NCBI GenBank assembly: GCA_947502635.1
Contig: CANNAN010000008.1
Span: 186,001-250,000 of the forward strand
Source of the DNA: an uncultured Flavobacteriaceae bacterium
Lineage (GTDB): Bacteria; Bacteroidota; Bacteroidia; Flavobacteriales; Flavobacteriaceae
Direction: 5' to 3'
Length of the DNA stretch: 64,000 bases
The notes under the pieces were generated by a model that was given only the letters and a program-made list of their open reading frames with translations, had not been told where the DNA came from and searched no databases. The position numbers and the translations under genes were made by a program. The number at the start of each line of letters is the position of its first letter. Position 1 is the first letter of the stretch. This document shows, in pieces, positions 1 through 64,000 of the stretch.

Positions 1-2
1 TA

Positions 3-1244
3 CTAGGCCTGAATTTACCAGAAAGCCAAGATTTATTTGCAAGAACAGTCTTTAAAATCATATTCGATTTCTCATTAAATACCGATGGAAAGAATGAACA
101 GGTAGAGCGTGTGGCAATCTTACCTTTAAATAGCATTGATGAAGTCACTCGCTTACCAGGTGAAGAAATTAGTGCATTTGGAGGCTTTGCATCTAAGAAA
201 GCAAGGGAATATGCCTTTCATTATGGAAGACTTAGTACGCTGAATTCATTGTCTAAGAAACCAAAAAGCGAAGATGATAAAGATGATTATGGTTTCAGGA
301 AAAAAGTTGGCAAGGATGGGCATAAGCACCCTTTTATACATATTAAGAATAAAAATGCATTAGAAAAAGGTTTAGTAAATAACATAAATGATATTAAATT
401 TTTTGACTCTCTTGTAGACTATGAAAATGATATACGTTTAAAGTTAGTAAAGCTAGGATTAAAAAGAATTGCAGTATTAGGTAGAGGGTTAGTAAGTCGA
501 GCAGGCCTTTTTAAGACGGCTTTTTATATATTATTTACTCTCCTCTGTCGTATTTTATTTGTTAAGCGAAATTGGTTTCTTCAGTTCATAGCTTATATTT
601 TAAATTGGTTATATGGAAAAAAAATAGAAGTTACTTATCGTAACTTAGATCCAGTAACAATCTCTATAATTAGTGATGAGAAGATCAATTCTAAAATAAA
701 GATTACGACTATAAATGGAGATACTATTCGAATAAAAAAAATTAGAAATGAATTTTTAAATTATTCAGGAAGAAAAGTCTACCAGTATTTATTTCATCTT
801 TATAAAGCGGACTGTACAGAGAAAATGATGTTAGAATTCCAAAATTCGCAAGTAGATTCTAACGTGGAATATTTTAATAACTTAAAGACTATCATGGGGT
901 TAGATAAAATAAATAAAGCGATTCTAACTTTTGAAGACAAGGTTAGATTGCCTATAGGAATTGATCGAAATATAGAAACAGACGTGTATGATGAAACCAT
1001 TGAATCAAGCTACAAAAAAATAATTGCTACGATAAAAGTTGGTAAACATGTATTGCCTTCTGTAAATGAAGCTTTGACTGATGATAGTGAGATGCTGTTT
1101 CACTCATTTAAAAATGTTAATTACCACCTCAATCCACTTATTGAGTTTGATTTAAACAACTCTAAAAAAGGATGGTATTTTAAAGAAAATACAGAAGCTT
1201 TATATAAGAAATTTTTAAGACCGAATTCTATGAAAAGTGAGTGA
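3..1244 (+). CDS. C-terminal part of a probable patatin-like protein (partial, enters from the left edge)
   Basis: The reading frame is open from nucleotide 3, so the gene starts upstream of the window and the methionine at 111 is internal. The visible 413 residues contain no catalytic motif. A segment near nt 150-230 reads LPGEEISAFGGF followed by REYAFHYGR. This resembles the conserved stretch after the catalytic domain in large bacterial patatin-like proteins (DUF3376-type), which would be lipid acyl hydrolases. A hydrophobic stretch at about nt 505-610 (FKTAFYILFTLLCRILF) could be a membrane-associated segment. The rest is lysine- and asparagine-rich with no repeat. A terminator-like hairpin follows the stop codon. 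The family assignment rests on one motif region and is tentative. The missing N-terminal part, where a GxSxG lipase motif would lie, would settle it. Confidence 0.45.
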   Translation, partial: LGLNLPESQDLFARTVFKIIFDFSLNTDGKNEQVERVAILPLNSIDEVTRLPGEEISAFGGFASKKAREYAFHYGRLSTLNSLSKKPKSEDDKDDYGFRKKVGKDGHKHPFIHIKNKNALEKGLVNNINDIKFFDSLVDYENDIRLKLVKLGLKRIAVLGRGLVSRAGLFKTAFYILFTLLCRILFVKRNWFLQFIAYILNWLYGKKIEVTYRNLDPVTISIISDEKINSKIKITTINGDTIRIKKIRNEFLNYSGRKVYQYLFHLYKADCTEKMMLEFQNSQVDSNVEYFNNLKTIMGLDKINKAILTFEDKVRLPIGIDRNIETDVYDETIESSYKKIIATIKVGKHVLPSVNEALTDDSEMLFHSFKNVNYHLNPLIEFDLNNSKKGWYFKENTEALYKKFLRPNSMKSE

Positions 1245-1260
1245 ATATATTATGAAAAAT

Positions 1261-1293
1261 ACCTCAATTTTTTTTTAAAGATTAGGTTGAGGT
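1261..1293. terminator. Terminator-like hairpin between convergent genes
   Basis: A 7-bp inverted repeat (ACCTCAA at 1261-1267 and TTGAGGT at 1287-1293) encloses a T-rich loop. It lies just after the stop at 1244 and before the stop of the opposing acetyltransferase gene at 1329, so it could serve both strands. It has no long T tract on its 3' side, so efficiency is uncertain. Confidence 0.5.
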
Positions 1294-1328
1294 GTTTAAG
1301 TGGAGTCGACAGTATATGTAATTTTTGA

Positions 1329-1793
1329 TTAAAGTTTAGATTTCTCTAACGAGAATTTTACTTTTTCTACACCTATAGACGTCATATATTTTCCTTGTAA
1401 CACAAAGCCAAATTTCTCGTATAAAGCAATTGCAGGTTTGTTTGCAAATCCAGTTTCAACAACAACGGACTCTGTATGATGTAATTTTACAGCAAAATCT
1501 AAAAGTTTTTTAGCAATACCTTGTCTAAAATATAAAGGATCAACAATAAGGCTACAGATATCTGTTACATTATTAATTTTATCAATTTCAATAACAGCTG
1601 CTAATTCTGATGCTCTAAAAAAACCATAAAAACTTGTGGTTTTGTCTTGAAAACTATTTGCTGTTCTTTTTAAAGGCGGAAAATTCTGAAAGGATATTTG
1701 AAGTAATTCTGCTTCTACTTGATATGATGCTTGAAAAATACGGTATATCTCTTTAGATATTTCTTCTTTTTCGTGATTGAGTTTTGTTATCAT
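1329..1793 (-). CDS. GNAT-family N-acetyltransferase
   Basis: This 154-residue protein has the GNAT fold signature. Residues about 85-105 read SLIVDPLYFRQGIAKKLL, with the R/Q-x-x-G-x-G/A acetyl-CoA pyrophosphate-binding loop (here RQGIAKK). The C-terminal motif NKPAIALYEKFGF is typical of GNAT motif B. It probably transfers an acetyl group from acetyl-CoA to an amine in the cytoplasm; nothing in the sequence or context identifies the acceptor. The length is normal for the family. It stands alone between a convergent gene and a non-coding stretch and shows no link to the biosynthetic cluster. A TAnnTTTG-type element on the minus strand lies about 75 nt upstream. Confidence 0.85.
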   Translation of the reverse strand: MITKLNHEKEEISKEIYRIFQASYQVEAELLQISFQNFPPLKRTANSFQDKTTSFYGFFRASELAAVIEIDKINNVTDICSLIVDPLYFRQGIAKKLLDFAVKLHHTESVVVETGFANKPAIALYEKFGFVLQGKYMTSIGVEKVKFSLEKSKL

Positions 1794-1829
1794 CTAAGCT
1801 TTAACCTTATTTCTATAAGTACAAGGTGT

Positions 1830-1876
1830 TACATTTGTCATGAATCTTAAAATATTTAAGGTCAATAACAAATGTA
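1830..1876. promoter_or_regulatory. Inverted repeat carrying a minus-strand -7 promoter element
   Basis: TACATTTGT (1830-1838) and ACAAATGTA (1868-1876) form an exact 9-bp inverted repeat with a 29-nt spacer. Read on the minus strand, 1869-1876 is TACATTTG, a perfect match to the Bacteroidota -7 consensus TAnnTTTG. It lies 76 nt upstream of the acetyltransferase start. I see no good TTTG -33 element at the right distance, so promoter activity is uncertain. The rest of 1794-2054 shows nothing else. Confidence 0.35.
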
Positions 1877-2054
1877 TATATAATTAATTAAAATGATTAC
1901 GAACTTTTGGCTATTGCTTACTACATATATAGATTCCAGTCTAATTTTTGAATTAAAGCTAATAGAAAGAAAAGAAGCGGGGTTACCTTTTAGGTTAATC
2001 CATAAATTATAAAGATTAAGATTGGATTTTCTTTGTATAAATTATTAAATAATA

Positions 2055-2756
2055 TTATTCCGTTCTAAATTCAAATATTTGAGATTTAGAAGTATTTTCA
2101 GCCTCATCTTTAGTGATAACCATCCAATAGTAAGCAGTATCTGCTGTTAAAGAAATATCACTGATTGTAATATTTGTGACATCTGCTTGTTGTAATTGAG
2201 TTGGAGGATTTGTTGTATCTAAATAGACGTCATAAGATGTTATATCATTATCTATATCCATACCTTCCCATTCTAGTGTTACGGTTGTGCCAGTAGTTTG
2301 ACTGTTACGTGGATTTATCGCTTCTGCGGGGAAAGGAGCATAATTTGTTATGCCTTCACCAGCGTTGTAAAAATGCCATTTTTCACTAGTTGCAGTTTCA
2401 GATGTGCTGTTTGATTTGGAAACCACATACCATGAATAAGGAGTATTTCTCAAGAGTATTATCGTTGTATTCGTATTGCTGGTAACACTCTCTTGGGTAG
2501 TATTACTAATTAAATTTTCTAATACTACGGTATAACTTGTTGCATTATTAGCATTAGACCATTCAAAAGTCACTCTGCTTTCAGTTTCAGAAACAACATT
2601 CCCTTGATTACACTCTTCATTTTTTAGAGGAGATGCTAAACTCGCAACTTCAGGAGGAAGCACTTCTTTACTTTCAGAAGAATCACTACCACCGCAATTA
2701 AACAGGGTAAACGTGGCTACAAATAAAATGCTTTTATATAAATAATCTCTTAACAT
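2055..2756 (-). CDS. Secreted lipoprotein with two fibronectin III-like domains
   Basis: This 233-residue protein starts with a hydrophobic segment ending in the lipobox LFNC (Cys21), followed by GGSDSSES. That predicts a lipoprotein. The downstream G/S/D/E-rich sequence resembles the lipoprotein export signal that sends Bacteroidota lipoproteins to the cell surface. The mature part contains two beta-sandwich repeats (about residues 55-130 and 140-233). Each has the 'VTFEW/VTLEW ... SYTV/SYDVYLD ... YSWYV/YYWMV' pattern of fibronectin type III or bacterial Ig-like domains. There is no catalytic motif. The gene lies 12 bp downstream of the GH86-like enzyme in the same direction, so the two are probably co-transcribed. 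A glycan-binding or scaffold role at the cell surface is an inference from this pairing. Confidence 0.75.
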   Translation of the reverse strand: MLRDYLYKSILFVATFTLFNCGGSDSSESKEVLPPEVASLASPLKNEECNQGNVVSETESRVTFEWSNANNATSYTVVLENLISNTTQESVTSNTNTTIILLRNTPYSWYVVSKSNSTSETATSEKWHFYNAGEGITNYAPFPAEAINPRNSQTTGTTVTLEWEGMDIDNDITSYDVYLDTTNPPTQLQQADVTNITISDISLTADTAYYWMVITKDEAENTSKSQIFEFRTE

Positions 2757-2768
2757 ACTTTTTATTTT

Positions 2769-5417
2769 TTATTTTGAAATTTTTATTGCTTTTATATTTT
2801 TCGATGCGGTTTTGGTTTCCACAGAAATGATGTATATGCCTTCTTTTAAGAAGCTTGTATTTAAATTAGTTTTATGATCTGTTGTATTATAAGTTTTATC
2901 ATAAACTAAAACACCTAAAGCATTATATATTCTTAGGGTTGCAGATTCTTCTAAACCTAAATCTACGGTTAAATCACTTGTAAACGGATTTGGATAAGTA
3001 ACTATTTCATTAAAGAAAAGCTTGTCTTCGAATTTACCTTGACATTCTTTTTCACCTTTTATTTTAATGCTATTATTTCCTGTTTTTAAATAGAGTTCTA
3101 TAGATGAATCCGAGGTTGTAAATTGTTCACCATTAAAATCAATACGATAACTACTACTACCTGTTAAGTTATATGTTACCGATTTTTTTTCATTATTGAC
3201 CTTACCACTTACTGATAAAGGTTCAACCTGAGGAATATTTATATTAAAACATTGCTCGTAATTCTGCTTTGATGGAATGGTAATACATAATTCATAGTCT
3301 CCAGGAACTAAGTTTTCAAAATTTGTGGTTTGTGTAAAATCTTTTGAAGGGTTAATGCCAGTTAAAGTTGCAACGTAATCCAGATTTTTCAAAGCAGTTA
3401 TGGAAACTTTTCCATTATCCATATTCTGACAACTTTCTCCATGAGTTTGAATTGTAAAGTTATCTTGAGTAATACTAAATTTTTCTTCGCTACGTGTAAT
3501 CATTTTGCTAAAGCCCTGTACTTGTAATGCCATACTACTTACACGACCTCCTGAATCTGGATATGTTAATGTAATCGTATTATTGGCTTGTAATAAATCG
3601 TAAGGAACTTCAATTTCTAAAACACCAAAGAAAATATCTCTTCCCCCTTGGTCATTTCCTCTCCAATTCTCAGGTACTTCTACATTAGATCCATTAATTG
3701 ACAATATAGGTTTTAAAGATTTATTATGATCTCTTCCCATACCCAAACGTAATATAGCTTCTCCAAAAGGACTGCTTACATCGACACTATTAATATTAAA
3801 ACTAATAGCTTGATTAGCATTGATAGGTTTATTGTATGTGGTCGCGAAGTATTTTTTTTCTTCTGAAGCTTCAGAAAAACTTAAAGATTTATCAAATGTA
3901 TATTCTAGAATTATAGTGGCCTGTTTTCCAATATCTATTTTATCTAACGGAGTCGTAACTGTTGTTTCGTCTAAAGCTGGAACACCAGCATTTTCTGCAT
4001 GGAGATGTTTGATTAATATAGACTCAATGTTGGCATCACCCAATCCTTTAACAGTTAAATCTAATGTTCGAGGTTCATGGTGCAGATTATTAATAACAAT
4101 ATAAGCTTTGTTTCCATCGACATAACTATCAACTTGAGTATCTAAATTACTTGATTTAGTATCGACTCTTTTACCGTTGACCTTAGCCCAAAGTTGATAA
4201 AACTTAACCAATTCTGTATATACGAATTCATCACCTGTTTCTCCTTCAAGTTCTTTCTTCTGTCTGAACAAACGATGCGCATATTTGGCATCGGGATGTT
4301 GTCCCTGACTTGTGTTGGGACTCCACCAATTAGCTTGTAGGATCATAAATGGTAACGCTTGATCAATAATGTCTGGGCGCTCTAAAAACTGCATTATCAT
4401 TGAATTAAAAGAACGTAGGTTGGCCCAGTCACGCTCTTTAGTGTATAATTCGCCATCTGTATTTAAACAGCCATATTCAGATAAACAAAAAGGTTTTCGA
4501 TTTCCTAACTTAATAACTTGATAATGTTCTACCATATCTAAAATGGCTTCTACATTACTTCCCGCTCTATATTGCCCCTCATCTTTTTGAATGTTGTCGT
4601 AAAGGTGTATTGAGAAAAAGTCCATGTCTTCACCAGCAATATCTATAAATTGTTTCCAGTTTTGATCCCAATGTGCAAAATCATTAGCTTCGTATGCAGG
4701 ATGTGCTGCACTATATCCACCTATTTTTGCATTGGGGTTAAGCTCTTTAATGCGCTTTGCAACGACTTTATGCATTTCACTTAAATTAGTTTTTGTTGTG
4801 CCTAAGCTATTAGCTTTAACAAAAGGTTCATTCATGACTTCAATATACGTTGGGAGAGGTTGTCCAGTAGCACCACCATTTCCAAAGAAATTTTTAAAAT
4901 AGTGCGCATAAAATTCGGCAAGGGGTTTATAATCGTCTTTAATCATGGTCCATTTTTTTCCATTTGGTCCAATTTCTCTACTGCTGTTAGGATACATGAC
5001 TTCTTGACCTCCCATCATATATCGGGCAATTCTATTTTCATACTTATGTTCGGAAGTATTATTTATATAATTATTTTTTACGCGTAAGCCCTCTTGTTCT
5101 ATATGACTAACACTAGGCCAACCAGATTTGTTTGGATCTTCCTCTGTTTGAGAAAGAAACCAAGGAAGAGATCCGTTATTTCTTCCTAAGTATGCATCAT
5201 TTTCTGTTAAAAATTGTTCTTTAAATTGTTCATTCGGCCATTCGCTATCGTCAACTCCAGCATGAAGTATCATATATTTAGCGCGATCAAATTGAGAGAC
5301 ACCATTAACTGTGTGCTCAATATCAAAATTAATATCTAATGCATCTTGTGATAATGCATTGTTTATCATGATAATGGAGAATAAAAAAAGTAATTTAAAT
5401 TTTAAGTTATTTTTCAT
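2769..5417 (-). CDS. GH86-type beta-agarase / beta-porphyranase with type IX sorting tail
   Basis: This 882-residue secreted enzyme has an N-terminal signal peptide (residues 1-23, ending LSQ). A (beta/alpha)8 catalytic domain follows, starting with the segment FDRAKYMILHAG. EVMNEPF near residue 196 supplies the probable acid/base glutamate, and CLSEYG near residue 315 the probable nucleophile. This motif layout is that of GH86 enzymes, which cleave agarose or porphyran of red-algal walls. Residues about 430-660 look like beta-sandwich accessory domains. The last 80 residues (YPNPFTSDLTVDL to IKAIKISK) form a type A sorting domain for the type IX secretion system. The enzyme is therefore expected outside the cell or on its surface. 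The choice between agarose and porphyran cannot be made from sequence by eye. The start is well placed before a clear signal peptide, and the lipoprotein gene follows 12 bp downstream. Confidence 0.75.
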   Translation of the reverse strand: MKNNLKFKLLFLFSIIMINNALSQDALDINFDIEHTVNGVSQFDRAKYMILHAGVDDSEWPNEQFKEQFLTENDAYLGRNNGSLPWFLSQTEEDPNKSGWPSVSHIEQEGLRVKNNYINNTSEHKYENRIARYMMGGQEVMYPNSSREIGPNGKKWTMIKDDYKPLAEFYAHYFKNFFGNGGATGQPLPTYIEVMNEPFVKANSLGTTKTNLSEMHKVVAKRIKELNPNAKIGGYSAAHPAYEANDFAHWDQNWKQFIDIAGEDMDFFSIHLYDNIQKDEGQYRAGSNVEAILDMVEHYQVIKLGNRKPFCLSEYGCLNTDGELYTKERDWANLRSFNSMIMQFLERPDIIDQALPFMILQANWWSPNTSQGQHPDAKYAHRLFRQKKELEGETGDEFVYTELVKFYQLWAKVNGKRVDTKSSNLDTQVDSYVDGNKAYIVINNLHHEPRTLDLTVKGLGDANIESILIKHLHAENAGVPALDETTVTTPLDKIDIGKQATIILEYTFDKSLSFSEASEEKKYFATTYNKPINANQAISFNINSVDVSSPFGEAILRLGMGRDHNKSLKPILSINGSNVEVPENWRGNDQGGRDIFFGVLEIEVPYDLLQANNTITLTYPDSGGRVSSMALQVQGFSKMITRSEEKFSITQDNFTIQTHGESCQNMDNGKVSITALKNLDYVATLTGINPSKDFTQTTNFENLVPGDYELCITIPSKQNYEQCFNINIPQVEPLSVSGKVNNEKKSVTYNLTGSSSYRIDFNGEQFTTSDSSIELYLKTGNNSIKIKGEKECQGKFEDKLFFNEIVTYPNPFTSDLTVDLGLEESATLRIYNALGVLVYDKTYNTTDHKTNLNTSFLKEGIYIISVETKTASKNIKAIKISK

Positions 5418-6252
5418 TTTTTTTAAAAATAAGTTCTTGTAAATCTTTTTAACATCTAAAATATTTCTAGTCTCTCCTTGCTATTTTCTATAAAGCAGGA
5501 AGAATACCATTATTTTTAAGATGTTTGGGGTAAATACCAGTTTTTGTGTTTTTCAGACATAATGTAGTTATAGTTTAGTTTATAATGAACTAATGCTAAA
5601 TTATTGAAACAATAGAATAAAAAGATGTACATATGGTTTTTTTAAGACAATTTTTGTGTATTTCATGGTCTAATAAAATAGATAGATTCAAGTATTAATT
5701 AGCGTTAATTCTTAGAAAAAAACTACTCACATTATGAATGATTTGTAGTTAAATGAAAATTTAATAGTGTGAATTGTATTAGACTCTACTTGCAGATCTA
5801 TAATTCAGTACATAATAAAATTAAGAAGCAGTCAAAATAATAATAAATGTAAAACTCGGTTTTGTATGTGATGTTCTTTGTGTTAAACAGTTATTCTAAT
5901 TTTAGAGAAAATACTCAGACTAAAATATACGAGTAGTATTTGTTTTGTTGTGAGTAAGTTATGTTAAAAATAAAAAACAACAACTAATAGAAAAATCCAA
6001 ATCGAGTTAAAACTTGCTAATATTTTTTAAATTGTTAATGGCAGATACCTGTTAGGTAATAATAAATGAGAATGGAAATGTAAAGTAATTTAGGTTTAAG
6101 TCGTGAAAAGTAGAATATTTAATAATTCAGAGGACTGAACTTTGCATTTAAAAAAAAGGAACGATTAGCCCCCTCTTTTTTCATTAATATTCCCCCAAAG
6201 CAACCAGAATCGAGATGTAAATTTACTATTTAATGAACAAACTAAACTTACA
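5418..6252. other. 835-bp AT-rich intergenic region between divergent genes
   Basis: This stretch separates the minus-strand GH86-like gene from the plus-strand beta-helix gene and must hold both promoters. I found no reading frame of convincing length or composition, no tRNA, and no clear TTTG-N19-TAnnTTTG promoter. A short cytosine-rich patch lies near 6168-6200, just upstream of the 6253 gene. No inverted repeat stands out. Confidence 0.5.
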
Positions 6253-8592
6253 ATGATGAAAAAAATAACGACTTCAATGATGGTGTTTATGACCATTATT
6301 TTATTCTCAATGACGAGCTTTGGACAGGATGCTCAAATATGGAAAAAGTACATAGGCACGATTTCTGATCCTAATATACCAGTACTCCCAAATTACGGTT
6401 ATGCAGGTTATAAACAAGGGCAAGAAGCGATCCCAGATACGCACAATCTTACGACCTTTAACGTTGCTAATTATGGAGCAGTCGCTAACGACAGTAGTTC
6501 AGATCAGGCCGCTATCCAAGCCGCTATTGATGCCGCTGAAGCCAATGGTGGTGGAATTGTGTTTTTTCCGCCAGGAGAGTTTCTAATAAATACAAACGCT
6601 AGCAGTACGAACAGTATCACGATCACCAAATCTAATATTATTCTTAAAGGTAGTGGGTCAACTCCTGGAGGTACAGTGATTAATATGGTGAATCACATGT
6701 TGCAACCATCTGGGGCCAACCCTTGGGATACCCCACAGATGATACGGTTCATTGGAGGATCTAGCAATACTGGTAGCACCAACATAACCCAAGATCAAAA
6801 CCGAGGAGGCTTCATAATTAAAGTGCAGAATGCGAGTATCTTCCAAAATAAGAAATATCTCAAATTGAAAATGGATAACAATACCGTTGCAAATACCTAC
6901 TTCCTTGAGGGCAAGATACCACGAAGCATCTGGACGAAGGTTATTAATGACGGTGTTGAAGTATCTGAATTTCATGAAATCGTATCTGTCAATACTTCAA
7001 ATAATACCATTACCTTAAAGGATCCCATTCTCGACGACATCGAATCCTCTTGGGGATGGAAAGCTCACACGGTAAATTTAATTGAAAACTGCGGATTTGA
7101 AGACATACATTTCAAGGGCAATTTCAATGATCCTTTTCAACATCATAAGAATTACATCCACGACTATGCTTGGCATGCTGTACTTATGAGGTTTGTAGCC
7201 AATTCTTGGATTCGACGCTCCAAGTTTTCCAACATTTCGATGGCCGCAAAGTTTAATGCCGTTTATGCATCAAATATTATGACCATATTAGTCGAAGGGA
7301 ATGCAGGCCATGGAGTATCTGCTGTAGATGGTGGTTCAACAGGTGTACTTCAAGGTTTAATATGGGACAATACAAATAATGGGCAATGGCACGGGCCAGA
7401 TATGTCAGGACGTACTTGTGGATCAGTCGTTTGGAGAGTTGATACAGCAGGAAGAGGATGGGATCTCCATTCGGCCCAACCCCGTACCAACCTAATAGAT
7501 ATGTATTTAAGTAGCGGTATATCTGGGTCTGGAGGACATTATTCAAATAATCCAAACCATCTATCTGGCTTGACTATCTGGAATCAAGAACGTACAGGGA
7601 GAAATGAAACGAATTATAATTTTTGGAACACCAATTGTGGCAGTAATTACTGTGGTACGACAGTGATCAATCCTATTATAGTTGGTTATCATGGAAGCGC
7701 TACGACTACCTTCAATCAATCCAATATTAAATATGAAGAAAGCAATGGGACAAAAGTGAACCCAGTATCTTTATATGAAGCACAAGTGGAGCACAGACTT
7801 GGGACAAAACCTGCTTGGATAGATGCAGCTATTTCCGAATATGAATCGTTAAAAACAGATTGGTATGATGAGCAAGGCGGAGAAAATGGTGGAGGCAATG
7901 AAACGTTCACGAATATGAGCTTGTCAGGTTGGGGAAGTGAAACATATACAGGAGATAATGGAATTAGTTGGACTGTTAATGGTAAGGGAGTTGACGGATA
8001 TATCAATGCATCCAAAGGCGTATATTTTCAAAAGAATACTACTGGTATTCAGTCAGGTACAATTTCTGGAGGAATAGGCTCATTTTCTGTTAGTTGTAAG
8101 GATTTGTGGGATAATGGAGTAGAGCGTACCTTGGAATTGTTAATTAATGGTAATGTGGTAGATACATTTACCCATACAGGTGCTACCGCATATACCTTTG
8201 CGGTGGACAACATCAATATTTCTGGAGATATAATTATAGCGATCAGGAATGCTTCCATTACAGGAGGAGATCGAACGGTTGCATTTGATGATATTACTTG
8301 GACTGGGTATAATAATTTGTTGGTAATAGATTTCGAAAACAATGTTTTAGAGGAAGAAGTTATTTTATATCCAAACCCAGTTTCGAAAGGATATTTTACT
8401 ATAAACCTTCCGGAATCTGAGCATAATGTTTCAATTAACATTTTTGATACAATGGGTAGGTTGGTTTATAAAACACAAATAGATGAAAATACTTTGAGAA
8501 TTAATTCTGATATATTTACAAGTAAAGGACTCTATTTTTTGAATATACGAAGTGAAAACAAAGATCGAAAATTGAAACTAGTAATTAAGTAG
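6253..8592 (+). CDS. Secreted right-handed beta-helix protein (pectate-lyase-like) with beta-sandwich and type IX sorting tail
   Basis: This 779-residue protein has a signal peptide (residues 1-25, ending SFGQ). The domain after it contains VANYGAVANDSSSDQAAIQ and GGIVFFPPGEFLI, the classic start of the Pectate_lyase_3/GH28-like beta-helix superfamily. The helix and its C-terminal part (to about residue 535) resemble DUF4955-type secreted proteins of marine Bacteroidota. A beta-sandwich, possibly carbohydrate-binding, spans about 555-690. It ends in a sorting domain (YPNPVSKGYFTINL to RKLKLVIK), so export by the type IX system is expected. Catalytic residues cannot be assigned, and it may be a polysaccharide lyase, a hydrolase or a binding protein. 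The beta-helix part looks more GC-rich (about 42-53% in sampled 60-nt blocks) than the sorting tail (about 28%), which suggests separate origins. The first of two adjacent methionines was taken as the start. Confidence 0.7.
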   Translation: MMKKITTSMMVFMTIILFSMTSFGQDAQIWKKYIGTISDPNIPVLPNYGYAGYKQGQEAIPDTHNLTTFNVANYGAVANDSSSDQAAIQAAIDAAEANGGGIVFFPPGEFLINTNASSTNSITITKSNIILKGSGSTPGGTVINMVNHMLQPSGANPWDTPQMIRFIGGSSNTGSTNITQDQNRGGFIIKVQNASIFQNKKYLKLKMDNNTVANTYFLEGKIPRSIWTKVINDGVEVSEFHEIVSVNTSNNTITLKDPILDDIESSWGWKAHTVNLIENCGFEDIHFKGNFNDPFQHHKNYIHDYAWHAVLMRFVANSWIRRSKFSNISMAAKFNAVYASNIMTILVEGNAGHGVSAVDGGSTGVLQGLIWDNTNNGQWHGPDMSGRTCGSVVWRVDTAGRGWDLHSAQPRTNLIDMYLSSGISGSGGHYSNNPNHLSGLTIWNQERTGRNETNYNFWNTNCGSNYCGTTVINPIIVGYHGSATTTFNQSNIKYEESNGTKVNPVSLYEAQVEHRLGTKPAWIDAAISEYESLKTDWYDEQGGENGGGNETFTNMSLSGWGSETYTGDNGISWTVNGKGVDGYINASKGVYFQKNTTGIQSGTISGGIGSFSVSCKDLWDNGVERTLELLINGNVVDTFTHTGATAYTFAVDNINISGDIIIAIRNASITGGDRTVAFDDITWTGYNNLLVIDFENNVLEEEVILYPNPVSKGYFTINLPESEHNVSINIFDTMGRLVYKTQIDENTLRINSDIFTSKGLYFLNIRSENKDRKLKLVIK

Positions 8593-8904
8593 TCTTTAGT
8601 TTTTTAATGTGGCGTTGAAGACAACACCCAGAAATTGACTTTTTAAATGTTTATAAGCCTTCCAAAAGAGGCGATTTTTAGGAGTCACCGAACTGGTCTC
8701 GATTTAACAAACTTTAGTCTTTGGGTTTTTATTTTGAAGTTAAAATACATCAAATCGATATAGGTTTAGCCGCCGAAATAGAAAACCACAACTGTTTTTT
8801 ATTAAAGGTATTGGCTCAATTTCAAAAGGTAGAATCACTGAGATTAATATCGAATTTTTTAAAAGAAGATATAAACCTAACTCTGAAAAGCAAAAAGGTT
8901 AAGA
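8593..8904. other. Spacer between convergent genes, with a weak small reading frame
   Basis: This region marks the junction between the carbohydrate genes and the lipopeptide cluster. A 69-codon frame (8721-8930, plus strand, TTG start) runs across it and overlaps the end of the carbamoyltransferase gene on the other strand. Its protein (starting MGFYFEVKIHQIDIG) matches nothing I recognise, has no good ribosome site, and is probably a remnant or chance frame. No convincing terminator hairpin was seen. Confidence 0.35.
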
Positions 8905-10638
8905 TTATTTCTCTATTAGATAATCATTAATAACCAAAACATCCAATCCTGTAGTATAAAACAAACCAATAGCATCTTCAACACTATGTGCCATAGGTTT
9001 TCCCATAATATTAAAACTTGTATTTAAAATTATAGGAACTCCTGTGAGTTTGTGAAACTCGTTAATAAGTTGATAATAAGATTTATTATACTCCTTTTTT
9101 ACGGTTTGTAATCTCCCTGTTTTATTGGCATGAACAACAGCAGGAACGACATCCCATTTGTCTTCCTTAAACTTAAGAGTTCTTTCCATATATGGTGTTT
9201 CCTGATAGTGCTCAAAATAATCTTCTGCATGTTCGTGTAAAATTGAAGGAGCAAAAGGTCTAAACTCTTCACGAAATTTAATGTTAAGGTTAATCTTATC
9301 TTTCATGTTTGCTGGTCTTGGATCTGCTATAATCGATCTGTTTCCAAGTGCTCTTGGTCCAAATTCAGCCCTTCCTTGACACCAACCAATCAATTTTCCT
9401 TCAGCTAAAAGAGCAGCCGTTTCTTTGTGAATGGTTAAAGGAATATGTCTTATATTTTTAATGCCTCCTAATTTATATAATCGTTTAAGAGTTTTGTCTG
9501 AGAAAGTAGAACCAAGATATGGTGATACAAATGGTTTTTTGCCTATAGTGATATGCGGTCGTTCTTCTTTTAAAGCTAACATAGCAGAACCAATAGCATT
9601 CCCATCATCTCCTGGTGCAGATGGCACATGCAAGTTTTTATATGGTAATCTGTCTACTACAGTACCGTTATAGGAAGAGTTTAAAGCACAACCTCCACCT
9701 AAAACAAGATTATCATTATTTGTTGAAAAATGATTTATTACTTGATCCATTCTTTTTGAAAAGAATGCTTGCCCGCTAGCAGCAATATGACTTGCCTCCC
9801 AAGGATCCCCTCCTTTAGGGCGCTTAAATTTCATAAGTTTTGGAAAAATTTCTTCAATCTTTGATATATTGGGGTATTTTAACTTGCCATTTTCAAATTC
9901 ACATAAATCATTTAAAAGAGCGTCAACTTCTTCAATAACTTTTCCATAAGGAGCAAGTCCCATAACTTTCCATTCTTCACCTTTAAACCAATCAAAACCA
10001 CATAAAATAGTAATTAATTCGTAAAGAAAACCAAGGCTTTCTCTTCCTTTTTGAATTTTTTGTAGCTCGACTTTATCATTTTCATAAGAAAAGAAACTTA
10101 AGGCTCCAGATTCTCCAAAACCATCAGTTATAAAGCAATCTGCTTTAGCAAAAGGACTGGAATAACAAGCATAAGCGGCATGAGCTAAGTGATGTTCGTA
10201 AGATTTATGTATCACTTCTTGAATACCAAATGCTTCATTAATGGCTAGCTGTATTCCTCTTCCAGTATTTTTTAAAAAATTATAGTGTACGCCCATCATG
10301 TTATAAATAGAAGTTCTTGTAAAAATGAACTTTGATGGTGTATCTAGATTTGGATCGGATAATGTAGAAGGGCTAAAAAAGCCAAATCCCTCAAGTCGAT
10401 CCATTAATTTTTTATGATCAGTACTCCAGCTATCAGCAATTGTAAAAGTAGCACCAGGCTCGCAATACTCTTTTAAAATACTACTAATCCCGATATGATC
10501 TGGAGGGATATTAAAACCTCTTTTAAATTGCATTCTTCGCTCTGTACTTTCTGCAAATAGGATTTTTCCATTTTCGTCAAGTATAGCTAATGAGGTATCG
10601 TGGAATGTGTTTCCTAGTCCAATGTAATAATGAGCCAT
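8905..10638 (-). CDS. NodU/CmcH-family carbamoyltransferase
   Basis: This 577-residue protein has the normal length of the family that moves a carbamoyl group from carbamoyl phosphate, through carbamoyl-adenylate, to a hydroxyl of a natural product. Visible motifs are the HHLAHAAYACYSS metal-site segment near residue 152, GGGCALNSSYNG near 316, and the YrdC-like CQGRAEFGPRALGNRS segment near 423. It is the last gene of the minus-strand operon, 10 bp after the FAAL-PKS gene, so it almost certainly tailors the cluster product. The probable acceptors are one of the two hydroxyls made by the ketoreductases, or a hydroxylated side chain (inference). The start at 10638 is followed directly by the conserved N-terminal segment YIGLGNTFHDTSLAIL. 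Confidence 0.92.
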   Translation of the reverse strand: MAHYYIGLGNTFHDTSLAILDENGKILFAESTERRMQFKRGFNIPPDHIGISSILKEYCEPGATFTIADSWSTDHKKLMDRLEGFGFFSPSTLSDPNLDTPSKFIFTRTSIYNMMGVHYNFLKNTGRGIQLAINEAFGIQEVIHKSYEHHLAHAAYACYSSPFAKADCFITDGFGESGALSFFSYENDKVELQKIQKGRESLGFLYELITILCGFDWFKGEEWKVMGLAPYGKVIEEVDALLNDLCEFENGKLKYPNISKIEEIFPKLMKFKRPKGGDPWEASHIAASGQAFFSKRMDQVINHFSTNNDNLVLGGGCALNSSYNGTVVDRLPYKNLHVPSAPGDDGNAIGSAMLALKEERPHITIGKKPFVSPYLGSTFSDKTLKRLYKLGGIKNIRHIPLTIHKETAALLAEGKLIGWCQGRAEFGPRALGNRSIIADPRPANMKDKINLNIKFREEFRPFAPSILHEHAEDYFEHYQETPYMERTLKFKEDKWDVVPAVVHANKTGRLQTVKKEYNKSYYQLINEFHKLTGVPIILNTSFNIMGKPMAHSVEDAIGLFYTTGLDVLVINDYLIEK

Positions 10639-10648
10639 GTGATATGGG

Positions 10649-13600
10649 TTAAATGTTGTAGTTTTGGTTGATTAATTTTTCTATTTCTGAATTTGATAAG
10701 GTCTCAATTTCTTTAATTAATAAAGGATCATCGTATAATTCATTTTTTTGATTAGTACGCTCTTGTTCTTTATAATCTTCTATTGATATTCTATCTATTA
10801 TAAAATCTGCAAGATTATTTATTGAATTGTGCTTGAAAAGAATAGATACAGCAACAATTTCACTGCCTAAAAACTGATTTAAGCGGTTTCTATATTGATT
10901 CAAACTTAAAGAGTTAAAACCTATCTCAAAGTATGATTTTGTGTTAGATAAAGGTGTGTTTTGATCAAATTTTAATAGGTCTTTACCAATAGCATTCATT
11001 TCATCAAGAAGATGTTCCTTTATCTCTTTTTTTGTAAGCCCTTCGGTGCTAAATCCTTTTTGTTTTTTTTCTGACTTAACATTTAAATTCTCAATAGGCG
11101 CAAAACAATCTTTCATAAAGTCTGTTGTAGCTACATCGGTTAAAATATCTAAGGCTAATAATTCACTATGTTTCGAGATAAGTGCCTGTTCCAATGTTTT
11201 AAGACCTTGCTCCATAGAAAATGGACGAATCCCTAGATGTGAAAAAGCACTAATTAAATCTACAGCCATACCACCCTCATTCCAAGGGCCCCAAGCAATT
11301 GATTTTATAGGAAGACCTTGCTCTTTTCTCAATTGAACAAGGTTGCTTAAATAGGAATTGGCAATAGCATATGAGGTTTGACCAGGATTAGCAAAGAAAG
11401 CAGATGCAGACGAAAATAAAACAAAGTTTTCGGGTTTTAAATCTAAACTAAATTTATGAATCCAATAACTTCCATGTGCTTTAGGATAAAGTACTTTTTC
11501 AAAACTTTTTTCAGTTAGCTTCCCACAAAGTTCATCGTGTAAACTTCCTGCTAAATGGTATATGCCTTTTATTGTATCATGTTTAGCCTTAATCTGGTTG
11601 AAAAACTTTTTCACATCATCTAATAGTCCAATATCACATTTTATCGCATAGATGTTTCCTTCAAAATTAGTATTGGTTTCTTCAATCCATTTTTTACGAT
11701 CATCATTAAGATTATTTCTTAATGGAATATAAATATGTGTGGCTCCTTTACCTAAAAGATGATGACAAAGTGCACTTCCAATTGCTCCAAAACCACCTGT
11801 AACCACGTTTATTCCTTCATTCTTAGTATTCCTTATATGCTGTTCTTTCCTTTTGTTCGTTTTTTTCCAAATAGGCAGGTAATTTTCTTTAGAGGATTTA
11901 GTCTTTTTAGGATTCCAAAAAATTAAGTCAATATGATCGCATTCTTTAGAAAGATTGCGATACATGGCAATAAATGGTAATTCTAAATAGTTATGATTTT
12001 TAATATCAATGCTTTCTGAAAAATTGTTGAGGTTAGCCATGAGATAAATGGTAACCTTATTTTCCTGAGAAGCTAGATAATTGAGAAGTGATAATTGCTT
12101 TTTCAAAAGCATTTCCAATGGTTCAGGTTCTGGATTAGAAATATGCGGGATTTGAATGCATAACTGAATTTCAGAATTAAAATCTACCCAATCATTAACT
12201 TTAGATATGTCTAAGTTTTTTAGTGAAAAATCAGATAGTAAATTGGAAGTTTCTTTTTCTAGAGTTGTAATTACGTAAAGTAGTTTTTGCTCATCTGGCT
12301 CTAGAATCTCTTCTCTTTCATTTCTCCTTGAATCTAAATAATAAAAAGAGTCAACAATATTATGAGGTTTATCTTCAATATTATGCAATATTCGATTTGG
12401 GAGTGCTGGTTGTATCCAGTAAGATTTTTCAATCCAAATACGATTAGGAAGTGTTATGAATTCTCCTCCATAAATAGTTTTTTCTATATTCCAATTAACA
12501 TCAAATCCAAGTTCAAATAATTTCCCAAGCATATCCTGGAATGATTTAAAACTGGATTTCTCTTTCTTTAATGCAGAAAGAGAAGCGCCATTAAAGTTGT
12601 CTTTTCCTTGGGAAATGGCAACAAGTGTGTTAGATGGTCCTAATTCAATAAAAGTGGTAATACCATCATCAATCATAGTATCAATACAAGCATTAAAATT
12701 GACAGTTTCTCTAATATGATTAGCCCAAGATTGTGAATTCTTTAGGGCGTTATTTGAAGCAATTAAACCAGTCTTATTACTGTAAATAGGTATTTTTGCG
12801 TTATGAAGTGTTTTTAGTTTTATAAAATCGTTAAATTCATCTAAGATGGGATCCATTACTTTGGAATGAAAAGCATGTGATACTCTTAATTGAATATTAA
12901 AAATATCATGATCATCAAAAACTTTTATTGCTTTTTTGATTTCGTTATTAAGACCTGCAAATACTGTTTGTGAATCACTATTAACCACAGCAACATCCAA
13001 ATCTACTTGATACTCTTTTAAAAGAGTTTCAGATTTATACCTGTTGGTCATTACCGATACCATACCTGTTTCTTTAGGTAATGTTTGCATTAATTTCCCT
13101 CTTCGTGTTACAATTTGCAACATGTCTTCGAGATTCATGACACCAGATATACAAGCAGCTACATATTCTCCAATGCTGTGACCACAAACTACATTTGCTT
13201 TTATTCCATATGCTAATAGTAGTTGATATAGTGAATAGCTTAAACTACATATGACAACTTGAGTATATTGTGTTTGATCTAATAATTGTTGGTGTTCTGG
13301 ATTAAAAATAAGTTCAGTTAACTTTATTGGTAATTCACTTTCTAAAATAGTTTCACATTTTAATAAATTGAATTTAAAGATAGGAGAGAGGTCGAATAAT
13401 TCTTTCCCCATGCCACTATATTGTGACCCTTGACCGCTAAAAAGAATTGCTAATTTTTTATCTGATTTCTGAAGAATATCAGTGCTTTTAAAGTTTAATA
13501 ATTGTTCATGAAGCTCATCGGTATTTTCAAAACTAAAAGACTTTCTAAATTCAAATAAAGATCTTTTTGTATTCCACGAGTAGCATAGATCTAAAGGATC

Positions 13601-16600
13601 TGGTTTATATGATAAACTATATTCAAGAAGTTGTTCAATTTCTTGAATTAATGCATCTTTTCGATGAGATGATAAACAAATTACATGATAGCGTTTACCT
13701 TGTTTTTGTTGTGCTGGAGCGTTCTTTTTATTGAAAGCTTCTACAATTACATGCGCATTAGTACCACTAAAACCAAAAGCGCTTATTCCTGCTATGATCG
13801 GCTTGTTTTTATTGTAATCGATGGTTTGATTAGCTACTTTGACATTAAGTTGATCCCAAGGAATTAAAGGGTTTGGGTTTTTAAAATGTAAGTTAGGCGG
13901 TATTTTACCGTGTTTAAATGAAGCTAATACTTTTAGAAAACCAGCTATTCCTGCAGCTGATTCGGTATGACCAATATTACTTTTAATAGAACCAAGAATT
14001 AAAGGTTCAGTTAGGTTTCTGTTCAGATTGTATGCTTTGTCTAAAGCTTGAATCTCAATGGGATCGCCAAGTGGAGTCCCCGTACCATGTGTTTCTATAT
14101 ATGAAACTTGATTAGGATCAATATGACCTTTGCGTAAAGCTTTTAGGATAAGGTTTTGTTGCGCTAAACCATTAGGAGCTGTTAATCCATTACTTCTTCC
14201 ATCTTGATTGATGGCAGAACTTTTTATGACACCAAGAATTTTGTCATTATTTTCAATAGCATCATCTAGACTTTTTAAGAATACCATGCCTACCCCTTCA
14301 GACCTTCCATATCCGTCTGCCTTCTCATCAAAGGTTTTACACTTACCATCTTTAGATAATGCTTTAACTTGACTTAAGGCAATACTTCCTTCTGGTCCAA
14401 AAATTAAGTTAACGCCACCAGCTAATGCTTGTGTACATTCACCTTGTTGAATAGCTTTACATGCTAAATGCAAACTAACTAAAGACGATGAACAAGCAGT
14501 GTCGCTAGTAATAGCTGGGCCATTTAAATTAAGAAAATAACTAATTCTTCCAGCTGCTGTACTATGCAATATACTAGTTAAAGAATAGTGGTCAATTTTT
14601 TTTGTGTCACCAGACCTAATATGAGCCTGTGTATAATCAATGTTACTTAGTCCAATGTAAACACCTGTTTCACTTCCAGAAATTTCTTTTTTAGTTATTC
14701 CTGCATCTTCAAGAGCATTCCATGTTGATTTTAATAATAGTCGCTGTTGTGGGTCTAAAGATGTTGCTTCATCTTCAGACAATCCAAAAAATGAAGGATC
14801 AAACATGTCAGAATCATCAATAAAATACCCTTTATCGGTATACATTTTTCCTTTTTCAGGAGCTCCAGGAGAATAGAATTCATCTTTTGGCCACCTATCG
14901 AAAGGAATACTACCAACAACATCTTTTTCATTTAATAAAAGATCCCATAAGTTGTCTAGGTTTTTTACACCACCAGGGAATATACACGAAGCACCTATTA
15001 CTGCAATAGGTTGAAAAGGAATAACCTGTTTATTTATATTGTTATGATGGGCTGAATTAGCGGTATTCTTTTTAGTAATATATTCAATGAGTTCATTAGG
15101 GGTGCTATACTCAAATAGATCTATTGCCGAAATAGATCTATTAAAAAAATGGCTAAGTTTTTCTGCCAGTAATGCAATCTGCATAGAAGAACACCCTTGA
15201 TCCATTAAGGACTTATCAAAATCAAATACCTTTTTTCCAAAGCAACTTGATAGTGCTAACCTGAACGTCTTATTCGCATCCGTTTCATCTTCTGAAGAAG
15301 ATTCGGTTGAAATGGTTTTTAGATACTCAGTAACCAGAACATGCCGTTTAATTTTACCACTAGTTGTTTTCGGAATTGATTTGATGTAAACAAATTTAGA
15401 AACATGAAGCCCAGAAGAATCAGATAAGATATGTTTTATATTATTCTCTAATTCTGGATTATTGGATTCTTTTTTTCGTTGTTTTATAAAAACAACAAGT
15501 TGCTCCGTTTGTTCTATTAAGTGTGACGTGATTATAACGTTTCCAACTAATGTTTCAATATGATTTTCAATTAATTGTTCGAGATCATGAGGAAAATAAT
15601 TTTGCCCGTTAATAATGATCATCTCTTTTTGTCTGCCTAGAATAAGTAATCCAATGGAAGATATAGCACCTATGTCTCCAGTTTTTAACCAACCATCTTC
15701 GGTAAATATATTTTTTGTAGCTTCTGGATTGTTGTAATAACCTGAAGTAACATTTTTGCCTTTTATTTGAATATGACCAACATAGTCATTTGGAAGTACG
15801 GTGTCTTCAGCGTCACAAATTCTTGTTTTTTGATGTGGTATAACAGTACCTAAAGCCATAAACTGACTTTTTGATCGTGTCTCATCTAAAACTATTTTAT
15901 GCCCTTCTTTAATTAGATTTCTATCTAAGCATAGGTATTTTATTGAATCGCCTGGATTGGGAATACTAACAACTAAGCCAGCTTCTGCCATTCCGTATCC
16001 ACAATACATGGTATTTCCTTTTAAACCATAAGGCTCTAATTCTTTTAGAAATTTTTTAGTTAAAGAAACATCAATGGGCTCTGCTCCATTAAATATTAAG
16101 CGCACAGCATTCAGGTTATGAAGACTATCTCTTTCTGGTTTGAAATTTTGTAAAAAGTATCGATATCCGAAATTAGGTGAAAATAAAACACTTGCTTTTA
16201 TCTTAGCAGCGTATTGAATCCAAAAAACAGGATATCGAACAAAAAAGCTTGGGGGCATTAAATGCTGTTCACAAGAAATTCCTAAGGGAAGTAAATGAGT
16301 TCCTAAAAGACCCATATCATGACTCATGGGTAACCAACTTAGAAAAATGTCTGAATTAGACATTTTAGCTTTTTTCTTAATACCATCAATATTGTATAGC
16401 ACATTTTGATGCTTCATGATAATCCCTTTTGGATTCGATGTAGAGCCAGAAGAATATTGTAAATAAGCAATATTGTCTTTACATACATTACTATCAATCT
16501 TGCCGATAAAATTGGTGTCGAATTGCTCAAAAGAAATTATTTTTTCTTTCGATAATTCAATACTGTTAAAAGCGCCTGATTTTTGAATTAGAGAATTAGA

Positions 16601-16963
16601 GAATTTTTCATTGCTTATAATGAATGGATTCTTTAATTCTTGTATGATATGTTTTAACTTTTTTGCTCCAGATTCATTATTAGTGATACTTAGCGGGACA
16701 GCAATAAAGTTTCCGAATATGCATGCCCAGAACATGGGGATAAAGTCACAGGGTTCTGGCAAAACAATGATAACAGGATTGCCGTTTGGGACATTTTTTG
16801 ATTGTAAAAAGCCTAATTTTTTTAATGCCTGTTCTTTTAATTCTAAATATGTTAAAGATGTTATATCATCTTGAGATTTTATAAAAGTTATTGTTTTTTT
16901 AGGATCTGCTGCATTAAAAAGACCATGCAGTGTTTGTGGTTGGTTGGTCAGGGACGTATTCAT
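10649..16963 (-). CDS. Loading/first extension PKS: FAAL-ACP-KS-AT-KR-ACP
   Basis: This 2104-residue protein activates a fatty acid and performs the first two-carbon extension. Domains in order: fatty acyl-AMP ligase (1-550; YSSGSTSNPKG near 172, TSGKIKRH near 540); ACP (serine in DQGCSSMQ near 591); ketosynthase (655-1075; active Cys in DTACSSSL near 823, His in HGTGTPLGD and NIGHTESAAG); acyltransferase (1180-1480; GHSIGEY near 1264, HAFH near 1369, which indicates malonyl-CoA); ketoreductase (structural half from about 1520, TGGFGAIG near 1724, active SYAIAN near 1873); ACP (GFNSLS near 2018). There is no dehydratase or enoyl reductase, so a beta-hydroxyacyl chain results. The KR has Asp in its LDD-equivalent (SLHDE) and no Trp eight residues before the Tyr, which suggests B-type stereochemistry. 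The C-terminal tail (LLIKEIETLSNSEIEKL) looks like a docking peptide. It holds the only AT in the window. Confidence 0.95.
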   Translation of the reverse strand: MNTSLTNQPQTLHGLFNAADPKKTITFIKSQDDITSLTYLELKEQALKKLGFLQSKNVPNGNPVIIVLPEPCDFIPMFWACIFGNFIAVPLSITNNESGAKKLKHIIQELKNPFIISNEKFSNSLIQKSGAFNSIELSKEKIISFEQFDTNFIGKIDSNVCKDNIAYLQYSSGSTSNPKGIIMKHQNVLYNIDGIKKKAKMSNSDIFLSWLPMSHDMGLLGTHLLPLGISCEQHLMPPSFFVRYPVFWIQYAAKIKASVLFSPNFGYRYFLQNFKPERDSLHNLNAVRLIFNGAEPIDVSLTKKFLKELEPYGLKGNTMYCGYGMAEAGLVVSIPNPGDSIKYLCLDRNLIKEGHKIVLDETRSKSQFMALGTVIPHQKTRICDAEDTVLPNDYVGHIQIKGKNVTSGYYNNPEATKNIFTEDGWLKTGDIGAISSIGLLILGRQKEMIIINGQNYFPHDLEQLIENHIETLVGNVIITSHLIEQTEQLVVFIKQRKKESNNPELENNIKHILSDSSGLHVSKFVYIKSIPKTTSGKIKRHVLVTEYLKTISTESSSEDETDANKTFRLALSSCFGKKVFDFDKSLMDQGCSSMQIALLAEKLSHFFNRSISAIDLFEYSTPNELIEYITKKNTANSAHHNNINKQVIPFQPIAVIGASCIFPGGVKNLDNLWDLLLNEKDVVGSIPFDRWPKDEFYSPGAPEKGKMYTDKGYFIDDSDMFDPSFFGLSEDEATSLDPQQRLLLKSTWNALEDAGITKKEISGSETGVYIGLSNIDYTQAHIRSGDTKKIDHYSLTSILHSTAAGRISYFLNLNGPAITSDTACSSSLVSLHLACKAIQQGECTQALAGGVNLIFGPEGSIALSQVKALSKDGKCKTFDEKADGYGRSEGVGMVFLKSLDDAIENNDKILGVIKSSAINQDGRSNGLTAPNGLAQQNLILKALRKGHIDPNQVSYIETHGTGTPLGDPIEIQALDKAYNLNRNLTEPLILGSIKSNIGHTESAAGIAGFLKVLASFKHGKIPPNLHFKNPNPLIPWDQLNVKVANQTIDYNKNKPIIAGISAFGFSGTNAHVIVEAFNKKNAPAQQKQGKRYHVICLSSHRKDALIQEIEQLLEYSLSYKPDPLDLCYSWNTKRSLFEFRKSFSFENTDELHEQLLNFKSTDILQKSDKKLAILFSGQGSQYSGMGKELFDLSPIFKFNLLKCETILESELPIKLTELIFNPEHQQLLDQTQYTQVVICSLSYSLYQLLLAYGIKANVVCGHSIGEYVAACISGVMNLEDMLQIVTRRGKLMQTLPKETGMVSVMTNRYKSETLLKEYQVDLDVAVVNSDSQTVFAGLNNEIKKAIKVFDDHDIFNIQLRVSHAFHSKVMDPILDEFNDFIKLKTLHNAKIPIYSNKTGLIASNNALKNSQSWANHIRETVNFNACIDTMIDDGITTFIELGPSNTLVAISQGKDNFNGASLSALKKEKSSFKSFQDMLGKLFELGFDVNWNIEKTIYGGEFITLPNRIWIEKSYWIQPALPNRILHNIEDKPHNIVDSFYYLDSRRNEREEILEPDEQKLLYVITTLEKETSNLLSDFSLKNLDISKVNDWVDFNSEIQLCIQIPHISNPEPEPLEMLLKKQLSLLNYLASQENKVTIYLMANLNNFSESIDIKNHNYLELPFIAMYRNLSKECDHIDLIFWNPKKTKSSKENYLPIWKKTNKRKEQHIRNTKNEGINVVTGGFGAIGSALCHHLLGKGATHIYIPLRNNLNDDRKKWIEETNTNFEGNIYAIKCDIGLLDDVKKFFNQIKAKHDTIKGIYHLAGSLHDELCGKLTEKSFEKVLYPKAHGSYWIHKFSLDLKPENFVLFSSASAFFANPGQTSYAIANSYLSNLVQLRKEQGLPIKSIAWGPWNEGGMAVDLISAFSHLGIRPFSMEQGLKTLEQALISKHSELLALDILTDVATTDFMKDCFAPIENLNVKSEKKQKGFSTEGLTKKEIKEHLLDEMNAIGKDLLKFDQNTPLSNTKSYFEIGFNSLSLNQYRNRLNQFLGSEIVAVSILFKHNSINNLADFIIDRISIEDYKEQERTNQKNELYDDPLLIKEIETLSNSEIEKLINQNYNI

Positions 16964-16981
16964 TTTTTATTTTGTAGGAAC

Positions 16982-18637
16982 TTAATTTGTTTTAATACAA
17001 CCATTATCCATTTCTATGATTTGATCTGCAGTATCAAAATACTTATCATCATGAGAAACTAATATTATTGTTTTTCCTTTATTTTTAAGTTCTTGTAGGA
17101 AATCATTATAGAAATAATGTCTGAATTCAGGATCTTGATCAGCAGCAACTTCATCATAGATATAAATCAATTTATCTTCTAAGATACTAACGATAAGACC
17201 GAGTCTTTTCTTTTGACCCGTAGAAAGATCTATGTTAGTGAATTTACCATCTTCATAATCTGTTTTGTTATCGAGACCGAATTTTTTGATGAGATCTTTA
17301 ACTTTTTGATCATCAACTTCTTTTAATCCATATAATCTGTCAAAAAGATGAAAGTCAGTAAAGATTATAGTAAATAATTCTCTAAAAGAAGAATAATCCT
17401 TTTTTTGAATTTTTTCATTATCAATTTCAATACGTCCACTATCTGCTTTGTATAGCCCGGTCATTAATTTTAATAAAGAAGATTTACCACTTCCATTTCC
17501 TCCTTTAATAAGATATATTTTATTTCGTTTTATTTCAAGATTAATAGGACCGACTGTAAAAGTTGACTCTTGGTCTCTATCTTTATAATCAAATTTTAAA
17601 TCTATAAGTTTTATAGAATTAAAATTCTCGTAAGCACTAACTGTAGGCTTTTTGTTATCACTTTTAACTTGTTCTTTGATTCGGTCTTTTAATCTATTTA
17701 TATTTCCAATGGCGATATTGGCTTTAAAAAATATAGGGATAGTACTTACAATGTTTTCTAATGGTCCAATAATAAATAGTATAGCAGCAGTTAACTTGGT
17801 TAAAGTACTTACGTTTACATCTGTGTATTGAGGTATAATAAATACTATAGCGCCTATTAACATATAGAATACCGTTTCAGAAAACATATATCCAACAGCA
17901 AATCTTAAACCAGTTACAATCTTTAAATTTTTTCCTTCTTCAGCTATTTTTTTAAAATGATCCATAATGTCATCATTTTTTTTATGGTTCATTTTAAGCT
18001 CTTTGAATCCATCTAAAAAATGGCCTAGATTATCAAACAATTCAGTTTCTTTATCAGTTGCATTTCTAATTTCTGCATTGATTTCCTTTTGTCGAGATAA
18101 AAAGATTAATGATGCACAACCAATGGCAAAGACTGTTATAAAGAAAGCTGGAACAGATAAGTATAAGATGTAAATTAGTGTAAAGAATACTAAGATGGCA
18201 GATTGGCCTGCATTAACAATTACAGCAGAAGTTTGAGAAATAAAATTTGTATCATGTGTAATACGAGTAAATATGCTGGATTTTCCAATTTCTTCAAGCG
18301 TTTTTAATTCGGCTTTTCTAAGAGAATCTATAACATCAAGCCTAATTTTAAAAATGCTTTTTTCTGTCATTTCTGTGGCATGTCTAAGTATGAACCGCTT
18401 AGAAATATAAAAGATGATCATGCATACTGAAAAGAGACCTAGAAGCTTTAAGCTTATCTCATGTTCTTGAGCATTATCAGATGCTAAATTTAATATAGAT
18501 ATTATTACAGAATTTGCTATAGCTGAAATAAGAGCATAAATACCTAGTGACGTTGTATCCTTTCTTGAATTACTTCCTAAAATTTTTAAATAATTCCTGA
18601 ATTTTGATGTAATCTTGTTTTCTTTAATGATTGACAC
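16982..18637 (-). CDS. SyrD/PvdE-type cyclic-peptide ABC exporter (TM-ATPase fusion)
   Basis: This 551-residue half-transporter has an N-terminal membrane domain with about six transmembrane helices (residues 25-300) and a C-terminal ATPase. ATPase motifs are Walker A GGNGSGKSS near 383, signature LSTGQKKRLG near 474, and Walker B with YDEVAADQDPEFR near 495. The D-E-x-A-A-D-Q-D-P form of Walker B and the LSTGQ signature are characteristic of the PvdE/SyrD group, which exports nonribosomal lipopeptides and siderophore precursors across the inner membrane. It lies 18 bp upstream of the FAAL-PKS gene and 19 bp downstream of the SPFH gene in one minus-strand operon. Export of the finished lipopeptide, and possibly self-protection, is the likely role. 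The start at 18637 gives the usual length. Confidence 0.92.
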   Translation of the reverse strand: MSIIKENKITSKFRNYLKILGSNSRKDTTSLGIYALISAIANSVIISILNLASDNAQEHEISLKLLGLFSVCMIIFYISKRFILRHATEMTEKSIFKIRLDVIDSLRKAELKTLEEIGKSSIFTRITHDTNFISQTSAVIVNAGQSAILVFFTLIYILYLSVPAFFITVFAIGCASLIFLSRQKEINAEIRNATDKETELFDNLGHFLDGFKELKMNHKKNDDIMDHFKKIAEEGKNLKIVTGLRFAVGYMFSETVFYMLIGAIVFIIPQYTDVNVSTLTKLTAAILFIIGPLENIVSTIPIFFKANIAIGNINRLKDRIKEQVKSDNKKPTVSAYENFNSIKLIDLKFDYKDRDQESTFTVGPINLEIKRNKIYLIKGGNGSGKSSLLKLMTGLYKADSGRIEIDNEKIQKKDYSSFRELFTIIFTDFHLFDRLYGLKEVDDQKVKDLIKKFGLDNKTDYEDGKFTNIDLSTGQKKRLGLIVSILEDKLIYIYDEVAADQDPEFRHYFYNDFLQELKNKGKTIILVSHDDKYFDTADQIIEMDNGCIKTN

Positions 18638-18656
18638 TGAAGTTTGGAATTTGGGA

Positions 18657-19490
18657 TTAATTTTTTGTTTTTGAAGAGTCAGTGTTTAGTATAATAGGTA
18701 AACTCTTACTATCGTTACCAACTACAACTACTTTTGCATTATTCGATTTAGAAAGCTCTACAGTAGCTTCAATACCTTTCCAAGTCACTATTGAAATGCC
18801 TGAAGAATCGTTAAATTTTTTGATACCTCGGGCTTCAATTAGTTTTCTATCCGCTTCTTTCTCTTCTTTTAGCAAAATGTATTCATATTCTAAATTTTTC
18901 TGTTCTTGCTCTAATTTAGATTCTATGGCATTAGCTATTAATGTTGGGAGTTCGATGTTTTTTATCATAATATCATCGACTATAATGTCTTCTTTTCCAA
19001 ACTCAATCTTACTGTCTTGAGTAATTTCATTTTCAATTTCTGCTCTATTATGTGTATATAATTCTTCTGGTTCATAGGCACTAATAATTTTTCTGGTAGC
19101 AGATTCAATTTCTGGTTTTAAAATGACATTTATATAGTCCATACCAAGGTGTTTATGGATAATCCCAATAGAGTCACGAACGGGCTGGAACCTGGTGACT
19201 ACACTTATATTAATTTTTAGTCCATCCTCTGTAAGTACATCCATTTCTTGTTCTACAATTTGCTTACGTACATCATAGATGTTCATGGTATGGACTGGCC
19301 AAATTATAGAGAGTCCTTCAGCGTAAACCTTATCAGTTATGGTTCCTTTTGTTAAATGGTAAAGTACGCCTACATGTCCAGCTGGGATTTGAATTATTAT
19401 TTTGTTAGACAATAGAATGACAAAGAATAATAGAAGTAAAATGAAAATTGAGATGTTTCTATAGTAGCTGTTGAGTGCCTTTTTTCTCAT
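18657..19490 (-). CDS. SPFH/prohibitin-family membrane protein
   Basis: This 277-residue protein has one N-terminal transmembrane helix (about residues 13-31). An SPFH domain follows (IIQIPAGHVGVLYHLTKG near 32, then DGLKINISVVTRFQP and YEPEELYTHNRAEIENEI). The coiled-coil region (about 195-235, ESKLEQEQKNLEYEY) is typical of prohibitins and drives ring formation. Such proteins form large membrane-bound assemblies that organise or protect bilayers. It is the first gene of the operon with the exporter, the FAAL-PKS and the carbamoyltransferase, an unusual place for a prohibitin. A role in guarding the membrane against the lipopeptide, or in organising the megasynthase at the membrane, is inference. 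A good -7 element lies 42 nt upstream. Confidence 0.88.
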   Translation of the reverse strand: MRKKALNSYYRNISIFILLLLFFVILLSNKIIIQIPAGHVGVLYHLTKGTITDKVYAEGLSIIWPVHTMNIYDVRKQIVEQEMDVLTEDGLKINISVVTRFQPVRDSIGIIHKHLGMDYINVILKPEIESATRKIISAYEPEELYTHNRAEIENEITQDSKIEFGKEDIIVDDIMIKNIELPTLIANAIESKLEQEQKNLEYEYILLKEEKEADRKLIEARGIKKFNDSSGISIVTWKGIEATVELSKSNNAKVVVVGNDSKSLPIILNTDSSKTKN

Positions 19491-19531
19491 TAATTTGCGT
19501 TTAGGTAATGTTGATCATGGATTGCTTTATC

Positions 19532-19539
19532 CAAAAATA
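19532..19539 (-). promoter_or_regulatory. Putative -7 element of the SPFH-exporter-PKS operon
   Basis: On the minus strand these eight bases read TATTTTTG, matching the Bacteroidota consensus TAnnTTTG. They lie 42 nt upstream of the SPFH start codon, which leaves a short leader. The nearest TTG-like -33 candidates are only about 14 nt away rather than the usual 19, so only the -7 element is well supported. Confidence 0.45.
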
Positions 19540-19757
19540 AGTAATTTCAACAACAATGTATTATTTTATTTACAATAGTTGTAAAGGAATAATATTATTA
19601 GAATAATTTTATTGGTCTAAACTATAGTTAAAAGGATGTGTTTTAATAGATTTCGCTTTCAGTTTTAAGATTTTTTTATTTGATAAGTTATAGCGAGTTT
19701 AAGTAAAGATCAAATAATCACCATTGTAAGGTGAAATAATAAATGTACGAAATTTAG

Positions 19758-19952
19758 GTGGTAAAAAAGTTGCTTATTCATATGTTTAGTGGTTGGGTAT
19801 GTGAAAATAATGAGGTATTGATCAAGTTAAAACAGATGGGAAATTCAAATAGCATCAATGTCATGTCAGAATTATTCTACTTTATTCAAAATCACGTTAA
19901 GCCTACAACAAAAATGAAGCTACTAAAAATTTTTGTAAAACTAAAAGATTAG
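19758..19952 (+). CDS. Possible small protein of unknown function (64 aa)
   Basis: A frame with a GTG start follows the A/G-rich sequence AATTTAGGTG and encodes 64 residues (starting MVKKLLIHMFSGWVCENNEV, ending LLKIFVKLKD). I recognise no family. It is basic, with no signal peptide or clear membrane helix. It sits in the 606-bp divergent control region between the two operons. A short hairpin (CCACT, loop, AGTGG at about 19955-19967) follows its stop codon. It could be a small regulator, a leader peptide or chance. The rest of the 19491-20096 region holds a 5-bp hairpin near 19720 and the promoters listed separately. Confidence 0.25.
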   Translation: MVKKLLIHMFSGWVCENNEVLIKLKQMGNSNSINVMSELFYFIQNHVKPTTKMKLLKIFVKLKD

Positions 19953-20032
19953 AACCCACTTGGAGTGGCGATTATTTAAGTAAAATTCTTTTTTAATATA
20001 TAGGATTTTTCTTCATTATAGTGTAGGTTTAT

Positions 20033-20063
20033 TTTTGATATAAAATTTTAAATGCTATATTTG
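20033..20063 (+). promoter_or_regulatory. Bacteroidota-type promoter of the DUF697-thioesterase-PPTase operon
   Basis: TTTTG at 20033-20037 and TATATTTG at 20056-20063 are separated by 18 nt. This closely matches the Bacteroidota housekeeping promoter (TTTG, about 19 nt, TAnnTTTG). Transcription would start near 20070 and leave a leader of roughly 27 nt before the ATG at 20097. This is the clearest promoter in the window. Confidence 0.7.
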
Positions 20064-20096
20064 TGATAACGAGTTGAATTAACACCTCCAAAAATT

Positions 20097-20618
20097 ATGA
20101 GTACAGCAACAGAAACAAAATCAAAAGCAAAAGCAAAAGTTCAAACTGAGAATCCGAATTCTCAAATTGTTAGAAACCATGTTTTAATGTCTATGGGGGT
20201 AGGGGCTATACCTATTCCAATTTTAGATATTGCGGGAATTACGGCTATAAACCTTGGTATGATTAAGAAAATCTCCAAAAACCATGAGGATCAATTTAAT
20301 AAGCAAATAGCAACAAATGTTATTTCTTCTTTATTAGCAGGTATGGGTGCTAAAAGTGCTGCTACAGGTGCTTTTGGGAGCTTGATTAAATTTATACCTG
20401 TTGTTGGTACACTTGCAGGTACAGTAACATACCCAGCTATTGCCGGAGCAACAACATATGCTCTTGGTCAAGTGTTTATTAGACACTATGAGGCAGGAGG
20501 TACACTGTTGACATTAAATACAGATTCTGTAAAAGGGTTCTTTAATGAACAATACGAAAAAGGTAAGACAAGAGTTAAAGATATTAAAGATGCTGCTCTA
20601 GGTAAAAGTGAAAAATAA
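20097..20618 (+). CDS. DUF697-family membrane protein
   Basis: This 173-residue protein has a lysine-rich N terminus. The body, about residues 30-135, is glycine- and alanine-rich and hydrophobic. The segment GVGAIPIPILDIAGITAINLGMIKKI is characteristic of DUF697 (YcjF-like) proteins. Two or three amphipathic or membrane-inserting segments follow (NVISSLLAGMG, LIKFIPVVGTLAGTVTYPAIAG). The biochemical function of the family is not established; members often occur with GTPases or in membrane-stress contexts. Here it is the first gene of a plus-strand group with a 59-aa membrane protein, a type II thioesterase and the carrier-protein-activating transferase. It also stands divergent from the SPFH gene. 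A role in membrane homeostasis or immunity to the lipopeptide is inference only. Confidence 0.75.
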   Translation: MSTATETKSKAKAKVQTENPNSQIVRNHVLMSMGVGAIPIPILDIAGITAINLGMIKKISKNHEDQFNKQIATNVISSLLAGMGAKSAATGAFGSLIKFIPVVGTLAGTVTYPAIAGATTYALGQVFIRHYEAGGTLLTLNTDSVKGFFNEQYEKGKTRVKDIKDAALGKSEK

Positions 20619-20639
20619 TTTACCTTACATTAAAGAATT

Positions 20640-20819
20640 ATGTGGAAAATAATATTAAATCCAGTCTTTATTGCGGGCTGGATTATTTTTAGCTTAATAG
20701 CGGGTCTTATGGGGTCTAGTAAGCGGATGGGTTTTTGGGGAACATTTTTAAGTTCCTTATTAATTAGTCCTCTTGTTACAATTCTTTTTTTACTTATTTT
20801 TCAGCCTAAAAAAGGATAA
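20640..20819 (+). CDS. Small two-helix membrane protein (59 aa)
   Basis: An ATG at 20640 opens a 59-codon frame ending in TAA at 20817-20819. It fills most of the gap between the DUF697 gene and the thioesterase gene. The protein (MWKIILNPVFIAGWIIFSLI, then a K/R-containing turn, then GFWGTFLSSLLISPLVTILF) has two clear transmembrane segments at about residues 5-24 and 33-53, and ends QPKKG. The second helix (GFWGTFLSSLLISPLV) resembles a motif common in small Bacteroidota membrane proteins of unknown function. The spacing (21 bp after the DUF697 stop, 7 bp before the thioesterase start) and the coherent hydrophobic pattern support a real gene in the operon. Function is unknown. An immunity or exporter-accessory role is speculation. 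Confidence 0.7.
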   Translation: MWKIILNPVFIAGWIIFSLIAGLMGSSKRMGFWGTFLSSLLISPLVTILFLLIFQPKKG

Positions 20820-20826
20820 AAAATAG

Positions 20827-21516
20827 ATGAAAATTTATTTTTTGCCTTATGCTGGAGGCAGTGAAATGTCCTATAATAAATTAACGGCTGAATTTCCTGA
20901 AAACAATGTTACTTCTATTCAATGTAGTTTACCAGGTAGAGGTCGGAGAGTGGGGGAAGCGTTTTTGGATGATGTTTCAGCAATGGCCGAGGATATTTTA
21001 AGCCAAATTAAAACATCACTTCAGGGAGATGTTTATATGATTTTCGGACATAGTATGGGTGCACTTTTAGCTGTTCATGTACTGTCATTATTAAAATCTT
21101 CTAAATTACCATTACCATTACATCTATTTTTGTCAGGAAGAACAGGAGTTATTAAAAAACCTGCGCCTCCATTAAAATGCGAGATGAATTCAAATCAATT
21201 AAAAAACGCACTTAATAATTTAGGAGGGGTTTCTGAAGAGGTCTTGAGAGATGAAGATGTTATGTCTTTTTTTGAACCCATAATCAGAAATGATTTTAAG
21301 GCAATTGAATATTACTTACCGATAACATTTCATGATTCGAATTTAAAAACAACAGTTTATTTTGGTGATAAGGATGAATTTTCTTTTGAGGAAGCAGCTA
21401 TGTGGCAAAGAATTGCTGATAAAAAGATTGATGTTAAGTGTTTTTCAGGAGGCCATTTTTTTATTTTTGATCATGCTGAGGAAATTGTAAAAGATATGAT
21501 TTCTAAATTTGAATAG
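20827..21516 (+). CDS. Type II (editing) thioesterase
   Basis: This 229-residue alpha/beta hydrolase belongs to the external thioesterases of NRPS/PKS systems, which remove wrong or stalled groups from carrier-protein arms. Motifs: N-terminal YFLPYAGGSEMSY; the nucleophile in FGHSMGALLA near residue 76; the Asp in FGDKDEF near 181; and the catalytic His in GGHFFIF near 209. Length and motif spacing are standard for the family. It starts 7 bp after the 59-aa membrane gene, and the phosphopantetheinyl transferase frame follows within about 10 bp. Together they form a service group for the assembly line. Cytoplasmic location is expected, as there is no signal peptide. Confidence 0.93.
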   Translation: MKIYFLPYAGGSEMSYNKLTAEFPENNVTSIQCSLPGRGRRVGEAFLDDVSAMAEDILSQIKTSLQGDVYMIFGHSMGALLAVHVLSLLKSSKLPLPLHLFLSGRTGVIKKPAPPLKCEMNSNQLKNALNNLGGVSEEVLRDEDVMSFFEPIIRNDFKAIEYYLPITFHDSNLKTTVYFGDKDEFSFEEAAMWQRIADKKIDVKCFSGGHFFIFDHAEEIVKDMISKFE

Positions 21517-21526
21517 CTGTTAAAAA

Positions 21527-22183
21527 ATTAATTCAAATAGTATACATATAAAGGTTGCTTCAATTGGAATTGTTTCTGAAGTTAATTTTGATGACTACCT
21601 GGAAATAGTACCAAATTTTTGGCATGCAGATATTTTAAAATACCAAAAATTCGATGATAAAAGGCGTTCATTATTAGCGCGTTTATTATTATTGGATTTT
21701 TTAAAAGAAATAAACTACACCTATCAGGTAGATTTGGTTTATAATAAATGGGGTAAGCCTACATTGAAGCATGCTCCTTATTTCAATTGGTCGCATTCAG
21801 CAGGTTATGTTGTATTTGTCTGGTCTCACGTTGTTGACGTAGGGGTTGATGTTGAGAAAAAAAATACCATAGAATGGAATGAGTTTGGTACAACGTTTAA
21901 TAAAGACCAATGGGTAGCGATTACTACCAGTAAAGCTCCAAATGATAAATTCTATTATTATTGGGTAATTAACGAGGCTATAATTAAAGCTATGGGAATG
22001 GGTCTGTCTTTTGATGTGAAAGAAATTGGCTTAATCCATGAAAATTGCATTGCTGTTAATAATGAGAAATTCAGGTTAAAAGAAATAAATGTTCATCCCG
22101 AATATCTGTGTTACTTAGCTTTTCGGGGTGATCAAATAGATTTTAATTTTGAGTTTCAAGTGTCTTTTGGCCTTAAATACTAA
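21527..22183 (+). CDS. 4'-phosphopantetheinyl transferase (Sfp type) with a non-standard start codon
   Basis: This enzyme moves phosphopantetheine from coenzyme A to the serine of ACP and PCP domains and is needed to activate the synthases here. The family's metal-binding motif appears as VDVGVDVEKK, and the C-terminal helix as WVINEAIIKAMG. The usual W-x-x-K-E has Asn in place of Lys here; the catalytic Glu is kept. Clear family sequence (KVASIGIVSE, then KFDDKRRSLLARLLLLDF) continues upstream of the first TTG at 21692 to a stop codon at 21521-21523, and no ATG, GTG or TTG lies in that part. The likely start is therefore ATT at 21527 (218 aa), or ATA at 21542 or 21548, possibly coupled to the thioesterase stop 10 bp upstream. 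The 3' end overlaps the opposing DUF3078 gene by 11 bp. Confidence 0.85.
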   Translation: MNSNSIHIKVASIGIVSEVNFDDYLEIVPNFWHADILKYQKFDDKRRSLLARLLLLDFLKEINYTYQVDLVYNKWGKPTLKHAPYFNWSHSAGYVVFVWSHVVDVGVDVEKKNTIEWNEFGTTFNKDQWVAITTSKAPNDKFYYYWVINEAIIKAMGMGLSFDVKEIGLIHENCIAVNNEKFRLKEINVHPEYLCYLAFRGDQIDFNFEFQVSFGLKY

Positions 22184-23120
22184 GATTAACACCTATGCTT
22201 AAAACTTGTTTTAATTGAATATTAGAGTTCGATTTGGAGATCGTGTCGGGAATACCATTATTGTTTGAGTCTATTAATTTTGGTCTCCCAATGTCATCAT
22301 CATAAAGTATAAACATTGAGCTGTTGATACTAAATATTTTCGAAATTTTATAATCTAATAGATATTTAAATAAGAAATCAACCTTACCAAAATCATTATA
22401 AGGGATAAATGCGATTAAATCTGTATCTAAAGATAACGCACCTTTAATTAATTTAAAATTTCCATTTGCGTTAAGATATGTGCCTACTTCATTTCTAACT
22501 TTTCCAGAAGAAAGACCATAGATACTGGAGTCAATACTGGGATCTATAACTATGGTTTGTTTCATACCTATTGGGGCTAGACCGATTTCATAAAATTTGT
22601 CAATCAGATTAATTCCAATGGCTTCGTTTGCAAGGCCAGGAGAAAGAAACGATGAGAATTTTGTTTTAATTTCTGCGTCAGTATCCGTTTCAGTATATAT
22701 GTACCCTGGGGAAAATTGAGTGGTTAAATGTGTTAAAAAAGATAAGTGAAGCTTATCGCCTAAGTTGTAATTAAATTCGTTTTCCAGTTGGATTAAATCA
22801 GTTTCTTTCGCTAAAAGATCTCCATGACCTGTGGCTAATCCATAAATTATATCTAATTCATTAGTAAAACCTATTTTATTCTTTTTGTAGTCTGCGTTTA
22901 TTTTAGCTATGCTTTGTATAGATAAATTACTTTCGCCCCCAGCAGTCCAGTTGAAAAGAAGTGATCCATTGACACCAAAATTCAAAAACAGTTTGGTTTT
23001 CCAATGTTTAGTGGAATCGTTCGTTTTTTCGTTTCTGTTTTTAGACTTGTCTACCTGGCTAAATACAGTTTGTACATTAATTAGAAGGAGTGTCATTAAT
23101 AGTAATTGTAGTGTTTTCAT
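22173..23120 (-). CDS. DUF3078-family outer-membrane protein
   Basis: This 315-residue protein has a signal peptide (residues 1-21, ending VFSQ). The remainder is rich in alternating aromatic and polar beta strands. LFNWTAGGESNLSIQ near residue 54 is the hallmark segment of DUF3078 proteins, which are predicted outer-membrane beta-barrels common in Bacteroidota. Repeated patterns such as KLHLSFLTHLTTQFSPGY support a barrel, and the final LKQVLSIGVNLSI ends in a typical barrel strand. The gene lies between the PPTase gene (convergent, 11-bp overlap) and the main NRPS operon (divergent). It may be a resident housekeeping gene or may act in outer-membrane passage of the product. The sequence does not decide, and the family function is unknown. 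Confidence 0.85.
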   Translation of the reverse strand: MKTLQLLLMTLLLINVQTVFSQVDKSKNRNEKTNDSTKHWKTKLFLNFGVNGSLLFNWTAGGESNLSIQSIAKINADYKKNKIGFTNELDIIYGLATGHGDLLAKETDLIQLENEFNYNLGDKLHLSFLTHLTTQFSPGYIYTETDTDAEIKTKFSSFLSPGLANEAIGINLIDKFYEIGLAPIGMKQTIVIDPSIDSSIYGLSSGKVRNEVGTYLNANGNFKLIKGALSLDTDLIAFIPYNDFGKVDFLFKYLLDYKISKIFSINSSMFILYDDDIGRPKLIDSNNNGIPDTISKSNSNIQLKQVLSIGVNLSI

Positions 23121-23280
23121 TTGTTGGTTTTAATTAATTATTACAGAAATTAGGTCATGGCATATGATATTATTGGATATTAATATAAGACTTTTTATCT
23201 AATCAATGTAAGAAAAAGATTTAATATAAGCCTATTGTGAATAATTGGTAGCGAGAGTTAATATTTATAACAAATGTCGT

Positions 23281-23311
23281 TTTTGTTTACTTTAATTGTA
23301 AGATATTTTCT
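23281..23311 (+). promoter_or_regulatory. Candidate promoter of the 35-kb PKS/NRPS operon
   Basis: TTTTG at 23281-23285 is followed after 18 nt by TATTTTCT at 23304-23311, a partial match (two mismatches) to TAnnTTTG. It ends 39 nt upstream of the first synthase start at 23351. It is the best-placed candidate in the 230-bp region between the divergent DUF3078 gene and the operon, but the -7 element is weak. A dedicated regulator may be needed. No other strong motif was seen there. Confidence 0.35.
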
Positions 23312-23350
23312 ATTTTTAATGTTTTAATACCAACCGAAAAAATAATAAAA

Positions 23351-26300
23351 TTGAAATCGAAGGAATTAAATAGTCTCCAAAAAGCTTACTATATTATTCG
23401 TAAGCAACAGGAGGAAATTGAAAGTTTAAAAAAAATATCATATGATGAGCCAATAGTAGTCGTAGGACTTGCATGTCGCTTCCCTGGTAATGTAAATAAT
23501 GAAAGTGATTTTTGGAAATTGCTTGTTACAGGAAAAGATGTTATTAAAGAAGTGCCTTCAGATCGTTGGAACGCATCAGAGTTATATGATGAGGATGTTT
23601 TGAAATCAGGAAAAACGAATAGTAAGTGGGGTGGTTTTGTAGATGATTTTGCCCATTTTGATCCTGATTTTTTTAATATTTCCAGAGCAGAATTGCTCGA
23701 AATGGATCCCCAACAAAGATTATTATTATTAACATCTTATGAAGCTCTGGAAAATTCGGGATTTCTTCAGCCTGATCACAAAAATAAACACAAAAACGGC
23801 GGTGTTTTTGTAGGTATAGGAGGGATGGATCATGGGTTTTATCTAAATAATCACACGGATAGTCATGATGTAGGACCTTATTTAGGTTCAGGGAATGCTT
23901 ATAGTGTCGCTTCTGGGCGTTTGTCTAACTGGTTTGGCTGGAATGGCCCATCGGTAAGTTACGATACAGCTTGTTCTTCATCACTGGTATCTGTTCACTA
24001 TGCTTGTATGCATTTGTTACAAAATGACTGTGATGTAGCATTGGCGGGTGGTGTTAATGTGTTGATGTCTGAGAATGTGCAAATTTCTTTATCTAAAGCA
24101 GGTATGCTATCGCCAGATGGAAAATGTAAAACATTCGATAATAATGCAAATGGATATGTGAGAGGAGAAGGGTGTGGTATGCTTGTGTTAAAAAGATTAA
24201 GTGATGCTATAAAAGATGGAGATACTATAAGAGGGGTAATTTCGGGTTCAGCCATTGCGCAAGATGGAGATAGTGGTGGACTTACTGTTCCTAATAGATC
24301 TTCTCAGGAACGCGTTATAAAAAAAGCAATTCACAAAGCGGGTATCGCTCCTAATGATATACAATATGTTGAAGCACACGGTACAGGAACGTCTTTGGGT
24401 GATCCTATTGAAATTGATGCGCTAAGTCAAGTCCTTTCTGAAGGTAAAAAAGACAACGCACAAAAAATACCAATTGGGTCGGTTAAAACGAATATAGGTC
24501 ATTTAGAAGCTGCAGCAGGAATAGCTGGCATCATAAAAGTAATTTTATCGATAGAAAATGGTATTATTCCTAAGCATTTAAATTGTGATGAACCAAGTCA
24601 TTTAATTAATTGGGATAAAATTGCATTAGAAGTATGTCAATCTGAAAGAAATTGGAATGACGAGAAAACAAAATATGCTGGAGTAAGTTCTTTTGGTTTT
24701 GCAGGGACAATTGGTCACATGATACTAAGTGAAGCACCAAAATTGGATGTATTAGAGGCAGCCAAATCATATGAAGTAACTTATGACTTAATTATAAGTG
24801 CAAAATCTGAATTAGCACTAGCCGATTTTCAACAAGCCTATGTTCCCTTTTTGAAACAAACCAATTTGTTATGGAAGGACATTTGTTATACTGCTGGGAA
24901 TTATAGACCGCATTACGATTATTATATCCTAATAAATGCAAATGATAAAGAAGCCGCCATCCAGACTCTTTCAAAGAAATTAGAAGTTTTTCAAAATAAA
25001 AAACCATCAGAACTGAAATTACCAACATCTGGTAAAAAAGTCATATTACCGAATTATCCATTCCAAAATACTCCTTTTTTAATGCCAAAGAAAAAAGATG
25101 ATTTGATAAAAACTGTTTATCAAACGCAATGGATAGATGTTACTAATGATAAAACAGAAATAGAACAAGTTAATTATCTTATTCTTTCCGATGTTCAGAA
25201 AGAAAGTTCAAAGGACTTATTGTATCATGCTATTGGTGTTCACGCTAAAAAGATTAAGAAACAGGCTTTAAATGATGTTTTTTTAGAAGAAGCGTTTGAT
25301 CCTTTTGAAGGAGAAACATATAGTGTCGTTTGTTTTATTAATTCAGAAGAAACGAGTTATAATAATATTCTTGTAGCTAGTGATGGTATGATTCGTTTAA
25401 TTAACAAATTGGCAGCATCTCAAAATAATTTATTCAAGTGTCTTTACTTGTTTGGGAATGATTCACTGCCTATGCAAACGCTAGGTGGGGTTTTAAAAAC
25501 TGGTACGCTTGAGTATAAAAATTTCAACTATAAACAGTTTACCCTTGACTTGGACGACGATTTTCAAGTGAATTCATGTTTACCTTATATAAACTCTAAA
25601 ACATTATATAGAAATATGATGTTTACCGAAAAGCCTCGTTTCGAGCAAATTTCTAAAATTCATTCTATCCAAAAGCAAGGACAACTTATTTTAAATAAAG
25701 ATGATGTTTATGTTATAAGTGGAGGGTTAGGATCGTTAGGAAGAGCGTTAGCAGTTTTTCTGATAAGTAAGGGCGCCGAAAAAATTTGGCTATTATCACG
25801 TCATCATATTGAAGATGAAAAACGACCTGAAAGAAAAGATTGGTTCAGCGAATGGAAAAATAAAATAGAAGGAATAGAAGTTATAAAATGTGATTGTAGT
25901 GATGATATTCATATGAAAAAACTTCACGATAAAATCATACTAGAAAAGCATAAAGTAGGTGGGATATTCCATGTAGCTGGAATGAATAAACAGCAGCCAC
26001 TTCAAGAGATCACGTTAGAAGATTGTGATTTCGTTATGAAAGCAAAAGTGAAGGGTGCGTTACTTTTCGATACCTATAGTAGATTATGGAATCCACAACA
26101 TTTTGTATTATTCTCTAGTATAGCAGCCGTTTGGGGATCAAGTCATTTGGGACATTATGCTGCAGCAAATTCATTTTTAAATGGATTAGTTAACAAAAGG
26201 AAGAAAGAAGGATTGCCTACGTTAAGTGTGAATTGGAGTGCATGGAAAGGAAGCTATATGTTAGATATGAATGAAGAAGGCATGCATGTGTTAAAAGAAT

Positions 26301-26887
26301 CTGGTGTTGGCTTTATGGAGCCAAAAGAATCCTTAGAAATTTTAGAGACCATCATGATTTCAGACCACGATCAGGTCATTGTTTGTGAAAATGATTGGGA
26401 TAAATTTATTCCATTGGTTGAAATTAATGGAGAAAATCCATTTTGGAGCCCGTTGAGAGCTGATTCGGATAAAGAAACGAAACCAAAAAAGACCGATTTC
26501 AATCTTAAAGGAACTACAGAAATAGAACAGTTTGATTATTTGTTGAATGTGCTTAGGAACGTGTTGAAATTACTACTTCAATATCCAGAAGAAAAAAGTA
26601 TCGATACGTTTAAATCTTTTAGTGATTTGGGTGTAGATTCCATACTAGCTGTTCGTTTTGTGAAAAAGATTAATCAGTTAATAAATCTTGATCTATCTAC
26701 AAACATCGTGTTTAATTACCCAACACTTAATGATATTACTAAACATGTTTTGTCAGAAATTCCAAATAAAATAACATCAAATATAGAAGGAAATACGCCA
26801 AAGGATTTGATAGAAGAAATAGTTGATGAATCAAATAATGATTGGTTGGATCACATAGATAAGCACTTAGAGAAATACAATTTGTAA
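23351..26887 (+). CDS. AT-less polyketide synthase module: KS-KR-ACP
   Basis: This 1178-residue protein adds the second polyketide unit. It begins at a TTG with a coiled-coil docking helix (LQKAYYIIRKQQEEIESLKK). The ketosynthase spans 35-455 (Cys in DTACSSSL near 206, HGTGTSLGD near 344, NIGHLEAAAG near 382). About 110 residues of KS-AT linker then run directly into the post-AT linker VILPNYPFQ near 564, so the acyltransferase is absent. The ketoreductase follows (structural half about 590-780, SGGLGSLG near 790, catalytic Tyr in GHYAAANSF near 935). Its Trp eight residues before that Tyr and the absence of an LDD motif suggest A-type stereochemistry. The ACP has GVDSI near 1094. A C-terminal tail (DWLDHIDKHLEKYNL) looks like a docking element. 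The malonyl unit must come in trans. The stop codon overlaps the next start (TAATG). Confidence 0.93.
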   Translation: MKSKELNSLQKAYYIIRKQQEEIESLKKISYDEPIVVVGLACRFPGNVNNESDFWKLLVTGKDVIKEVPSDRWNASELYDEDVLKSGKTNSKWGGFVDDFAHFDPDFFNISRAELLEMDPQQRLLLLTSYEALENSGFLQPDHKNKHKNGGVFVGIGGMDHGFYLNNHTDSHDVGPYLGSGNAYSVASGRLSNWFGWNGPSVSYDTACSSSLVSVHYACMHLLQNDCDVALAGGVNVLMSENVQISLSKAGMLSPDGKCKTFDNNANGYVRGEGCGMLVLKRLSDAIKDGDTIRGVISGSAIAQDGDSGGLTVPNRSSQERVIKKAIHKAGIAPNDIQYVEAHGTGTSLGDPIEIDALSQVLSEGKKDNAQKIPIGSVKTNIGHLEAAAGIAGIIKVILSIENGIIPKHLNCDEPSHLINWDKIALEVCQSERNWNDEKTKYAGVSSFGFAGTIGHMILSEAPKLDVLEAAKSYEVTYDLIISAKSELALADFQQAYVPFLKQTNLLWKDICYTAGNYRPHYDYYILINANDKEAAIQTLSKKLEVFQNKKPSELKLPTSGKKVILPNYPFQNTPFLMPKKKDDLIKTVYQTQWIDVTNDKTEIEQVNYLILSDVQKESSKDLLYHAIGVHAKKIKKQALNDVFLEEAFDPFEGETYSVVCFINSEETSYNNILVASDGMIRLINKLAASQNNLFKCLYLFGNDSLPMQTLGGVLKTGTLEYKNFNYKQFTLDLDDDFQVNSCLPYINSKTLYRNMMFTEKPRFEQISKIHSIQKQGQLILNKDDVYVISGGLGSLGRALAVFLISKGAEKIWLLSRHHIEDEKRPERKDWFSEWKNKIEGIEVIKCDCSDDIHMKKLHDKIILEKHKVGGIFHVAGMNKQQPLQEITLEDCDFVMKAKVKGALLFDTYSRLWNPQHFVLFSSIAAVWGSSHLGHYAAANSFLNGLVNKRKKEGLPTLSVNWSAWKGSYMLDMNEEGMHVLKESGVGFMEPKESLEILETIMISDHDQVIVCENDWDKFIPLVEINGENPFWSPLRADSDKETKPKKTDFNLKGTTEIEQFDYLLNVLRNVLKLLLQYPEEKSIDTFKSFSDLGVDSILAVRFVKKINQLINLDLSTNIVFNYPTLNDITKHVLSEIPNKITSNIEGNTPKDLIEEIVDESNNDWLDHIDKHLEKYNL

Positions 26888-29800
26888 TGAGAACAGAACA
26901 AGATTACATAAAAACGATAAAGAAATTACATACTGCTTTAGAAATATCTGAAGAAAAATTGAATACATTTTCAGAAGACATTGCAATTGTTGGAATGGCT
27001 TGCCGTTTTCCAGGAGTTAATTCACTTGATGAATATCATGAGTTAATGAAAAATGGTTCAGATTCTTGGTCGTCTATGCCAGAAAATAGGTGGGATCAAA
27101 AAAAAAATAATGCGATTACAACCAAAGGAGGCTTTTTTCTTGATGAAATAGAACAATTTGATAATGCCTTTTTTAAAATTAGTACTGCTGAAGCTAAAAT
27201 GATGTCGCCTCAACAGCGTATATTATTAGAAACCTCGTGGCATGCTTTAGAAAATTCCAATATACTTCCAGAGGAATTGAGAGGATCTAAAACGGGCGTT
27301 TATATGGGGGTGGGACCAGATAATTTTGGTTTGCTTTCTGATAAAGACATGACCGACAACCGAAAAAATCATTTTGTAAGTGGCGATGCTTTATCAACGG
27401 CTTCAGGACGATTATCATATTACTATGGTTTAGAAGGTCCCAATATTACATTAAATACTGCCTGTTCATCTTCTCTAGTAGCCGTAGATCAGGCAGTTCA
27501 GTCTATTAGAAACGGTAAATGCGATACCGCACTAGTAGGAGGTGTTAATGTTATTTTGTTTTCAGAGAGTTTTAATGCGTTAGAAAGTATGCAGGCACTT
27601 TCGCCAGATGGCAAATGTAAAGGGTTTGATGCTAAGGCAGATGGATATGGTAGAGGAGAAGGTTGTGGTGTCGTTATTTTAAAGAAACTTTCAGATGCGA
27701 TAAAAGACAATCATAAGATTTTGGCTGTGATTAAAGGAAGTGCCGTTAATCAGGATGGTGCCAGTAACGGCCTTACGGCCCCTAACGGATTAGCACAGCA
27801 AAAACTTTTTAAAGCGGCATTGGAAAACGCAAATATAGACGCCACATCTATTTCGTATGTTGAGGCCCATGGAACAGGAACACCTCTTGGAGATCCAATT
27901 GAAATAGAAGCGATTGATAAATTCTATAATCAGAATAGAACCCAAGAAGCTCCAATATATGTTTCGTCTGTAAAGTCAAACTTAGGACATCTTGAAAATG
28001 CTGCTGGTATTGCAGCTTTAATAAAAGCGACACTTAGCATTCAAAAAGAAACTATTTACCCCCAAGCTAATTTTGAATCGTTAAATTCAAAAATTAAGTA
28101 TGATACAAATTCATTAATTATACCCGAAAAGAATTTTGAATGGCCAACAGGAAAGATTAAAAGAGCAGGCATTAGTTCCTTTGGTTTTAGTGGAACCAAT
28201 GCACATATTATTCTGGAAGAATATTTTAATGAAAAATCAGAGAAAAAAGAACATTTTCAAGCTAATTTGCTGTTTTGTCTTTCGGCAAAAAGCAAACTAG
28301 GGTTAGATAAATTGAAATCTAATTACATAGACTTTATTAAGAAAACCAAACCCAACCTTGAAGACTTGTGCTTTACTGTGGCTTCTAAAAGAACACATTT
28401 TAAATTTAGAGAAGCATGGTTTGTTAATGATTTAGTTGAATTAGAATCAAAACTTCTATTAGAAAAAGGAACGCTTGAAAATAAAGACATATCCCCTGAA
28501 AAAAAGGCACTTCTAGATCAGTTTCTTTCAGGAAATATAATGAATTGGGAAAAAGTTTATGGTACATATAACTTTATAACATTACCAAACTATGTTTTTG
28601 ATAGTAATAAATTCACGATAAATTTTGGAGCAATAGATATAGAACTAAGAGAGCGAAGCTATCTTAAAGAAAGCAATTTAGAAATAGAGCATGATGAACA
28701 GGTTGATGTGCTTTCATTTATGACTAATTTAATTAGTGCTGTAACCGAAATAGAAAGGGAAAAATTAGATGTTGATACAGATATTTTTGATTATGGAGTA
28801 GATTCTCTTATGATCATGAGAATGCAAAAGGAAATAAAATTGGCATTTCAAGTAGAGATTAGTTTAGCGATGGTTTATGACACGTTAAATACAATAACCA
28901 ATATTACCCAATATATAGAAGAGCAAAGAGTTGTAGCGAATAAGACTGAAAACAAAACGATTACAACAAATGGAAAAGTAACTGTTGCATTAGGAAAAAA
29001 TGAGAAAAAATATATTCCTTATGTGTCTACCCAAAAAAAGAAAACTGCTCGATTTAAAGGGGTTAACCCTGAAGTATTAGAAACATTAATTTATAATCAT
29101 AATAAATCCAGTTTATTTTCTAAAGAGTGGACACAACAGTTTAGACAGTATTTCGCAAACAATAGAAACATAGCTAATTTTAGACCGCCCATTAAAGAAA
29201 TGACTTATCAGGTTGTTGCAGAAAAAGCGGAAGGTGCTTATATCTACGATGCCAAAGGAGTCCAGTATTTAGATATGTCGATGGGATTTGGAGTTAATTT
29301 GTTTGGTCATAATCCATTATTTTTAAAAAATGCGATAACAAATCAGTTAGAAAAAAGTATGGCTTTAGGACCCATGTCTCCTATGGCAGGAGAATTGGCT
29401 AAAAATATTTGTGAGTTTACAAATAATGAAAGAACCGCTTTTTATAATAGCGGAACGGAAGCTGTTATGGTGGCCTTAAGACTGGCAAGAGCAGTTAGTA
29501 AAAAACAAAAAGTTGTTATTTTCTCAGGATCTTATCATGGAACTTTTGATGGGGTATTGGGCGTGTCGGAAGATGGAGAAACAACCTTACCCATGGCGCC
29601 TGGAATATCTCCGAATTTAATAGCCGATTTGATTGTTTTACAATATGACGATCCAAAATCGTTGGCAATAATTGAAGCACGATCTCAAGAATTAGCGGCA
29701 GTCTTGGTAGAACCAATTCAATCAAGATACCCAGAAATTCAACCTAAAGAATTCCTTCAAGAATTAAGAGAACTTACTTCAAAAAATGATGTTGCTCTTT

Positions 29801-31785
29801 TATTCGATGAAGTTATAACAGGGTTTAGGCTCTCTAATGGCGGAGCAAAAGAATATTATGGAGTAAGCGCAGATATTTGTATTTATGGAAAAGTAATAGG
29901 AGGTGGACTACCTATAGGTGTTGTTTCAGGAAATAAAAAATACATGGACACTATTGATGGTGGCTATTGGTCTTATGGTGATAAAAGTTTTCCTAAAGTC
30001 GAAAATACTTTTGTCGCAGGCACATTCTGTCATCATCCTTTAGCCATGGCCACAGGATTAGCAGTAATAAACCATTTAAAGGAATCACCTGATTTAATTG
30101 AAAACCTGAATGCTAGGAATAAAACAATGTGTGACACATTAAATAACTGGTTTAATGATATGAACATTCCTGCAACTATAGTGTACATGGGATCGCTTTT
30201 TAGATTTAAAATACAAGCTGGTTTAGATCTAATCTATTATTATTTATTGTCTCAAGGAATTTATATATGGGAAGGAAGAAACTGTTTTATTTCAACCGCA
30301 CATACCGATAGCGATATTGAATTTTTTATAAAAACAGTTAAAGATGCCTTTTTACATCTGCAGATAACTATTAAAAGCGACCTAGATACATTAGAAGAAG
30401 AGATAAAACCGACACCAGGTCAACTGGAAATATGGATGGCAACTCAAAATGGAACGCCAGAATTTGTATACCATCTTACAGAGAGTTTCGAATTACATGG
30501 AGAAATTAATGATATGGAATTTAAAGAAGCCTTCGATGAAATGGTTGGTTCTAATGATGCTTTAAATCTTGTTTTTAAGGAAACAAACAATGGTCCAGGT
30601 TTTATTAAAAATGAGAAACCTTATACAGATGGACTTAAAATAGAAGCAGTAGGGAGTCATGTTAACATTCATGAATATGCCCAGAAGCAACATAAAGAAA
30701 CGTTTAATTTGGATCAAGGGCCGTTGTGGAAAGCAAAACTTTTGAAGCATTCTGAAAAGACCGTTTTTATTTTTACAGTACATCATTTAATATGTGATGG
30801 AGGTTCGCTTGAAATTGTTTTTAAAGAATTACTGCAGAATTACATTATAAAAAAATCTCATAATGCTAACAATAGAATTATTGAGAAACCGAGTTTTGAA
30901 ACCTATATAAGTAACTATAATGCTAATCTAGCTAATGGTAAATGGGATTCTCAAAAAGAATATTGGGAAAAGATATTAGATGGTATGCCTCCTATAACAA
31001 CAGCACTTCCTTTTATCGAATCGAAAGCAGGTAAAGAAATAGTTGCTTCAAGAACGCTGGATACGTCTCAATTATCTGATTTTCTTTCATTACAAAGAAC
31101 ATTAAAAGTAACCCCTTTTGCATTAGCTACAGCTATAGTACATCTTGTATGTCGAATTGGTTTAAATATGAAGGACGTATATACTGTTTCACCAGTTAAT
31201 GGCAGGTTTGATAATGCTTTTGATGGTACTGTAGGTCATTTGCTGAATATGATTTCATTGCATTCAAATCAATTTGAATTTGGAACATTCAATGAATTTG
31301 CAGACCAACTTAATGCTAAGGTAGAACAAGCCTATCAAAACATGGAATATCCTTATACTTTTATTGAAGAGGCATGGATAAAAAAATATGGTAAAAATAA
31401 TATCTTAAGCTTTATAGAAGTAGCCTTTGAAAATTTTGGATTAAGAGATTCATCCAATAAATTAGAAGGAACAGACTTGCTTATTAATAGGGTTGAAGCA
31501 GCTTGTTTCGACTTACGTAAATATCCCTTAGAGTTTAGGTTTTATCAGTTTAATGATCGCTTGGAATGCAAATTAATTTCAGATCCAGACATCATAGATC
31601 TTGATAAGGCTAATGAATTAATAGACCTGTGGCTATCAATACTTGAAAATATTATTGAGGATTGTAGTTTAGGAATGAATGTTATTGAGAGTAAAGCACA
31701 TCGTTGGAAGAAAGCGGAAGAAGATAAACACCATGTTTCCCTGAAAAATAAAGAATTAGCCCTGTTGATGAACCAAAAGGGCTAG
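26887..31785 (+). CDS. AT-less PKS/aminotransferase/NRPS hybrid: KS-ACP-AMT-C (mycosubtilin synthase A-like)
   Basis: This 1632-residue protein adds the third polyketide unit, turns its beta-keto group into a beta-amine, and joins the chain to the first amino acid. Domains: ketosynthase 28-440 (NTACSSSL near 192, HGTGTPLGD near 328, LGHLENAAG near 366); a linker ending FITLPNYVFD near 562 with no acyltransferase; ACP (YGVDSLMIM near 636); a class III (GSA-type, PLP) aminotransferase of about 735-1165 with its Schiff-base lysine in YGKVIGGGLPIG near 1002; and a condensation domain from 1175 with intact HHLICDGGS near 1298. KS-ACP-AMT-C without an AT is the order in the iturin/mycosubtilin first synthase, where malonate is supplied by a separate FenF-type transferase. 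No adenylation domain is present; the next NRPS supplies Asn. Confidence 0.95.
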   Translation: MRTEQDYIKTIKKLHTALEISEEKLNTFSEDIAIVGMACRFPGVNSLDEYHELMKNGSDSWSSMPENRWDQKKNNAITTKGGFFLDEIEQFDNAFFKISTAEAKMMSPQQRILLETSWHALENSNILPEELRGSKTGVYMGVGPDNFGLLSDKDMTDNRKNHFVSGDALSTASGRLSYYYGLEGPNITLNTACSSSLVAVDQAVQSIRNGKCDTALVGGVNVILFSESFNALESMQALSPDGKCKGFDAKADGYGRGEGCGVVILKKLSDAIKDNHKILAVIKGSAVNQDGASNGLTAPNGLAQQKLFKAALENANIDATSISYVEAHGTGTPLGDPIEIEAIDKFYNQNRTQEAPIYVSSVKSNLGHLENAAGIAALIKATLSIQKETIYPQANFESLNSKIKYDTNSLIIPEKNFEWPTGKIKRAGISSFGFSGTNAHIILEEYFNEKSEKKEHFQANLLFCLSAKSKLGLDKLKSNYIDFIKKTKPNLEDLCFTVASKRTHFKFREAWFVNDLVELESKLLLEKGTLENKDISPEKKALLDQFLSGNIMNWEKVYGTYNFITLPNYVFDSNKFTINFGAIDIELRERSYLKESNLEIEHDEQVDVLSFMTNLISAVTEIEREKLDVDTDIFDYGVDSLMIMRMQKEIKLAFQVEISLAMVYDTLNTITNITQYIEEQRVVANKTENKTITTNGKVTVALGKNEKKYIPYVSTQKKKTARFKGVNPEVLETLIYNHNKSSLFSKEWTQQFRQYFANNRNIANFRPPIKEMTYQVVAEKAEGAYIYDAKGVQYLDMSMGFGVNLFGHNPLFLKNAITNQLEKSMALGPMSPMAGELAKNICEFTNNERTAFYNSGTEAVMVALRLARAVSKKQKVVIFSGSYHGTFDGVLGVSEDGETTLPMAPGISPNLIADLIVLQYDDPKSLAIIEARSQELAAVLVEPIQSRYPEIQPKEFLQELRELTSKNDVALLFDEVITGFRLSNGGAKEYYGVSADICIYGKVIGGGLPIGVVSGNKKYMDTIDGGYWSYGDKSFPKVENTFVAGTFCHHPLAMATGLAVINHLKESPDLIENLNARNKTMCDTLNNWFNDMNIPATIVYMGSLFRFKIQAGLDLIYYYLLSQGIYIWEGRNCFISTAHTDSDIEFFIKTVKDAFLHLQITIKSDLDTLEEEIKPTPGQLEIWMATQNGTPEFVYHLTESFELHGEINDMEFKEAFDEMVGSNDALNLVFKETNNGPGFIKNEKPYTDGLKIEAVGSHVNIHEYAQKQHKETFNLDQGPLWKAKLLKHSEKTVFIFTVHHLICDGGSLEIVFKELLQNYIIKKSHNANNRIIEKPSFETYISNYNANLANGKWDSQKEYWEKILDGMPPITTALPFIESKAGKEIVASRTLDTSQLSDFLSLQRTLKVTPFALATAIVHLVCRIGLNMKDVYTVSPVNGRFDNAFDGTVGHLLNMISLHSNQFEFGTFNEFADQLNAKVEQAYQNMEYPYTFIEEAWIKKYGKNNILSFIEVAFENFGLRDSSNKLEGTDLLINRVEAACFDLRKYPLEFRFYQFNDRLECKLISDPDIIDLDKANELIDLWLSILENIIEDCSLGMNVIESKAHRWKKAEEDKHHVSLKNKELALLMNQKG

Positions 31786-31825
31786 TTTATTCAATGCATA
31801 AAAAACCAATCTTAAAAATATCTAA

Positions 31826-32836
31826 ATGAAAAATAATAGTTTAGAATCGTTATTGTCTTTTAAGCCTAAAGAGATTAACCCTAATGAAGAACTAGTCTCA
31901 TGGGAAAACTTTCCAGGATTAGAGTATCCAGAAGTCGTTAAAGTGGCTTTAAGAGGTGCAAATTTGTCAAATTGGATTGAAGGAAATCGAAATAAAGTAA
32001 TGGAAACCCTCAAAACTAATGGTGCAGTATTGTTTAGAGGATTTGAAATTTTTAACGATCAAAAATTTCGTGAATGTTTCAAAGTTATAAGTAATGAATT
32101 TATAGACTATACAGATCGTTCGTCACCCAGATCGGAAATTGGAGATCAAGTATATACTTCAACAGATCATCCAAAAGATCAGGTCATTAATATGCATAAT
32201 GAGTTATCATATTCGCAAAAATGGCCCAGATGGATCGCGTTTTATTGTCATACGCCAGCAGAAACTGGAGGAGAAACACCCATAGCGGATGTGAGAAAGG
32301 TTCTTGAGTATTTGTCTCCAGAAACACAACAGGCTTTTAGGAACAAAGGAATCATGTACAGAAGATTGTTACAAAAAGGTATTGGACTAGGTTGGCAACA
32401 GGTTTTTCAAACAGAAGATAAAAAGGTGATGGAAGCAGACTGTATTAACCGTGGTATTGATTTCGAATGGCTGGGTGAAGATAAGGTGGTGATTCGTTGG
32501 AAAAAGGAAGCTATAATAAACCACCCCGAAACAAACGAAGCAGTTTGGTTTAATCACGGCTATTTTTTCAATGAGTATACTTTAAATGAAGATGTTAGAC
32601 TTGCATTTGAATCTTCAGAAGAACTGCCATTTAATACTTTTTTTGGTGATGGTTCTTTAATTCCAAAAGAGATGCTTCAGGAAATCGAATACGCTTTTAA
32701 TAAAGCCAGATTGAAATTTTTATGGAAAAAAGGAGATGTTTTAGTGTTAGATAATATGCTTATGGCGCATGGGAGAGAATCGTTTGAAGGAGAGAGAAGT
32801 ATTCGTGTTTTGATGGCAGAAGCAATAAGTGAATAA
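31826..32836 (+). CDS. SyrP/TauD-like Fe(II)/2-oxoglutarate oxygenase
   Basis: This 336-residue enzyme belongs to the TauD/TfdA superfamily. The iron ligands are in MHNELSY (H-x-E near residue 125) and in MLMAHGRESFEGERSIRV (distal His near 315, 2-oxoglutarate-binding Arg near 325). The context resembles SyrP, which hydroxylates carrier-bound aspartate at the beta carbon during syringomycin synthesis. The gene sits 40 bp after the aminotransferase-hybrid gene and 12 bp before the NRPS whose first adenylation domain reads as Asn-specific. Beta-hydroxylation of an Asn or Asp residue on the assembly line is the most likely role (inference). Chlorination is unlikely because the carboxylate iron ligand (Glu) is present. 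It is a soluble cytoplasmic protein of normal family length. Confidence 0.88.
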   Translation: MKNNSLESLLSFKPKEINPNEELVSWENFPGLEYPEVVKVALRGANLSNWIEGNRNKVMETLKTNGAVLFRGFEIFNDQKFRECFKVISNEFIDYTDRSSPRSEIGDQVYTSTDHPKDQVINMHNELSYSQKWPRWIAFYCHTPAETGGETPIADVRKVLEYLSPETQQAFRNKGIMYRRLLQKGIGLGWQQVFQTEDKKVMEADCINRGIDFEWLGEDKVVIRWKKEAIINHPETNEAVWFNHGYFFNEYTLNEDVRLAFESSEELPFNTFFGDGSLIPKEMLQEIEYAFNKARLKFLWKKGDVLVLDNMLMAHGRESFEGERSIRVLMAEAISE

Positions 32837-32848
32837 AAAATAGAAACC

Positions 32849-35800
32849 GTGTATTTACTAAGCAATAAGCAACAGGAAATCATAGCAATTTATAAAAACG
32901 ATTTACCTGTACTCACCTACCAGTTTACAAGTTATTGTAACTTTAATGAAGACGAATTGACTGAATGTATTGAAAATTATTTCAGGACAATTGAAATTAG
33001 TTTTATGCACATGCATCAAGAGTCCGGAGTACATGGCTTTGTTAAAGGTGATGGCATGAACGTTAAAATTCAATATATCGATCAAGACTTTTTAGCGGAG
33101 ACATCAAAACAAAAACCAGTTGGAATACATATTCTTGCTAAAAGGGAGAATAAAGATAAACTTCATATTACAATTAAGGCTTCTGCATTGTACTTCGATT
33201 CATGGAGTTTATTGCGTTGTGGCGAACAAATTAATAATATCCTTTCGGGAGAAACAGATGTTCAGGAAGAAGAAATCGCTTATACCCAATTCTTGGGATG
33301 GAAAGCTAGTCTTCATGCCGAGCCAGAAGAAAAATCTATTTCCTATTGGAAAGAGGTGTTAAATATTATAAAAGATCAATCCTATAATTGGTCCATTCCT
33401 TGCCCAAAGGATGAAAGAAGTATTATATACAGTAAACCTCATACAATTAATAAATCACAGTTATTAGAAGCTGTTGATACTAAAGTTTCTGTAAAAGATA
33501 TTCTTCGGTATTTATGGGTTAATTTACTTTTAGGCTATACTAATAGTCCTAAATTAATATTGATGGAACATGTTTCTTCAAGAGTATTTCCGCAATTGGA
33601 GAAAACACTTGGAGCACTGGATGTATTTTGTCCAGTTCAATTTCAATTTACTCACGATAGTTTAGCTGTTGAAGAAATAAAAGGAATGCGTTCTACTATT
33701 GAGAAAGTGAACGCCCATATTAATTATTTTAACTTAAAACTAGAGGGCTTTTTACCAGATAGAACTGCAGCTTTTGAATTCTGTCACTCAAATTTAAATA
33801 ATGATGCTGAATTTGAGTTAGCGTTTTGTGAACAAAGTGCCATGTCACTTCAGGTCGTTGAATTTGAAGATGCATTACAATGGAAAATAGTATATAATAA
33901 GGCCAGTTTTAATCATGATTGGATTCATGAAATAGAAAAAACATTACAAAGAAGTATTGAAAAATTTAACCTTGATAGTGCTTTAACGAATCAAGAACTC
34001 ATCAGTATTAAGCCACAGCGTTCTAAGCTTATTCATGAGAGTAAAGAACACCTGTGGTTACATATAGAAAAGCATATAAAGAACAGGGCAAAAGAGATTG
34101 CCATACACACTTCAGAAAAAAAAATCACTTATGAAGAATTAGGTGGTTTAGTGAATAAAGTAGCAAGTAACCTGTATCAAAAAGGTATCGACAAGGATAA
34201 AAAAGTAGTCATAGATGTCACCCGATCTGCGGAAACGATTATACTTATTTTATCCTTATTTAGAAACGGTGCTACTTTTATTCCAATTGATTTAACACAG
34301 GGAGAGAGTCGAATAAAATTGATTTTAGATGACCTTAATCCTTTTGCCATCATTTCCCAATCTAAATTAACATGGCGTGATGAAAGACTCCTAAATATAG
34401 ATGTGATTTTTGATGTTGAACCAGAAGTATCAATGCCATCAATTACGCTAGGAAATCAAATCGCCTATATTTTATACACTTCGGGGAGTACAGGGGTTCC
34501 AAAAGGATGTCCCATAAAGATGTCTAATTTTATGAACTATCTTAATTGGTCCTCTAAAAGCTATTTTTCAGAACCTAAAGATGGGCATTTTGCATGGTTT
34601 ACACCACTTACTTTTGATTTAACGTTAACAAGTATTTTTCTCCCCTTATTAAGAGGTCATTCGCTGTATATCTATGAAAATAATTTAGATACAACCCAAT
34701 GCTTAACACATTATCTTGAGCATAATTCAGACTATGATTCTATAAAACTAACACCCGCACATATTACATTAATTGAAAATCTTAATTTAAAAACTAGTAA
34801 AATTAAGACTGTAATAATAGGAGGAGATATTTTACGCTCCAGTCATGTTAATACCTTACAAAATAATTTTATTGGAGGGAAATACTACAATGAATATGGT
34901 CCAACCGAAGCAACAATAGGATGTGTTGTTAAAGACATTGTAGATAAAAATGATATATCTGTTGGCCAATCCATTGATAATATGTCTGCAAAGGTTTTTG
35001 GTGAAAAAGAACATGAATTATCAGCTGGAATTGTAGGAGAGGTTTGCTTAAAAGGAGCTGGATTAATGGATGGTTATTGGAATAGAAATGACCTTAATTT
35101 AAAAGTTTTTTTTAAAGACATACATGATGAAATCTGGTATAGAACAGGAGACTTGGGATATAAAAATCTACAAGACGACTTATATATAATCGGGAGAAAA
35201 GATTCACAGATTAAAATTAGAGGTTATAGAGTAGAACTTAATGAGATCATTTCATTTATAGAAAAAGAAGAAAAAGTAGCAGCATGCGAATTGCTCATTA
35301 TTGGGAAAAATGAAGATGTGAAAATAGTGGCTTGTATTCAATCGGAATACAGTCAGGTTATTAATGAATTAAAAACAAAGATTAATTCCCATTTTCCAGA
35401 TTACATGATTCCATCAGATTATGTAATACATACCTTGTTTCCTATTAATAAAAACGGTAAAACAGATAAAAAAGAGCTCTTAACGCATTATGAGAAATCT
35501 AGAAAAAAACATATAGTACATCCAGAATCAGAGCAAGAAGAACAAATACTTAAATTATGGGAGGCTCTTTTTAATAGAAAAGATATCAGTGTCACATCTA
35601 ACTTTTTTGAAGAAGGAGGACATAGTTTAAGCGCTACTAAGTTGGTTGCTTCTATAAGAAGAACAACCAAGGTGTCTTTTAGTTTAAAAGATATTTATAA
35701 GGCAAATACAATAAGAGCGCAAGTCGCTTTAATTAAAATTCGTAAGCAAGGAGCGTCTTTAGAAAAAGCCCCAGAAAGTGCATTATTTCCTTTATCCTCA

Positions 35801-38800
35801 ACACAAAAGTTATTCTGGATTTCAGAAAATAAAGCCATAGCATCTGTTCAATATACAATGCCTGGGAGCTTTAAAATAAAAGGAAAACTTGATATTAATA
35901 TTTTACGAGACTCTTTTAATTATATCATGCAGAAGCATGAAGTATTTAGAACGATTGTGGTTGTAAAAGACGAAATACCGTATTTAAAAATTCTTGGGGA
36001 GATAAAATTGCCTTGGGAATATTCAGACGATATATTTTCAGATCAGGAAATAACCAATCAAATATCCAAATTCAAAGAAATTAAATTTGATTTGAATAAA
36101 GGGCCATTATTCAGAATTAAAGTTATAAAAAACAATGAAAATGAGCATTATCTTATGTTTAATTTTCACCACATTATTTTTGATGGCTGGTCAGAAAAAG
36201 TACTTTTTGATGAACTCAATTACTTTTATACTTCTTTACTAAATAAAGAAGTTCTTAAAGAGACGGCATTGGAATGGCAAGCAAGAGATTTTTCATGTTG
36301 GATGAATAAAAAGGTGGACGAAAATGAACTTAATAAACAACTTAAATTTTGGAAAGAGAATCTTGCGAACTATCATACAGAAACATCTTTTCCTCCATAT
36401 CAAGAACTTAATTCACAGGTTTCAAATGAAGGAACAGCTATATCCTTTTCAATAAAAGATAAAGCACTTATTGAAGGTTTAGAGGGCATAGGTAAAGCGA
36501 GTGGTACAACCTCATTTTCTATATGGTTAGCATTATTTAAAATACTATTATACAAATATACTGGTGAACAAAACTGGAGTGTCGGAGTTCCGTTTGCAAA
36601 TAGAGAACTTCCAGAGTTAAAAGACCAAATAGGGTGTTATTTGAAGATTCTACCCGTAGCTTCTAAAATTAGAGAAGATGACACATTATTAGATCAAAGT
36701 AAAGAAGAGCAAAATAAGTTTAGACAGGTTATAGAAAATAGCGATTGTCCTTACGAAGACATCTTAGAATTGCACAGTACCATTGCATCAAATGAGAAAC
36801 CATTATATGATGTTATGTTAACCTGGTTAGAAGAAGACCTTGAAACAAAAGATTGGCAAGGGCTAGAAATTGAAAGAATAGCTAACGAACGTATTCAAAG
36901 CAAACTAGGATTTGTAATGAGCGTTCGAAAGAGTACGAATGAACTACAAGTAGAATATGATTTTAAGAATGATCTGTTTTCTATAGATTTTGTAAAAGAA
37001 TTCCAAAACCGATTCGTAAGAGCGTTGCGGTTTTTTACCGAAAACTCGGAACGTAAGATAAGTTCATTTGAGTTTATGACTCAGAAAGAATTGTTAGATT
37101 TAAGAAAATATGAAACAAATTTATCTAACGATACCAGCAAAGAAACACTAGTTGATTGTTGGAATAGAATAGTTAAGCAACACCCCGAGAAACCTTGTGT
37201 TATTGAAAATGAGGTGCATACGTATCAGCAGGTAGACTTTTTGGCAAATCAATTTGCGAATTGTTTAGCAGCAGTAAATAAGGAAATAGTAGGGGGAATA
37301 ATAGCCGTAGAAGGGTATTCAGGTACTCATTTAATAGCTTCTATACTGGCGATTTTAAAAATAGGCGCTATTTATTTACCCATAGATACCTTGTGGCCAG
37401 ATGAAAGAAAAAAGTATGTTTTAGAAAAAAGCCAATGTGGATATATTATAACAAATCAATTATGGGAACTGCCTAAAACAGTAACTTTATTGAATTTAGA
37501 ATCGACCTTCGCACATTATACTGGTGAAGAAATTCATCATGTAAATGTTGCACCAGAAGATCCAGCTTATATTATTTTTACTTCTGGTTCTACAGGGAAA
37601 CCTAAAGGTGTACAGATAAAACATGAAGCTTTTGTTAACATGATAAAAGCACAGATAGCTGAATTTGATATGGGAATTCAGGATGTCGTGATGCCAATGG
37701 CATCAGTTGCCTTTGATGCATCCATGTCTGAATATTTCATGGCATTATTTTCGGGAGGCGGGTTGTGTTTTCCTTCAGAAGAAGATAAACAAAATCCGAA
37801 GCTTTTAAAACAGAAAATAGAACATAATAAGGTAACAACGATTACATTAACACCTTCCGTGCTTAGAGTTTTTAAAAATGCAGTAGCATCATTAAATAAA
37901 CTAATATGTGCTGGAGAAGCATTATCGAAAGACGATCTTAAAGATATCCCAGAAACGCTAAGAGTCTTTAATGCTTATGGGCCTACAGAGTGTGCGGTTT
38001 GCACAAGTATGTACGAATTAACAGGACGTGAAGACGCATTGGCAATTCCTATAGGTAAACCCGTTGCTAATTTAATAGTAGCGATTATGCTGCCAAATAG
38101 AGAAAGAGCAGCCCATGGAATTAAAGGCGAATTATGTGTAGGTGGATGGCCAGTAAGTTCAACATATATTGGTGAAGAAGCACAGCAAAAGAATGTTTAT
38201 TTTACCAAACAAGAAAACGGTATAACAGTACGATATTATGCTACTGGAGATTTAGTTAAAAGAGATGCTCATGGCGATCTTATTTATGAAGGGCGATTAG
38301 ATCATCAAGTACAAATAGGAGGTAGAAGAGTGGAGCTTTTAGAAATAAAAAAGCAGTTGCTTTCCATTGAAACAATAGAGGACGCCTTAGTACATTATTC
38401 AAGGGATCAAGGAGGGGTTTTAATAGCCTGGATACTTACAAACGAACAACATACTAATAAGTTAGACATTACATTAGAATTAGAAGCGAAGTTACCAGCG
38501 TATATGGTGCCAACAGCGCTGATTATTAAAGATCATTTCCCTTTGACATCTAGTGGGAAAACTGATGTTAATTTGTTACTTAAAGCATTTTTTGCTAAAA
38601 AACATACACTAGATTTAGGTAAGACGCATGTGCATACACAAATGATAGCTGTTTGGTCAGAAATACTTTCAAACACAGCGGTGCATGATGAAACAAATTT
38701 CTTTAAAGAAGGCGGTAATAGTTTGTCTGCAATACAACTAATTTCCAGAATACAAAAAAAGTTCAATATCTCCATAAATATTAAGAAGATATATCTGTAT

Positions 38801-40276
38801 CCTGTTTTAAAAGATTTAGCGTCTAATTTGTTATCCGATAATGATAATAATGAGGCTGCAGAAGTATTAAAAAGTATTTCAGGGTTGTATATAGCGAATT
38901 CTGCACAAAAGAGATTGTGGGCAGTTCACCTTATGAATACGAATCCAAAATTATTAAATATGCCTTTGATGTTTGTTTTGAATGGCAAGATTAATAAGGA
39001 GGTATTTCAACAAAGTATAAATCAAGTTTTATCAAAACATTCGATATTTAGGTCAGTGTTTGAGTTTAAAGACGGTGAGCTATTTATAAGATTTGATGGA
39101 CCACAACCTAAAAGCAATGCGCTCCCCGATTCGAATACAGCGCTTACAGAAGCGTCACTTCTTAAACTTGTAGTTGATCATGAATTTGATCTTGAATATG
39201 GAAATTTGATTAAAATATTTTTTGATCAAATTGATATTGACACGTATTTCTTTGGACTAAATGTGAACCATCTTATTGCTGATAATTGGACTATTTATCT
39301 TTTTCTAAATGAAGTTTTCGATACGTATAATGGGGACAATAATGATTTAAAGGTTCCAGAAGAGGTACCAAAATTTGAATACGCCCATTATTTGGAAAGC
39401 AATTGGGCAGAAAGACCCTCTGAAAAATTCCAAAAAGCAGCAATATATTGGGAGCGTTTATTAGCAAATACTAAGAACGGAAATATGCTTGCCCTTCAGG
39501 AAAAGAATGACGTTTATCAAGAAGCGACCAATAATAAGGAAATAAGATTGTTATTGGAGAATAAAACTTTTGGTTTAGAAGATTTTATAACGAAAGGCTA
39601 TACAACATACCAATATTGGTTAGCACTAATAAACATCACACACTTCGCAATAAACAATCAGAAACAACTGGCGGTAGTAAGCCCAGTTGCAGCAAGAACA
39701 AATGCAAAATATTCAGAGGTATTAGGGTTGTTCATGAATATGAATCCTGTAATAAGCGAACTAGATGAAGCTATGAGTTTAACTCATTATTTTAATCAAT
39801 TAAAAGCCAACTTAATTAAGTCGAAAGAATTTGAAGATTATCCATATGTAGATATGCTAAAAACAAAATCTATTAAAGAGGATACCTCATTAAGTGAGTT
39901 TATTCAGGTAGAATTACAAGTTAATGAAATTGATGAATTCAACAATAAAATAAAACTTCCTAAAGGTATAACAGTAGAGACAAAAGGGAATGATTTTATG
40001 AGTAGAAAATATGATTTAGAATTCCATTTTAATAAAACTGGAGACCACTGGGAGTTTTGTAGTTTATGGAATGATAAAAAATATAACGAGAAAAAAATCA
40101 GAGCATATCTCGAAAACTTAACTGTTATGGGAGATTGTTTAAAAAATATTGATTTTGAACAATCTGTAGGTGATGTCATGGTACTTTTTAAAGAGAGAAT
40201 GACCGCACTACAAGCAGAAAAGCAAAGTAAGCAACAAAAGAAACAAGCAAATAGTTTTATTAATACAAGAATTTAA
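32849..40276 (+). CDS. NRPS modules 1-2: Cdeg-A(Asn)-T-C-A(Tyr)-T-C
   Basis: This 2475-residue NRPS starts at a GTG. Residues 1-395 are condensation-like, but the HHxxxDG motif is replaced by SALYFDSWS near 111, so catalysis is not expected. A1 (405-885; YTSGSTGVPKG near 540) has specificity residues DLTKIGEIGK, an Asn-type code. Its carrier has GGHSLSA near 922. C2 (990-1400) has intact HHIIFDGWS near 1107. A2 (1430-1915; FTSGSTGKPKG near 1575) reads DASTIAAVCK, an aromatic code closest to Tyr (Phe possible). Its carrier has GGNSLSA near 1954. The C-terminal C domain (2010-2475) has NHLIADNW near 2140, keeping the second His and the Asp. No epimerase follows Tyr, unlike iturin synthases, where this residue is D. 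The upstream protein's C domain joins the acyl chain to Asn. Confidence 0.92.
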   Translation: MYLLSNKQQEIIAIYKNDLPVLTYQFTSYCNFNEDELTECIENYFRTIEISFMHMHQESGVHGFVKGDGMNVKIQYIDQDFLAETSKQKPVGIHILAKRENKDKLHITIKASALYFDSWSLLRCGEQINNILSGETDVQEEEIAYTQFLGWKASLHAEPEEKSISYWKEVLNIIKDQSYNWSIPCPKDERSIIYSKPHTINKSQLLEAVDTKVSVKDILRYLWVNLLLGYTNSPKLILMEHVSSRVFPQLEKTLGALDVFCPVQFQFTHDSLAVEEIKGMRSTIEKVNAHINYFNLKLEGFLPDRTAAFEFCHSNLNNDAEFELAFCEQSAMSLQVVEFEDALQWKIVYNKASFNHDWIHEIEKTLQRSIEKFNLDSALTNQELISIKPQRSKLIHESKEHLWLHIEKHIKNRAKEIAIHTSEKKITYEELGGLVNKVASNLYQKGIDKDKKVVIDVTRSAETIILILSLFRNGATFIPIDLTQGESRIKLILDDLNPFAIISQSKLTWRDERLLNIDVIFDVEPEVSMPSITLGNQIAYILYTSGSTGVPKGCPIKMSNFMNYLNWSSKSYFSEPKDGHFAWFTPLTFDLTLTSIFLPLLRGHSLYIYENNLDTTQCLTHYLEHNSDYDSIKLTPAHITLIENLNLKTSKIKTVIIGGDILRSSHVNTLQNNFIGGKYYNEYGPTEATIGCVVKDIVDKNDISVGQSIDNMSAKVFGEKEHELSAGIVGEVCLKGAGLMDGYWNRNDLNLKVFFKDIHDEIWYRTGDLGYKNLQDDLYIIGRKDSQIKIRGYRVELNEIISFIEKEEKVAACELLIIGKNEDVKIVACIQSEYSQVINELKTKINSHFPDYMIPSDYVIHTLFPINKNGKTDKKELLTHYEKSRKKHIVHPESEQEEQILKLWEALFNRKDISVTSNFFEEGGHSLSATKLVASIRRTTKVSFSLKDIYKANTIRAQVALIKIRKQGASLEKAPESALFPLSSTQKLFWISENKAIASVQYTMPGSFKIKGKLDINILRDSFNYIMQKHEVFRTIVVVKDEIPYLKILGEIKLPWEYSDDIFSDQEITNQISKFKEIKFDLNKGPLFRIKVIKNNENEHYLMFNFHHIIFDGWSEKVLFDELNYFYTSLLNKEVLKETALEWQARDFSCWMNKKVDENELNKQLKFWKENLANYHTETSFPPYQELNSQVSNEGTAISFSIKDKALIEGLEGIGKASGTTSFSIWLALFKILLYKYTGEQNWSVGVPFANRELPELKDQIGCYLKILPVASKIREDDTLLDQSKEEQNKFRQVIENSDCPYEDILELHSTIASNEKPLYDVMLTWLEEDLETKDWQGLEIERIANERIQSKLGFVMSVRKSTNELQVEYDFKNDLFSIDFVKEFQNRFVRALRFFTENSERKISSFEFMTQKELLDLRKYETNLSNDTSKETLVDCWNRIVKQHPEKPCVIENEVHTYQQVDFLANQFANCLAAVNKEIVGGIIAVEGYSGTHLIASILAILKIGAIYLPIDTLWPDERKKYVLEKSQCGYIITNQLWELPKTVTLLNLESTFAHYTGEEIHHVNVAPEDPAYIIFTSGSTGKPKGVQIKHEAFVNMIKAQIAEFDMGIQDVVMPMASVAFDASMSEYFMALFSGGGLCFPSEEDKQNPKLLKQKIEHNKVTTITLTPSVLRVFKNAVASLNKLICAGEALSKDDLKDIPETLRVFNAYGPTECAVCTSMYELTGREDALAIPIGKPVANLIVAIMLPNRERAAHGIKGELCVGGWPVSSTYIGEEAQQKNVYFTKQENGITVRYYATGDLVKRDAHGDLIYEGRLDHQVQIGGRRVELLEIKKQLLSIETIEDALVHYSRDQGGVLIAWILTNEQHTNKLDITLELEAKLPAYMVPTALIIKDHFPLTSSGKTDVNLLLKAFFAKKHTLDLGKTHVHTQMIAVWSEILSNTAVHDETNFFKEGGNSLSAIQLISRIQKKFNISINIKKIYLYPVLKDLASNLLSDNDNNEAAEVLKSISGLYIANSAQKRLWAVHLMNTNPKLLNMPLMFVLNGKINKEVFQQSINQVLSKHSIFRSVFEFKDGELFIRFDGPQPKSNALPDSNTALTEASLLKLVVDHEFDLEYGNLIKIFFDQIDIDTYFFGLNVNHLIADNWTIYLFLNEVFDTYNGDNNDLKVPEEVPKFEYAHYLESNWAERPSEKFQKAAIYWERLLANTKNGNMLALQEKNDVYQEATNNKEIRLLLENKTFGLEDFITKGYTTYQYWLALINITHFAINNQKQLAVVSPVAARTNAKYSEVLGLFMNMNPVISELDEAMSLTHYFNQLKANLIKSKEFEDYPYVDMLKTKSIKEDTSLSEFIQVELQVNEIDEFNNKIKLPKGITVETKGNDFMSRKYDLEFHFNKTGDHWEFCSLWNDKKYNEKKIRAYLENLTVMGDCLKNIDFEQSVGDVMVLFKERMTALQAEKQSKQQKKQANSFINTRI

Positions 40277-40277
40277 A

Positions 40278-43200
40278 ATGTCTGAAACAAAAACGTACGA
40301 ACTTTCAAGAGTTCAGGATATAACTTGGGATCAATATAAAAATAACACGCCATGGTTAGGTATTTCGTTTATATGTGAAAACATATTAAATGAAGCGTTA
40401 ATTAATACCATTTGGGAAAGGTTAACGTATCAACATCAAATCTTTAAAACGAAATTTGAAACATGGAATGGAAGTGAAAGACCATTTCAAACCATAACAG
40501 AGCATGCTTGTGTCCACATTGCTGAAGTAAAGAATATAACCAAACCAGAGGCACTAAGTTCCTATTTGAAGAATACTAAGGATCAGGTGGTATCGAAATC
40601 GGGCAATTGGGTTATTTTATACCAACATGATAAGGATCAAACCAGAGTAACCTTAAGCGCTTCTCAACTGTCTACAGACAAAACATCTTTAATGCAGTTA
40701 GCATCCGCTTTTATGAACGCTACAGAAGAAGCAGGTAATGAAACGTTGCCTTATGTACAGTTCTCCGAATGGCTGAAAAACTCGCATGATGACCAAAATA
40801 ATCAAGTTCAAAGATTTTGGGAGGAACGAGCCTTTAAGATCAATCCTGTAGCTATAGCAGAAGACATAATAGAAGGAGGTATAGGAACATTTAAAAAATC
40901 AATGCCATTAGTTTCTTCTCAAGATGTTAATATGGAAGCCCTTTGTTTTGCTATGGCAACTACTGTCCTGCTTAAACATTCAGGAAAAGAAACATTGTAT
41001 GTAAATTGGATTTATAACGGACGATTTTTTGAAGAGTTGAATAATATTCAAGGACCCTTTTCTGTTCGTTGTCCTTTACGTGTTACAGATGCTCATCTAA
41101 ATACTATTAATAAAGCAATTTCTGAAATAGATGAAGAATTGGAAGCGCAACAAAGTATGCTAACAAGTGCTTTTCCTCAAATAGATGCTATTTCTTCCAA
41201 AATAACTTTGGAATACCTTAACGAGAAAGAGGTCATTCCTTCAAAATGGAAGTTTGTAGAAACTAATATTTCGGATAAACTGAAATTTGAGTTTATAAAG
41301 AAAAATAATGCATTAGGATTGACTATAAACTATCAATTGAACAAATACGATTCAAAGTATATTGAAAGTCTTTCCGAACAAATAATTCATGGGATATCAA
41401 CATATCTCAGTTCAGGAAATAAGACCTATGCATTAATTTCAGAAGATGAATTTTCTAGAATAGAAAGGGTTTCAAGTGGCGTTTCGGTTCCAATAGATCC
41501 TAATATGTTATTTGATAGATTGAGCGGTTTAAAACCAGATATGCCAGCTATTAAAACAAAAGATAGTGTTATTAGTTATGAGGCACTTTTAGCTAGCGTT
41601 AATAATTTATCAATAAACTTTAAGAATAGAGGAATTGTTAAAGGAGCCAAAGTAGGTCTTTATACTGGGGCTACTTCAAACTACATAATATCGTTATTGA
41701 GTTTATGGAAACTGGGTGCTGTGGCGGTGCCAATAAGTAAAACAGCTCCAGTTAATAGATTAATATCTTGCCTTAAACAATCTAAAGCGAGTCATGTAAT
41801 AAGTGAAGTAGAGTTGTCTTTAGAAATAGAAAATACAGAAATAATAGATTTAGAAGATGTATTAAAGCCTGTAGAAAGTGATTTAGCAATAGACGATGCA
41901 GTAGTGCAAAGCAAAGATGATTTAGCTTATATATTATTTACTTCTGGATCAACAGGAGAACCAAAAGGCTGTATGCTAACCCATGGGAATTTAAGTAATT
42001 ATTTAACCTGGGCTAGTGATTATTATATAGATGAGCGTGTACAAAATGCTAGTTTTCCTTTTTTCACTTCAATAGGATTTGATTTTACATTTACCTCAAT
42101 CTTATTGCCATTAATAAATGGAGGCTGTGTTTGGGTGCAAAATTTAGAAGAAACTATTGACGAGCAGTTAATACGTATTGCAGCAAATGATGAATTATCA
42201 TTAGTTAAACTAACGCCTTCGCATATTCGAATATTGAAAAGTTTAGAGCTAAAAGAATTTAAGCCAACAAAAGTTATTGTTGGTGGAGAAGCTTTGGATA
42301 GTTATCTCATAGCGTATATGGAACAGTTGAATCCAGATATTCAATTATTTAATGAATATGGACCAACAGAAGCCACCGTTGGATGTGTTGTAGCACCAGT
42401 AACAACAGACCATGAAAAAGTTCCAATAGGAAGCCCCATTTATAATACGTACATAGATATTTTAGATAAAACAGGTGAAATTGTATCAGATTATACTATT
42501 GGTGAACTCATAATTTCAGGCGCATCATTAGCTTCAGGATACATAAACAATAATAAAAACACCGCATTTAAAGAAGTAGATACTACTATTAAAAAAAGAC
42601 AGTATCATACAGGTGATTTAGGATATAGAGATCACATAGGTGAACTTTATTTTTTAGGTAGAAAAGATGATCAGGTTAAAATAAGAGGGAATAGAATAGA
42701 GCCTTCAGAAATAAAAATAATAGCCGAATCATATGATGATGTTCAACAAGTGGCGGTCGATATTGAAGTAGCCAAAGAGAAAATTTCTTTATTTATAACA
42801 GCCCTAAATAAAATAGATGAAGAAAAGATGCAAGTCTGGTTGAAAAACTATTTAATGCCTTATGCGTTACCAAATAGAATTGTTCAGATTAATAACATGC
42901 CTTTAAATGAGAATGGAAAAGTTGATATTACAGCGTTAAGAAAACAAGCCGATAACGAACTTTCTGATGAAGTTGCAGAAGAAATTACTAATCTTAAATC
43001 TTTTAAAGATTTAACTGGACTTTGGAAAGAAATTTTACGATTAGATAGCGTACAACCTAACGATCACTTTATTAGGTTAGGAGGCGATTCTATTAAGGCT
43101 ATTCAACTTGTAAATAAGTTAAAAGGATTAGGTTATGATATAAACATTCGTGAGATATTGGAGCAGCCCAAGTTAATAGACCTTAGTCTTTATTTAGAGC

Positions 43201-44564
43201 AAAAAAAACCTACGGAAGCACTATCAGTTTTTGTTCCAGATGCGGGGCATATTGCATTAAGTCCAAATCAAATTAAATTTTTAAATGGAGCAAATGGTAT
43301 TGTTAATGGCTATTGCCAAACCATATGTTTTGAAATGACCGAATCTCTTGATAAAGAAAGTTTGGAGAAAGCCATACGCTATCTTTTAAAAAAGCATCCT
43401 ATGTTACATGCTAGATTTAAGAAAGTAGATAATGAGTATACGCAATATTTAGATGAAAATCATGAAGATTCATTATCCCTTAATTGGATGACAGCGCATG
43501 AATTTCTAGAAGAACGTAATAACGTTCCAATTTATGAATTAATTGATATTGAAAAAGGACCATTAAGCCTAGTGTATGTTGTTTCAAATTCAGGGAAAAG
43601 TAGCATCCATATTTATACGCATCATTTAGTTGTTGACGCCATTTCATGGCGAATTATAGTAGAAGATATTAATACAGCTTACCATACTTATTTAAAAAAT
43701 GGAGCAGCCATTTTAGAGGATAAGCATCATTCATACCATAACGCTAGAGTTAATTATATTAAGGAACATTATAAAGAAGACGACCTTTTTTGGAATAAAG
43801 AATTAATGTCATTACCAGAAAATCCATCTTGGATTAAAGGCCCTTTCTTTTTTAAAAATGTTAAACAGAAAGAATTTTATGTTAATAGTGTTATAGCAGA
43901 CGAGTTAAAGGGCATTGCCAATAACCGTTTTGATACGCAACCAATAGAACTGTTGTTAACAGGAATAGCTAGAACGTTTAAGAAATTAAATAAGGAGGAA
44001 TTTGTTTGTTTAATGGAAAACCATGGAAGACAATCCATACAGGGCGCTCCAGATGTTGAAGGAACGGTAGGATGGTTTACCTCTGTATATCCATTAAGAG
44101 TACCAGTATCTGGAACAAATAATATAGAAGATGATATAAGAAACGTTAAATCGATGTATCGAAGTGTACCAGATAATGGTATCTATTTTTCATATCAACA
44201 TCAGGAAAGTACTGTAGAGTTACCCGTAATACAAGTTAATTATTTGGGGGTTTATGAAGAATCTGGCGATGCGAATTATAAAATGATTTCAGATGCATTT
44301 GGGGTACAAACAATTCACCCAGAATTAGATATTAAAGTCGGGTTTAATTTATCGATCGTTTTTGGTCAAGATGGCTTACATGTCGTGTTGTCTTATGACG
44401 GTGTTAAAATAGATGAATCGTGGGTATTAAATTTTAGTACTTCACTAAAAGAAGAGCTTATCATGATAGCATCATTGTGTACAAATCAAGTTGAATTGGC
44501 AGGTCAATTAGATTATAGAGAGTTAGATAATAGTGATTTAGATGATATTTTAGGCGATTTATAA
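40278..44564 (+). CDS. NRPS module 3: Cdeg-A(Asn)-T-E
   Basis: This 1428-residue NRPS starts one base after the previous stop codon. Residues 1-395 form a second condensation-like domain without the catalytic motif (SASQLSTDK near 128). The adenylation domain (405-890; FTSGSTGEPKG near 552) reads DFTKIGEVGK, an Asn-type code (Asp cannot be excluded). The carrier has GGDSIKAIQ near 935, the GGDS form typical before an epimerase. The epimerization domain (990-1420) has HHLVVDAISWRI near 1115, ENHGR near 1247 and GWFTSVYPLR near 1264, so it looks active and should give D-Asn. The C-terminal acidic tail (LDNSDLDDILGDL) is typical of communication-mediating ends after E domains. The next protein begins with a D-selective C domain, which is consistent. 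The stop overlaps the next start by one base. Confidence 0.93.
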   Translation: MSETKTYELSRVQDITWDQYKNNTPWLGISFICENILNEALINTIWERLTYQHQIFKTKFETWNGSERPFQTITEHACVHIAEVKNITKPEALSSYLKNTKDQVVSKSGNWVILYQHDKDQTRVTLSASQLSTDKTSLMQLASAFMNATEEAGNETLPYVQFSEWLKNSHDDQNNQVQRFWEERAFKINPVAIAEDIIEGGIGTFKKSMPLVSSQDVNMEALCFAMATTVLLKHSGKETLYVNWIYNGRFFEELNNIQGPFSVRCPLRVTDAHLNTINKAISEIDEELEAQQSMLTSAFPQIDAISSKITLEYLNEKEVIPSKWKFVETNISDKLKFEFIKKNNALGLTINYQLNKYDSKYIESLSEQIIHGISTYLSSGNKTYALISEDEFSRIERVSSGVSVPIDPNMLFDRLSGLKPDMPAIKTKDSVISYEALLASVNNLSINFKNRGIVKGAKVGLYTGATSNYIISLLSLWKLGAVAVPISKTAPVNRLISCLKQSKASHVISEVELSLEIENTEIIDLEDVLKPVESDLAIDDAVVQSKDDLAYILFTSGSTGEPKGCMLTHGNLSNYLTWASDYYIDERVQNASFPFFTSIGFDFTFTSILLPLINGGCVWVQNLEETIDEQLIRIAANDELSLVKLTPSHIRILKSLELKEFKPTKVIVGGEALDSYLIAYMEQLNPDIQLFNEYGPTEATVGCVVAPVTTDHEKVPIGSPIYNTYIDILDKTGEIVSDYTIGELIISGASLASGYINNNKNTAFKEVDTTIKKRQYHTGDLGYRDHIGELYFLGRKDDQVKIRGNRIEPSEIKIIAESYDDVQQVAVDIEVAKEKISLFITALNKIDEEKMQVWLKNYLMPYALPNRIVQINNMPLNENGKVDITALRKQADNELSDEVAEEITNLKSFKDLTGLWKEILRLDSVQPNDHFIRLGGDSIKAIQLVNKLKGLGYDINIREILEQPKLIDLSLYLEQKKPTEALSVFVPDAGHIALSPNQIKFLNGANGIVNGYCQTICFEMTESLDKESLEKAIRYLLKKHPMLHARFKKVDNEYTQYLDENHEDSLSLNWMTAHEFLEERNNVPIYELIDIEKGPLSLVYVVSNSGKSSIHIYTHHLVVDAISWRIIVEDINTAYHTYLKNGAAILEDKHHSYHNARVNYIKEHYKEDDLFWNKELMSLPENPSWIKGPFFFKNVKQKEFYVNSVIADELKGIANNRFDTQPIELLLTGIARTFKKLNKEEFVCLMENHGRQSIQGAPDVEGTVGWFTSVYPLRVPVSGTNNIEDDIRNVKSMYRSVPDNGIYFSYQHQESTVELPVIQVNYLGVYEESGDANYKMISDAFGVQTIHPELDIKVGFNLSIVFGQDGLHVVLSYDGVKIDESWVLNFSTSLKEELIMIASLCTNQVELAGQLDYRELDNSDLDDILGDL

Positions 44565-47500
44565 TGAAGAATCAGAATATTGATAATATATACCCTTTAA
44601 CACCTTTGCAAGAAGGGATGTTATTTCATGCATTGCATTCAGAAGATCATTTTGTCTATATGGAGCAAATGAGCATTGCTTTAAATGCTAAAATGGATGT
44701 AACACTCTTAAAGAAAAGTTTTGAAATACTTTCACAAAAATATGATGTCTTAAGAGCTGCAATTGTTTACGAAAAAATCCCAAGGCCGCTTCATGTAATC
44801 AAAAATAAAATGGAAATTTCTTTTACCATTCATGATTTAACTCACCTTCCTGAAAATGAATTAAAAGTAGCGATATATAAAATTAAGAAAGCAGATAGTG
44901 ATAAAGGTTTTGTATTGAAAAAAGGGCCTTTGTTTCGGTTAAATTATATTAAAATTAATGCACAAAAGAGTATCCTGATTTTTACTTTCCATCACATTAT
45001 ATTAGATGGATGGAGTGTCGCGATAGTCATTAAAGAATTCTATCAAAATTATCTTAAGCTAAGTAAAAATGAACAGATTGAAGTATCAAAGTATAAAAAC
45101 TTTAATGAATATATAAAAAGAATAGAAGAAATAAATAAGGATCAATCATTAAACTATTGGAAAGATTATTTAAAGGGTTTTGAATCGTTATCCTCTTTTT
45201 CAAATAAGGTAGAACCAACGGCAGCATTTAATTATGACATTCATAAATTCACATTGCGACCAGAAGCTCAAAAAGGAATAACATGGTTAATGGACGCGTT
45301 TGGAATTACTTTTTCAATTGCAATGCAATTTGTCTGGGGAGTCATGCTAGCAAGATTGTCTTTAAATAAAGATGTCGTTTTTGGAACTATTGTTTCAGGT
45401 AGAAATATTGATTTAGATCAAATAGAATCAATCGTAGGAATGTTAATAAATACCATTCCAGTAAGAATCAAATTTGATAATGATAAATTAGAAAAAAAAT
45501 TAGAAGCGTTTAAAAGCGAATCTTTTAATAGTTTAAATTATCAAAATTGTTCTTTAAGTGCTATTCAAAAGCAAACAGATTTACCAGAACTATTCGACCA
45601 ACTTTTAGTTTTTGAAAATTACCCGTATGAAGAATTAGAAACCGAACAAGACATAAAAATAGAAGGGGTTGAGGTCTTAGAAAAAACAAATTACAGATTT
45701 CTGGTAAATATAACCTATAGTAGTAATATCCTTATTAAAATAAGTTTTGATAACAAGGCCTATTCAGAAGACATGGTGCTTCAAATAGAAAAAATTATAA
45801 ATCATTTAGCCGAAACATTACCAGCAACACTTAAAACAAGCACCTTAGATGATATAGATGTTATTTCGGAAGAACTAAACCAAACCATGGACGGTTTCAA
45901 TGATACAGATTTGGAGTTGCCCCAAGAAACACTGGTAAGTTTATTTGCAAAAGGCGTTAAAGAGTTTCCCAATAATGTTGCCGTTAAAGATTCAAATAGT
46001 CAGTGGACCTGGTCACAATTAGATCAATATAGTGATGTTATTGCACAAGAAATTTTGAAGTTGGATATTAATGAAGAAGCATCTGTATGCTTGTTGTTAA
46101 AAAGATCCAATTACATGATGGCTGCTTTACTTGGAGTTTTAAAAAGTGGTAATGCGTATGTTCCATTAGATCCTTCAATACCAGAATCCAGACAAGCATT
46201 TATTATTGAAAATTCAGGAGCTCGATATGTTATTAAAGACACAGGAGCTAATTTTAAAGCTTCTTGGGTAAGTCAGGTTAGTATCATTGAAATAGAGAAA
46301 CTAGATTTCACAAAGAAAGCAACTATCAAATTACCCATAGTTAAAGCAAATAATTTAGCATATATAATATATACTTCTGGTTCTACAGGAAAACCAAAAG
46401 GTGTTATGATTGAACATGGTTCCATCAATAACAGACTACATTGGATGCAAAGAGAATATCCAATTGTAGGTGAAGATTGTATCTTACAAAAAACGAATTA
46501 TGCTTTCGATGTTTCAGTTTGGGAGTTGTTTGGTTGGATGTTCGAAGGCGCCTCATTATGTTTTTTGAAACCAGATGAAGAAAAAGATCCAGGCTTAATA
46601 TTTAATAAGCTCGTAACTCAAAAGATTACAAGAGTGCATTTTGTACCTTCTATGCTTTCAGTTTTTATGGAGTATATAAGCGTATTTGAAGATGTTGGTG
46701 AATTAAAAAATATTGATTATTTTTTCTCTAGTGGAGAACGTCTTAGTAAAGCATCCATACAAAAATTTAATGCGCTTATTTACCCTGGTACCAAAGCACG
46801 CTTGTTAAATATGTATGGTCCTACAGAAACAACTGTAGAAGTGTCTTCACATCTTTGTCCATTGGGAGCCATTGAAAAAGAAATGCCCATAGGAAAACCA
46901 TTCTACAATTCTAAAATATATGTTCTGGATGATTATTTAAATATAATGCCCATAGGGTTTTCTGGTGAAATTTATATTGAAGGCATTCAGGTAGCAAGAG
47001 GCTACCTAGGAAACGAAGAACTTACTAATCAAATGTTTTTTGAGTCCCCTTTTAATAAAGGAAGACGTATGTACAAATCGGGAGACATAGGACGATGGAA
47101 TGCCAAAGGAGAGGTAGAATTTTTAGACAGATTAGATGGTCAGGTTAAACTAAGAGGTTATAGAATAGAATTAAATGAAATAGCCCTAACATTAAAATCA
47201 ATACCAAAAATTACCCAAGCAGTAGTATTAGTACATGAAGAAAACCTCATAGCTTTTTATACAGGGCAAGACATAAGTGAAGGTGTTTTGAGTAAGAATA
47301 TGTTAGAAACCCTACCAGAATATATGATTCCTAATCAATTTATTTTTGTAGCGCAGTGGCCAATGACAACTAATGGGAAAACCGACGTTAAATTCTTGAA
47401 AAATTCTCTAAAGGAGCAACATAATATAAATCTAGAGGAAATAAAAAATGAAGAAGGCGAGCTAGCAGAAATATGGAAAAATATATTAAAAATTACTAAG

Positions 47501-50500
47501 GTAACTTCTCAAGATGACTTTTTTAATTCAGGAGGGCATAGTTTATTAGCTATTAGGTTTGTAGCTCAAATTCAAAAGAAACTTTCGGTGAAGCTTAATC
47601 TCAAAGAGGTCTTTTTTAACCCTCAGTTTTCACAAATAAAGGCATTAATTAAAACCAAAACTATTGAAACCTATTCAGAAATTAAAATATACGAAGGAGA
47701 AGATATTCCTTTAACTGGAGTACAGCAAAGGATTTATGTCTTGTATCATTTGTTAGATAAAGATGCAACGTATCATATACCCAGTATATGGAAATTAAAG
47801 ATGTTAGTTGACCTTAACAAACTTGAAAATGCATTAAAAAAAGTGATACAAAGACATGCGATTTTAAGAACCTCTTTTCTTTTTGAAGAAGAAACAGGTG
47901 TTTTTAAACAAATCATAACAGACCATGTCGACATAAAAATTGAACATACTAGAGTTGAGTTGCCAAAAGATTTTGATTCCTATTCAGATAGAGAATTACA
48001 AGCTTTTATAAAACCTTTTTCATTGGATTTAGCGCCTTTGTTAAGAATGAAATTGGTTTCTTTTAATGATGAAAATCATCTACTCTTTTTTGACGTACAC
48101 CATATTATTTTCGATGGACCTTCTTTCCAGTTATTTTTTAAAGAATTATTAGATTTTTATTTTGGAAGAAAATTAGAACCATTAAAAATTCAGTTTAAAG
48201 ATTTTGCGTATAATCAAAACCAACAATTAAAAGGGGCAAGGTTAGATCAGCAAAAAAAATATTGGCTAAAACAATTTGAAAGCGGCATTCCATTATTAAA
48301 TTTTACAGAAGCAAACCAACGTGTGGACATCCAAAGTCGTTTTGGGAAGGTTAAGAATATAAAAATTAATGAAGCACAAAAAAGTGAATTACAAAAATTA
48401 GCAATTACAAATAACCTTACATTAAATCAACTATTGTTTGGAGCTTATGTTTTGTTACTCATGAAGAAAAGTAAACAGAAAGACTTGGTAGTTGGTACTG
48501 TTGTTAACACAAGAAGTACAGAAGAAACCCAAACTCTTATTGGAATGTTTGCAAATACAGTTGCCATACCATTTTACAATGTTGTCTCATGGGATTTAAA
48601 AACCTTTTTCAACTACATAAAAACACAACTGGTTCATGCGATTGATAATAAAGAATACCCTTTTGACCAATTGGTTAATGAGTTAAATGTAGAACGCGAT
48701 GTAACCAGAACACCATTATTTGATGTTTTATATAGTATGGAGACAGGATTAACTTCAAATAAGTTAGATAATGAAGCATTGTATCCTGTTCAATTAAAAG
48801 AGAAACCTGTCTCTTACGATTTAAGCTTTTATGTAAACGAATATGAAGATCATTTAATGTTCTATCTTGAGTATGATTCGTATTTGTTTACAGAAGATTG
48901 GAGTCAAAATATATTAGAAGAATGGCAAGGGATTATAAATACACTGTCCGATAAAATGGAACATAGTATATCACAGTTTTGTGAATTTCCTGAAGGATTT
49001 CAAGAACCCATTACGACTCTAATTAACGATGAGTTAATAGCAGAAACTAGTAGTGATTACTTGATGGTTCATGCCAATAATGATTTGGTTGTTAAGTTAA
49101 CAAAAGTGTGGGAGGAATTACTAAATAAAGAAGTTATAACAGGTAAAGAGAATTTTTTTAATGAAGGAGGCCACTCGATATTAGCAATAAGATTATCCTT
49201 GTTATTATATAAAGAAATAGGGATAAAAATACCATTTATTCAAATTTTTAAAGCACCTGTATTTGAAAAAATAGTGTCATATTTAGAAGCATCTGTAGAT
49301 ACCGTTGTAGAAACAATTGATGCAATTCCTAAAGCGCCTTATTACGAACTTTCCCAAGCTCAAAAAAGGATGTGGGTGACACATGAATTGAGCAGTCAGA
49401 AGCATGCATATAACATTACAACGTCATATGTACTCACAGGAGATATAGATATTTCGAAGTTAAAATCTTCTTTTAGAAAAATTATTGAAACGCAAGACAT
49501 CTTGAGGTCATACTATAAAATGGTTGATGGTGAGCCTAAGATGTTTATAAACGATGTGCTGGAAATAAATTGGAATGAAGAAGATTTGACAAACAAAGCA
49601 GATCCAGATCAAACAGCGTATGCTATATGTGAAAAAGCTTTTGGCGCTGATTTAGATTTGAAACAGGCACCATTATTTAAAATCTATCTGTTAAAAACAG
49701 CCGAAAATAAATACTGGTTTAGCCTAGTAATACATCACATGATTATAGATGGGTGGTCCATGAGGCTATTAATGGAAAATCTGATTAAAAATTATAATGA
49801 AAAAACAGGCCAGATTCAAGAGTCACCTAAGGTGCAATATAAAGATTTTGCTTATTGGCAAAATAATAAATTGCAAGGCGATTTTGGAGCGCAATTAAAT
49901 GCATATTGGACAAGGCGTTTTGAAAAACCTTTACAAATAAATACAGGAAATAAGAACCTATCTAATTACGAGAAGACACTAATAGGGGAAACAAAGCTTA
50001 GTTATATTGATTCTAACGACTTCCAAATAATTAAAAAACTAACATCTAAAAACCAGTGGAGTCATTACCAATTATTGCTAGGCAGTTTAGGAGCCATACT
50101 TTGCAAAAGAAGTAAAGCACAGGATCAATTAATTTTAGTGTCCGATTCTGGTAGAAGCCACTCAGAATTAAACGAAGTTATCGGCTTTTTTATTAATACA
50201 TTACCTTTTAGGTATCGTTTCAAAGAAGATGAAACAGGCATAGAGATGATAGATAGAGTAAAGGACAATTTATTGGAAGATCTTAACCACGCACAACTTC
50301 CTCTCGATACCATATTAAAGAAAATAAAGACCCAAAATTTAGTCGCAGCTAAAGCGCTAATGACGATACGTTTGGTCTATAATGACTTTGATTATGGTGA
50401 TTCGCTTAAGATGTCAGGAATTGAAGCCGAAGAAAAAAGAATTCAATCTGATGCTGGTAAATTTGATCTCAGTATAACTATTAGTCCATTCAACGATAAA

Positions 50501-50728
50501 CTTTCAGTACAAATGGAATATAATAAACATGTTTATAAAGATGCAGAATTGGATAAGATATTGAATAACTGGATGACGTTAATTCAGCAAATAAGCGAAC
50601 ACCCAGATCAAAATGTATATGATTTGTTAGCCAATATAGAAAAAAAGCGCATGCTAACTTCCATTAAAAACTTAAATCAACTTGCCAACATGAAGATTGA
50701 ACCGATACAAATAGAAGACAATGCATAA
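44564..50728 (+). CDS. NRPS modules 4-5: C-A(Ser)-T-C-T-C, second module without adenylation domain
   Basis: This 2054-residue NRPS starts with a condensation domain opening YPLTPLQEGMLFHAL, the form that accepts a D-configured donor, with HHIILDGWS near 143. The adenylation domain (465-945; YTSGSTGKPKG near 602) reads DVWHFSMVEK, close to the Ser code DVWHxSxVDK. The first carrier has GGHSLLAIR near 988. A second C domain (1070-1490; HHIIFDGPS near 1180) is followed directly by a second carrier (GGHSILAIR near 1535) with no A domain between them. A third C domain (1600-2030; HHMIIDGWS near 1724) closes the protein. The middle module must be loaded in trans, be skipped, or serve another chemistry. 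Its length fits a missing A domain of about 500 residues with no sequence break. The end overlaps the aldolase-like gene by 8 bp. Confidence 0.92.
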   Translation: MKNQNIDNIYPLTPLQEGMLFHALHSEDHFVYMEQMSIALNAKMDVTLLKKSFEILSQKYDVLRAAIVYEKIPRPLHVIKNKMEISFTIHDLTHLPENELKVAIYKIKKADSDKGFVLKKGPLFRLNYIKINAQKSILIFTFHHIILDGWSVAIVIKEFYQNYLKLSKNEQIEVSKYKNFNEYIKRIEEINKDQSLNYWKDYLKGFESLSSFSNKVEPTAAFNYDIHKFTLRPEAQKGITWLMDAFGITFSIAMQFVWGVMLARLSLNKDVVFGTIVSGRNIDLDQIESIVGMLINTIPVRIKFDNDKLEKKLEAFKSESFNSLNYQNCSLSAIQKQTDLPELFDQLLVFENYPYEELETEQDIKIEGVEVLEKTNYRFLVNITYSSNILIKISFDNKAYSEDMVLQIEKIINHLAETLPATLKTSTLDDIDVISEELNQTMDGFNDTDLELPQETLVSLFAKGVKEFPNNVAVKDSNSQWTWSQLDQYSDVIAQEILKLDINEEASVCLLLKRSNYMMAALLGVLKSGNAYVPLDPSIPESRQAFIIENSGARYVIKDTGANFKASWVSQVSIIEIEKLDFTKKATIKLPIVKANNLAYIIYTSGSTGKPKGVMIEHGSINNRLHWMQREYPIVGEDCILQKTNYAFDVSVWELFGWMFEGASLCFLKPDEEKDPGLIFNKLVTQKITRVHFVPSMLSVFMEYISVFEDVGELKNIDYFFSSGERLSKASIQKFNALIYPGTKARLLNMYGPTETTVEVSSHLCPLGAIEKEMPIGKPFYNSKIYVLDDYLNIMPIGFSGEIYIEGIQVARGYLGNEELTNQMFFESPFNKGRRMYKSGDIGRWNAKGEVEFLDRLDGQVKLRGYRIELNEIALTLKSIPKITQAVVLVHEENLIAFYTGQDISEGVLSKNMLETLPEYMIPNQFIFVAQWPMTTNGKTDVKFLKNSLKEQHNINLEEIKNEEGELAEIWKNILKITKVTSQDDFFNSGGHSLLAIRFVAQIQKKLSVKLNLKEVFFNPQFSQIKALIKTKTIETYSEIKIYEGEDIPLTGVQQRIYVLYHLLDKDATYHIPSIWKLKMLVDLNKLENALKKVIQRHAILRTSFLFEEETGVFKQIITDHVDIKIEHTRVELPKDFDSYSDRELQAFIKPFSLDLAPLLRMKLVSFNDENHLLFFDVHHIIFDGPSFQLFFKELLDFYFGRKLEPLKIQFKDFAYNQNQQLKGARLDQQKKYWLKQFESGIPLLNFTEANQRVDIQSRFGKVKNIKINEAQKSELQKLAITNNLTLNQLLFGAYVLLLMKKSKQKDLVVGTVVNTRSTEETQTLIGMFANTVAIPFYNVVSWDLKTFFNYIKTQLVHAIDNKEYPFDQLVNELNVERDVTRTPLFDVLYSMETGLTSNKLDNEALYPVQLKEKPVSYDLSFYVNEYEDHLMFYLEYDSYLFTEDWSQNILEEWQGIINTLSDKMEHSISQFCEFPEGFQEPITTLINDELIAETSSDYLMVHANNDLVVKLTKVWEELLNKEVITGKENFFNEGGHSILAIRLSLLLYKEIGIKIPFIQIFKAPVFEKIVSYLEASVDTVVETIDAIPKAPYYELSQAQKRMWVTHELSSQKHAYNITTSYVLTGDIDISKLKSSFRKIIETQDILRSYYKMVDGEPKMFINDVLEINWNEEDLTNKADPDQTAYAICEKAFGADLDLKQAPLFKIYLLKTAENKYWFSLVIHHMIIDGWSMRLLMENLIKNYNEKTGQIQESPKVQYKDFAYWQNNKLQGDFGAQLNAYWTRRFEKPLQINTGNKNLSNYEKTLIGETKLSYIDSNDFQIIKKLTSKNQWSHYQLLLGSLGAILCKRSKAQDQLILVSDSGRSHSELNEVIGFFINTLPFRYRFKEDETGIEMIDRVKDNLLEDLNHAQLPLDTILKKIKTQNLVAAKALMTIRLVYNDFDYGDSLKMSGIEAEEKRIQSDAGKFDLSITISPFNDKLSVQMEYNKHVYKDAELDKILNNWMTLIQQISEHPDQNVYDLLANIEKKRMLTSIKNLNQLANMKIEPIQIEDNA

Positions 50729-51599
50729 TAAATCATTACTTAATCAATTAAAGTCTACGGATATATTAGAAGAATCCATGCCTACTAAAAAAGAGGGAAA
50801 AGCACAATTAGCGATCGATGAAGCAAAATGGCATACAGCTCAGGTTTTAGCAGAAAAAAAAGCGAATCGATCAGCAAATGTGATGAAATATCTATTAGCT
50901 GTGACATATCGTATTATGGCTATGGAAGGGTTAGACGAAGGAATTAGCGGGCATATCTCTTTGAGAGTTCCTGGAGAACCTGATGCCTTTTGGGTAAACC
51001 CATTTGGGATGTTATTTGAAGAAGTGACACCAGAAAATATTATTAAAGTAAATGAAGAAGGGAAGGTTTTAGAAGGAGATCACCCTGTTAATGTTGCTGG
51101 ATTTTGTATTCACGCAGCAATTCATCAAGCAAGAAAAGATGTACATGCAGTAGTACACACGCACTCACCTCTTGGGGTGGTTTTTAGTGCTACAGGAAAA
51201 CGATTAGTATCCATTGATCAAAACAGTTGTATGTTTTTTGAAGATCATGGCGTTTATAATGAGTATAACGGGCCTGTTACAGAAGAAGAAGACGCTTCTA
51301 AAATGATTACAGCTCTAAGCGATAATCATACTTTAATTCTTAAAAATCACGGTACAATTACTGCGGCAGAAGAAATTGAAACGGCTGCGATGTTAATGAT
51401 AGCTGCAGAAAGAGCTTACCACGTTAACCTTCAGGCATCAGGACAAAATAAAATGATAGAAGTAAGACCAGAAGTAGCACGCAAAACAAAATCATGGATT
51501 GCGAACCCTATCGGGTTAAGTATTGAGTTCGAAGCTTACATGAGAAAAGCAGAAAGGGTCTATCCAGATTTATTAAACTACAAACCTTCCGAATTATAA
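50721..51599 (+). CDS. Class II aldolase/adducin-family protein
   Basis: This 292-residue protein has the class II aldolase fold. The metal-binding HTHSPLG lies near residue 146, with a third His in LKNHGTI near 208. The N-terminal EGISGHISLRVPG and WVNPFGMLFEEVTP segments are conserved in the family. Members are zinc-dependent aldolases or epimerases, but some act in antibiotic pathways as non-heme iron oxygenases (the CloR/NovR type), so the reaction cannot be assigned. The first 70 residues are a charged extension. The gene overlaps the NRPS upstream by 8 bp and ends 1 bp before the next NRPS, so it is firmly inside the operon. It may supply or modify an unusual building block, perhaps for the module without an adenylation domain (speculation). 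Confidence 0.85.
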   Translation: MHNKSLLNQLKSTDILEESMPTKKEGKAQLAIDEAKWHTAQVLAEKKANRSANVMKYLLAVTYRIMAMEGLDEGISGHISLRVPGEPDAFWVNPFGMLFEEVTPENIIKVNEEGKVLEGDHPVNVAGFCIHAAIHQARKDVHAVVHTHSPLGVVFSATGKRLVSIDQNSCMFFEDHGVYNEYNGPVTEEEDASKMITALSDNHTLILKNHGTITAAEEIETAAMLMIAAERAYHVNLQASGQNKMIEVRPEVARKTKSWIANPIGLSIEFEAYMRKAERVYPDLLNYKPSEL

Positions 51600-51600
51600 A

Positions 51601-54600
51601 ATGGCTATTAAAACAGGATACAAAACAGCACCACAACAACACTATAGAATTAAAAGGAATACAAGAGCCACAATGGTCGTTGAGATTTCTTTAGAAAATG
51701 AGATTGTTGATGCAGTTATAGTACAGTGTAAATCAAAACTAAATTCAGAATTACAGTTTAAGTCAATATTTTATGTTGATTCCGATAATGGATTGGTTTT
51801 ACAGCAGTATGGTGATGAATCACGGATTCTTTTTTCCGAAGAAATTATGGATAGAAGTGAATCATTGAGTTTATTACGATTAAAAGAAGAAAGTAGAATA
51901 CTTAATCTTGAAGATGGTGCCTTAGCACATGTAACTTTTTATACAAGTTCTAAAGAAATTATAGTAATCCTATCAACTTTTTCTTGTGTTTTAGATGAAC
52001 AAAGTTGTTATCTTTTGGCAAAAGACTTGCTGTTTAATACTTCTGAAGTAGTTTCAGAAGCATCCAATATTTCGTATTTACAGTATGCAAATTGGCAGTG
52101 TCAATTAGTAGAAGAAGCAGCCGAATTTGAGGAAGAAATTCCAGTCGCTAACAATGGGTTTCATGGTTCAAATTGGTTGTATCCAGTCACATTAAATACA
52201 GAGCAAAAGTATTCCAAAAAAAGCAAGTTATTTTCTGATGATTCAAGAGGAAAACTTGAACAATTATCAATAGAAACGGGATGTTCTGTTAACGCTATTT
52301 TCCTTTCTGTTTTCTCAGTACTTTGTTACCGATTAAACTTAGCCAATAATGCCATACTTGGAGTCCAAATAAATGGACGCTATTTTGATGAGATTAAATC
52401 TCTTAAAGGTGTTATGTCTAAAACATTACCTTTTTACCAAGATATTAAAGAAGAAGAAACAATTTACGACTTAATAAAAATAAGTCAAAAAAAGTTAGAT
52501 GCTTTATCAGAAAGACACCCGCATTACAACGAGAACTTTGAAATGGCATCTGCCATACAATTTGCTTATAATAAAATAGAAGATCCAACTAAGCAGTTAT
52601 TGGATTGTGATTGGGTATCACCTTCCGAAACATTTGGAATGCGTTATGAGATAAATCATGACGAAGCCTATATAGAACATAAAATTAGATATAATCCAAA
52701 CACCTTAGAGTTAAGCTTTGTAGAAAATGTTTTAGATACAATTAATGCGTTTTTTGAGAGTCTGTTTAATAACCCTGAATTGGATGTAAAGACACTTAAA
52801 CTCAATTTTAATCAAGAATTTATTATACGCCCAGAGGCTACATATAATGTTGTGAAGGATGCAACGCTCCATGCTGTTTTTAATCAGGTGTTTAGTGAAA
52901 TGACTCAAGATATTGCATTGAAATCTTCTGATACAGAATTGACTTTTGGAATGCTTCAATCTATGGCAAGTCAGGTCGCTCATTTTATAGCGCCATTTAC
53001 CCAAAAGGAAGGAGAAGGTATTGCGGTTATTTTAGATCAAGAAATAGATTTTCCTGCTATATTAATAGGAATTTGGATGCGAGGCGCTTATTATATTCCT
53101 ATAGAACCCGATTGTCCAGAAGAAAGAATAGCAGAAATAATAAGAGATAGCGGTGCGAAAGTATTATTATCAAATAAGCAAAGGAATATACAAGGTTTAA
53201 AGATACCGATGCTTAATTGGTCTATGGCTTTGTGGAATAAAGATTGGAAACCGGAACCAACTTGGGCACCTAGAAAACCAGAATCTATTGCTTACATGAT
53301 TTATACTTCTGGCACATCTGGAAAGCCAAAAGGTGTTTTGATTCCAGATAGTGCCTTAATCAATTATACCAATTGGATCGATCAAAGATTTCATATAGGA
53401 AAAGGAGATGTAACCAGTATTTTGTCTTCATATGCCTTCGATTTAGTATATACTGCATTATGGGGGGGCTTATGTAACGGTGCTCAAATAAATATACCAG
53501 CAACAGATATTTTGCAAAGTGCAGAAGCATTAGTTGACCACATAGTAAATCAAAAACTAACTTTTGCTAAATTAACGCCATCCCACTTAAAAATAATCAA
53601 AGAAGCTACAAATATTAATAATTTAGAAAATGCCGCTTTAAAGTATTTATTTTTAGGAGGGGAACCCATTCAAATAGAAGACGTAAAAGAATTTAAAAAA
53701 AGAGCAAAACAATGTCGAGTGATTAATCATTATGGGCCTACAGAAACCACTATTGGAGTTATTTTTACAGAATTACCAGATGATATTCGTACTTATAGTA
53801 ATAAACCTTGGATAGGTAAACCCATTGCAAATACAATCGCTTTTCTTTTAGATTTGGAAGACAATCCTATTGGTTTAGGAGGAATTGGTGAGTTAGCAAT
53901 TTCAGGTCATTGCCTTTCTTCTGGTTATTATAACAGACCAGAATTGAATGAAGAGAAATTTATCCAAATATCTTTAAAAGAAGCGACCTTTACCGTATAC
54001 AAAACAGGAGATCTGGCCTATAGAGATTATAATGGTAATATTGTTTTAATGGGCAGATCTGATGATCAAATTAAAATTAATGGACATCGCATAGAGCCTA
54101 AGGAAATTAAAGAGTCTATTAAAGATATTAATGGTGTTAATGACTGCCATATACAAGTTATTAACCAAAATAATAGCCAACGTTTATTAGCTTTTGTAAA
54201 GGGGCCCGAAAGTATACGTGAGAATGTATTACATACTTTAAAACGACAATTGCCAGATTATATGATTCCAGAATGTGTATTTAAAGATGAATTTCTATAT
54301 ACAGGTAATGGAAAGATAGATGGTTCTTTAATGACAGAGGTATATTTAGAAGGGAATAGTCAAAAAATAGTGATAGAACCAACAACGCCATTAGAAGCAG
54401 CATTTTCTGTTTTATGGAAGGAGGTTTTGGGAATTGATACTATTTCAACTGAAGACAATTTTTTTGAGATTGGTGGCGATTCAATAAGAGCTATACAGTT
54501 AGTTTCCAGAATGATTAAAAAAGGATATAAAGTTGAGGTGAGACATCTTTTCGAATATCCAGAAGTTAAATTGTTAGCTCAGTTTTTAGAACCAGAAAAA

Positions 54601-57600
54601 AAAGTAATAACAACAAAAAAAGAAATACAAAATAAACAAGAACCCTTTGCCTTATCTCCTTTGCAGGAAGGCATGTATTATTTGTCATTAATTACAGAAA
54701 AGCAAACCCATATTATTCAAAGGCAATTTCAGTTTACAGGTAAACTTGATGTAGAAAGACTTTCTAAAATAATAAAAGAAACCTCAAATGAATTCCCCGT
54801 TTTAAATTCTAGGTTTTTTATGTCAGAATTACAAATTCCAATGCAGGAATTTGATGTAGACAGAACGATTCCTGTAAACTTATATCAGTTAGAAGATAAA
54901 AGTAAGGAAGCTCAATTTTTTGAATTAGAACAGGCTAAAAAAGATCAACTTAAAGAAGGTCTTGATTTATCAAAAGATCCGTTGTTTAAAGTCGATTTAT
55001 GGCAAACAGGTGTTGAAGAACATCAACTATTATTAACATACCATCATATTATTTTAGACGGTTGGTGTTTTCAAATACTTGCTAAGAAAATTATTGAAGC
55101 TTATTATTCTAATACGCCAATATCGAATGATGGGGCTCCACCATATTCAGCGTTTATAAATTGGATTCAAAATAGGGCATCAAAAGATGATCTACAGTTT
55201 TGGAAAACGTACTTAAAAGACTATAGTGGTACAACAATGCTTAAAGATTATGCGTTTTCTGCAAACGAAAGCAAGGCATATCAATATGCGGTGAGTGAAG
55301 GTACCGTTAATGAAGACGTGTTTTCTGCTTTGCAGGCATATTGTAGAACAAGTCAGGTAACATTAGGTTATATATTACAACAGATATGGGGATTATTATT
55401 ATCTAAATATACTGGTCGAGAAGATGTGGTGTTTGCGACCACAGTTTCTGGAAGACCTCCAGAATTAGTCGATTCAGAAAATACGGTTGGTTTATTTATT
55501 AATACCATGCCTTATCGCGTACAATTCGAAAGCGAATCATCATATAATTCTTGGCTAAAAACGGCGTCAAATGTTTATCCAGAATGGTTGAGCAATCAAT
55601 TTGTAAAACTAACAGATATTCAATCACTCACTACAAGTAAAGAAAACTTATTAAAGCATCTATTTGTACTAGAAAATTATCCTTTAAGATCTTCTGAAAT
55701 GCATGATGAAGCATCAAGTTTAAGTATTGAACAAAAAGGAAGCGCTATTCATTTGAATTATGAATTGTCATTAATCTTATATCCTGAAGACGATTTAAAA
55801 ATTCAATGGATTTATAATGGGAAAACCTACAGTGAAAAGTTTATAAGGCAACTTAATAATCACTATGAATTATTAATAAAACAACTTGTAGACACGCCAG
55901 AGATAAAATTAAAAAAATTAGTTTTATGTGAACAAGATACGTTAATCTCAAATGCCATAGAAATACCCCAATCAAATAAAAGTAACTTTTTAAATAAGAT
56001 TGAAACTAACTTAAAATTATTTAAAAATAACATTGCAATAAAAACAGATCAAGCGCGTATCACCTACCAAGAATTAGATGAACAATCGGAAAATCTAAAA
56101 TTAAAGCTATTAAATAAATTCCCAAATGGAGGTGTTATTGGTATCTATTCTAATCAAGGCATAGAAACCATCGTTAGTTTACTAGGAGCCTTAAGAGCTG
56201 GGATGCCTTATGTCCCTTTAGACCCTAAGCAAGCGCGGTTACGGTTGCAAAATATAGTAGAAGATGCTGATGTAAATGGTATCTTAGTTGATGGTGCATT
56301 AGTTGAAAAATCTAAAGAACTTTTTGTAAATAGTAATTGCTTCACAAGTGGAGAACTCCTTTTAAATGAGCAAAATATTGAGAAACCGAACATTGTTAAC
56401 CCAGAAACAGAAGCTTACCGAATATTTACGTCTGGCTCTACAGGCAGGCCAAAAGGATGCTGTATTAAACACAAACATTTATATAATCTTTTTACTGGAA
56501 CGAAACGGTCTTTTGACTTAAATTCTGAAGATAATTGGTTGATGTTACACTCTTTTGGATTCGATTTTTCTGTATGGGAAATTTATGGAGCACTATGGTC
56601 TGGTGCCAGTTTGTTTATCCCTGAAGCAAATTTAGGAGCAAATCCGCAAAGGCTAAAAGAGGTTTTGAAATCAAATAAGATTACCATATTTAATACAACA
56701 CCAGGCGTTTTTTATTCCTTAATTGATACAGAGACCGATTATAAAGAACATTGGGAATCGACTATCCGCTATACTGTTTTTGGTGGAGATAAACTGGAAC
56801 CTTATAGATTAAAAAACTGGTGGGTTAATAAAGATTCATCGATGATGAAATTAATTAACATGTATGGCATTACCGAAACAACAGTTCATGTTACATACAG
56901 AGAAATTACAGAGCATGATATACGGTCTGAAAATAGAATAAGTCCTATTGGAAATCCTTTTGATGGTGTGCAATTATATTGTCTGGATTCTTATATGAAT
57001 GCGCTTCCAGATGGAATAATAGGAGAGTTATATGTTGGAGGAGGCGGTGTTTGTGAGGGCTATTATAAAGATTTAGAATTGAACAAGAAATCTTTTTTCA
57101 AACATCAATATAATAACAAGCTCAGGATTTATAAAAGTGGTGATATGGCTTTTAAAGCTCATAATGAATTTAATTATGTAGGTAGAGCAGATAAACAAGT
57201 CCAAATACGAGGTTTTAGAATTGAACTCGAAGAAATTAAAAAAGCGCTATTGGAGCATGAATTAATTCAAGATGTTGGTGTTATTAAAAAAGAAGGGGCT
57301 GTAATTGAAGAAGATAGAATAGAGGTGTTTTTAAAACTTAAAGACAATAATAAAATGCTTGCTTCAAATGAGCTTAGGGGTTTTTTAAGTAACAGCCTAT
57401 CTTGGTATATGGTACCGTCTAAATATAATCAAGTAAGCGATATACCATTATCGGCTAATGGTAAATTAGATTTAACAATTATTGATCGTTTTTTAATTAA
57501 CGAAGAAAAAATAGATAAACAAGAGAATCTAAGTTACATACAATATGTGATTTTACGAATGTGGCAGGATTTGCTAGGCGTAAAAAATATAGGTCTAAAC

Positions 57601-58443
57601 GATGATTTTTTTGATTTAGGAGGGAACAGCCTTTTAGCTATTCGCTTAATAACAGAAATTAATAAAAAATTAAAGACAAAAATTGATATAGGTGAAATTT
57701 TTAGCCAACGCACCATAGGATTGTTATCTAAGTGTATAGATAAAGGAAGTTTTTCTCAATTAACAGCACCCTATCAGGTGTTTAATTCAGTAAAGCCTAA
57801 AAAAGTTTTCTTTTTCCCACCTGCGTTTGCTTATGGATTTGTTTTTGCAAGATTAGCATTACATTTAAAAGATGTTGAGGTAATAACATTTAATTATATA
57901 GAACATCAAGATGCTATAGGACAATATGTTAAGTTTATGATCGATTTACAAGATACTGGTGATTTTGTAGTTGCTGGGTTTTCAGCTGGTGGTAGCTTAG
58001 CTTTTGAAGTAACTAAAGCTTTAGAAGCGAAAGGAAGGTGTGTTTCTGATATTATTTTATTAGATTCTAAAATGAATAAAACAGCAGAAAACTTTAGTGA
58101 CTCCCAGTGCGAAGAGATTGCAGATCATTTTTTGAGTGATCCGAGGGCAGAAGAGTATGTTTCAGGAGAAGAACAAAAGAAAATGATGTGGAACACAATA
58201 AAAAAATGTGTAAAATTTATCCATTCACTTGAAAACAATGGAAAGATTGATTCCAATATTCATTTAATTACTTCAGATGATAATCATGGTAATTTAGAGA
58301 GAATAAATACTTGGAGAGAAGCTGTAAATGGCAGTTTATATACCTATGAAGGAAAAGGAAAACATTCAGAAATGTTAGATACTATAAATTTTGAAGAGAA
58401 TAAAGATCACTTTCATGCTATAATTAATGACTTACTCAAATAA
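51601..58443 (+). CDS. Terminal NRPS modules 6-7: Cdeg-A(Asp)-T-C-A(Thr)-T-TE
   Basis: This 2280-residue NRPS adds the last two residues and releases the product. Residues 1-420 are a third condensation-like domain without the catalytic motif (STFSCVLDEQS near 126). A1 (425-910; YTSGTSGKPKG near 566) reads DLTKFGHIGK, an Asp-type code. Its carrier has GGDSIRAIQ near 958. The C domain (1015-1440) opens with LSPLQEGMYYLSL, the D-donor style, and has HHIILDGWC near 1147, yet no epimerase precedes it. A2 (1470-1960; FTSGSTGRPKG near 1609) reads DFWNVGMVHK, the Thr code. Its carrier has GGNSLLAIR near 2006. The thioesterase (2050-2280) has GFSAGGS near 2126, an Asp in LLDSKMN and the His in GKGKHSEML. 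Cyclisation onto the beta-amino group, as in iturins, is likely; hydrolysis or a lactone through a hydroxyl is possible. Confidence 0.93.
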   Translation: MAIKTGYKTAPQQHYRIKRNTRATMVVEISLENEIVDAVIVQCKSKLNSELQFKSIFYVDSDNGLVLQQYGDESRILFSEEIMDRSESLSLLRLKEESRILNLEDGALAHVTFYTSSKEIIVILSTFSCVLDEQSCYLLAKDLLFNTSEVVSEASNISYLQYANWQCQLVEEAAEFEEEIPVANNGFHGSNWLYPVTLNTEQKYSKKSKLFSDDSRGKLEQLSIETGCSVNAIFLSVFSVLCYRLNLANNAILGVQINGRYFDEIKSLKGVMSKTLPFYQDIKEEETIYDLIKISQKKLDALSERHPHYNENFEMASAIQFAYNKIEDPTKQLLDCDWVSPSETFGMRYEINHDEAYIEHKIRYNPNTLELSFVENVLDTINAFFESLFNNPELDVKTLKLNFNQEFIIRPEATYNVVKDATLHAVFNQVFSEMTQDIALKSSDTELTFGMLQSMASQVAHFIAPFTQKEGEGIAVILDQEIDFPAILIGIWMRGAYYIPIEPDCPEERIAEIIRDSGAKVLLSNKQRNIQGLKIPMLNWSMALWNKDWKPEPTWAPRKPESIAYMIYTSGTSGKPKGVLIPDSALINYTNWIDQRFHIGKGDVTSILSSYAFDLVYTALWGGLCNGAQINIPATDILQSAEALVDHIVNQKLTFAKLTPSHLKIIKEATNINNLENAALKYLFLGGEPIQIEDVKEFKKRAKQCRVINHYGPTETTIGVIFTELPDDIRTYSNKPWIGKPIANTIAFLLDLEDNPIGLGGIGELAISGHCLSSGYYNRPELNEEKFIQISLKEATFTVYKTGDLAYRDYNGNIVLMGRSDDQIKINGHRIEPKEIKESIKDINGVNDCHIQVINQNNSQRLLAFVKGPESIRENVLHTLKRQLPDYMIPECVFKDEFLYTGNGKIDGSLMTEVYLEGNSQKIVIEPTTPLEAAFSVLWKEVLGIDTISTEDNFFEIGGDSIRAIQLVSRMIKKGYKVEVRHLFEYPEVKLLAQFLEPEKKVITTKKEIQNKQEPFALSPLQEGMYYLSLITEKQTHIIQRQFQFTGKLDVERLSKIIKETSNEFPVLNSRFFMSELQIPMQEFDVDRTIPVNLYQLEDKSKEAQFFELEQAKKDQLKEGLDLSKDPLFKVDLWQTGVEEHQLLLTYHHIILDGWCFQILAKKIIEAYYSNTPISNDGAPPYSAFINWIQNRASKDDLQFWKTYLKDYSGTTMLKDYAFSANESKAYQYAVSEGTVNEDVFSALQAYCRTSQVTLGYILQQIWGLLLSKYTGREDVVFATTVSGRPPELVDSENTVGLFINTMPYRVQFESESSYNSWLKTASNVYPEWLSNQFVKLTDIQSLTTSKENLLKHLFVLENYPLRSSEMHDEASSLSIEQKGSAIHLNYELSLILYPEDDLKIQWIYNGKTYSEKFIRQLNNHYELLIKQLVDTPEIKLKKLVLCEQDTLISNAIEIPQSNKSNFLNKIETNLKLFKNNIAIKTDQARITYQELDEQSENLKLKLLNKFPNGGVIGIYSNQGIETIVSLLGALRAGMPYVPLDPKQARLRLQNIVEDADVNGILVDGALVEKSKELFVNSNCFTSGELLLNEQNIEKPNIVNPETEAYRIFTSGSTGRPKGCCIKHKHLYNLFTGTKRSFDLNSEDNWLMLHSFGFDFSVWEIYGALWSGASLFIPEANLGANPQRLKEVLKSNKITIFNTTPGVFYSLIDTETDYKEHWESTIRYTVFGGDKLEPYRLKNWWVNKDSSMMKLINMYGITETTVHVTYREITEHDIRSENRISPIGNPFDGVQLYCLDSYMNALPDGIIGELYVGGGGVCEGYYKDLELNKKSFFKHQYNNKLRIYKSGDMAFKAHNEFNYVGRADKQVQIRGFRIELEEIKKALLEHELIQDVGVIKKEGAVIEEDRIEVFLKLKDNNKMLASNELRGFLSNSLSWYMVPSKYNQVSDIPLSANGKLDLTIIDRFLINEEKIDKQENLSYIQYVILRMWQDLLGVKNIGLNDDFFDLGGNSLLAIRLITEINKKLKTKIDIGEIFSQRTIGLLSKCIDKGSFSQLTAPYQVFNSVKPKKVFFFPPAFAYGFVFARLALHLKDVEVITFNYIEHQDAIGQYVKFMIDLQDTGDFVVAGFSAGGSLAFEVTKALEAKGRCVSDIILLDSKMNKTAENFSDSQCEEIADHFLSDPRAEEYVSGEEQKKMMWNTIKKCVKFIHSLENNGKIDSNIHLITSDDNHGNLERINTWREAVNGSLYTYEGKGKHSEMLDTINFEENKDHFHAIINDLLK

Positions 58444-58518
58444 ATACGGGACTATATCTTCGATTTTATATTATAGGTTTTGTACATGACGAAAAATGAA
58501 TGATAATTGGTATTAGAC

Positions 58519-58543
58519 CAGGCAGTTTTTTTAAACCTGCCTG
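58519..58543. terminator. Hairpin between the end of the NRPS operon and the opposing oxygenase gene
   Basis: CAGGCAG (58519-58525) pairs with CTGCCTG (58537-58543) around an 11-nt loop, and two more pairs lie outside one mismatch. It lies between two convergent stop codons (58443 and 58573), the expected place for a shared terminator. It lacks a T tract after the stem on either strand, so it may be only a stabilising 3' end. Confidence 0.45.
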
Positions 58544-58572
58544 ATCTTGACTTTACAATCAAGCGGATATAA

Positions 58573-59514
58573 TTAAGCAAAAGCAGCTGCCACTTTTCTT
58601 TTTCCTGAATTAGGAGTCCAGTTGTTTGTAGCATGAGTCCATGTTTGGTTGTTTTGAATAATGAGGTCACCTTTCTGTAATTTCCGAGTCACTTTACAAT
58701 TAAAGAGCTCTGCATATTGTACTCCAGAGTTCCAGACTCTTCTATTTGAAGCATTATCAAATTGTTCAAGCGTCATTAAGTTGCTTTCAGAATTTTTAAG
58801 TAATTCGGCTTTTTTTAATAAACTATAAAATTCTGAAGCAGAGTCAAAATCTGAGCTTGCTACACTGTCCCAATATGAGAATAATTGGGTATTTAGAATT
58901 ACGGAATGATTTTTCTCTAATGTTTGTAAAACTTCTACCAGTTGTACGCCTTCTAGTTCCGTATCATGCACTTTTAGAATACGATCTTCGTCTTTAACAA
59001 TATCTTCTGGTATATTGATATGAAACATCATTTTGGCCATAGAAATTTGTTCAGGCGTTAATTCAATATTTCCAAGTTTAACCTTTAACTTAACCTCTTT
59101 TAGAGTTTCCCAGGCCTTACTATTTTGGTTCACATTCATTAAAATAGATTCTCCTCCATCTGTTGTATTTTCATAACAATAAAAAGAAGCTAATTGTGTG
59201 TTACCAGATTGAGAGCCCTCAGAATGTGGAGGTATAAACTCAAAATTACTTCTTGAGTTTACACTCATAAAATAATGACCAATATTTTCGCGATGCCCTT
59301 GAATTGAGGCAAATCCAGCCTGAGTTTCTAAACTGGTTTTAAGATTAAAAACCGTTGCCGTTTTTTCTAAAATAGTATCGGCCTCATTGGAACTTACATT
59401 TTGTATCAGTATAATTTGATCATCTATTAAAGCCTCTTTTATTAAATTTGTTAAATCTGTATTATTCTTGCCTAATACAGTTATTTTATTTTGTTTTTCA
59501 GGAATTATAGACAT
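58573..59514 (-). CDS. Second TauD/TfdA-like Fe(II)/2-oxoglutarate oxygenase
   Basis: This 313-residue protein carries the superfamily's proximal iron motif in FIPPHSEGSQSG (H-x-E near residue 97). The distal histidine lies in NNQTWTHATNNW near 294, followed by a basic residue in GKRKVAAAFA. It differs clearly from the first oxygenase of the cluster: shorter, with a different core. The two are therefore not recent copies. The gene is convergent with the NRPS operon and 67 bp downstream of the amidase gene, so it is probably expressed with the amidase. It could hydroxylate a second amino acid (Asn or Asp) or the lipid chain. Its place at the cluster edge supports a tailoring role but does not prove it. 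Confidence 0.8.
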   Translation of the reverse strand: MSIIPEKQNKITVLGKNNTDLTNLIKEALIDDQIILIQNVSSNEADTILEKTATVFNLKTSLETQAGFASIQGHRENIGHYFMSVNSRSNFEFIPPHSEGSQSGNTQLASFYCYENTTDGGESILMNVNQNSKAWETLKEVKLKVKLGNIELTPEQISMAKMMFHINIPEDIVKDEDRILKVHDTELEGVQLVEVLQTLEKNHSVILNTQLFSYWDSVASSDFDSASEFYSLLKKAELLKNSESNLMTLEQFDNASNRRVWNSGVQYAELFNCKVTRKLQKGDLIIQNNQTWTHATNNWTPNSGKRKVAAAFA

Positions 59515-59581
59515 GTCTTGTTGGGTTGTCGTTGTGATTTATACATAGTTTTTAAAAATAAATTATAGGTATTATATTAAG

Positions 59582-61549
59582 TTAATGAATTGTGTTGGTA
59601 AAATGCCATTCCAATTCATAATAACCAGATGCTACTGTCATGTAATTGGCGCCCAGCGTAATGAGATAAGTTTTGTTTTTTTGAACTTCTAAGGTTATAG
59701 ATGTGTTTTTTGTAATAAAATCCCATTGTGCTGGTTCTAAGAGTTGCAAGTTTTTTAATGTGGTTCCTGTGTAAATTGCCATATCATAAATATGTCTATG
59801 ACTTTTTTGAGTGGAGATTTTAAGGTATCCATCATTATTTGCTTCATATGTAAACCAGACACTTCGGTCTATGTTTCTTGGACTAAAACGAGGTTCGTAA
59901 GCCTCTATACCAGCCCGAGATAAATTTCCATTTAACATACCACTTGAATTTTCTAATAAAAGCCGTTTTTCGAAAAGATTATTTTCTGGAATAGAAGGAA
60001 AGTCTGTTTTTAATTCAGGGATCCTTTGATTCAAATCAGGTAATTTTCTGTGTTGTGTTTCTTTTTCAAAATCATGAGCAAAAGCCAAGAGTATATCTTC
60101 AGAAAAAGGTCGGCCTAAAAAAGAGATTCCTATAGGTAGCCCATTAGAATAATAACCTGCTGGAATAGTGATTTCTGGAAGACCACTAAAACTGGCAATT
60201 TCTGGTTTGCCTTTGTTTTCGATAAAATGAGAGTCTTGATGACTTTCCAATACGAGTTTATCAGGAATAATAGTCGTTGTAGGAAAAGCGATAAAGTCCA
60301 AACCATTGTCATCCATTATTGTGATAATTCCTTCTCGCTGTTCAGACATAAAACGATGATGAGCTTCTTGTACATAACTATTAGATACTGAATGATTTTC
60401 TACAGAAAATTGCTCGATCCCATTTGCAGTTCTCGTCTTAAAGTGTGGTAATAAAGTTGGAACGATTGAGAACCAAGCTGCATGCGCTAGTTGATTAATT
60501 GATTTTATTGGCGAATCAGCAGATAGGTTTTTTAGATAATGATCCAATGCCCAAACTCGTGAAGCATTTAATAGCTTTTGGTCTTCTTTTCTTCCTCCTG
60601 TATATGGTTTCTGTTCAAGGATTAAATGGTCAATGATACGTGCCCCTTTTTTCTTTAAAAAAGAAATATTTTCTTCTATAATGCGATCAACTTCAGTGTT
60701 AAAACCAAAAAAACCTGCTCTTGATATCCCAATGCTTGCCTCACTAATTTTTTTGGAATTAATAGCATTTAAACAGTTATTAATTGGGCGGTCTTTTAAT
60801 TGTGTATAGATATCTTGAGGATCTTCTGAGGCTAAGATATCAATTACGATAGCAGCATCTTCAGCAAATCGCGTTATGGGGCCAACAGTATCAATATGTA
60901 TATCTCCTGGAATAATTCCTGATCTACTTATAAGCCCAAAAGTAGGTTTTAATCCAAACAAAGAAGTTGCCGAAACAGGGAATCTTATAGAAGAAATAGT
61001 GTCTGTCCCTATTGAAAAAACAGCAAAATCTGAAGCTATAGCCGCTGCAGGACCACTAGAAGATCCACCAGCAAAATAGTCAAGTTTATAGGGGTTTCTA
61101 ACGCCACCACCTCGGCCACTAATAATACCATTACAACAAGACATTTCATCCATGTTTCCTTTGCCCAATATTATGGCTCCAGCTTTCCTTAATCGACTAA
61201 TTATAGTGGCGTCCTCTTTAGGTTTTGCATCCATTAGTAAATAAGAACCGTTCGTTGTTCTCATTTTATCTGCTGTCGCTATATTGTCTTTAACAATAAT
61301 TGGAATACCATGAATATGACTTCTTATTTTACCATTTTTTCGTTCTAAATCTAAAGAATGTGCTATAACTATAGCATCTGGGTTAACTTCTAAGATGCTA
61401 TTTATAGTTGGTCCCGATTTATCGTAAGTATATATTCTGTCTAAATAAAATTGAGTGAGGTTTTCTGCAGTCATTTTTTCGGTTATCATCAATTGTTGAA
61501 GTTGAAGAATCGTTTTTCCTAAAATCATTTCTGCATTGATTTTTTTCAT
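59582..61549 (-). CDS. Amidase-signature enzyme with a C-terminal beta-sandwich
   Basis: This 655-residue protein has an amidase-signature domain (residues 1-520). The catalytic Lys is in PIIVKDNIAT near 90, the serine-rich loop is GGSSSGPAAAIAS near 163, and the nucleophile region is GTDTISSIRFP near 184. In most members the last motif is GTDTGGSIR; here the two glycines are Ile-Ser, while the following Ser is kept. A C-terminal domain of about 120 residues (starting AYEPRFSPRNIDRSVWFTYE) looks like a secreted-type beta-sandwich, yet no N-terminal signal peptide is visible. The enzyme probably hydrolyses an amide bond. In this setting it could act on the lipopeptide (deamidation, ring opening, resistance), or it may be unrelated. 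It precedes the second oxygenase gene in the same direction by 67 bp. Confidence 0.82.
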   Translation of the reverse strand: MKKINAEMILGKTILQLQQLMITEKMTAENLTQFYLDRIYTYDKSGPTINSILEVNPDAIVIAHSLDLERKNGKIRSHIHGIPIIVKDNIATADKMRTTNGSYLLMDAKPKEDATIISRLRKAGAIILGKGNMDEMSCCNGIISGRGGGVRNPYKLDYFAGGSSSGPAAAIASDFAVFSIGTDTISSIRFPVSATSLFGLKPTFGLISRSGIIPGDIHIDTVGPITRFAEDAAIVIDILASEDPQDIYTQLKDRPINNCLNAINSKKISEASIGISRAGFFGFNTEVDRIIEENISFLKKKGARIIDHLILEQKPYTGGRKEDQKLLNASRVWALDHYLKNLSADSPIKSINQLAHAAWFSIVPTLLPHFKTRTANGIEQFSVENHSVSNSYVQEAHHRFMSEQREGIITIMDDNGLDFIAFPTTTIIPDKLVLESHQDSHFIENKGKPEIASFSGLPEITIPAGYYSNGLPIGISFLGRPFSEDILLAFAHDFEKETQHRKLPDLNQRIPELKTDFPSIPENNLFEKRLLLENSSGMLNGNLSRAGIEAYEPRFSPRNIDRSVWFTYEANNDGYLKISTQKSHRHIYDMAIYTGTTLKNLQLLEPAQWDFITKNTSITLEVQKNKTYLITLGANYMTVASGYYELEWHFTNTIH

Positions 61550-61631
61550 AAAGTTGGGTTATTGAAATGTCTAATCGATTATTTATTAGTTGTTTATAAG
61601 TGGGTTTTATGAAATCGAATTTTTGTTAAAA

Positions 61632-61639
61632 CAAACCTA
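61632..61639 (-). promoter_or_regulatory. Possible -7 element for the amidase-oxygenase pair
   Basis: On the minus strand these bases read TAGGTTTG, matching TAnnTTTG, 82 nt upstream of the amidase start. The nearest TTTG-like -33 candidate is about 26 nt away, which is longer than usual, so support is partial. Confidence 0.35.
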
Positions 61640-61766
61640 AAACAATCACTTAATTAACCTTTAATCAAAATAGTGATTCACTAAATATTGTAAGATAATT
61701 CTTTTTAAATAAATAAGCAAAAACAACTAATAAAATAAGTAAAATCTTAAAAAAATAGAGCTATTA

Positions 61767-61799
61767 TTTAGGAGGATTTATTTTTAAGAAGTATATTTG
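61767..61799 (+). promoter_or_regulatory. Promoter of the FAD-dependent oxidase gene
   Basis: TATATTTG at 61792-61799 matches the TAnnTTTG consensus exactly. A TTTAG sequence at 61767-61771 lies about 20 nt upstream as an imperfect -33 element. Transcription would start near 61806, about 39 nt before the ATG at 61845. Confidence 0.55.
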
Positions 61800-61844
61800 A
61801 GAAGCTTGGAAGCTAATAAAGTGTTTTTTTAGAGACTAAAAAGC

Positions 61845-63827
61845 ATGCAAATTAATCCCAAATCAAAAGCGTTCGAATGGCGTAAACGTAATTTAGAATT
61901 CACTAATTCACCAATAAACCATAAATCAACGATGAAACAAAAAATAGGAAAAGTAAGCTTAAAAAATTCAGGATTATTTCTTGCTAAAATACAGTTTAAA
62001 TATACAGATGGACAAGGTGTAGAAAAACTTTCTGAAAAATCTGAAAATATTGTCACAAGCCAAACCAATGTTGTAGATCCAGGAGAACTGGGGGTGCCAG
62101 ATGGAGCAAGTATAACATTAAAAGTAGATGTTGTATTAGGAAATGATAATACAGCTTCAAACAGTTTTTTATATGAGAAAAGCAATACGCTTTATGCTAA
62201 TTACGAAATAGAAGGAACTATATTTAGTAACACATTAACTTTTCTAAATGTGGCTGAACCAGTTTGGGAAAATTGGAGTAAAAATCTTGTTTATCAGGCT
62301 TCTGGGAGCGATCAATCGTACTTTTATCCTGTAAACAAATCTGAACTCCAAACTATTCTTGGTAAAACAAGCACTTTAGGTATCGCTTCTGTTCGTGTTT
62401 CTGGTCAGCGACATTCGCAACCTCCATTGGTAGCAGATGATAATCGTGAAAACAATGTAGATACACCATTAACTTGGATAATTGACTTATCATGTTATAA
62501 AGACCTAGGTGAACATGGTGATGAAAAAATGGTATTCAATGATTCTGGAACAACTGTAACTGTAAATACAGGTGTACGTGAGGATGAACTAGGAGAATTT
62601 TTAACAGCAAATAATAAAATGTTTCCAACGGTAAGCGCAGGCGGATTCTTTAGTATAGGAGGCATGATCGCAGTTGATGTTAACGGGGCGACAGTAGATT
62701 CGCCAATTTTTGCTGAAACGGCTTGTGCATTCACTATCATGGGACAAGATGGAAATGAAACGACAATTGATATAGATACTACAGCTGGTGGTGATTTTAA
62801 GGCCATTCAATTTGCCCGCGTATCCTTAGGAGCTCTTGGGATTGTAACTTCGGTTACGCTTAATATTTTAGATAGACCATATGCTAATACATTGAATGCA
62901 AGTAAAGAATCTTTTGTATTATCGACAGAGGAAGAATTTGTTAATAAGTTCAAAACTTTATTAACGACACATGATAGAGTTGAGACATTTTTTAACCCAT
63001 ATTCTGGCAAATATATGTCATTGATTTGGGATATAGATAATTCGCCATCACCAACAGTAGCTAATAACGCATCATCAGTACCAACGGCATGTGAGCTGGC
63101 AGACGAAGGTGAATATGGAGCTCCAAATGAAGGTCCTATTGCAGAACCATTGGCAGAAGCAGTGGCACTTAAAATTCAAAAATCAGGAAGTAAATTATTG
63201 GCTTCTGGTTTATTAGATTTAGCCTATTTGGCAATTGAAGGTATGTTTAAAACGGCACAGGAAAATTATTCAGATATGTGGTTAACTAAAGCGGCAAGAG
63301 TGATCTTTATGTCTTATTTTGTCGAGCTACCAGGAGGCATTACAGATGAAGGTTTGAGTCAGGCATGGAAGGGATTGAATGCAGTAACGGAAAGATTAAA
63401 TGCTTCAGATTCTTTCATGATTGCTGGTCCTATGGAATTTCGTTTTATGAAAGGAGGCGATGCAGTAATGGCTGGAACTTACAATGAAAACAGTGATACT
63501 ACCTATATTAACCTTGATTTAATTGGCTTTACTGATGGAAATGTGGAACCTGCAGATTATTCTCCAGAATTGTTGCAATTCTTTGCTGATATTGAACGCG
63601 AATGGGTTGACCTTGGAGGATTACCACATAATGGAAAAATGTATGGGTTTTACGACCCTTCAGCTGCTATAGGCACACATACAGCTCCGTTTAACCAAGC
63701 ATTTCTAAAGAGTCTTACTCAAAGCAGAATTGAAAGAGTTACTGCTTTTGATAATTATCGTAAACAACTTGATCCAAATAATGTGTTTAGTAACAAATAC
63801 GTAAAAACATTATTGAGCATAACGTAG
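61845..63827 (+). CDS. FAD-dependent oxidase of the vanillyl-alcohol-oxidase superfamily with an extra N-terminal beta domain
   Basis: This protein is 660 residues from the ATG at 61845. A second ATG at 61932 would remove 29 charged residues and fits the following domain equally well. Residues about 30-130 form a beta-rich domain (KIGKVSLKNSGLFLAKIQFKY) that I do not recognise. The FAD-binding domain (FAD_binding_4 type) has VRVSGQRHSQPP near 185 and GGFFSIGGMIAVDVNGA near 265. The C-terminal segment RKQLDPNNVFSNKY is typical of sugar-lactone or sterol oxidases of this superfamily. It probably oxidises an alcohol with oxygen; the substrate is unknown. No signal peptide is seen. It is divergent from the amidase, has its own promoter and ends in a strong terminator, so membership in the lipopeptide cluster is uncertain. 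Confidence 0.8.
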   Translation: MQINPKSKAFEWRKRNLEFTNSPINHKSTMKQKIGKVSLKNSGLFLAKIQFKYTDGQGVEKLSEKSENIVTSQTNVVDPGELGVPDGASITLKVDVVLGNDNTASNSFLYEKSNTLYANYEIEGTIFSNTLTFLNVAEPVWENWSKNLVYQASGSDQSYFYPVNKSELQTILGKTSTLGIASVRVSGQRHSQPPLVADDNRENNVDTPLTWIIDLSCYKDLGEHGDEKMVFNDSGTTVTVNTGVREDELGEFLTANNKMFPTVSAGGFFSIGGMIAVDVNGATVDSPIFAETACAFTIMGQDGNETTIDIDTTAGGDFKAIQFARVSLGALGIVTSVTLNILDRPYANTLNASKESFVLSTEEEFVNKFKTLLTTHDRVETFFNPYSGKYMSLIWDIDNSPSPTVANNASSVPTACELADEGEYGAPNEGPIAEPLAEAVALKIQKSGSKLLASGLLDLAYLAIEGMFKTAQENYSDMWLTKAARVIFMSYFVELPGGITDEGLSQAWKGLNAVTERLNASDSFMIAGPMEFRFMKGGDAVMAGTYNENSDTTYINLDLIGFTDGNVEPADYSPELLQFFADIEREWVDLGGLPHNGKMYGFYDPSAAIGTHTAPFNQAFLKSLTQSRIERVTAFDNYRKQLDPNNVFSNKYVKTLLSIT

Positions 63828-63923
63828 AATACATTAAAGACCGTTGCAAGGAGTTGTATATTTTTTTAGGTCTCGCCAGAGGTAGGTTCATACATATGAT
63901 ATGAAATAGTATTTTATAAAAAT

Positions 63924-63956
63924 AAAACCCTGTAAATTATTTTATTACAGGGTTTT
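63924..63956 (+). terminator. Rho-independent terminator after the FAD oxidase gene
   Basis: AAAACCCTGTAA (63924-63935) pairs exactly with TTACAGGGTTTT (63945-63956) as a 12-bp stem with a 9-nt AT-rich loop. Its 3' arm runs into a T stretch ending at 63957. It lies about 100 nt after the stop at 63827. This is the strongest terminator in the window. Confidence 0.85.
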
Positions 63957-64000
63957 TAGTGAGTTTTAATACTCAATAAGTGGAGTCGGAGACAACGACC

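Follow-up and report, generated by a model that had tools for sequence, protein, structure and literature searches.

A hybrid PKS–NRPS line in a flavobacterium, probably making a beta-amino lipopeptide whose Asx residues are beta-hydroxylated

The 64,000-nucleotide stretch analysed here (the window), from an uncultured and probably marine flavobacterium, contains an assembly line whose layout recalls that of the iturin-family lipopeptides of Bacillus. Two questions arise: (i) is the line a relative of the iturin synthetases and (ii) what are its Asx-activating modules, which are built differently, likely to make? Domain calls based on Pfam and NCBIfam profiles, supplemented by motif checks, identify an intact FAAL/PKS/aminotransferase/NRPS line spanning positions 8905–58443. 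It is probably a complete hybrid line, making a beta-amino lipopeptide in which Asx residues are beta-hydroxylated, and the best reading of the product is a 3-amino-polyhydroxy-acyl, O-carbamoylated, beta-hydroxy-Asx lipopeptide.

Organization of the line and its predicted product

Table 1. Features of the window
Feature	Position	Strand	Evidence
P0001, O-carbamoyltransferase	8905..10638	-	PF02543 + PF16861
P0002, loading and first extension module, FAAL-ACP-KS-AT-KR-ACP	10649..16963	-	Pfam/NCBIfam + motifs
ABC transporter, cyclic peptide export	16982..18637	-	TIGR01194, 331 bits vs cut-off 286.2
P0012, separate thioesterase, probably type II	20827..21516	+	PF00975; GHSMG
4'-phosphopantetheinyl transferase	21692..22183	+	PF01648
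P0003, KS-KR-ACP without AT; post-AT-like LPNYPF segment kept	23351..26887	+	Pfam + motifs
P0004, KS-ACP-AMT-C without AT	26887..31785	+	Pfam/NCBIfam + motifs
AMT domain, class III aminotransferase; predicted beta-amino installer	29119..30381	+	PF00202; trees
P0009, TauD-type Fe/2OG hydroxylase; substrate probably Asn	31826..32836	+	PF02668; tree
P0005, I1-A1(Asn)-PCP-C-A2(aromatic)-PCP-C	32849..40276	+	Pfam + aligned codes
I1, interface-like degenerate C ahead of A1, no HHxxxDG	32849..34033	+	motif + HMM
P0006, I3-A3(Asn)-PCP-E	40278..44564	+	Pfam + aligned codes
I3, interface-like degenerate C ahead of A3	40278..41477	+	motif + HMM
P0007, C-A4(Ser)-PCP-C-PCP-C	44564..50728	+	Pfam + aligned codes
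Residue 5 module, C-PCP without A domain; carrier serine intact	47681..49333	+	Pfam + motif
P0010, class II aldolase-fold, NovR/TqaM-like	50721..51599	+	PF00596; PDB matches; TauD-fused relatives
P0008, I6-A6(Asp)-PCP-C-A7(Thr)-PCP-TE	51601..58443	+	Pfam, codes, motifs
I6, interface-like degenerate C ahead of A6	51601..52845	+	motif + HMM
P0011, second TauD-like protein, remote; cluster membership unsure	58573..59514	-	PF02668 22.4 bits, below cut-off 27

The sequence-only reading had described a FAAL–ACP and an AT-less KS–ACP–AMT–C, and both are found, in P0002 and P0004. The KS cysteines are present as DTACS or NTACS, the AMT has its YGK motif and the P0002 AT has GHSIG and HAFH motifs, by which we take it to be of the malonyl type. 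The first two PKS extension modules have KR domains only, with no match to DH or ER. Across the whole genome, acyltransferase matches are limited to the P0002 AT and a 312-aa frame on another contig, taken to be FabD. The FAAL would load a fatty acid onto P0002 for three malonyl extensions, the first two leaving hydroxyls and the third being transaminated by the AMT, and the expected chain is a 3-amino-5,7-dihydroxy acyl group. Modules 2 and 3, which lack an AT, would depend on the P0002 AT or on FabD for charging in trans.

The peptide portion also agrees with the earlier count of seven carriers and a terminal thioesterase: P0005–P0008 carry seven, all with the carrier serine, and P0008 has a C-terminal TE with GFSAG. 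Alignment gives the codes DLTKIGEIG (A1), DASTIAAVC (A2), DFTKIGEVG (A3), DVWHFSMVE (A4), DLTKFGHIG (A6) and DFWNVGMVH (A7), the last of which we assume to be a Thr code. As yardsticks we used two bacillomycin D A domains for Asn (DLTKIGEVG) and the cyanochelin B codes for Asp (DLTKIGHVG), Ser (DVWHFSLID) and Phe (DAWTIAAVC). The cyanochelin B residues are assigned from its structure (PMC12628792). The alignment supports the proposed Asn, Tyr/Phe, Asn (with E), Ser, none and Asp, with Phe and Tyr not separated. The predicted order is Asn, Phe/Tyr, D-Asn, Ser, a code-less residue 5, Asp and Thr, but a heptapeptide is not assured because PCP5 has no cognate A domain.

All 11 condensation-family matches in the genome lie within the cluster. 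C domains with HH motifs precede A2, A4 and A7 (HHIIFDGWS, HHIILDGWS and HHIILDGWC), and the single E domain follows A3. Two further features count against our scheme. The C-terminal C domain of P0005, which lies between residues 2 and 3 and is expected to join residue 3, has the altered motif NHLIADNW, and C7 resembles a D-accepting C domain, yet module 6 has no E domain. The TE would release the chain, probably with cyclization, the carbamoyltransferase would modify one hydroxyl and the ABC transporter would export the product; the exporter family score counts in favor of the scheme.

Relationship to the iturin family

The line resembles bacillomycin D and mycosubtilin in its FAAL start, its AT-less KS–ACP–AMT–C, its Asn–aromatic–Asn codes and its AMT clade. 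Iturins have seven residues, matching the seven carriers of the window. The window AMT groups with Bacillota iturin-type AMTs in a 74-row tree (11 rows, 100/96; 12 rows, 100/99), and again in a 34-row tree, where the group has 13 rows (96/95) and includes L004, a sequence with an abnormal branch length of 10. Placement of the window AMT with the AMTs of two other Bacteroidota lipopeptide lines was rejected (p-AU 0.02), an earlier tree having been seen beforehand. Nesting within the Bacillota AMTs (p-AU 0.205) and a sister position (p-AU 0.145) are both accommodated, with neither preferred. Transfer could have run in either direction, since the sequences closest to the window AMT in the tree, L040 and L046, are AMT frames of Bacteroidota, separate from one another.

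The other acyl-chain domains lie elsewhere. In a 60-row tree, KS1–3 are placed not in the KS clade of the iturins (8 rows, SH 99) but in an 18-row group (SH 100) of KSs from Burkholderia, Thiotrichaceae, Myxococcales, cyanobacteria, Chitinophaga and Brevibacillus. The FAAL belongs to a wider clade of Bacteroidota and Bacillota sequences (12 rows, 100/100). Within it, the iturin set (6 rows, 97/95) excludes the window FAAL and also one iturin-type FAAL, L034, and an 11-row group (82/83) excludes the window FAAL too; the highest identity, 40%, is to a FAAL from Bacteroidota. Nor do the Asn A domains lie nearer to iturin than to flavobacterial loci: identity to the bacillomycin Asn A domains is 31% for A1 and 33% for A3, against 35% and 36% for the best flavobacterial matches, a small difference among 16 loci.

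It is very improbable that the whole line is a copy of an iturin or mycosubtilin cluster, brought from Bacillota and changed later at residues 4–7. The AMT clade, the Asn–aromatic–Asn order, the shared FAAL/KS/AMT logic and the best matches of C5 and C7 (bacillomycin C domains, 31% and 29%, in 16 loci) are what such a copy would show, whereas the KS, FAAL and Asn A domains are not. Nor does the genome-wide acyltransferase search turn up a malonyl transferase of the BamD/FenF kind, encoded on its own next to the line; the bacillomycin locus has bamD. In bacillomycin, the C domain ahead of each of the two Asn A domains has HHxxx[D/G], unlike its counterparts in the window. E domains follow both the second and the third A domain of bacillomycin, and in the window, where the codes are likewise Asn–aromatic–Asn, only the third. 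Two extra KR-bearing PKS modules, the carbamoyltransferase, the interface-like domains, the TauD and Ser–?–Asp–Thr at residues 4–7 further distinguish the window. The proposal of homology or convergence is thus partly supported: the sequences point to one homologous part, the AMT, and a shared logic, with no sign that the peptide order comes from iturin.

Occurrence in a distant phylum would not by itself be novel, since beta-amino lipopeptides are already known in Bacteroidota. The chitinopeptins of Chitinophaga are cyclic lipopeptides whose fatty acid bears a 3-amino group and whose peptide contains three beta-OH-Asp residues (PMC9248904), and by description they share the 3-amino acyl group and beta-OH-Asx with the predicted product. 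They differ in having 14–15 residues, hydroxylation ascribed to a CmlA-like enzyme and a C-starter in three of four clusters (PMC9248904). A Burkholderia arboris locus (L023), read as the occidiofungin/burkholdine type, also has a FAAL, several KS modules with KR, an AMT and a TauD; these glycolipopeptides have eight amino acids and contain beta-OH-Asn (PMC10897925), and the TauD tree gives no supported grouping of the L023 and window enzymes.

Degenerate condensation domains and the TauD hydroxylase

Degenerate C domains, lacking HHxxxDG, directly precede all three Asx A domains (A1, A3 and A6) and none of the other three; those of modules 3 and 6 (C*3, C*6) exceed the Pfam cut-off and that of module 1 (C*1) does not. 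They resemble the 'interface' domains ahead of beta-hydroxylated Asp in cyanochelin B. An interface HMM scored against an ordinary C HMM gives differences of +28.3, +29.6 and +6.7 bits (the last for C*6), compared with -53.9 to -182.9 bits for the remaining eight C/E domains of the window. With loci left out one by one, 10 of 11 reference interface domains score positive, whereas every ordinary C domain from these loci, 24 of the model's 56, scores negative. In modules 1, 3 and 6, the peptide bond would be made by the C domain that ends the preceding protein, and the degenerate domain would serve as a docking surface for TauD hydroxylation of the carrier-bound Asx.

Alternatively, these domains could be dead relics or inter-protein docking domains, with no Asx hydroxylated and the TauD having another target, for instance the acyl chain or the aromatic side chain. 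Their strong divergence and low absolute interface scores (55–63 bits, against 264–561 for the ten positive references) are consistent with this, as is the location of all three at protein N-termini (P0005, P0006 and P0008), the usual place of docking domains. We consider it unlikely, as the degenerate domains precede Asx A domains only, a TauD gene directly precedes the first and the cyanochelin B modules for beta-OH-Asp are laid out identically. In both modules of that siderophore, an intact-C protein, a TauD (free or fused) and a protein starting with an HH-less C and A(Asp) follow in the same order as in the window (PMC12628792). Cyanochelin B differs in using Asp only, in having one hydroxylase per module (two) and in an adjoining putative ferric receptor gene (PMC12628792).

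The hydroxylation model assigns P0009 most likely to Asn, judging from its tree position. It forms a clade (99/99) with the TauDs of two flavobacterial genomes, G567 and G686, each of which directly precedes I–A[Asn]–T–C–A[DASTIAAI], the second code being aromatic. P0009 directly precedes module 1 only, and a single TauD of the right type for three modules counts against the model; P0011 has no PDB match at E <= 0.01. Among the reference loci there are also nine cases of a DLT-type (Asx) A domain preceded by a C domain that has HHxxx[D/G], and four of these lie in loci linked to a TauD (L108, L112, L114 and L116), so the degenerate domain is not a constant companion of an Asx code or a TauD neighbor.

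That the product is mainly a metallophore, a lipopeptide siderophore, seems rather unlikely. Two of the three Asx codes are for Asn, whose amide is a poorer metal ligand. A scan confined to the window, covering 24 of its 26 listed ORFs (at least 120 aa), finds no TonB receptor or iron-uptake family. Siderophore function is suggested by the lipid tail combined with beta-OH-Asx, which is the cyanochelin pattern, and by the iron binding of the chitinopeptins (PMC9248904).

P0010 and the Asp module

P0010, encoded just ahead of the Asp module, belongs to the class II aldolase family by both Pfam and NCBIfam and would act on the hydroxylated Asp. Its sequence indicates kinship to the NovR/TqaM decarboxylases and to aldolases alike, and it has the three His metal-ligand positions of the NovR/TqaM type. 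All six close relatives found in the sampled Bacteroidota are fused to TauD within NRPS clusters; four directly precede an I–A(Asp) protein and two come after an A(Asn) module, I–A(Asp) being present elsewhere in their clusters.

Tentatively, we suggest that TauD and P0010 convert carrier-bound Asp to aminomalonyl at the interface module in two steps: the TauD enzyme would form beta-OH-Asp on the carrier, and P0010 would remove one carbon by oxidative decarboxylation. The parallel with TqaM is drawn because the HOOC-CH(OH)-CH(NH2)- end of beta-OH-Asp matches the TqaM motif, in which a 3-amino-2-hydroxy acid becomes an alpha-amino acid. A free Asp carboxylate would be required, which fits the location of P0010 ahead of the Asp rather than the Asn modules, and of four of the six fusions. 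NovR/CloR and TqaM share the class II aldolase-type sequence and the HxH and NHG motifs with P0010, but act on free small acids (PMC13111500, PMC11880133 and PMC12192607), whereas the close relatives of P0010 in the sampled Bacteroidota are TauD-fused in NRPS clusters.

It is also possible, at a similarly low level of confidence, that P0010 is a retro-aldolase or epimerase, converting beta-OH-Asp to Gly or to another beta/alpha isomer with no oxidative decarboxylation. Besides its family assignment, this is suggested by 4xxf, the PDB entry that matches best (E 1.1e-41) and that bears the name fuculose-1-phosphate aldolase. L-ribulose-5-phosphate 4-epimerases have the class II aldolase fold, and an epimerase could account for a D-type C7 in the absence of an E domain. 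However, NovR matches equally well (3e-41) and TqaM well (1e-28), while 1fua, the studied L-fuculose-phosphate aldolase, reaches just 4e-9; another 'aldolase' (5e-28) and adducin (3e-26) lie between. The C domains after I–A(Asp)–T also score as L-type, both in G532 and in four of the clusters that have a fusion.

The iturin-homology headline gives way to a testable mosaic line in which the amination part alone is demonstrably kin to the Bacillus antifungals. Its three Asx modules carry domains that likely recruit a hydroxylase; if so, interface-domain chemistry would reach Asn codes, in an AMT lipopeptide. The same cassette, with FAAL and AMT, occurs in two further Bacteroidota families (G532 and G981), which suggests a wider lipopeptide family. 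For enzymology, the target is the effect on carrier-bound beta-OH-Asp of a NovR/TqaM-like enzyme that is elsewhere fused to a hydroxylase. If P0010 decarboxylates, code-based calls would be wrong for residue 6 and for its counterparts in other clusters, and aminomalonyl formation would count as a new kind of carrier-bound editing among the lipopeptides of Bacteroidota.

Architecture and setting of the assembly line

The sequence-only reading described a line with a FAAL, an AT-less KS-ACP-AMT-C protein, seven carriers and a terminal TE, and profile and motif checks bear this out: the carrier serines and KS cysteines are all present, as are the AT and TE motifs and the lysine of the AMT. A-domain codes were read from alignments and compared with those of clusters whose products are known: cyanochelin B for Asp, Ser and Phe, and bacillomycin D for Asn. 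PKS modules 2 and 3 are AT-less and retain a segment resembling the post-AT linker of P0002 (LPNYPF and LPNYVF; LPNRIW in P0002). The only acyltransferase match elsewhere in the genome, a frame of 312 aa on a different contig, is regarded as FabD. The residue 5 module consists of a C domain and a PCP with its carrier serine but no A domain, and C-PCP stretches lacking an A domain are likewise found after I-A(Asp) in loci L146 and L151. We also note that an SPFH/Band 7 protein and a DUF697 protein separate the two halves of the cluster; they possibly serve self-protection or are unrelated to it.

Features of the cluster and of compared loci (I, interface-like C domain)
Feature	Sequence	Position	Organization or context
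Cluster	window	8905–58443	carbamoyltransferase to TE end
P0002	window		FAAL-ACP-KS-AT-KR-ACP
P0003	window		KS-KR-ACP
SPFH/Band 7 and DUF697 proteins	window	18657–20618
P0004	window		KS-ACP-AMT-C
P0009	window		TauD, between P0004 and P0005
P0005	window		I-A(Asn)-PCP-C-A(aromatic)-PCP-C
C-terminal C of P0005	window	38951–40273
P0006	window		I-A(Asn)-PCP-E
P0007	window		C-A(Ser)-PCP-C-PCP-C
Residue 5 module	window	47681–49333	C-PCP
P0010	window		'aldolase', between P0007 and P0008
P0008	window		I-A(Asp)-PCP-C-A(Thr)-PCP-TE
C7	window	54613–55995	C domain after Asp6
Remote TauD-like protein and amidase	window	58573–61549	convergent with NRPS operon
DDE transposase	L001	957–2342	contig end just after window
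Integrase-core frame	L001	3386–3886	contig end just after window
Separate AMT frame	L040	304–1620	iturin-type clade, Bacteroidota MAG contig
Separate AMT frame	L046	475–1794	iturin-type clade, Bacteroidota MAG contig

The window covers positions 186001–250000 of its contig. All 11 condensation-family matches in the 5.44 Mb genome fall inside this cluster. The G+C content is 0.29–0.35 across the whole length of the window, and the contig ends 3.9 kb beyond it. The window's genome is assigned to the same family as G353, whose AMT is almost identical to the one from Kordia zhangzhouensis (rows L018 and L069 of the AMT tree), and genes adjoining the cluster encode a porphyranase domain and type IX secretion sorting domains; a marine member of the Flavobacteriaceae is the natural reading of the host.

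Relationship to iturin machinery and known lipopeptides

Deep homology with the iturin family, or else convergence, had been proposed, and in our trees and identity comparison homology stands only for the AMT part; for the cluster as a whole it is rejected in view of the KS, FAAL and A-domain results. The window AMT clusters with AMTs of the iturin type from Bacillota, together with two separate frames from Bacteroidota. No NRPS domain lies downstream of the L040 and L046 frames (438 and 439 aa) within the stretches compared, which start <500 bases before the AMT frame and are thus cut on the upstream side. Tests of AMT origin preferred neither nesting within the Bacillota AMTs nor a sister position, in a tree where L004 carries an abnormal branch of length 10; a nine-row group including L004 has one in the larger AMT tree. 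The distribution is sporadic: at E <= 1e-75, AMTs occur in 16 of 397 family genomes including the window's own, the others at 42–46% identity, and in two of 12 genomes of the genus, again including its own, the second having 44% identity and a different line.

The window KSs group with multimodular KSs from other phyla, apart from iturin, and the FAAL falls inside a wide Bacteroidota/Bacillota clade, also outside iturin. A FAAL–iturin kinship hinted at by an early 15-row tree was gone after four Bacteroidota FAALs were added. Among the 16 loci compared, the A domains show no special closeness to iturin, and the best match of both C5 and C7 (the C domains of modules 5 and 7) is a bacillomycin domain. 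The window TauD groups with two flavobacterial TauDs, each preceding the same Asn-aromatic module pair, and P0005 is colinear with a G567 protein over residues 107–2011 (28% identity). In layout, the Asn-aromatic start is thus at least as close to flavobacterial hydroxylase-linked modules as to iturin.

Two related lipopeptide lines are found in other Bacteroidota families, in genomes G532 (L134, L142 and L159) and G981 (L140, L157 and L158), with FAAL-KS-KR, KS-AT-AMT, I-A(Asp) and a TauD-aldolase fusion. A second NRPS cluster in G647 (L146) combines a lone TauD and a carbamoyltransferase-like gene with I-A(Asp)-PCP-C-PCP. The chitinopeptins are Bacteroidota beta-amino lipopeptides with 3-amino-9-methyldecanoate-type tails and, in chitinopeptin A, three beta-OH-Asp residues; they bind iron and are active against Candida (PMC9248904). 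A siderophore reading of the window's product is a rival only. Occidiofungin has beta-OH-Asn (PMC10897925) and a FAAL within a multidomain protein (PMC11837247), and the accessible part of an Aquimarina lipopeptide paper (PMC12677607) does not describe this line. Beta-amino lipopeptides of Bacteroidota are thus already known, and the window's combination of features is a new form of a familiar type.

Degenerate condensation domains and hydroxylase supply

By profile, the domains that open P0005, P0006 and P0008 belong to the C family; surfactin and tyrocidine synthetases are their best matches, and linear gramicidin synthetase matches at near full length. Where an ordinary C domain has HHxxxDGWS, they read KASALYFDSWS, SASQLSTDKTS and STFSCVLDEQS, respectively. 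In the characterised cyanochelin B line, the corresponding segments of the two beta-OH-Asp modules read NLPSLCADATT and TLPALCADTKS, and each follows a TauD. The interface domain is reportedly the subject of Reitz et al. 2019. In the reference loci, 15 C-like domains of at least 380 residues lack the HH; the A codes that follow are Asp (six), DSALIAEVW (three), DATIVGEVG (one) and Cys (two), with no A domain read after the remaining three.

In an HMM competition between interface and ordinary C models, the three window domains separate from the other eight by modest margins. The interface model left out four of the 15 (two that precede A domains with Cys codes and were regarded as cyclisation domains, and two from Bacillota AMT loci with no A domain read after them), and the ordinary model used the 56 of 78 HH-bearing C domains with HHxxxDGx[ST]. 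One reference, L110 at 1802 (code DSALIAEVW), scored as ordinary C. The degenerate domains beside the fusions in G532 and G981 prefer the ordinary model (C64/I44 and C76/I42), and the lead of the interface model is just 7 bits in L137 and 3 bits in L155; these scores speak against a clean rule. Two further observations count against the interface reading: (i) nine HH-bearing C domains stand before A domains of the DLT type, and four of the nine belong to TauD-linked loci; (ii) NHLIADNW replaces HHxxxDGW in the C-terminal C of P0005, the domain needed for joining residue 3. The accessible portions of PMC12971057 and PMC12628792 cite Reitz et al. 2019; none of the literature matches listed was on NRPS interface domains.

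One TauD, P0009, has to suffice for three modules unless it is assisted by P0011, which is remotely TauD-like and carries HxE motifs. P0011 and an amidase lie convergent with the NRPS operon. Cyanobacterial clusters L041 and L025 contain a TauD and degenerate-C NRPS modules, with a separate AMT-like gene.

The aldolase-fold protein P0010 and its fused relatives

Close relatives of P0010 are few. At E <= 1e-50, matches occur in two of 395 genomes of the phylum, one being the window's own, in three of 249 genomes (four places) in the genus of G647 and, among 295 genomes in the class of G981, again in G981 itself; the G532 relative was reached via its TauD. Plasmid records hold relatives of only 33–41% identity among the matches listed (30 of 40). 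All six close relatives besides P0010 are fused behind a TauD, in open frames of 616–656 aa within NRPS clusters; two fusions were checked with Pfam, which recovered both domains. Four of the six (L137, L151, L153 and L155) directly precede a protein that opens with a degenerate domain followed by A(Asp). The gene directly before the fusion ends in an intact C domain in L151 and L153; in L137 and L155, 3.5–4.3 kb without NRPS matches lie between. The other two (G532 and G981) follow a protein with the order degenerate-C-A(Asn)-PCP-E, and their clusters additionally contain I-A(Asp), FAAL, KS, KR and AMT. The window has no fused-type TauD, P0009 falling apart from the fused TauDs in the TauD tree.

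The best solved-structure match of P0010 is 4xxf, deposited as a fuculose-1-phosphate aldolase (E 1.1e-41). NovR matches equally well (3e-41), TqaM reaches 1e-28 and adducin 3e-26, and 1fua, a fuculose-phosphate aldolase that has been studied, gives 4e-9. Kinship with NovR is thus real but not exclusive. HxH at 146–148 and NHG at 209–211 are kept in all seven sequences. CloR and NovR catalyze oxidative decarboxylation of a mandelate-type alpha-hydroxy acid at a three-His iron site (PMC13111500), and TqaM converts 3-amino-2R-hydroxy-3-methylbutanoate to aminoisobutyrate (PMC11880133; PMC12192607). Because the HOOC-CH(OH)-C(NH2) end of beta-OH-Asp matches the TqaM substrate motif, we tentatively suggest, as a possibility on the unlikely side, that a TauD enzyme and P0010 might convert carrier-bound Asp to aminomalonate.

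Production of D-Asp by the aldolase was also considered and is unsupported: the C domain after I-A(Asp)-T scores L-type in L137, L151, L153, L155 and G532 (L142). In the window, C7 scores as D-accepting and module 6 lacks an E domain; the classifier behind these scores is small, having been trained on 10 D-type and 53 L-type domains, of which 7 and 47, respectively, came out right on cross-check. In the searched literature, which covers few subscription journals, no paper brings a class II aldolase, an NRPS and a hydroxylase together, and none of the listed matches from related searches addresses such a pairing. The TauD/NovR-like pair is the part of the line that could become more than a variant.
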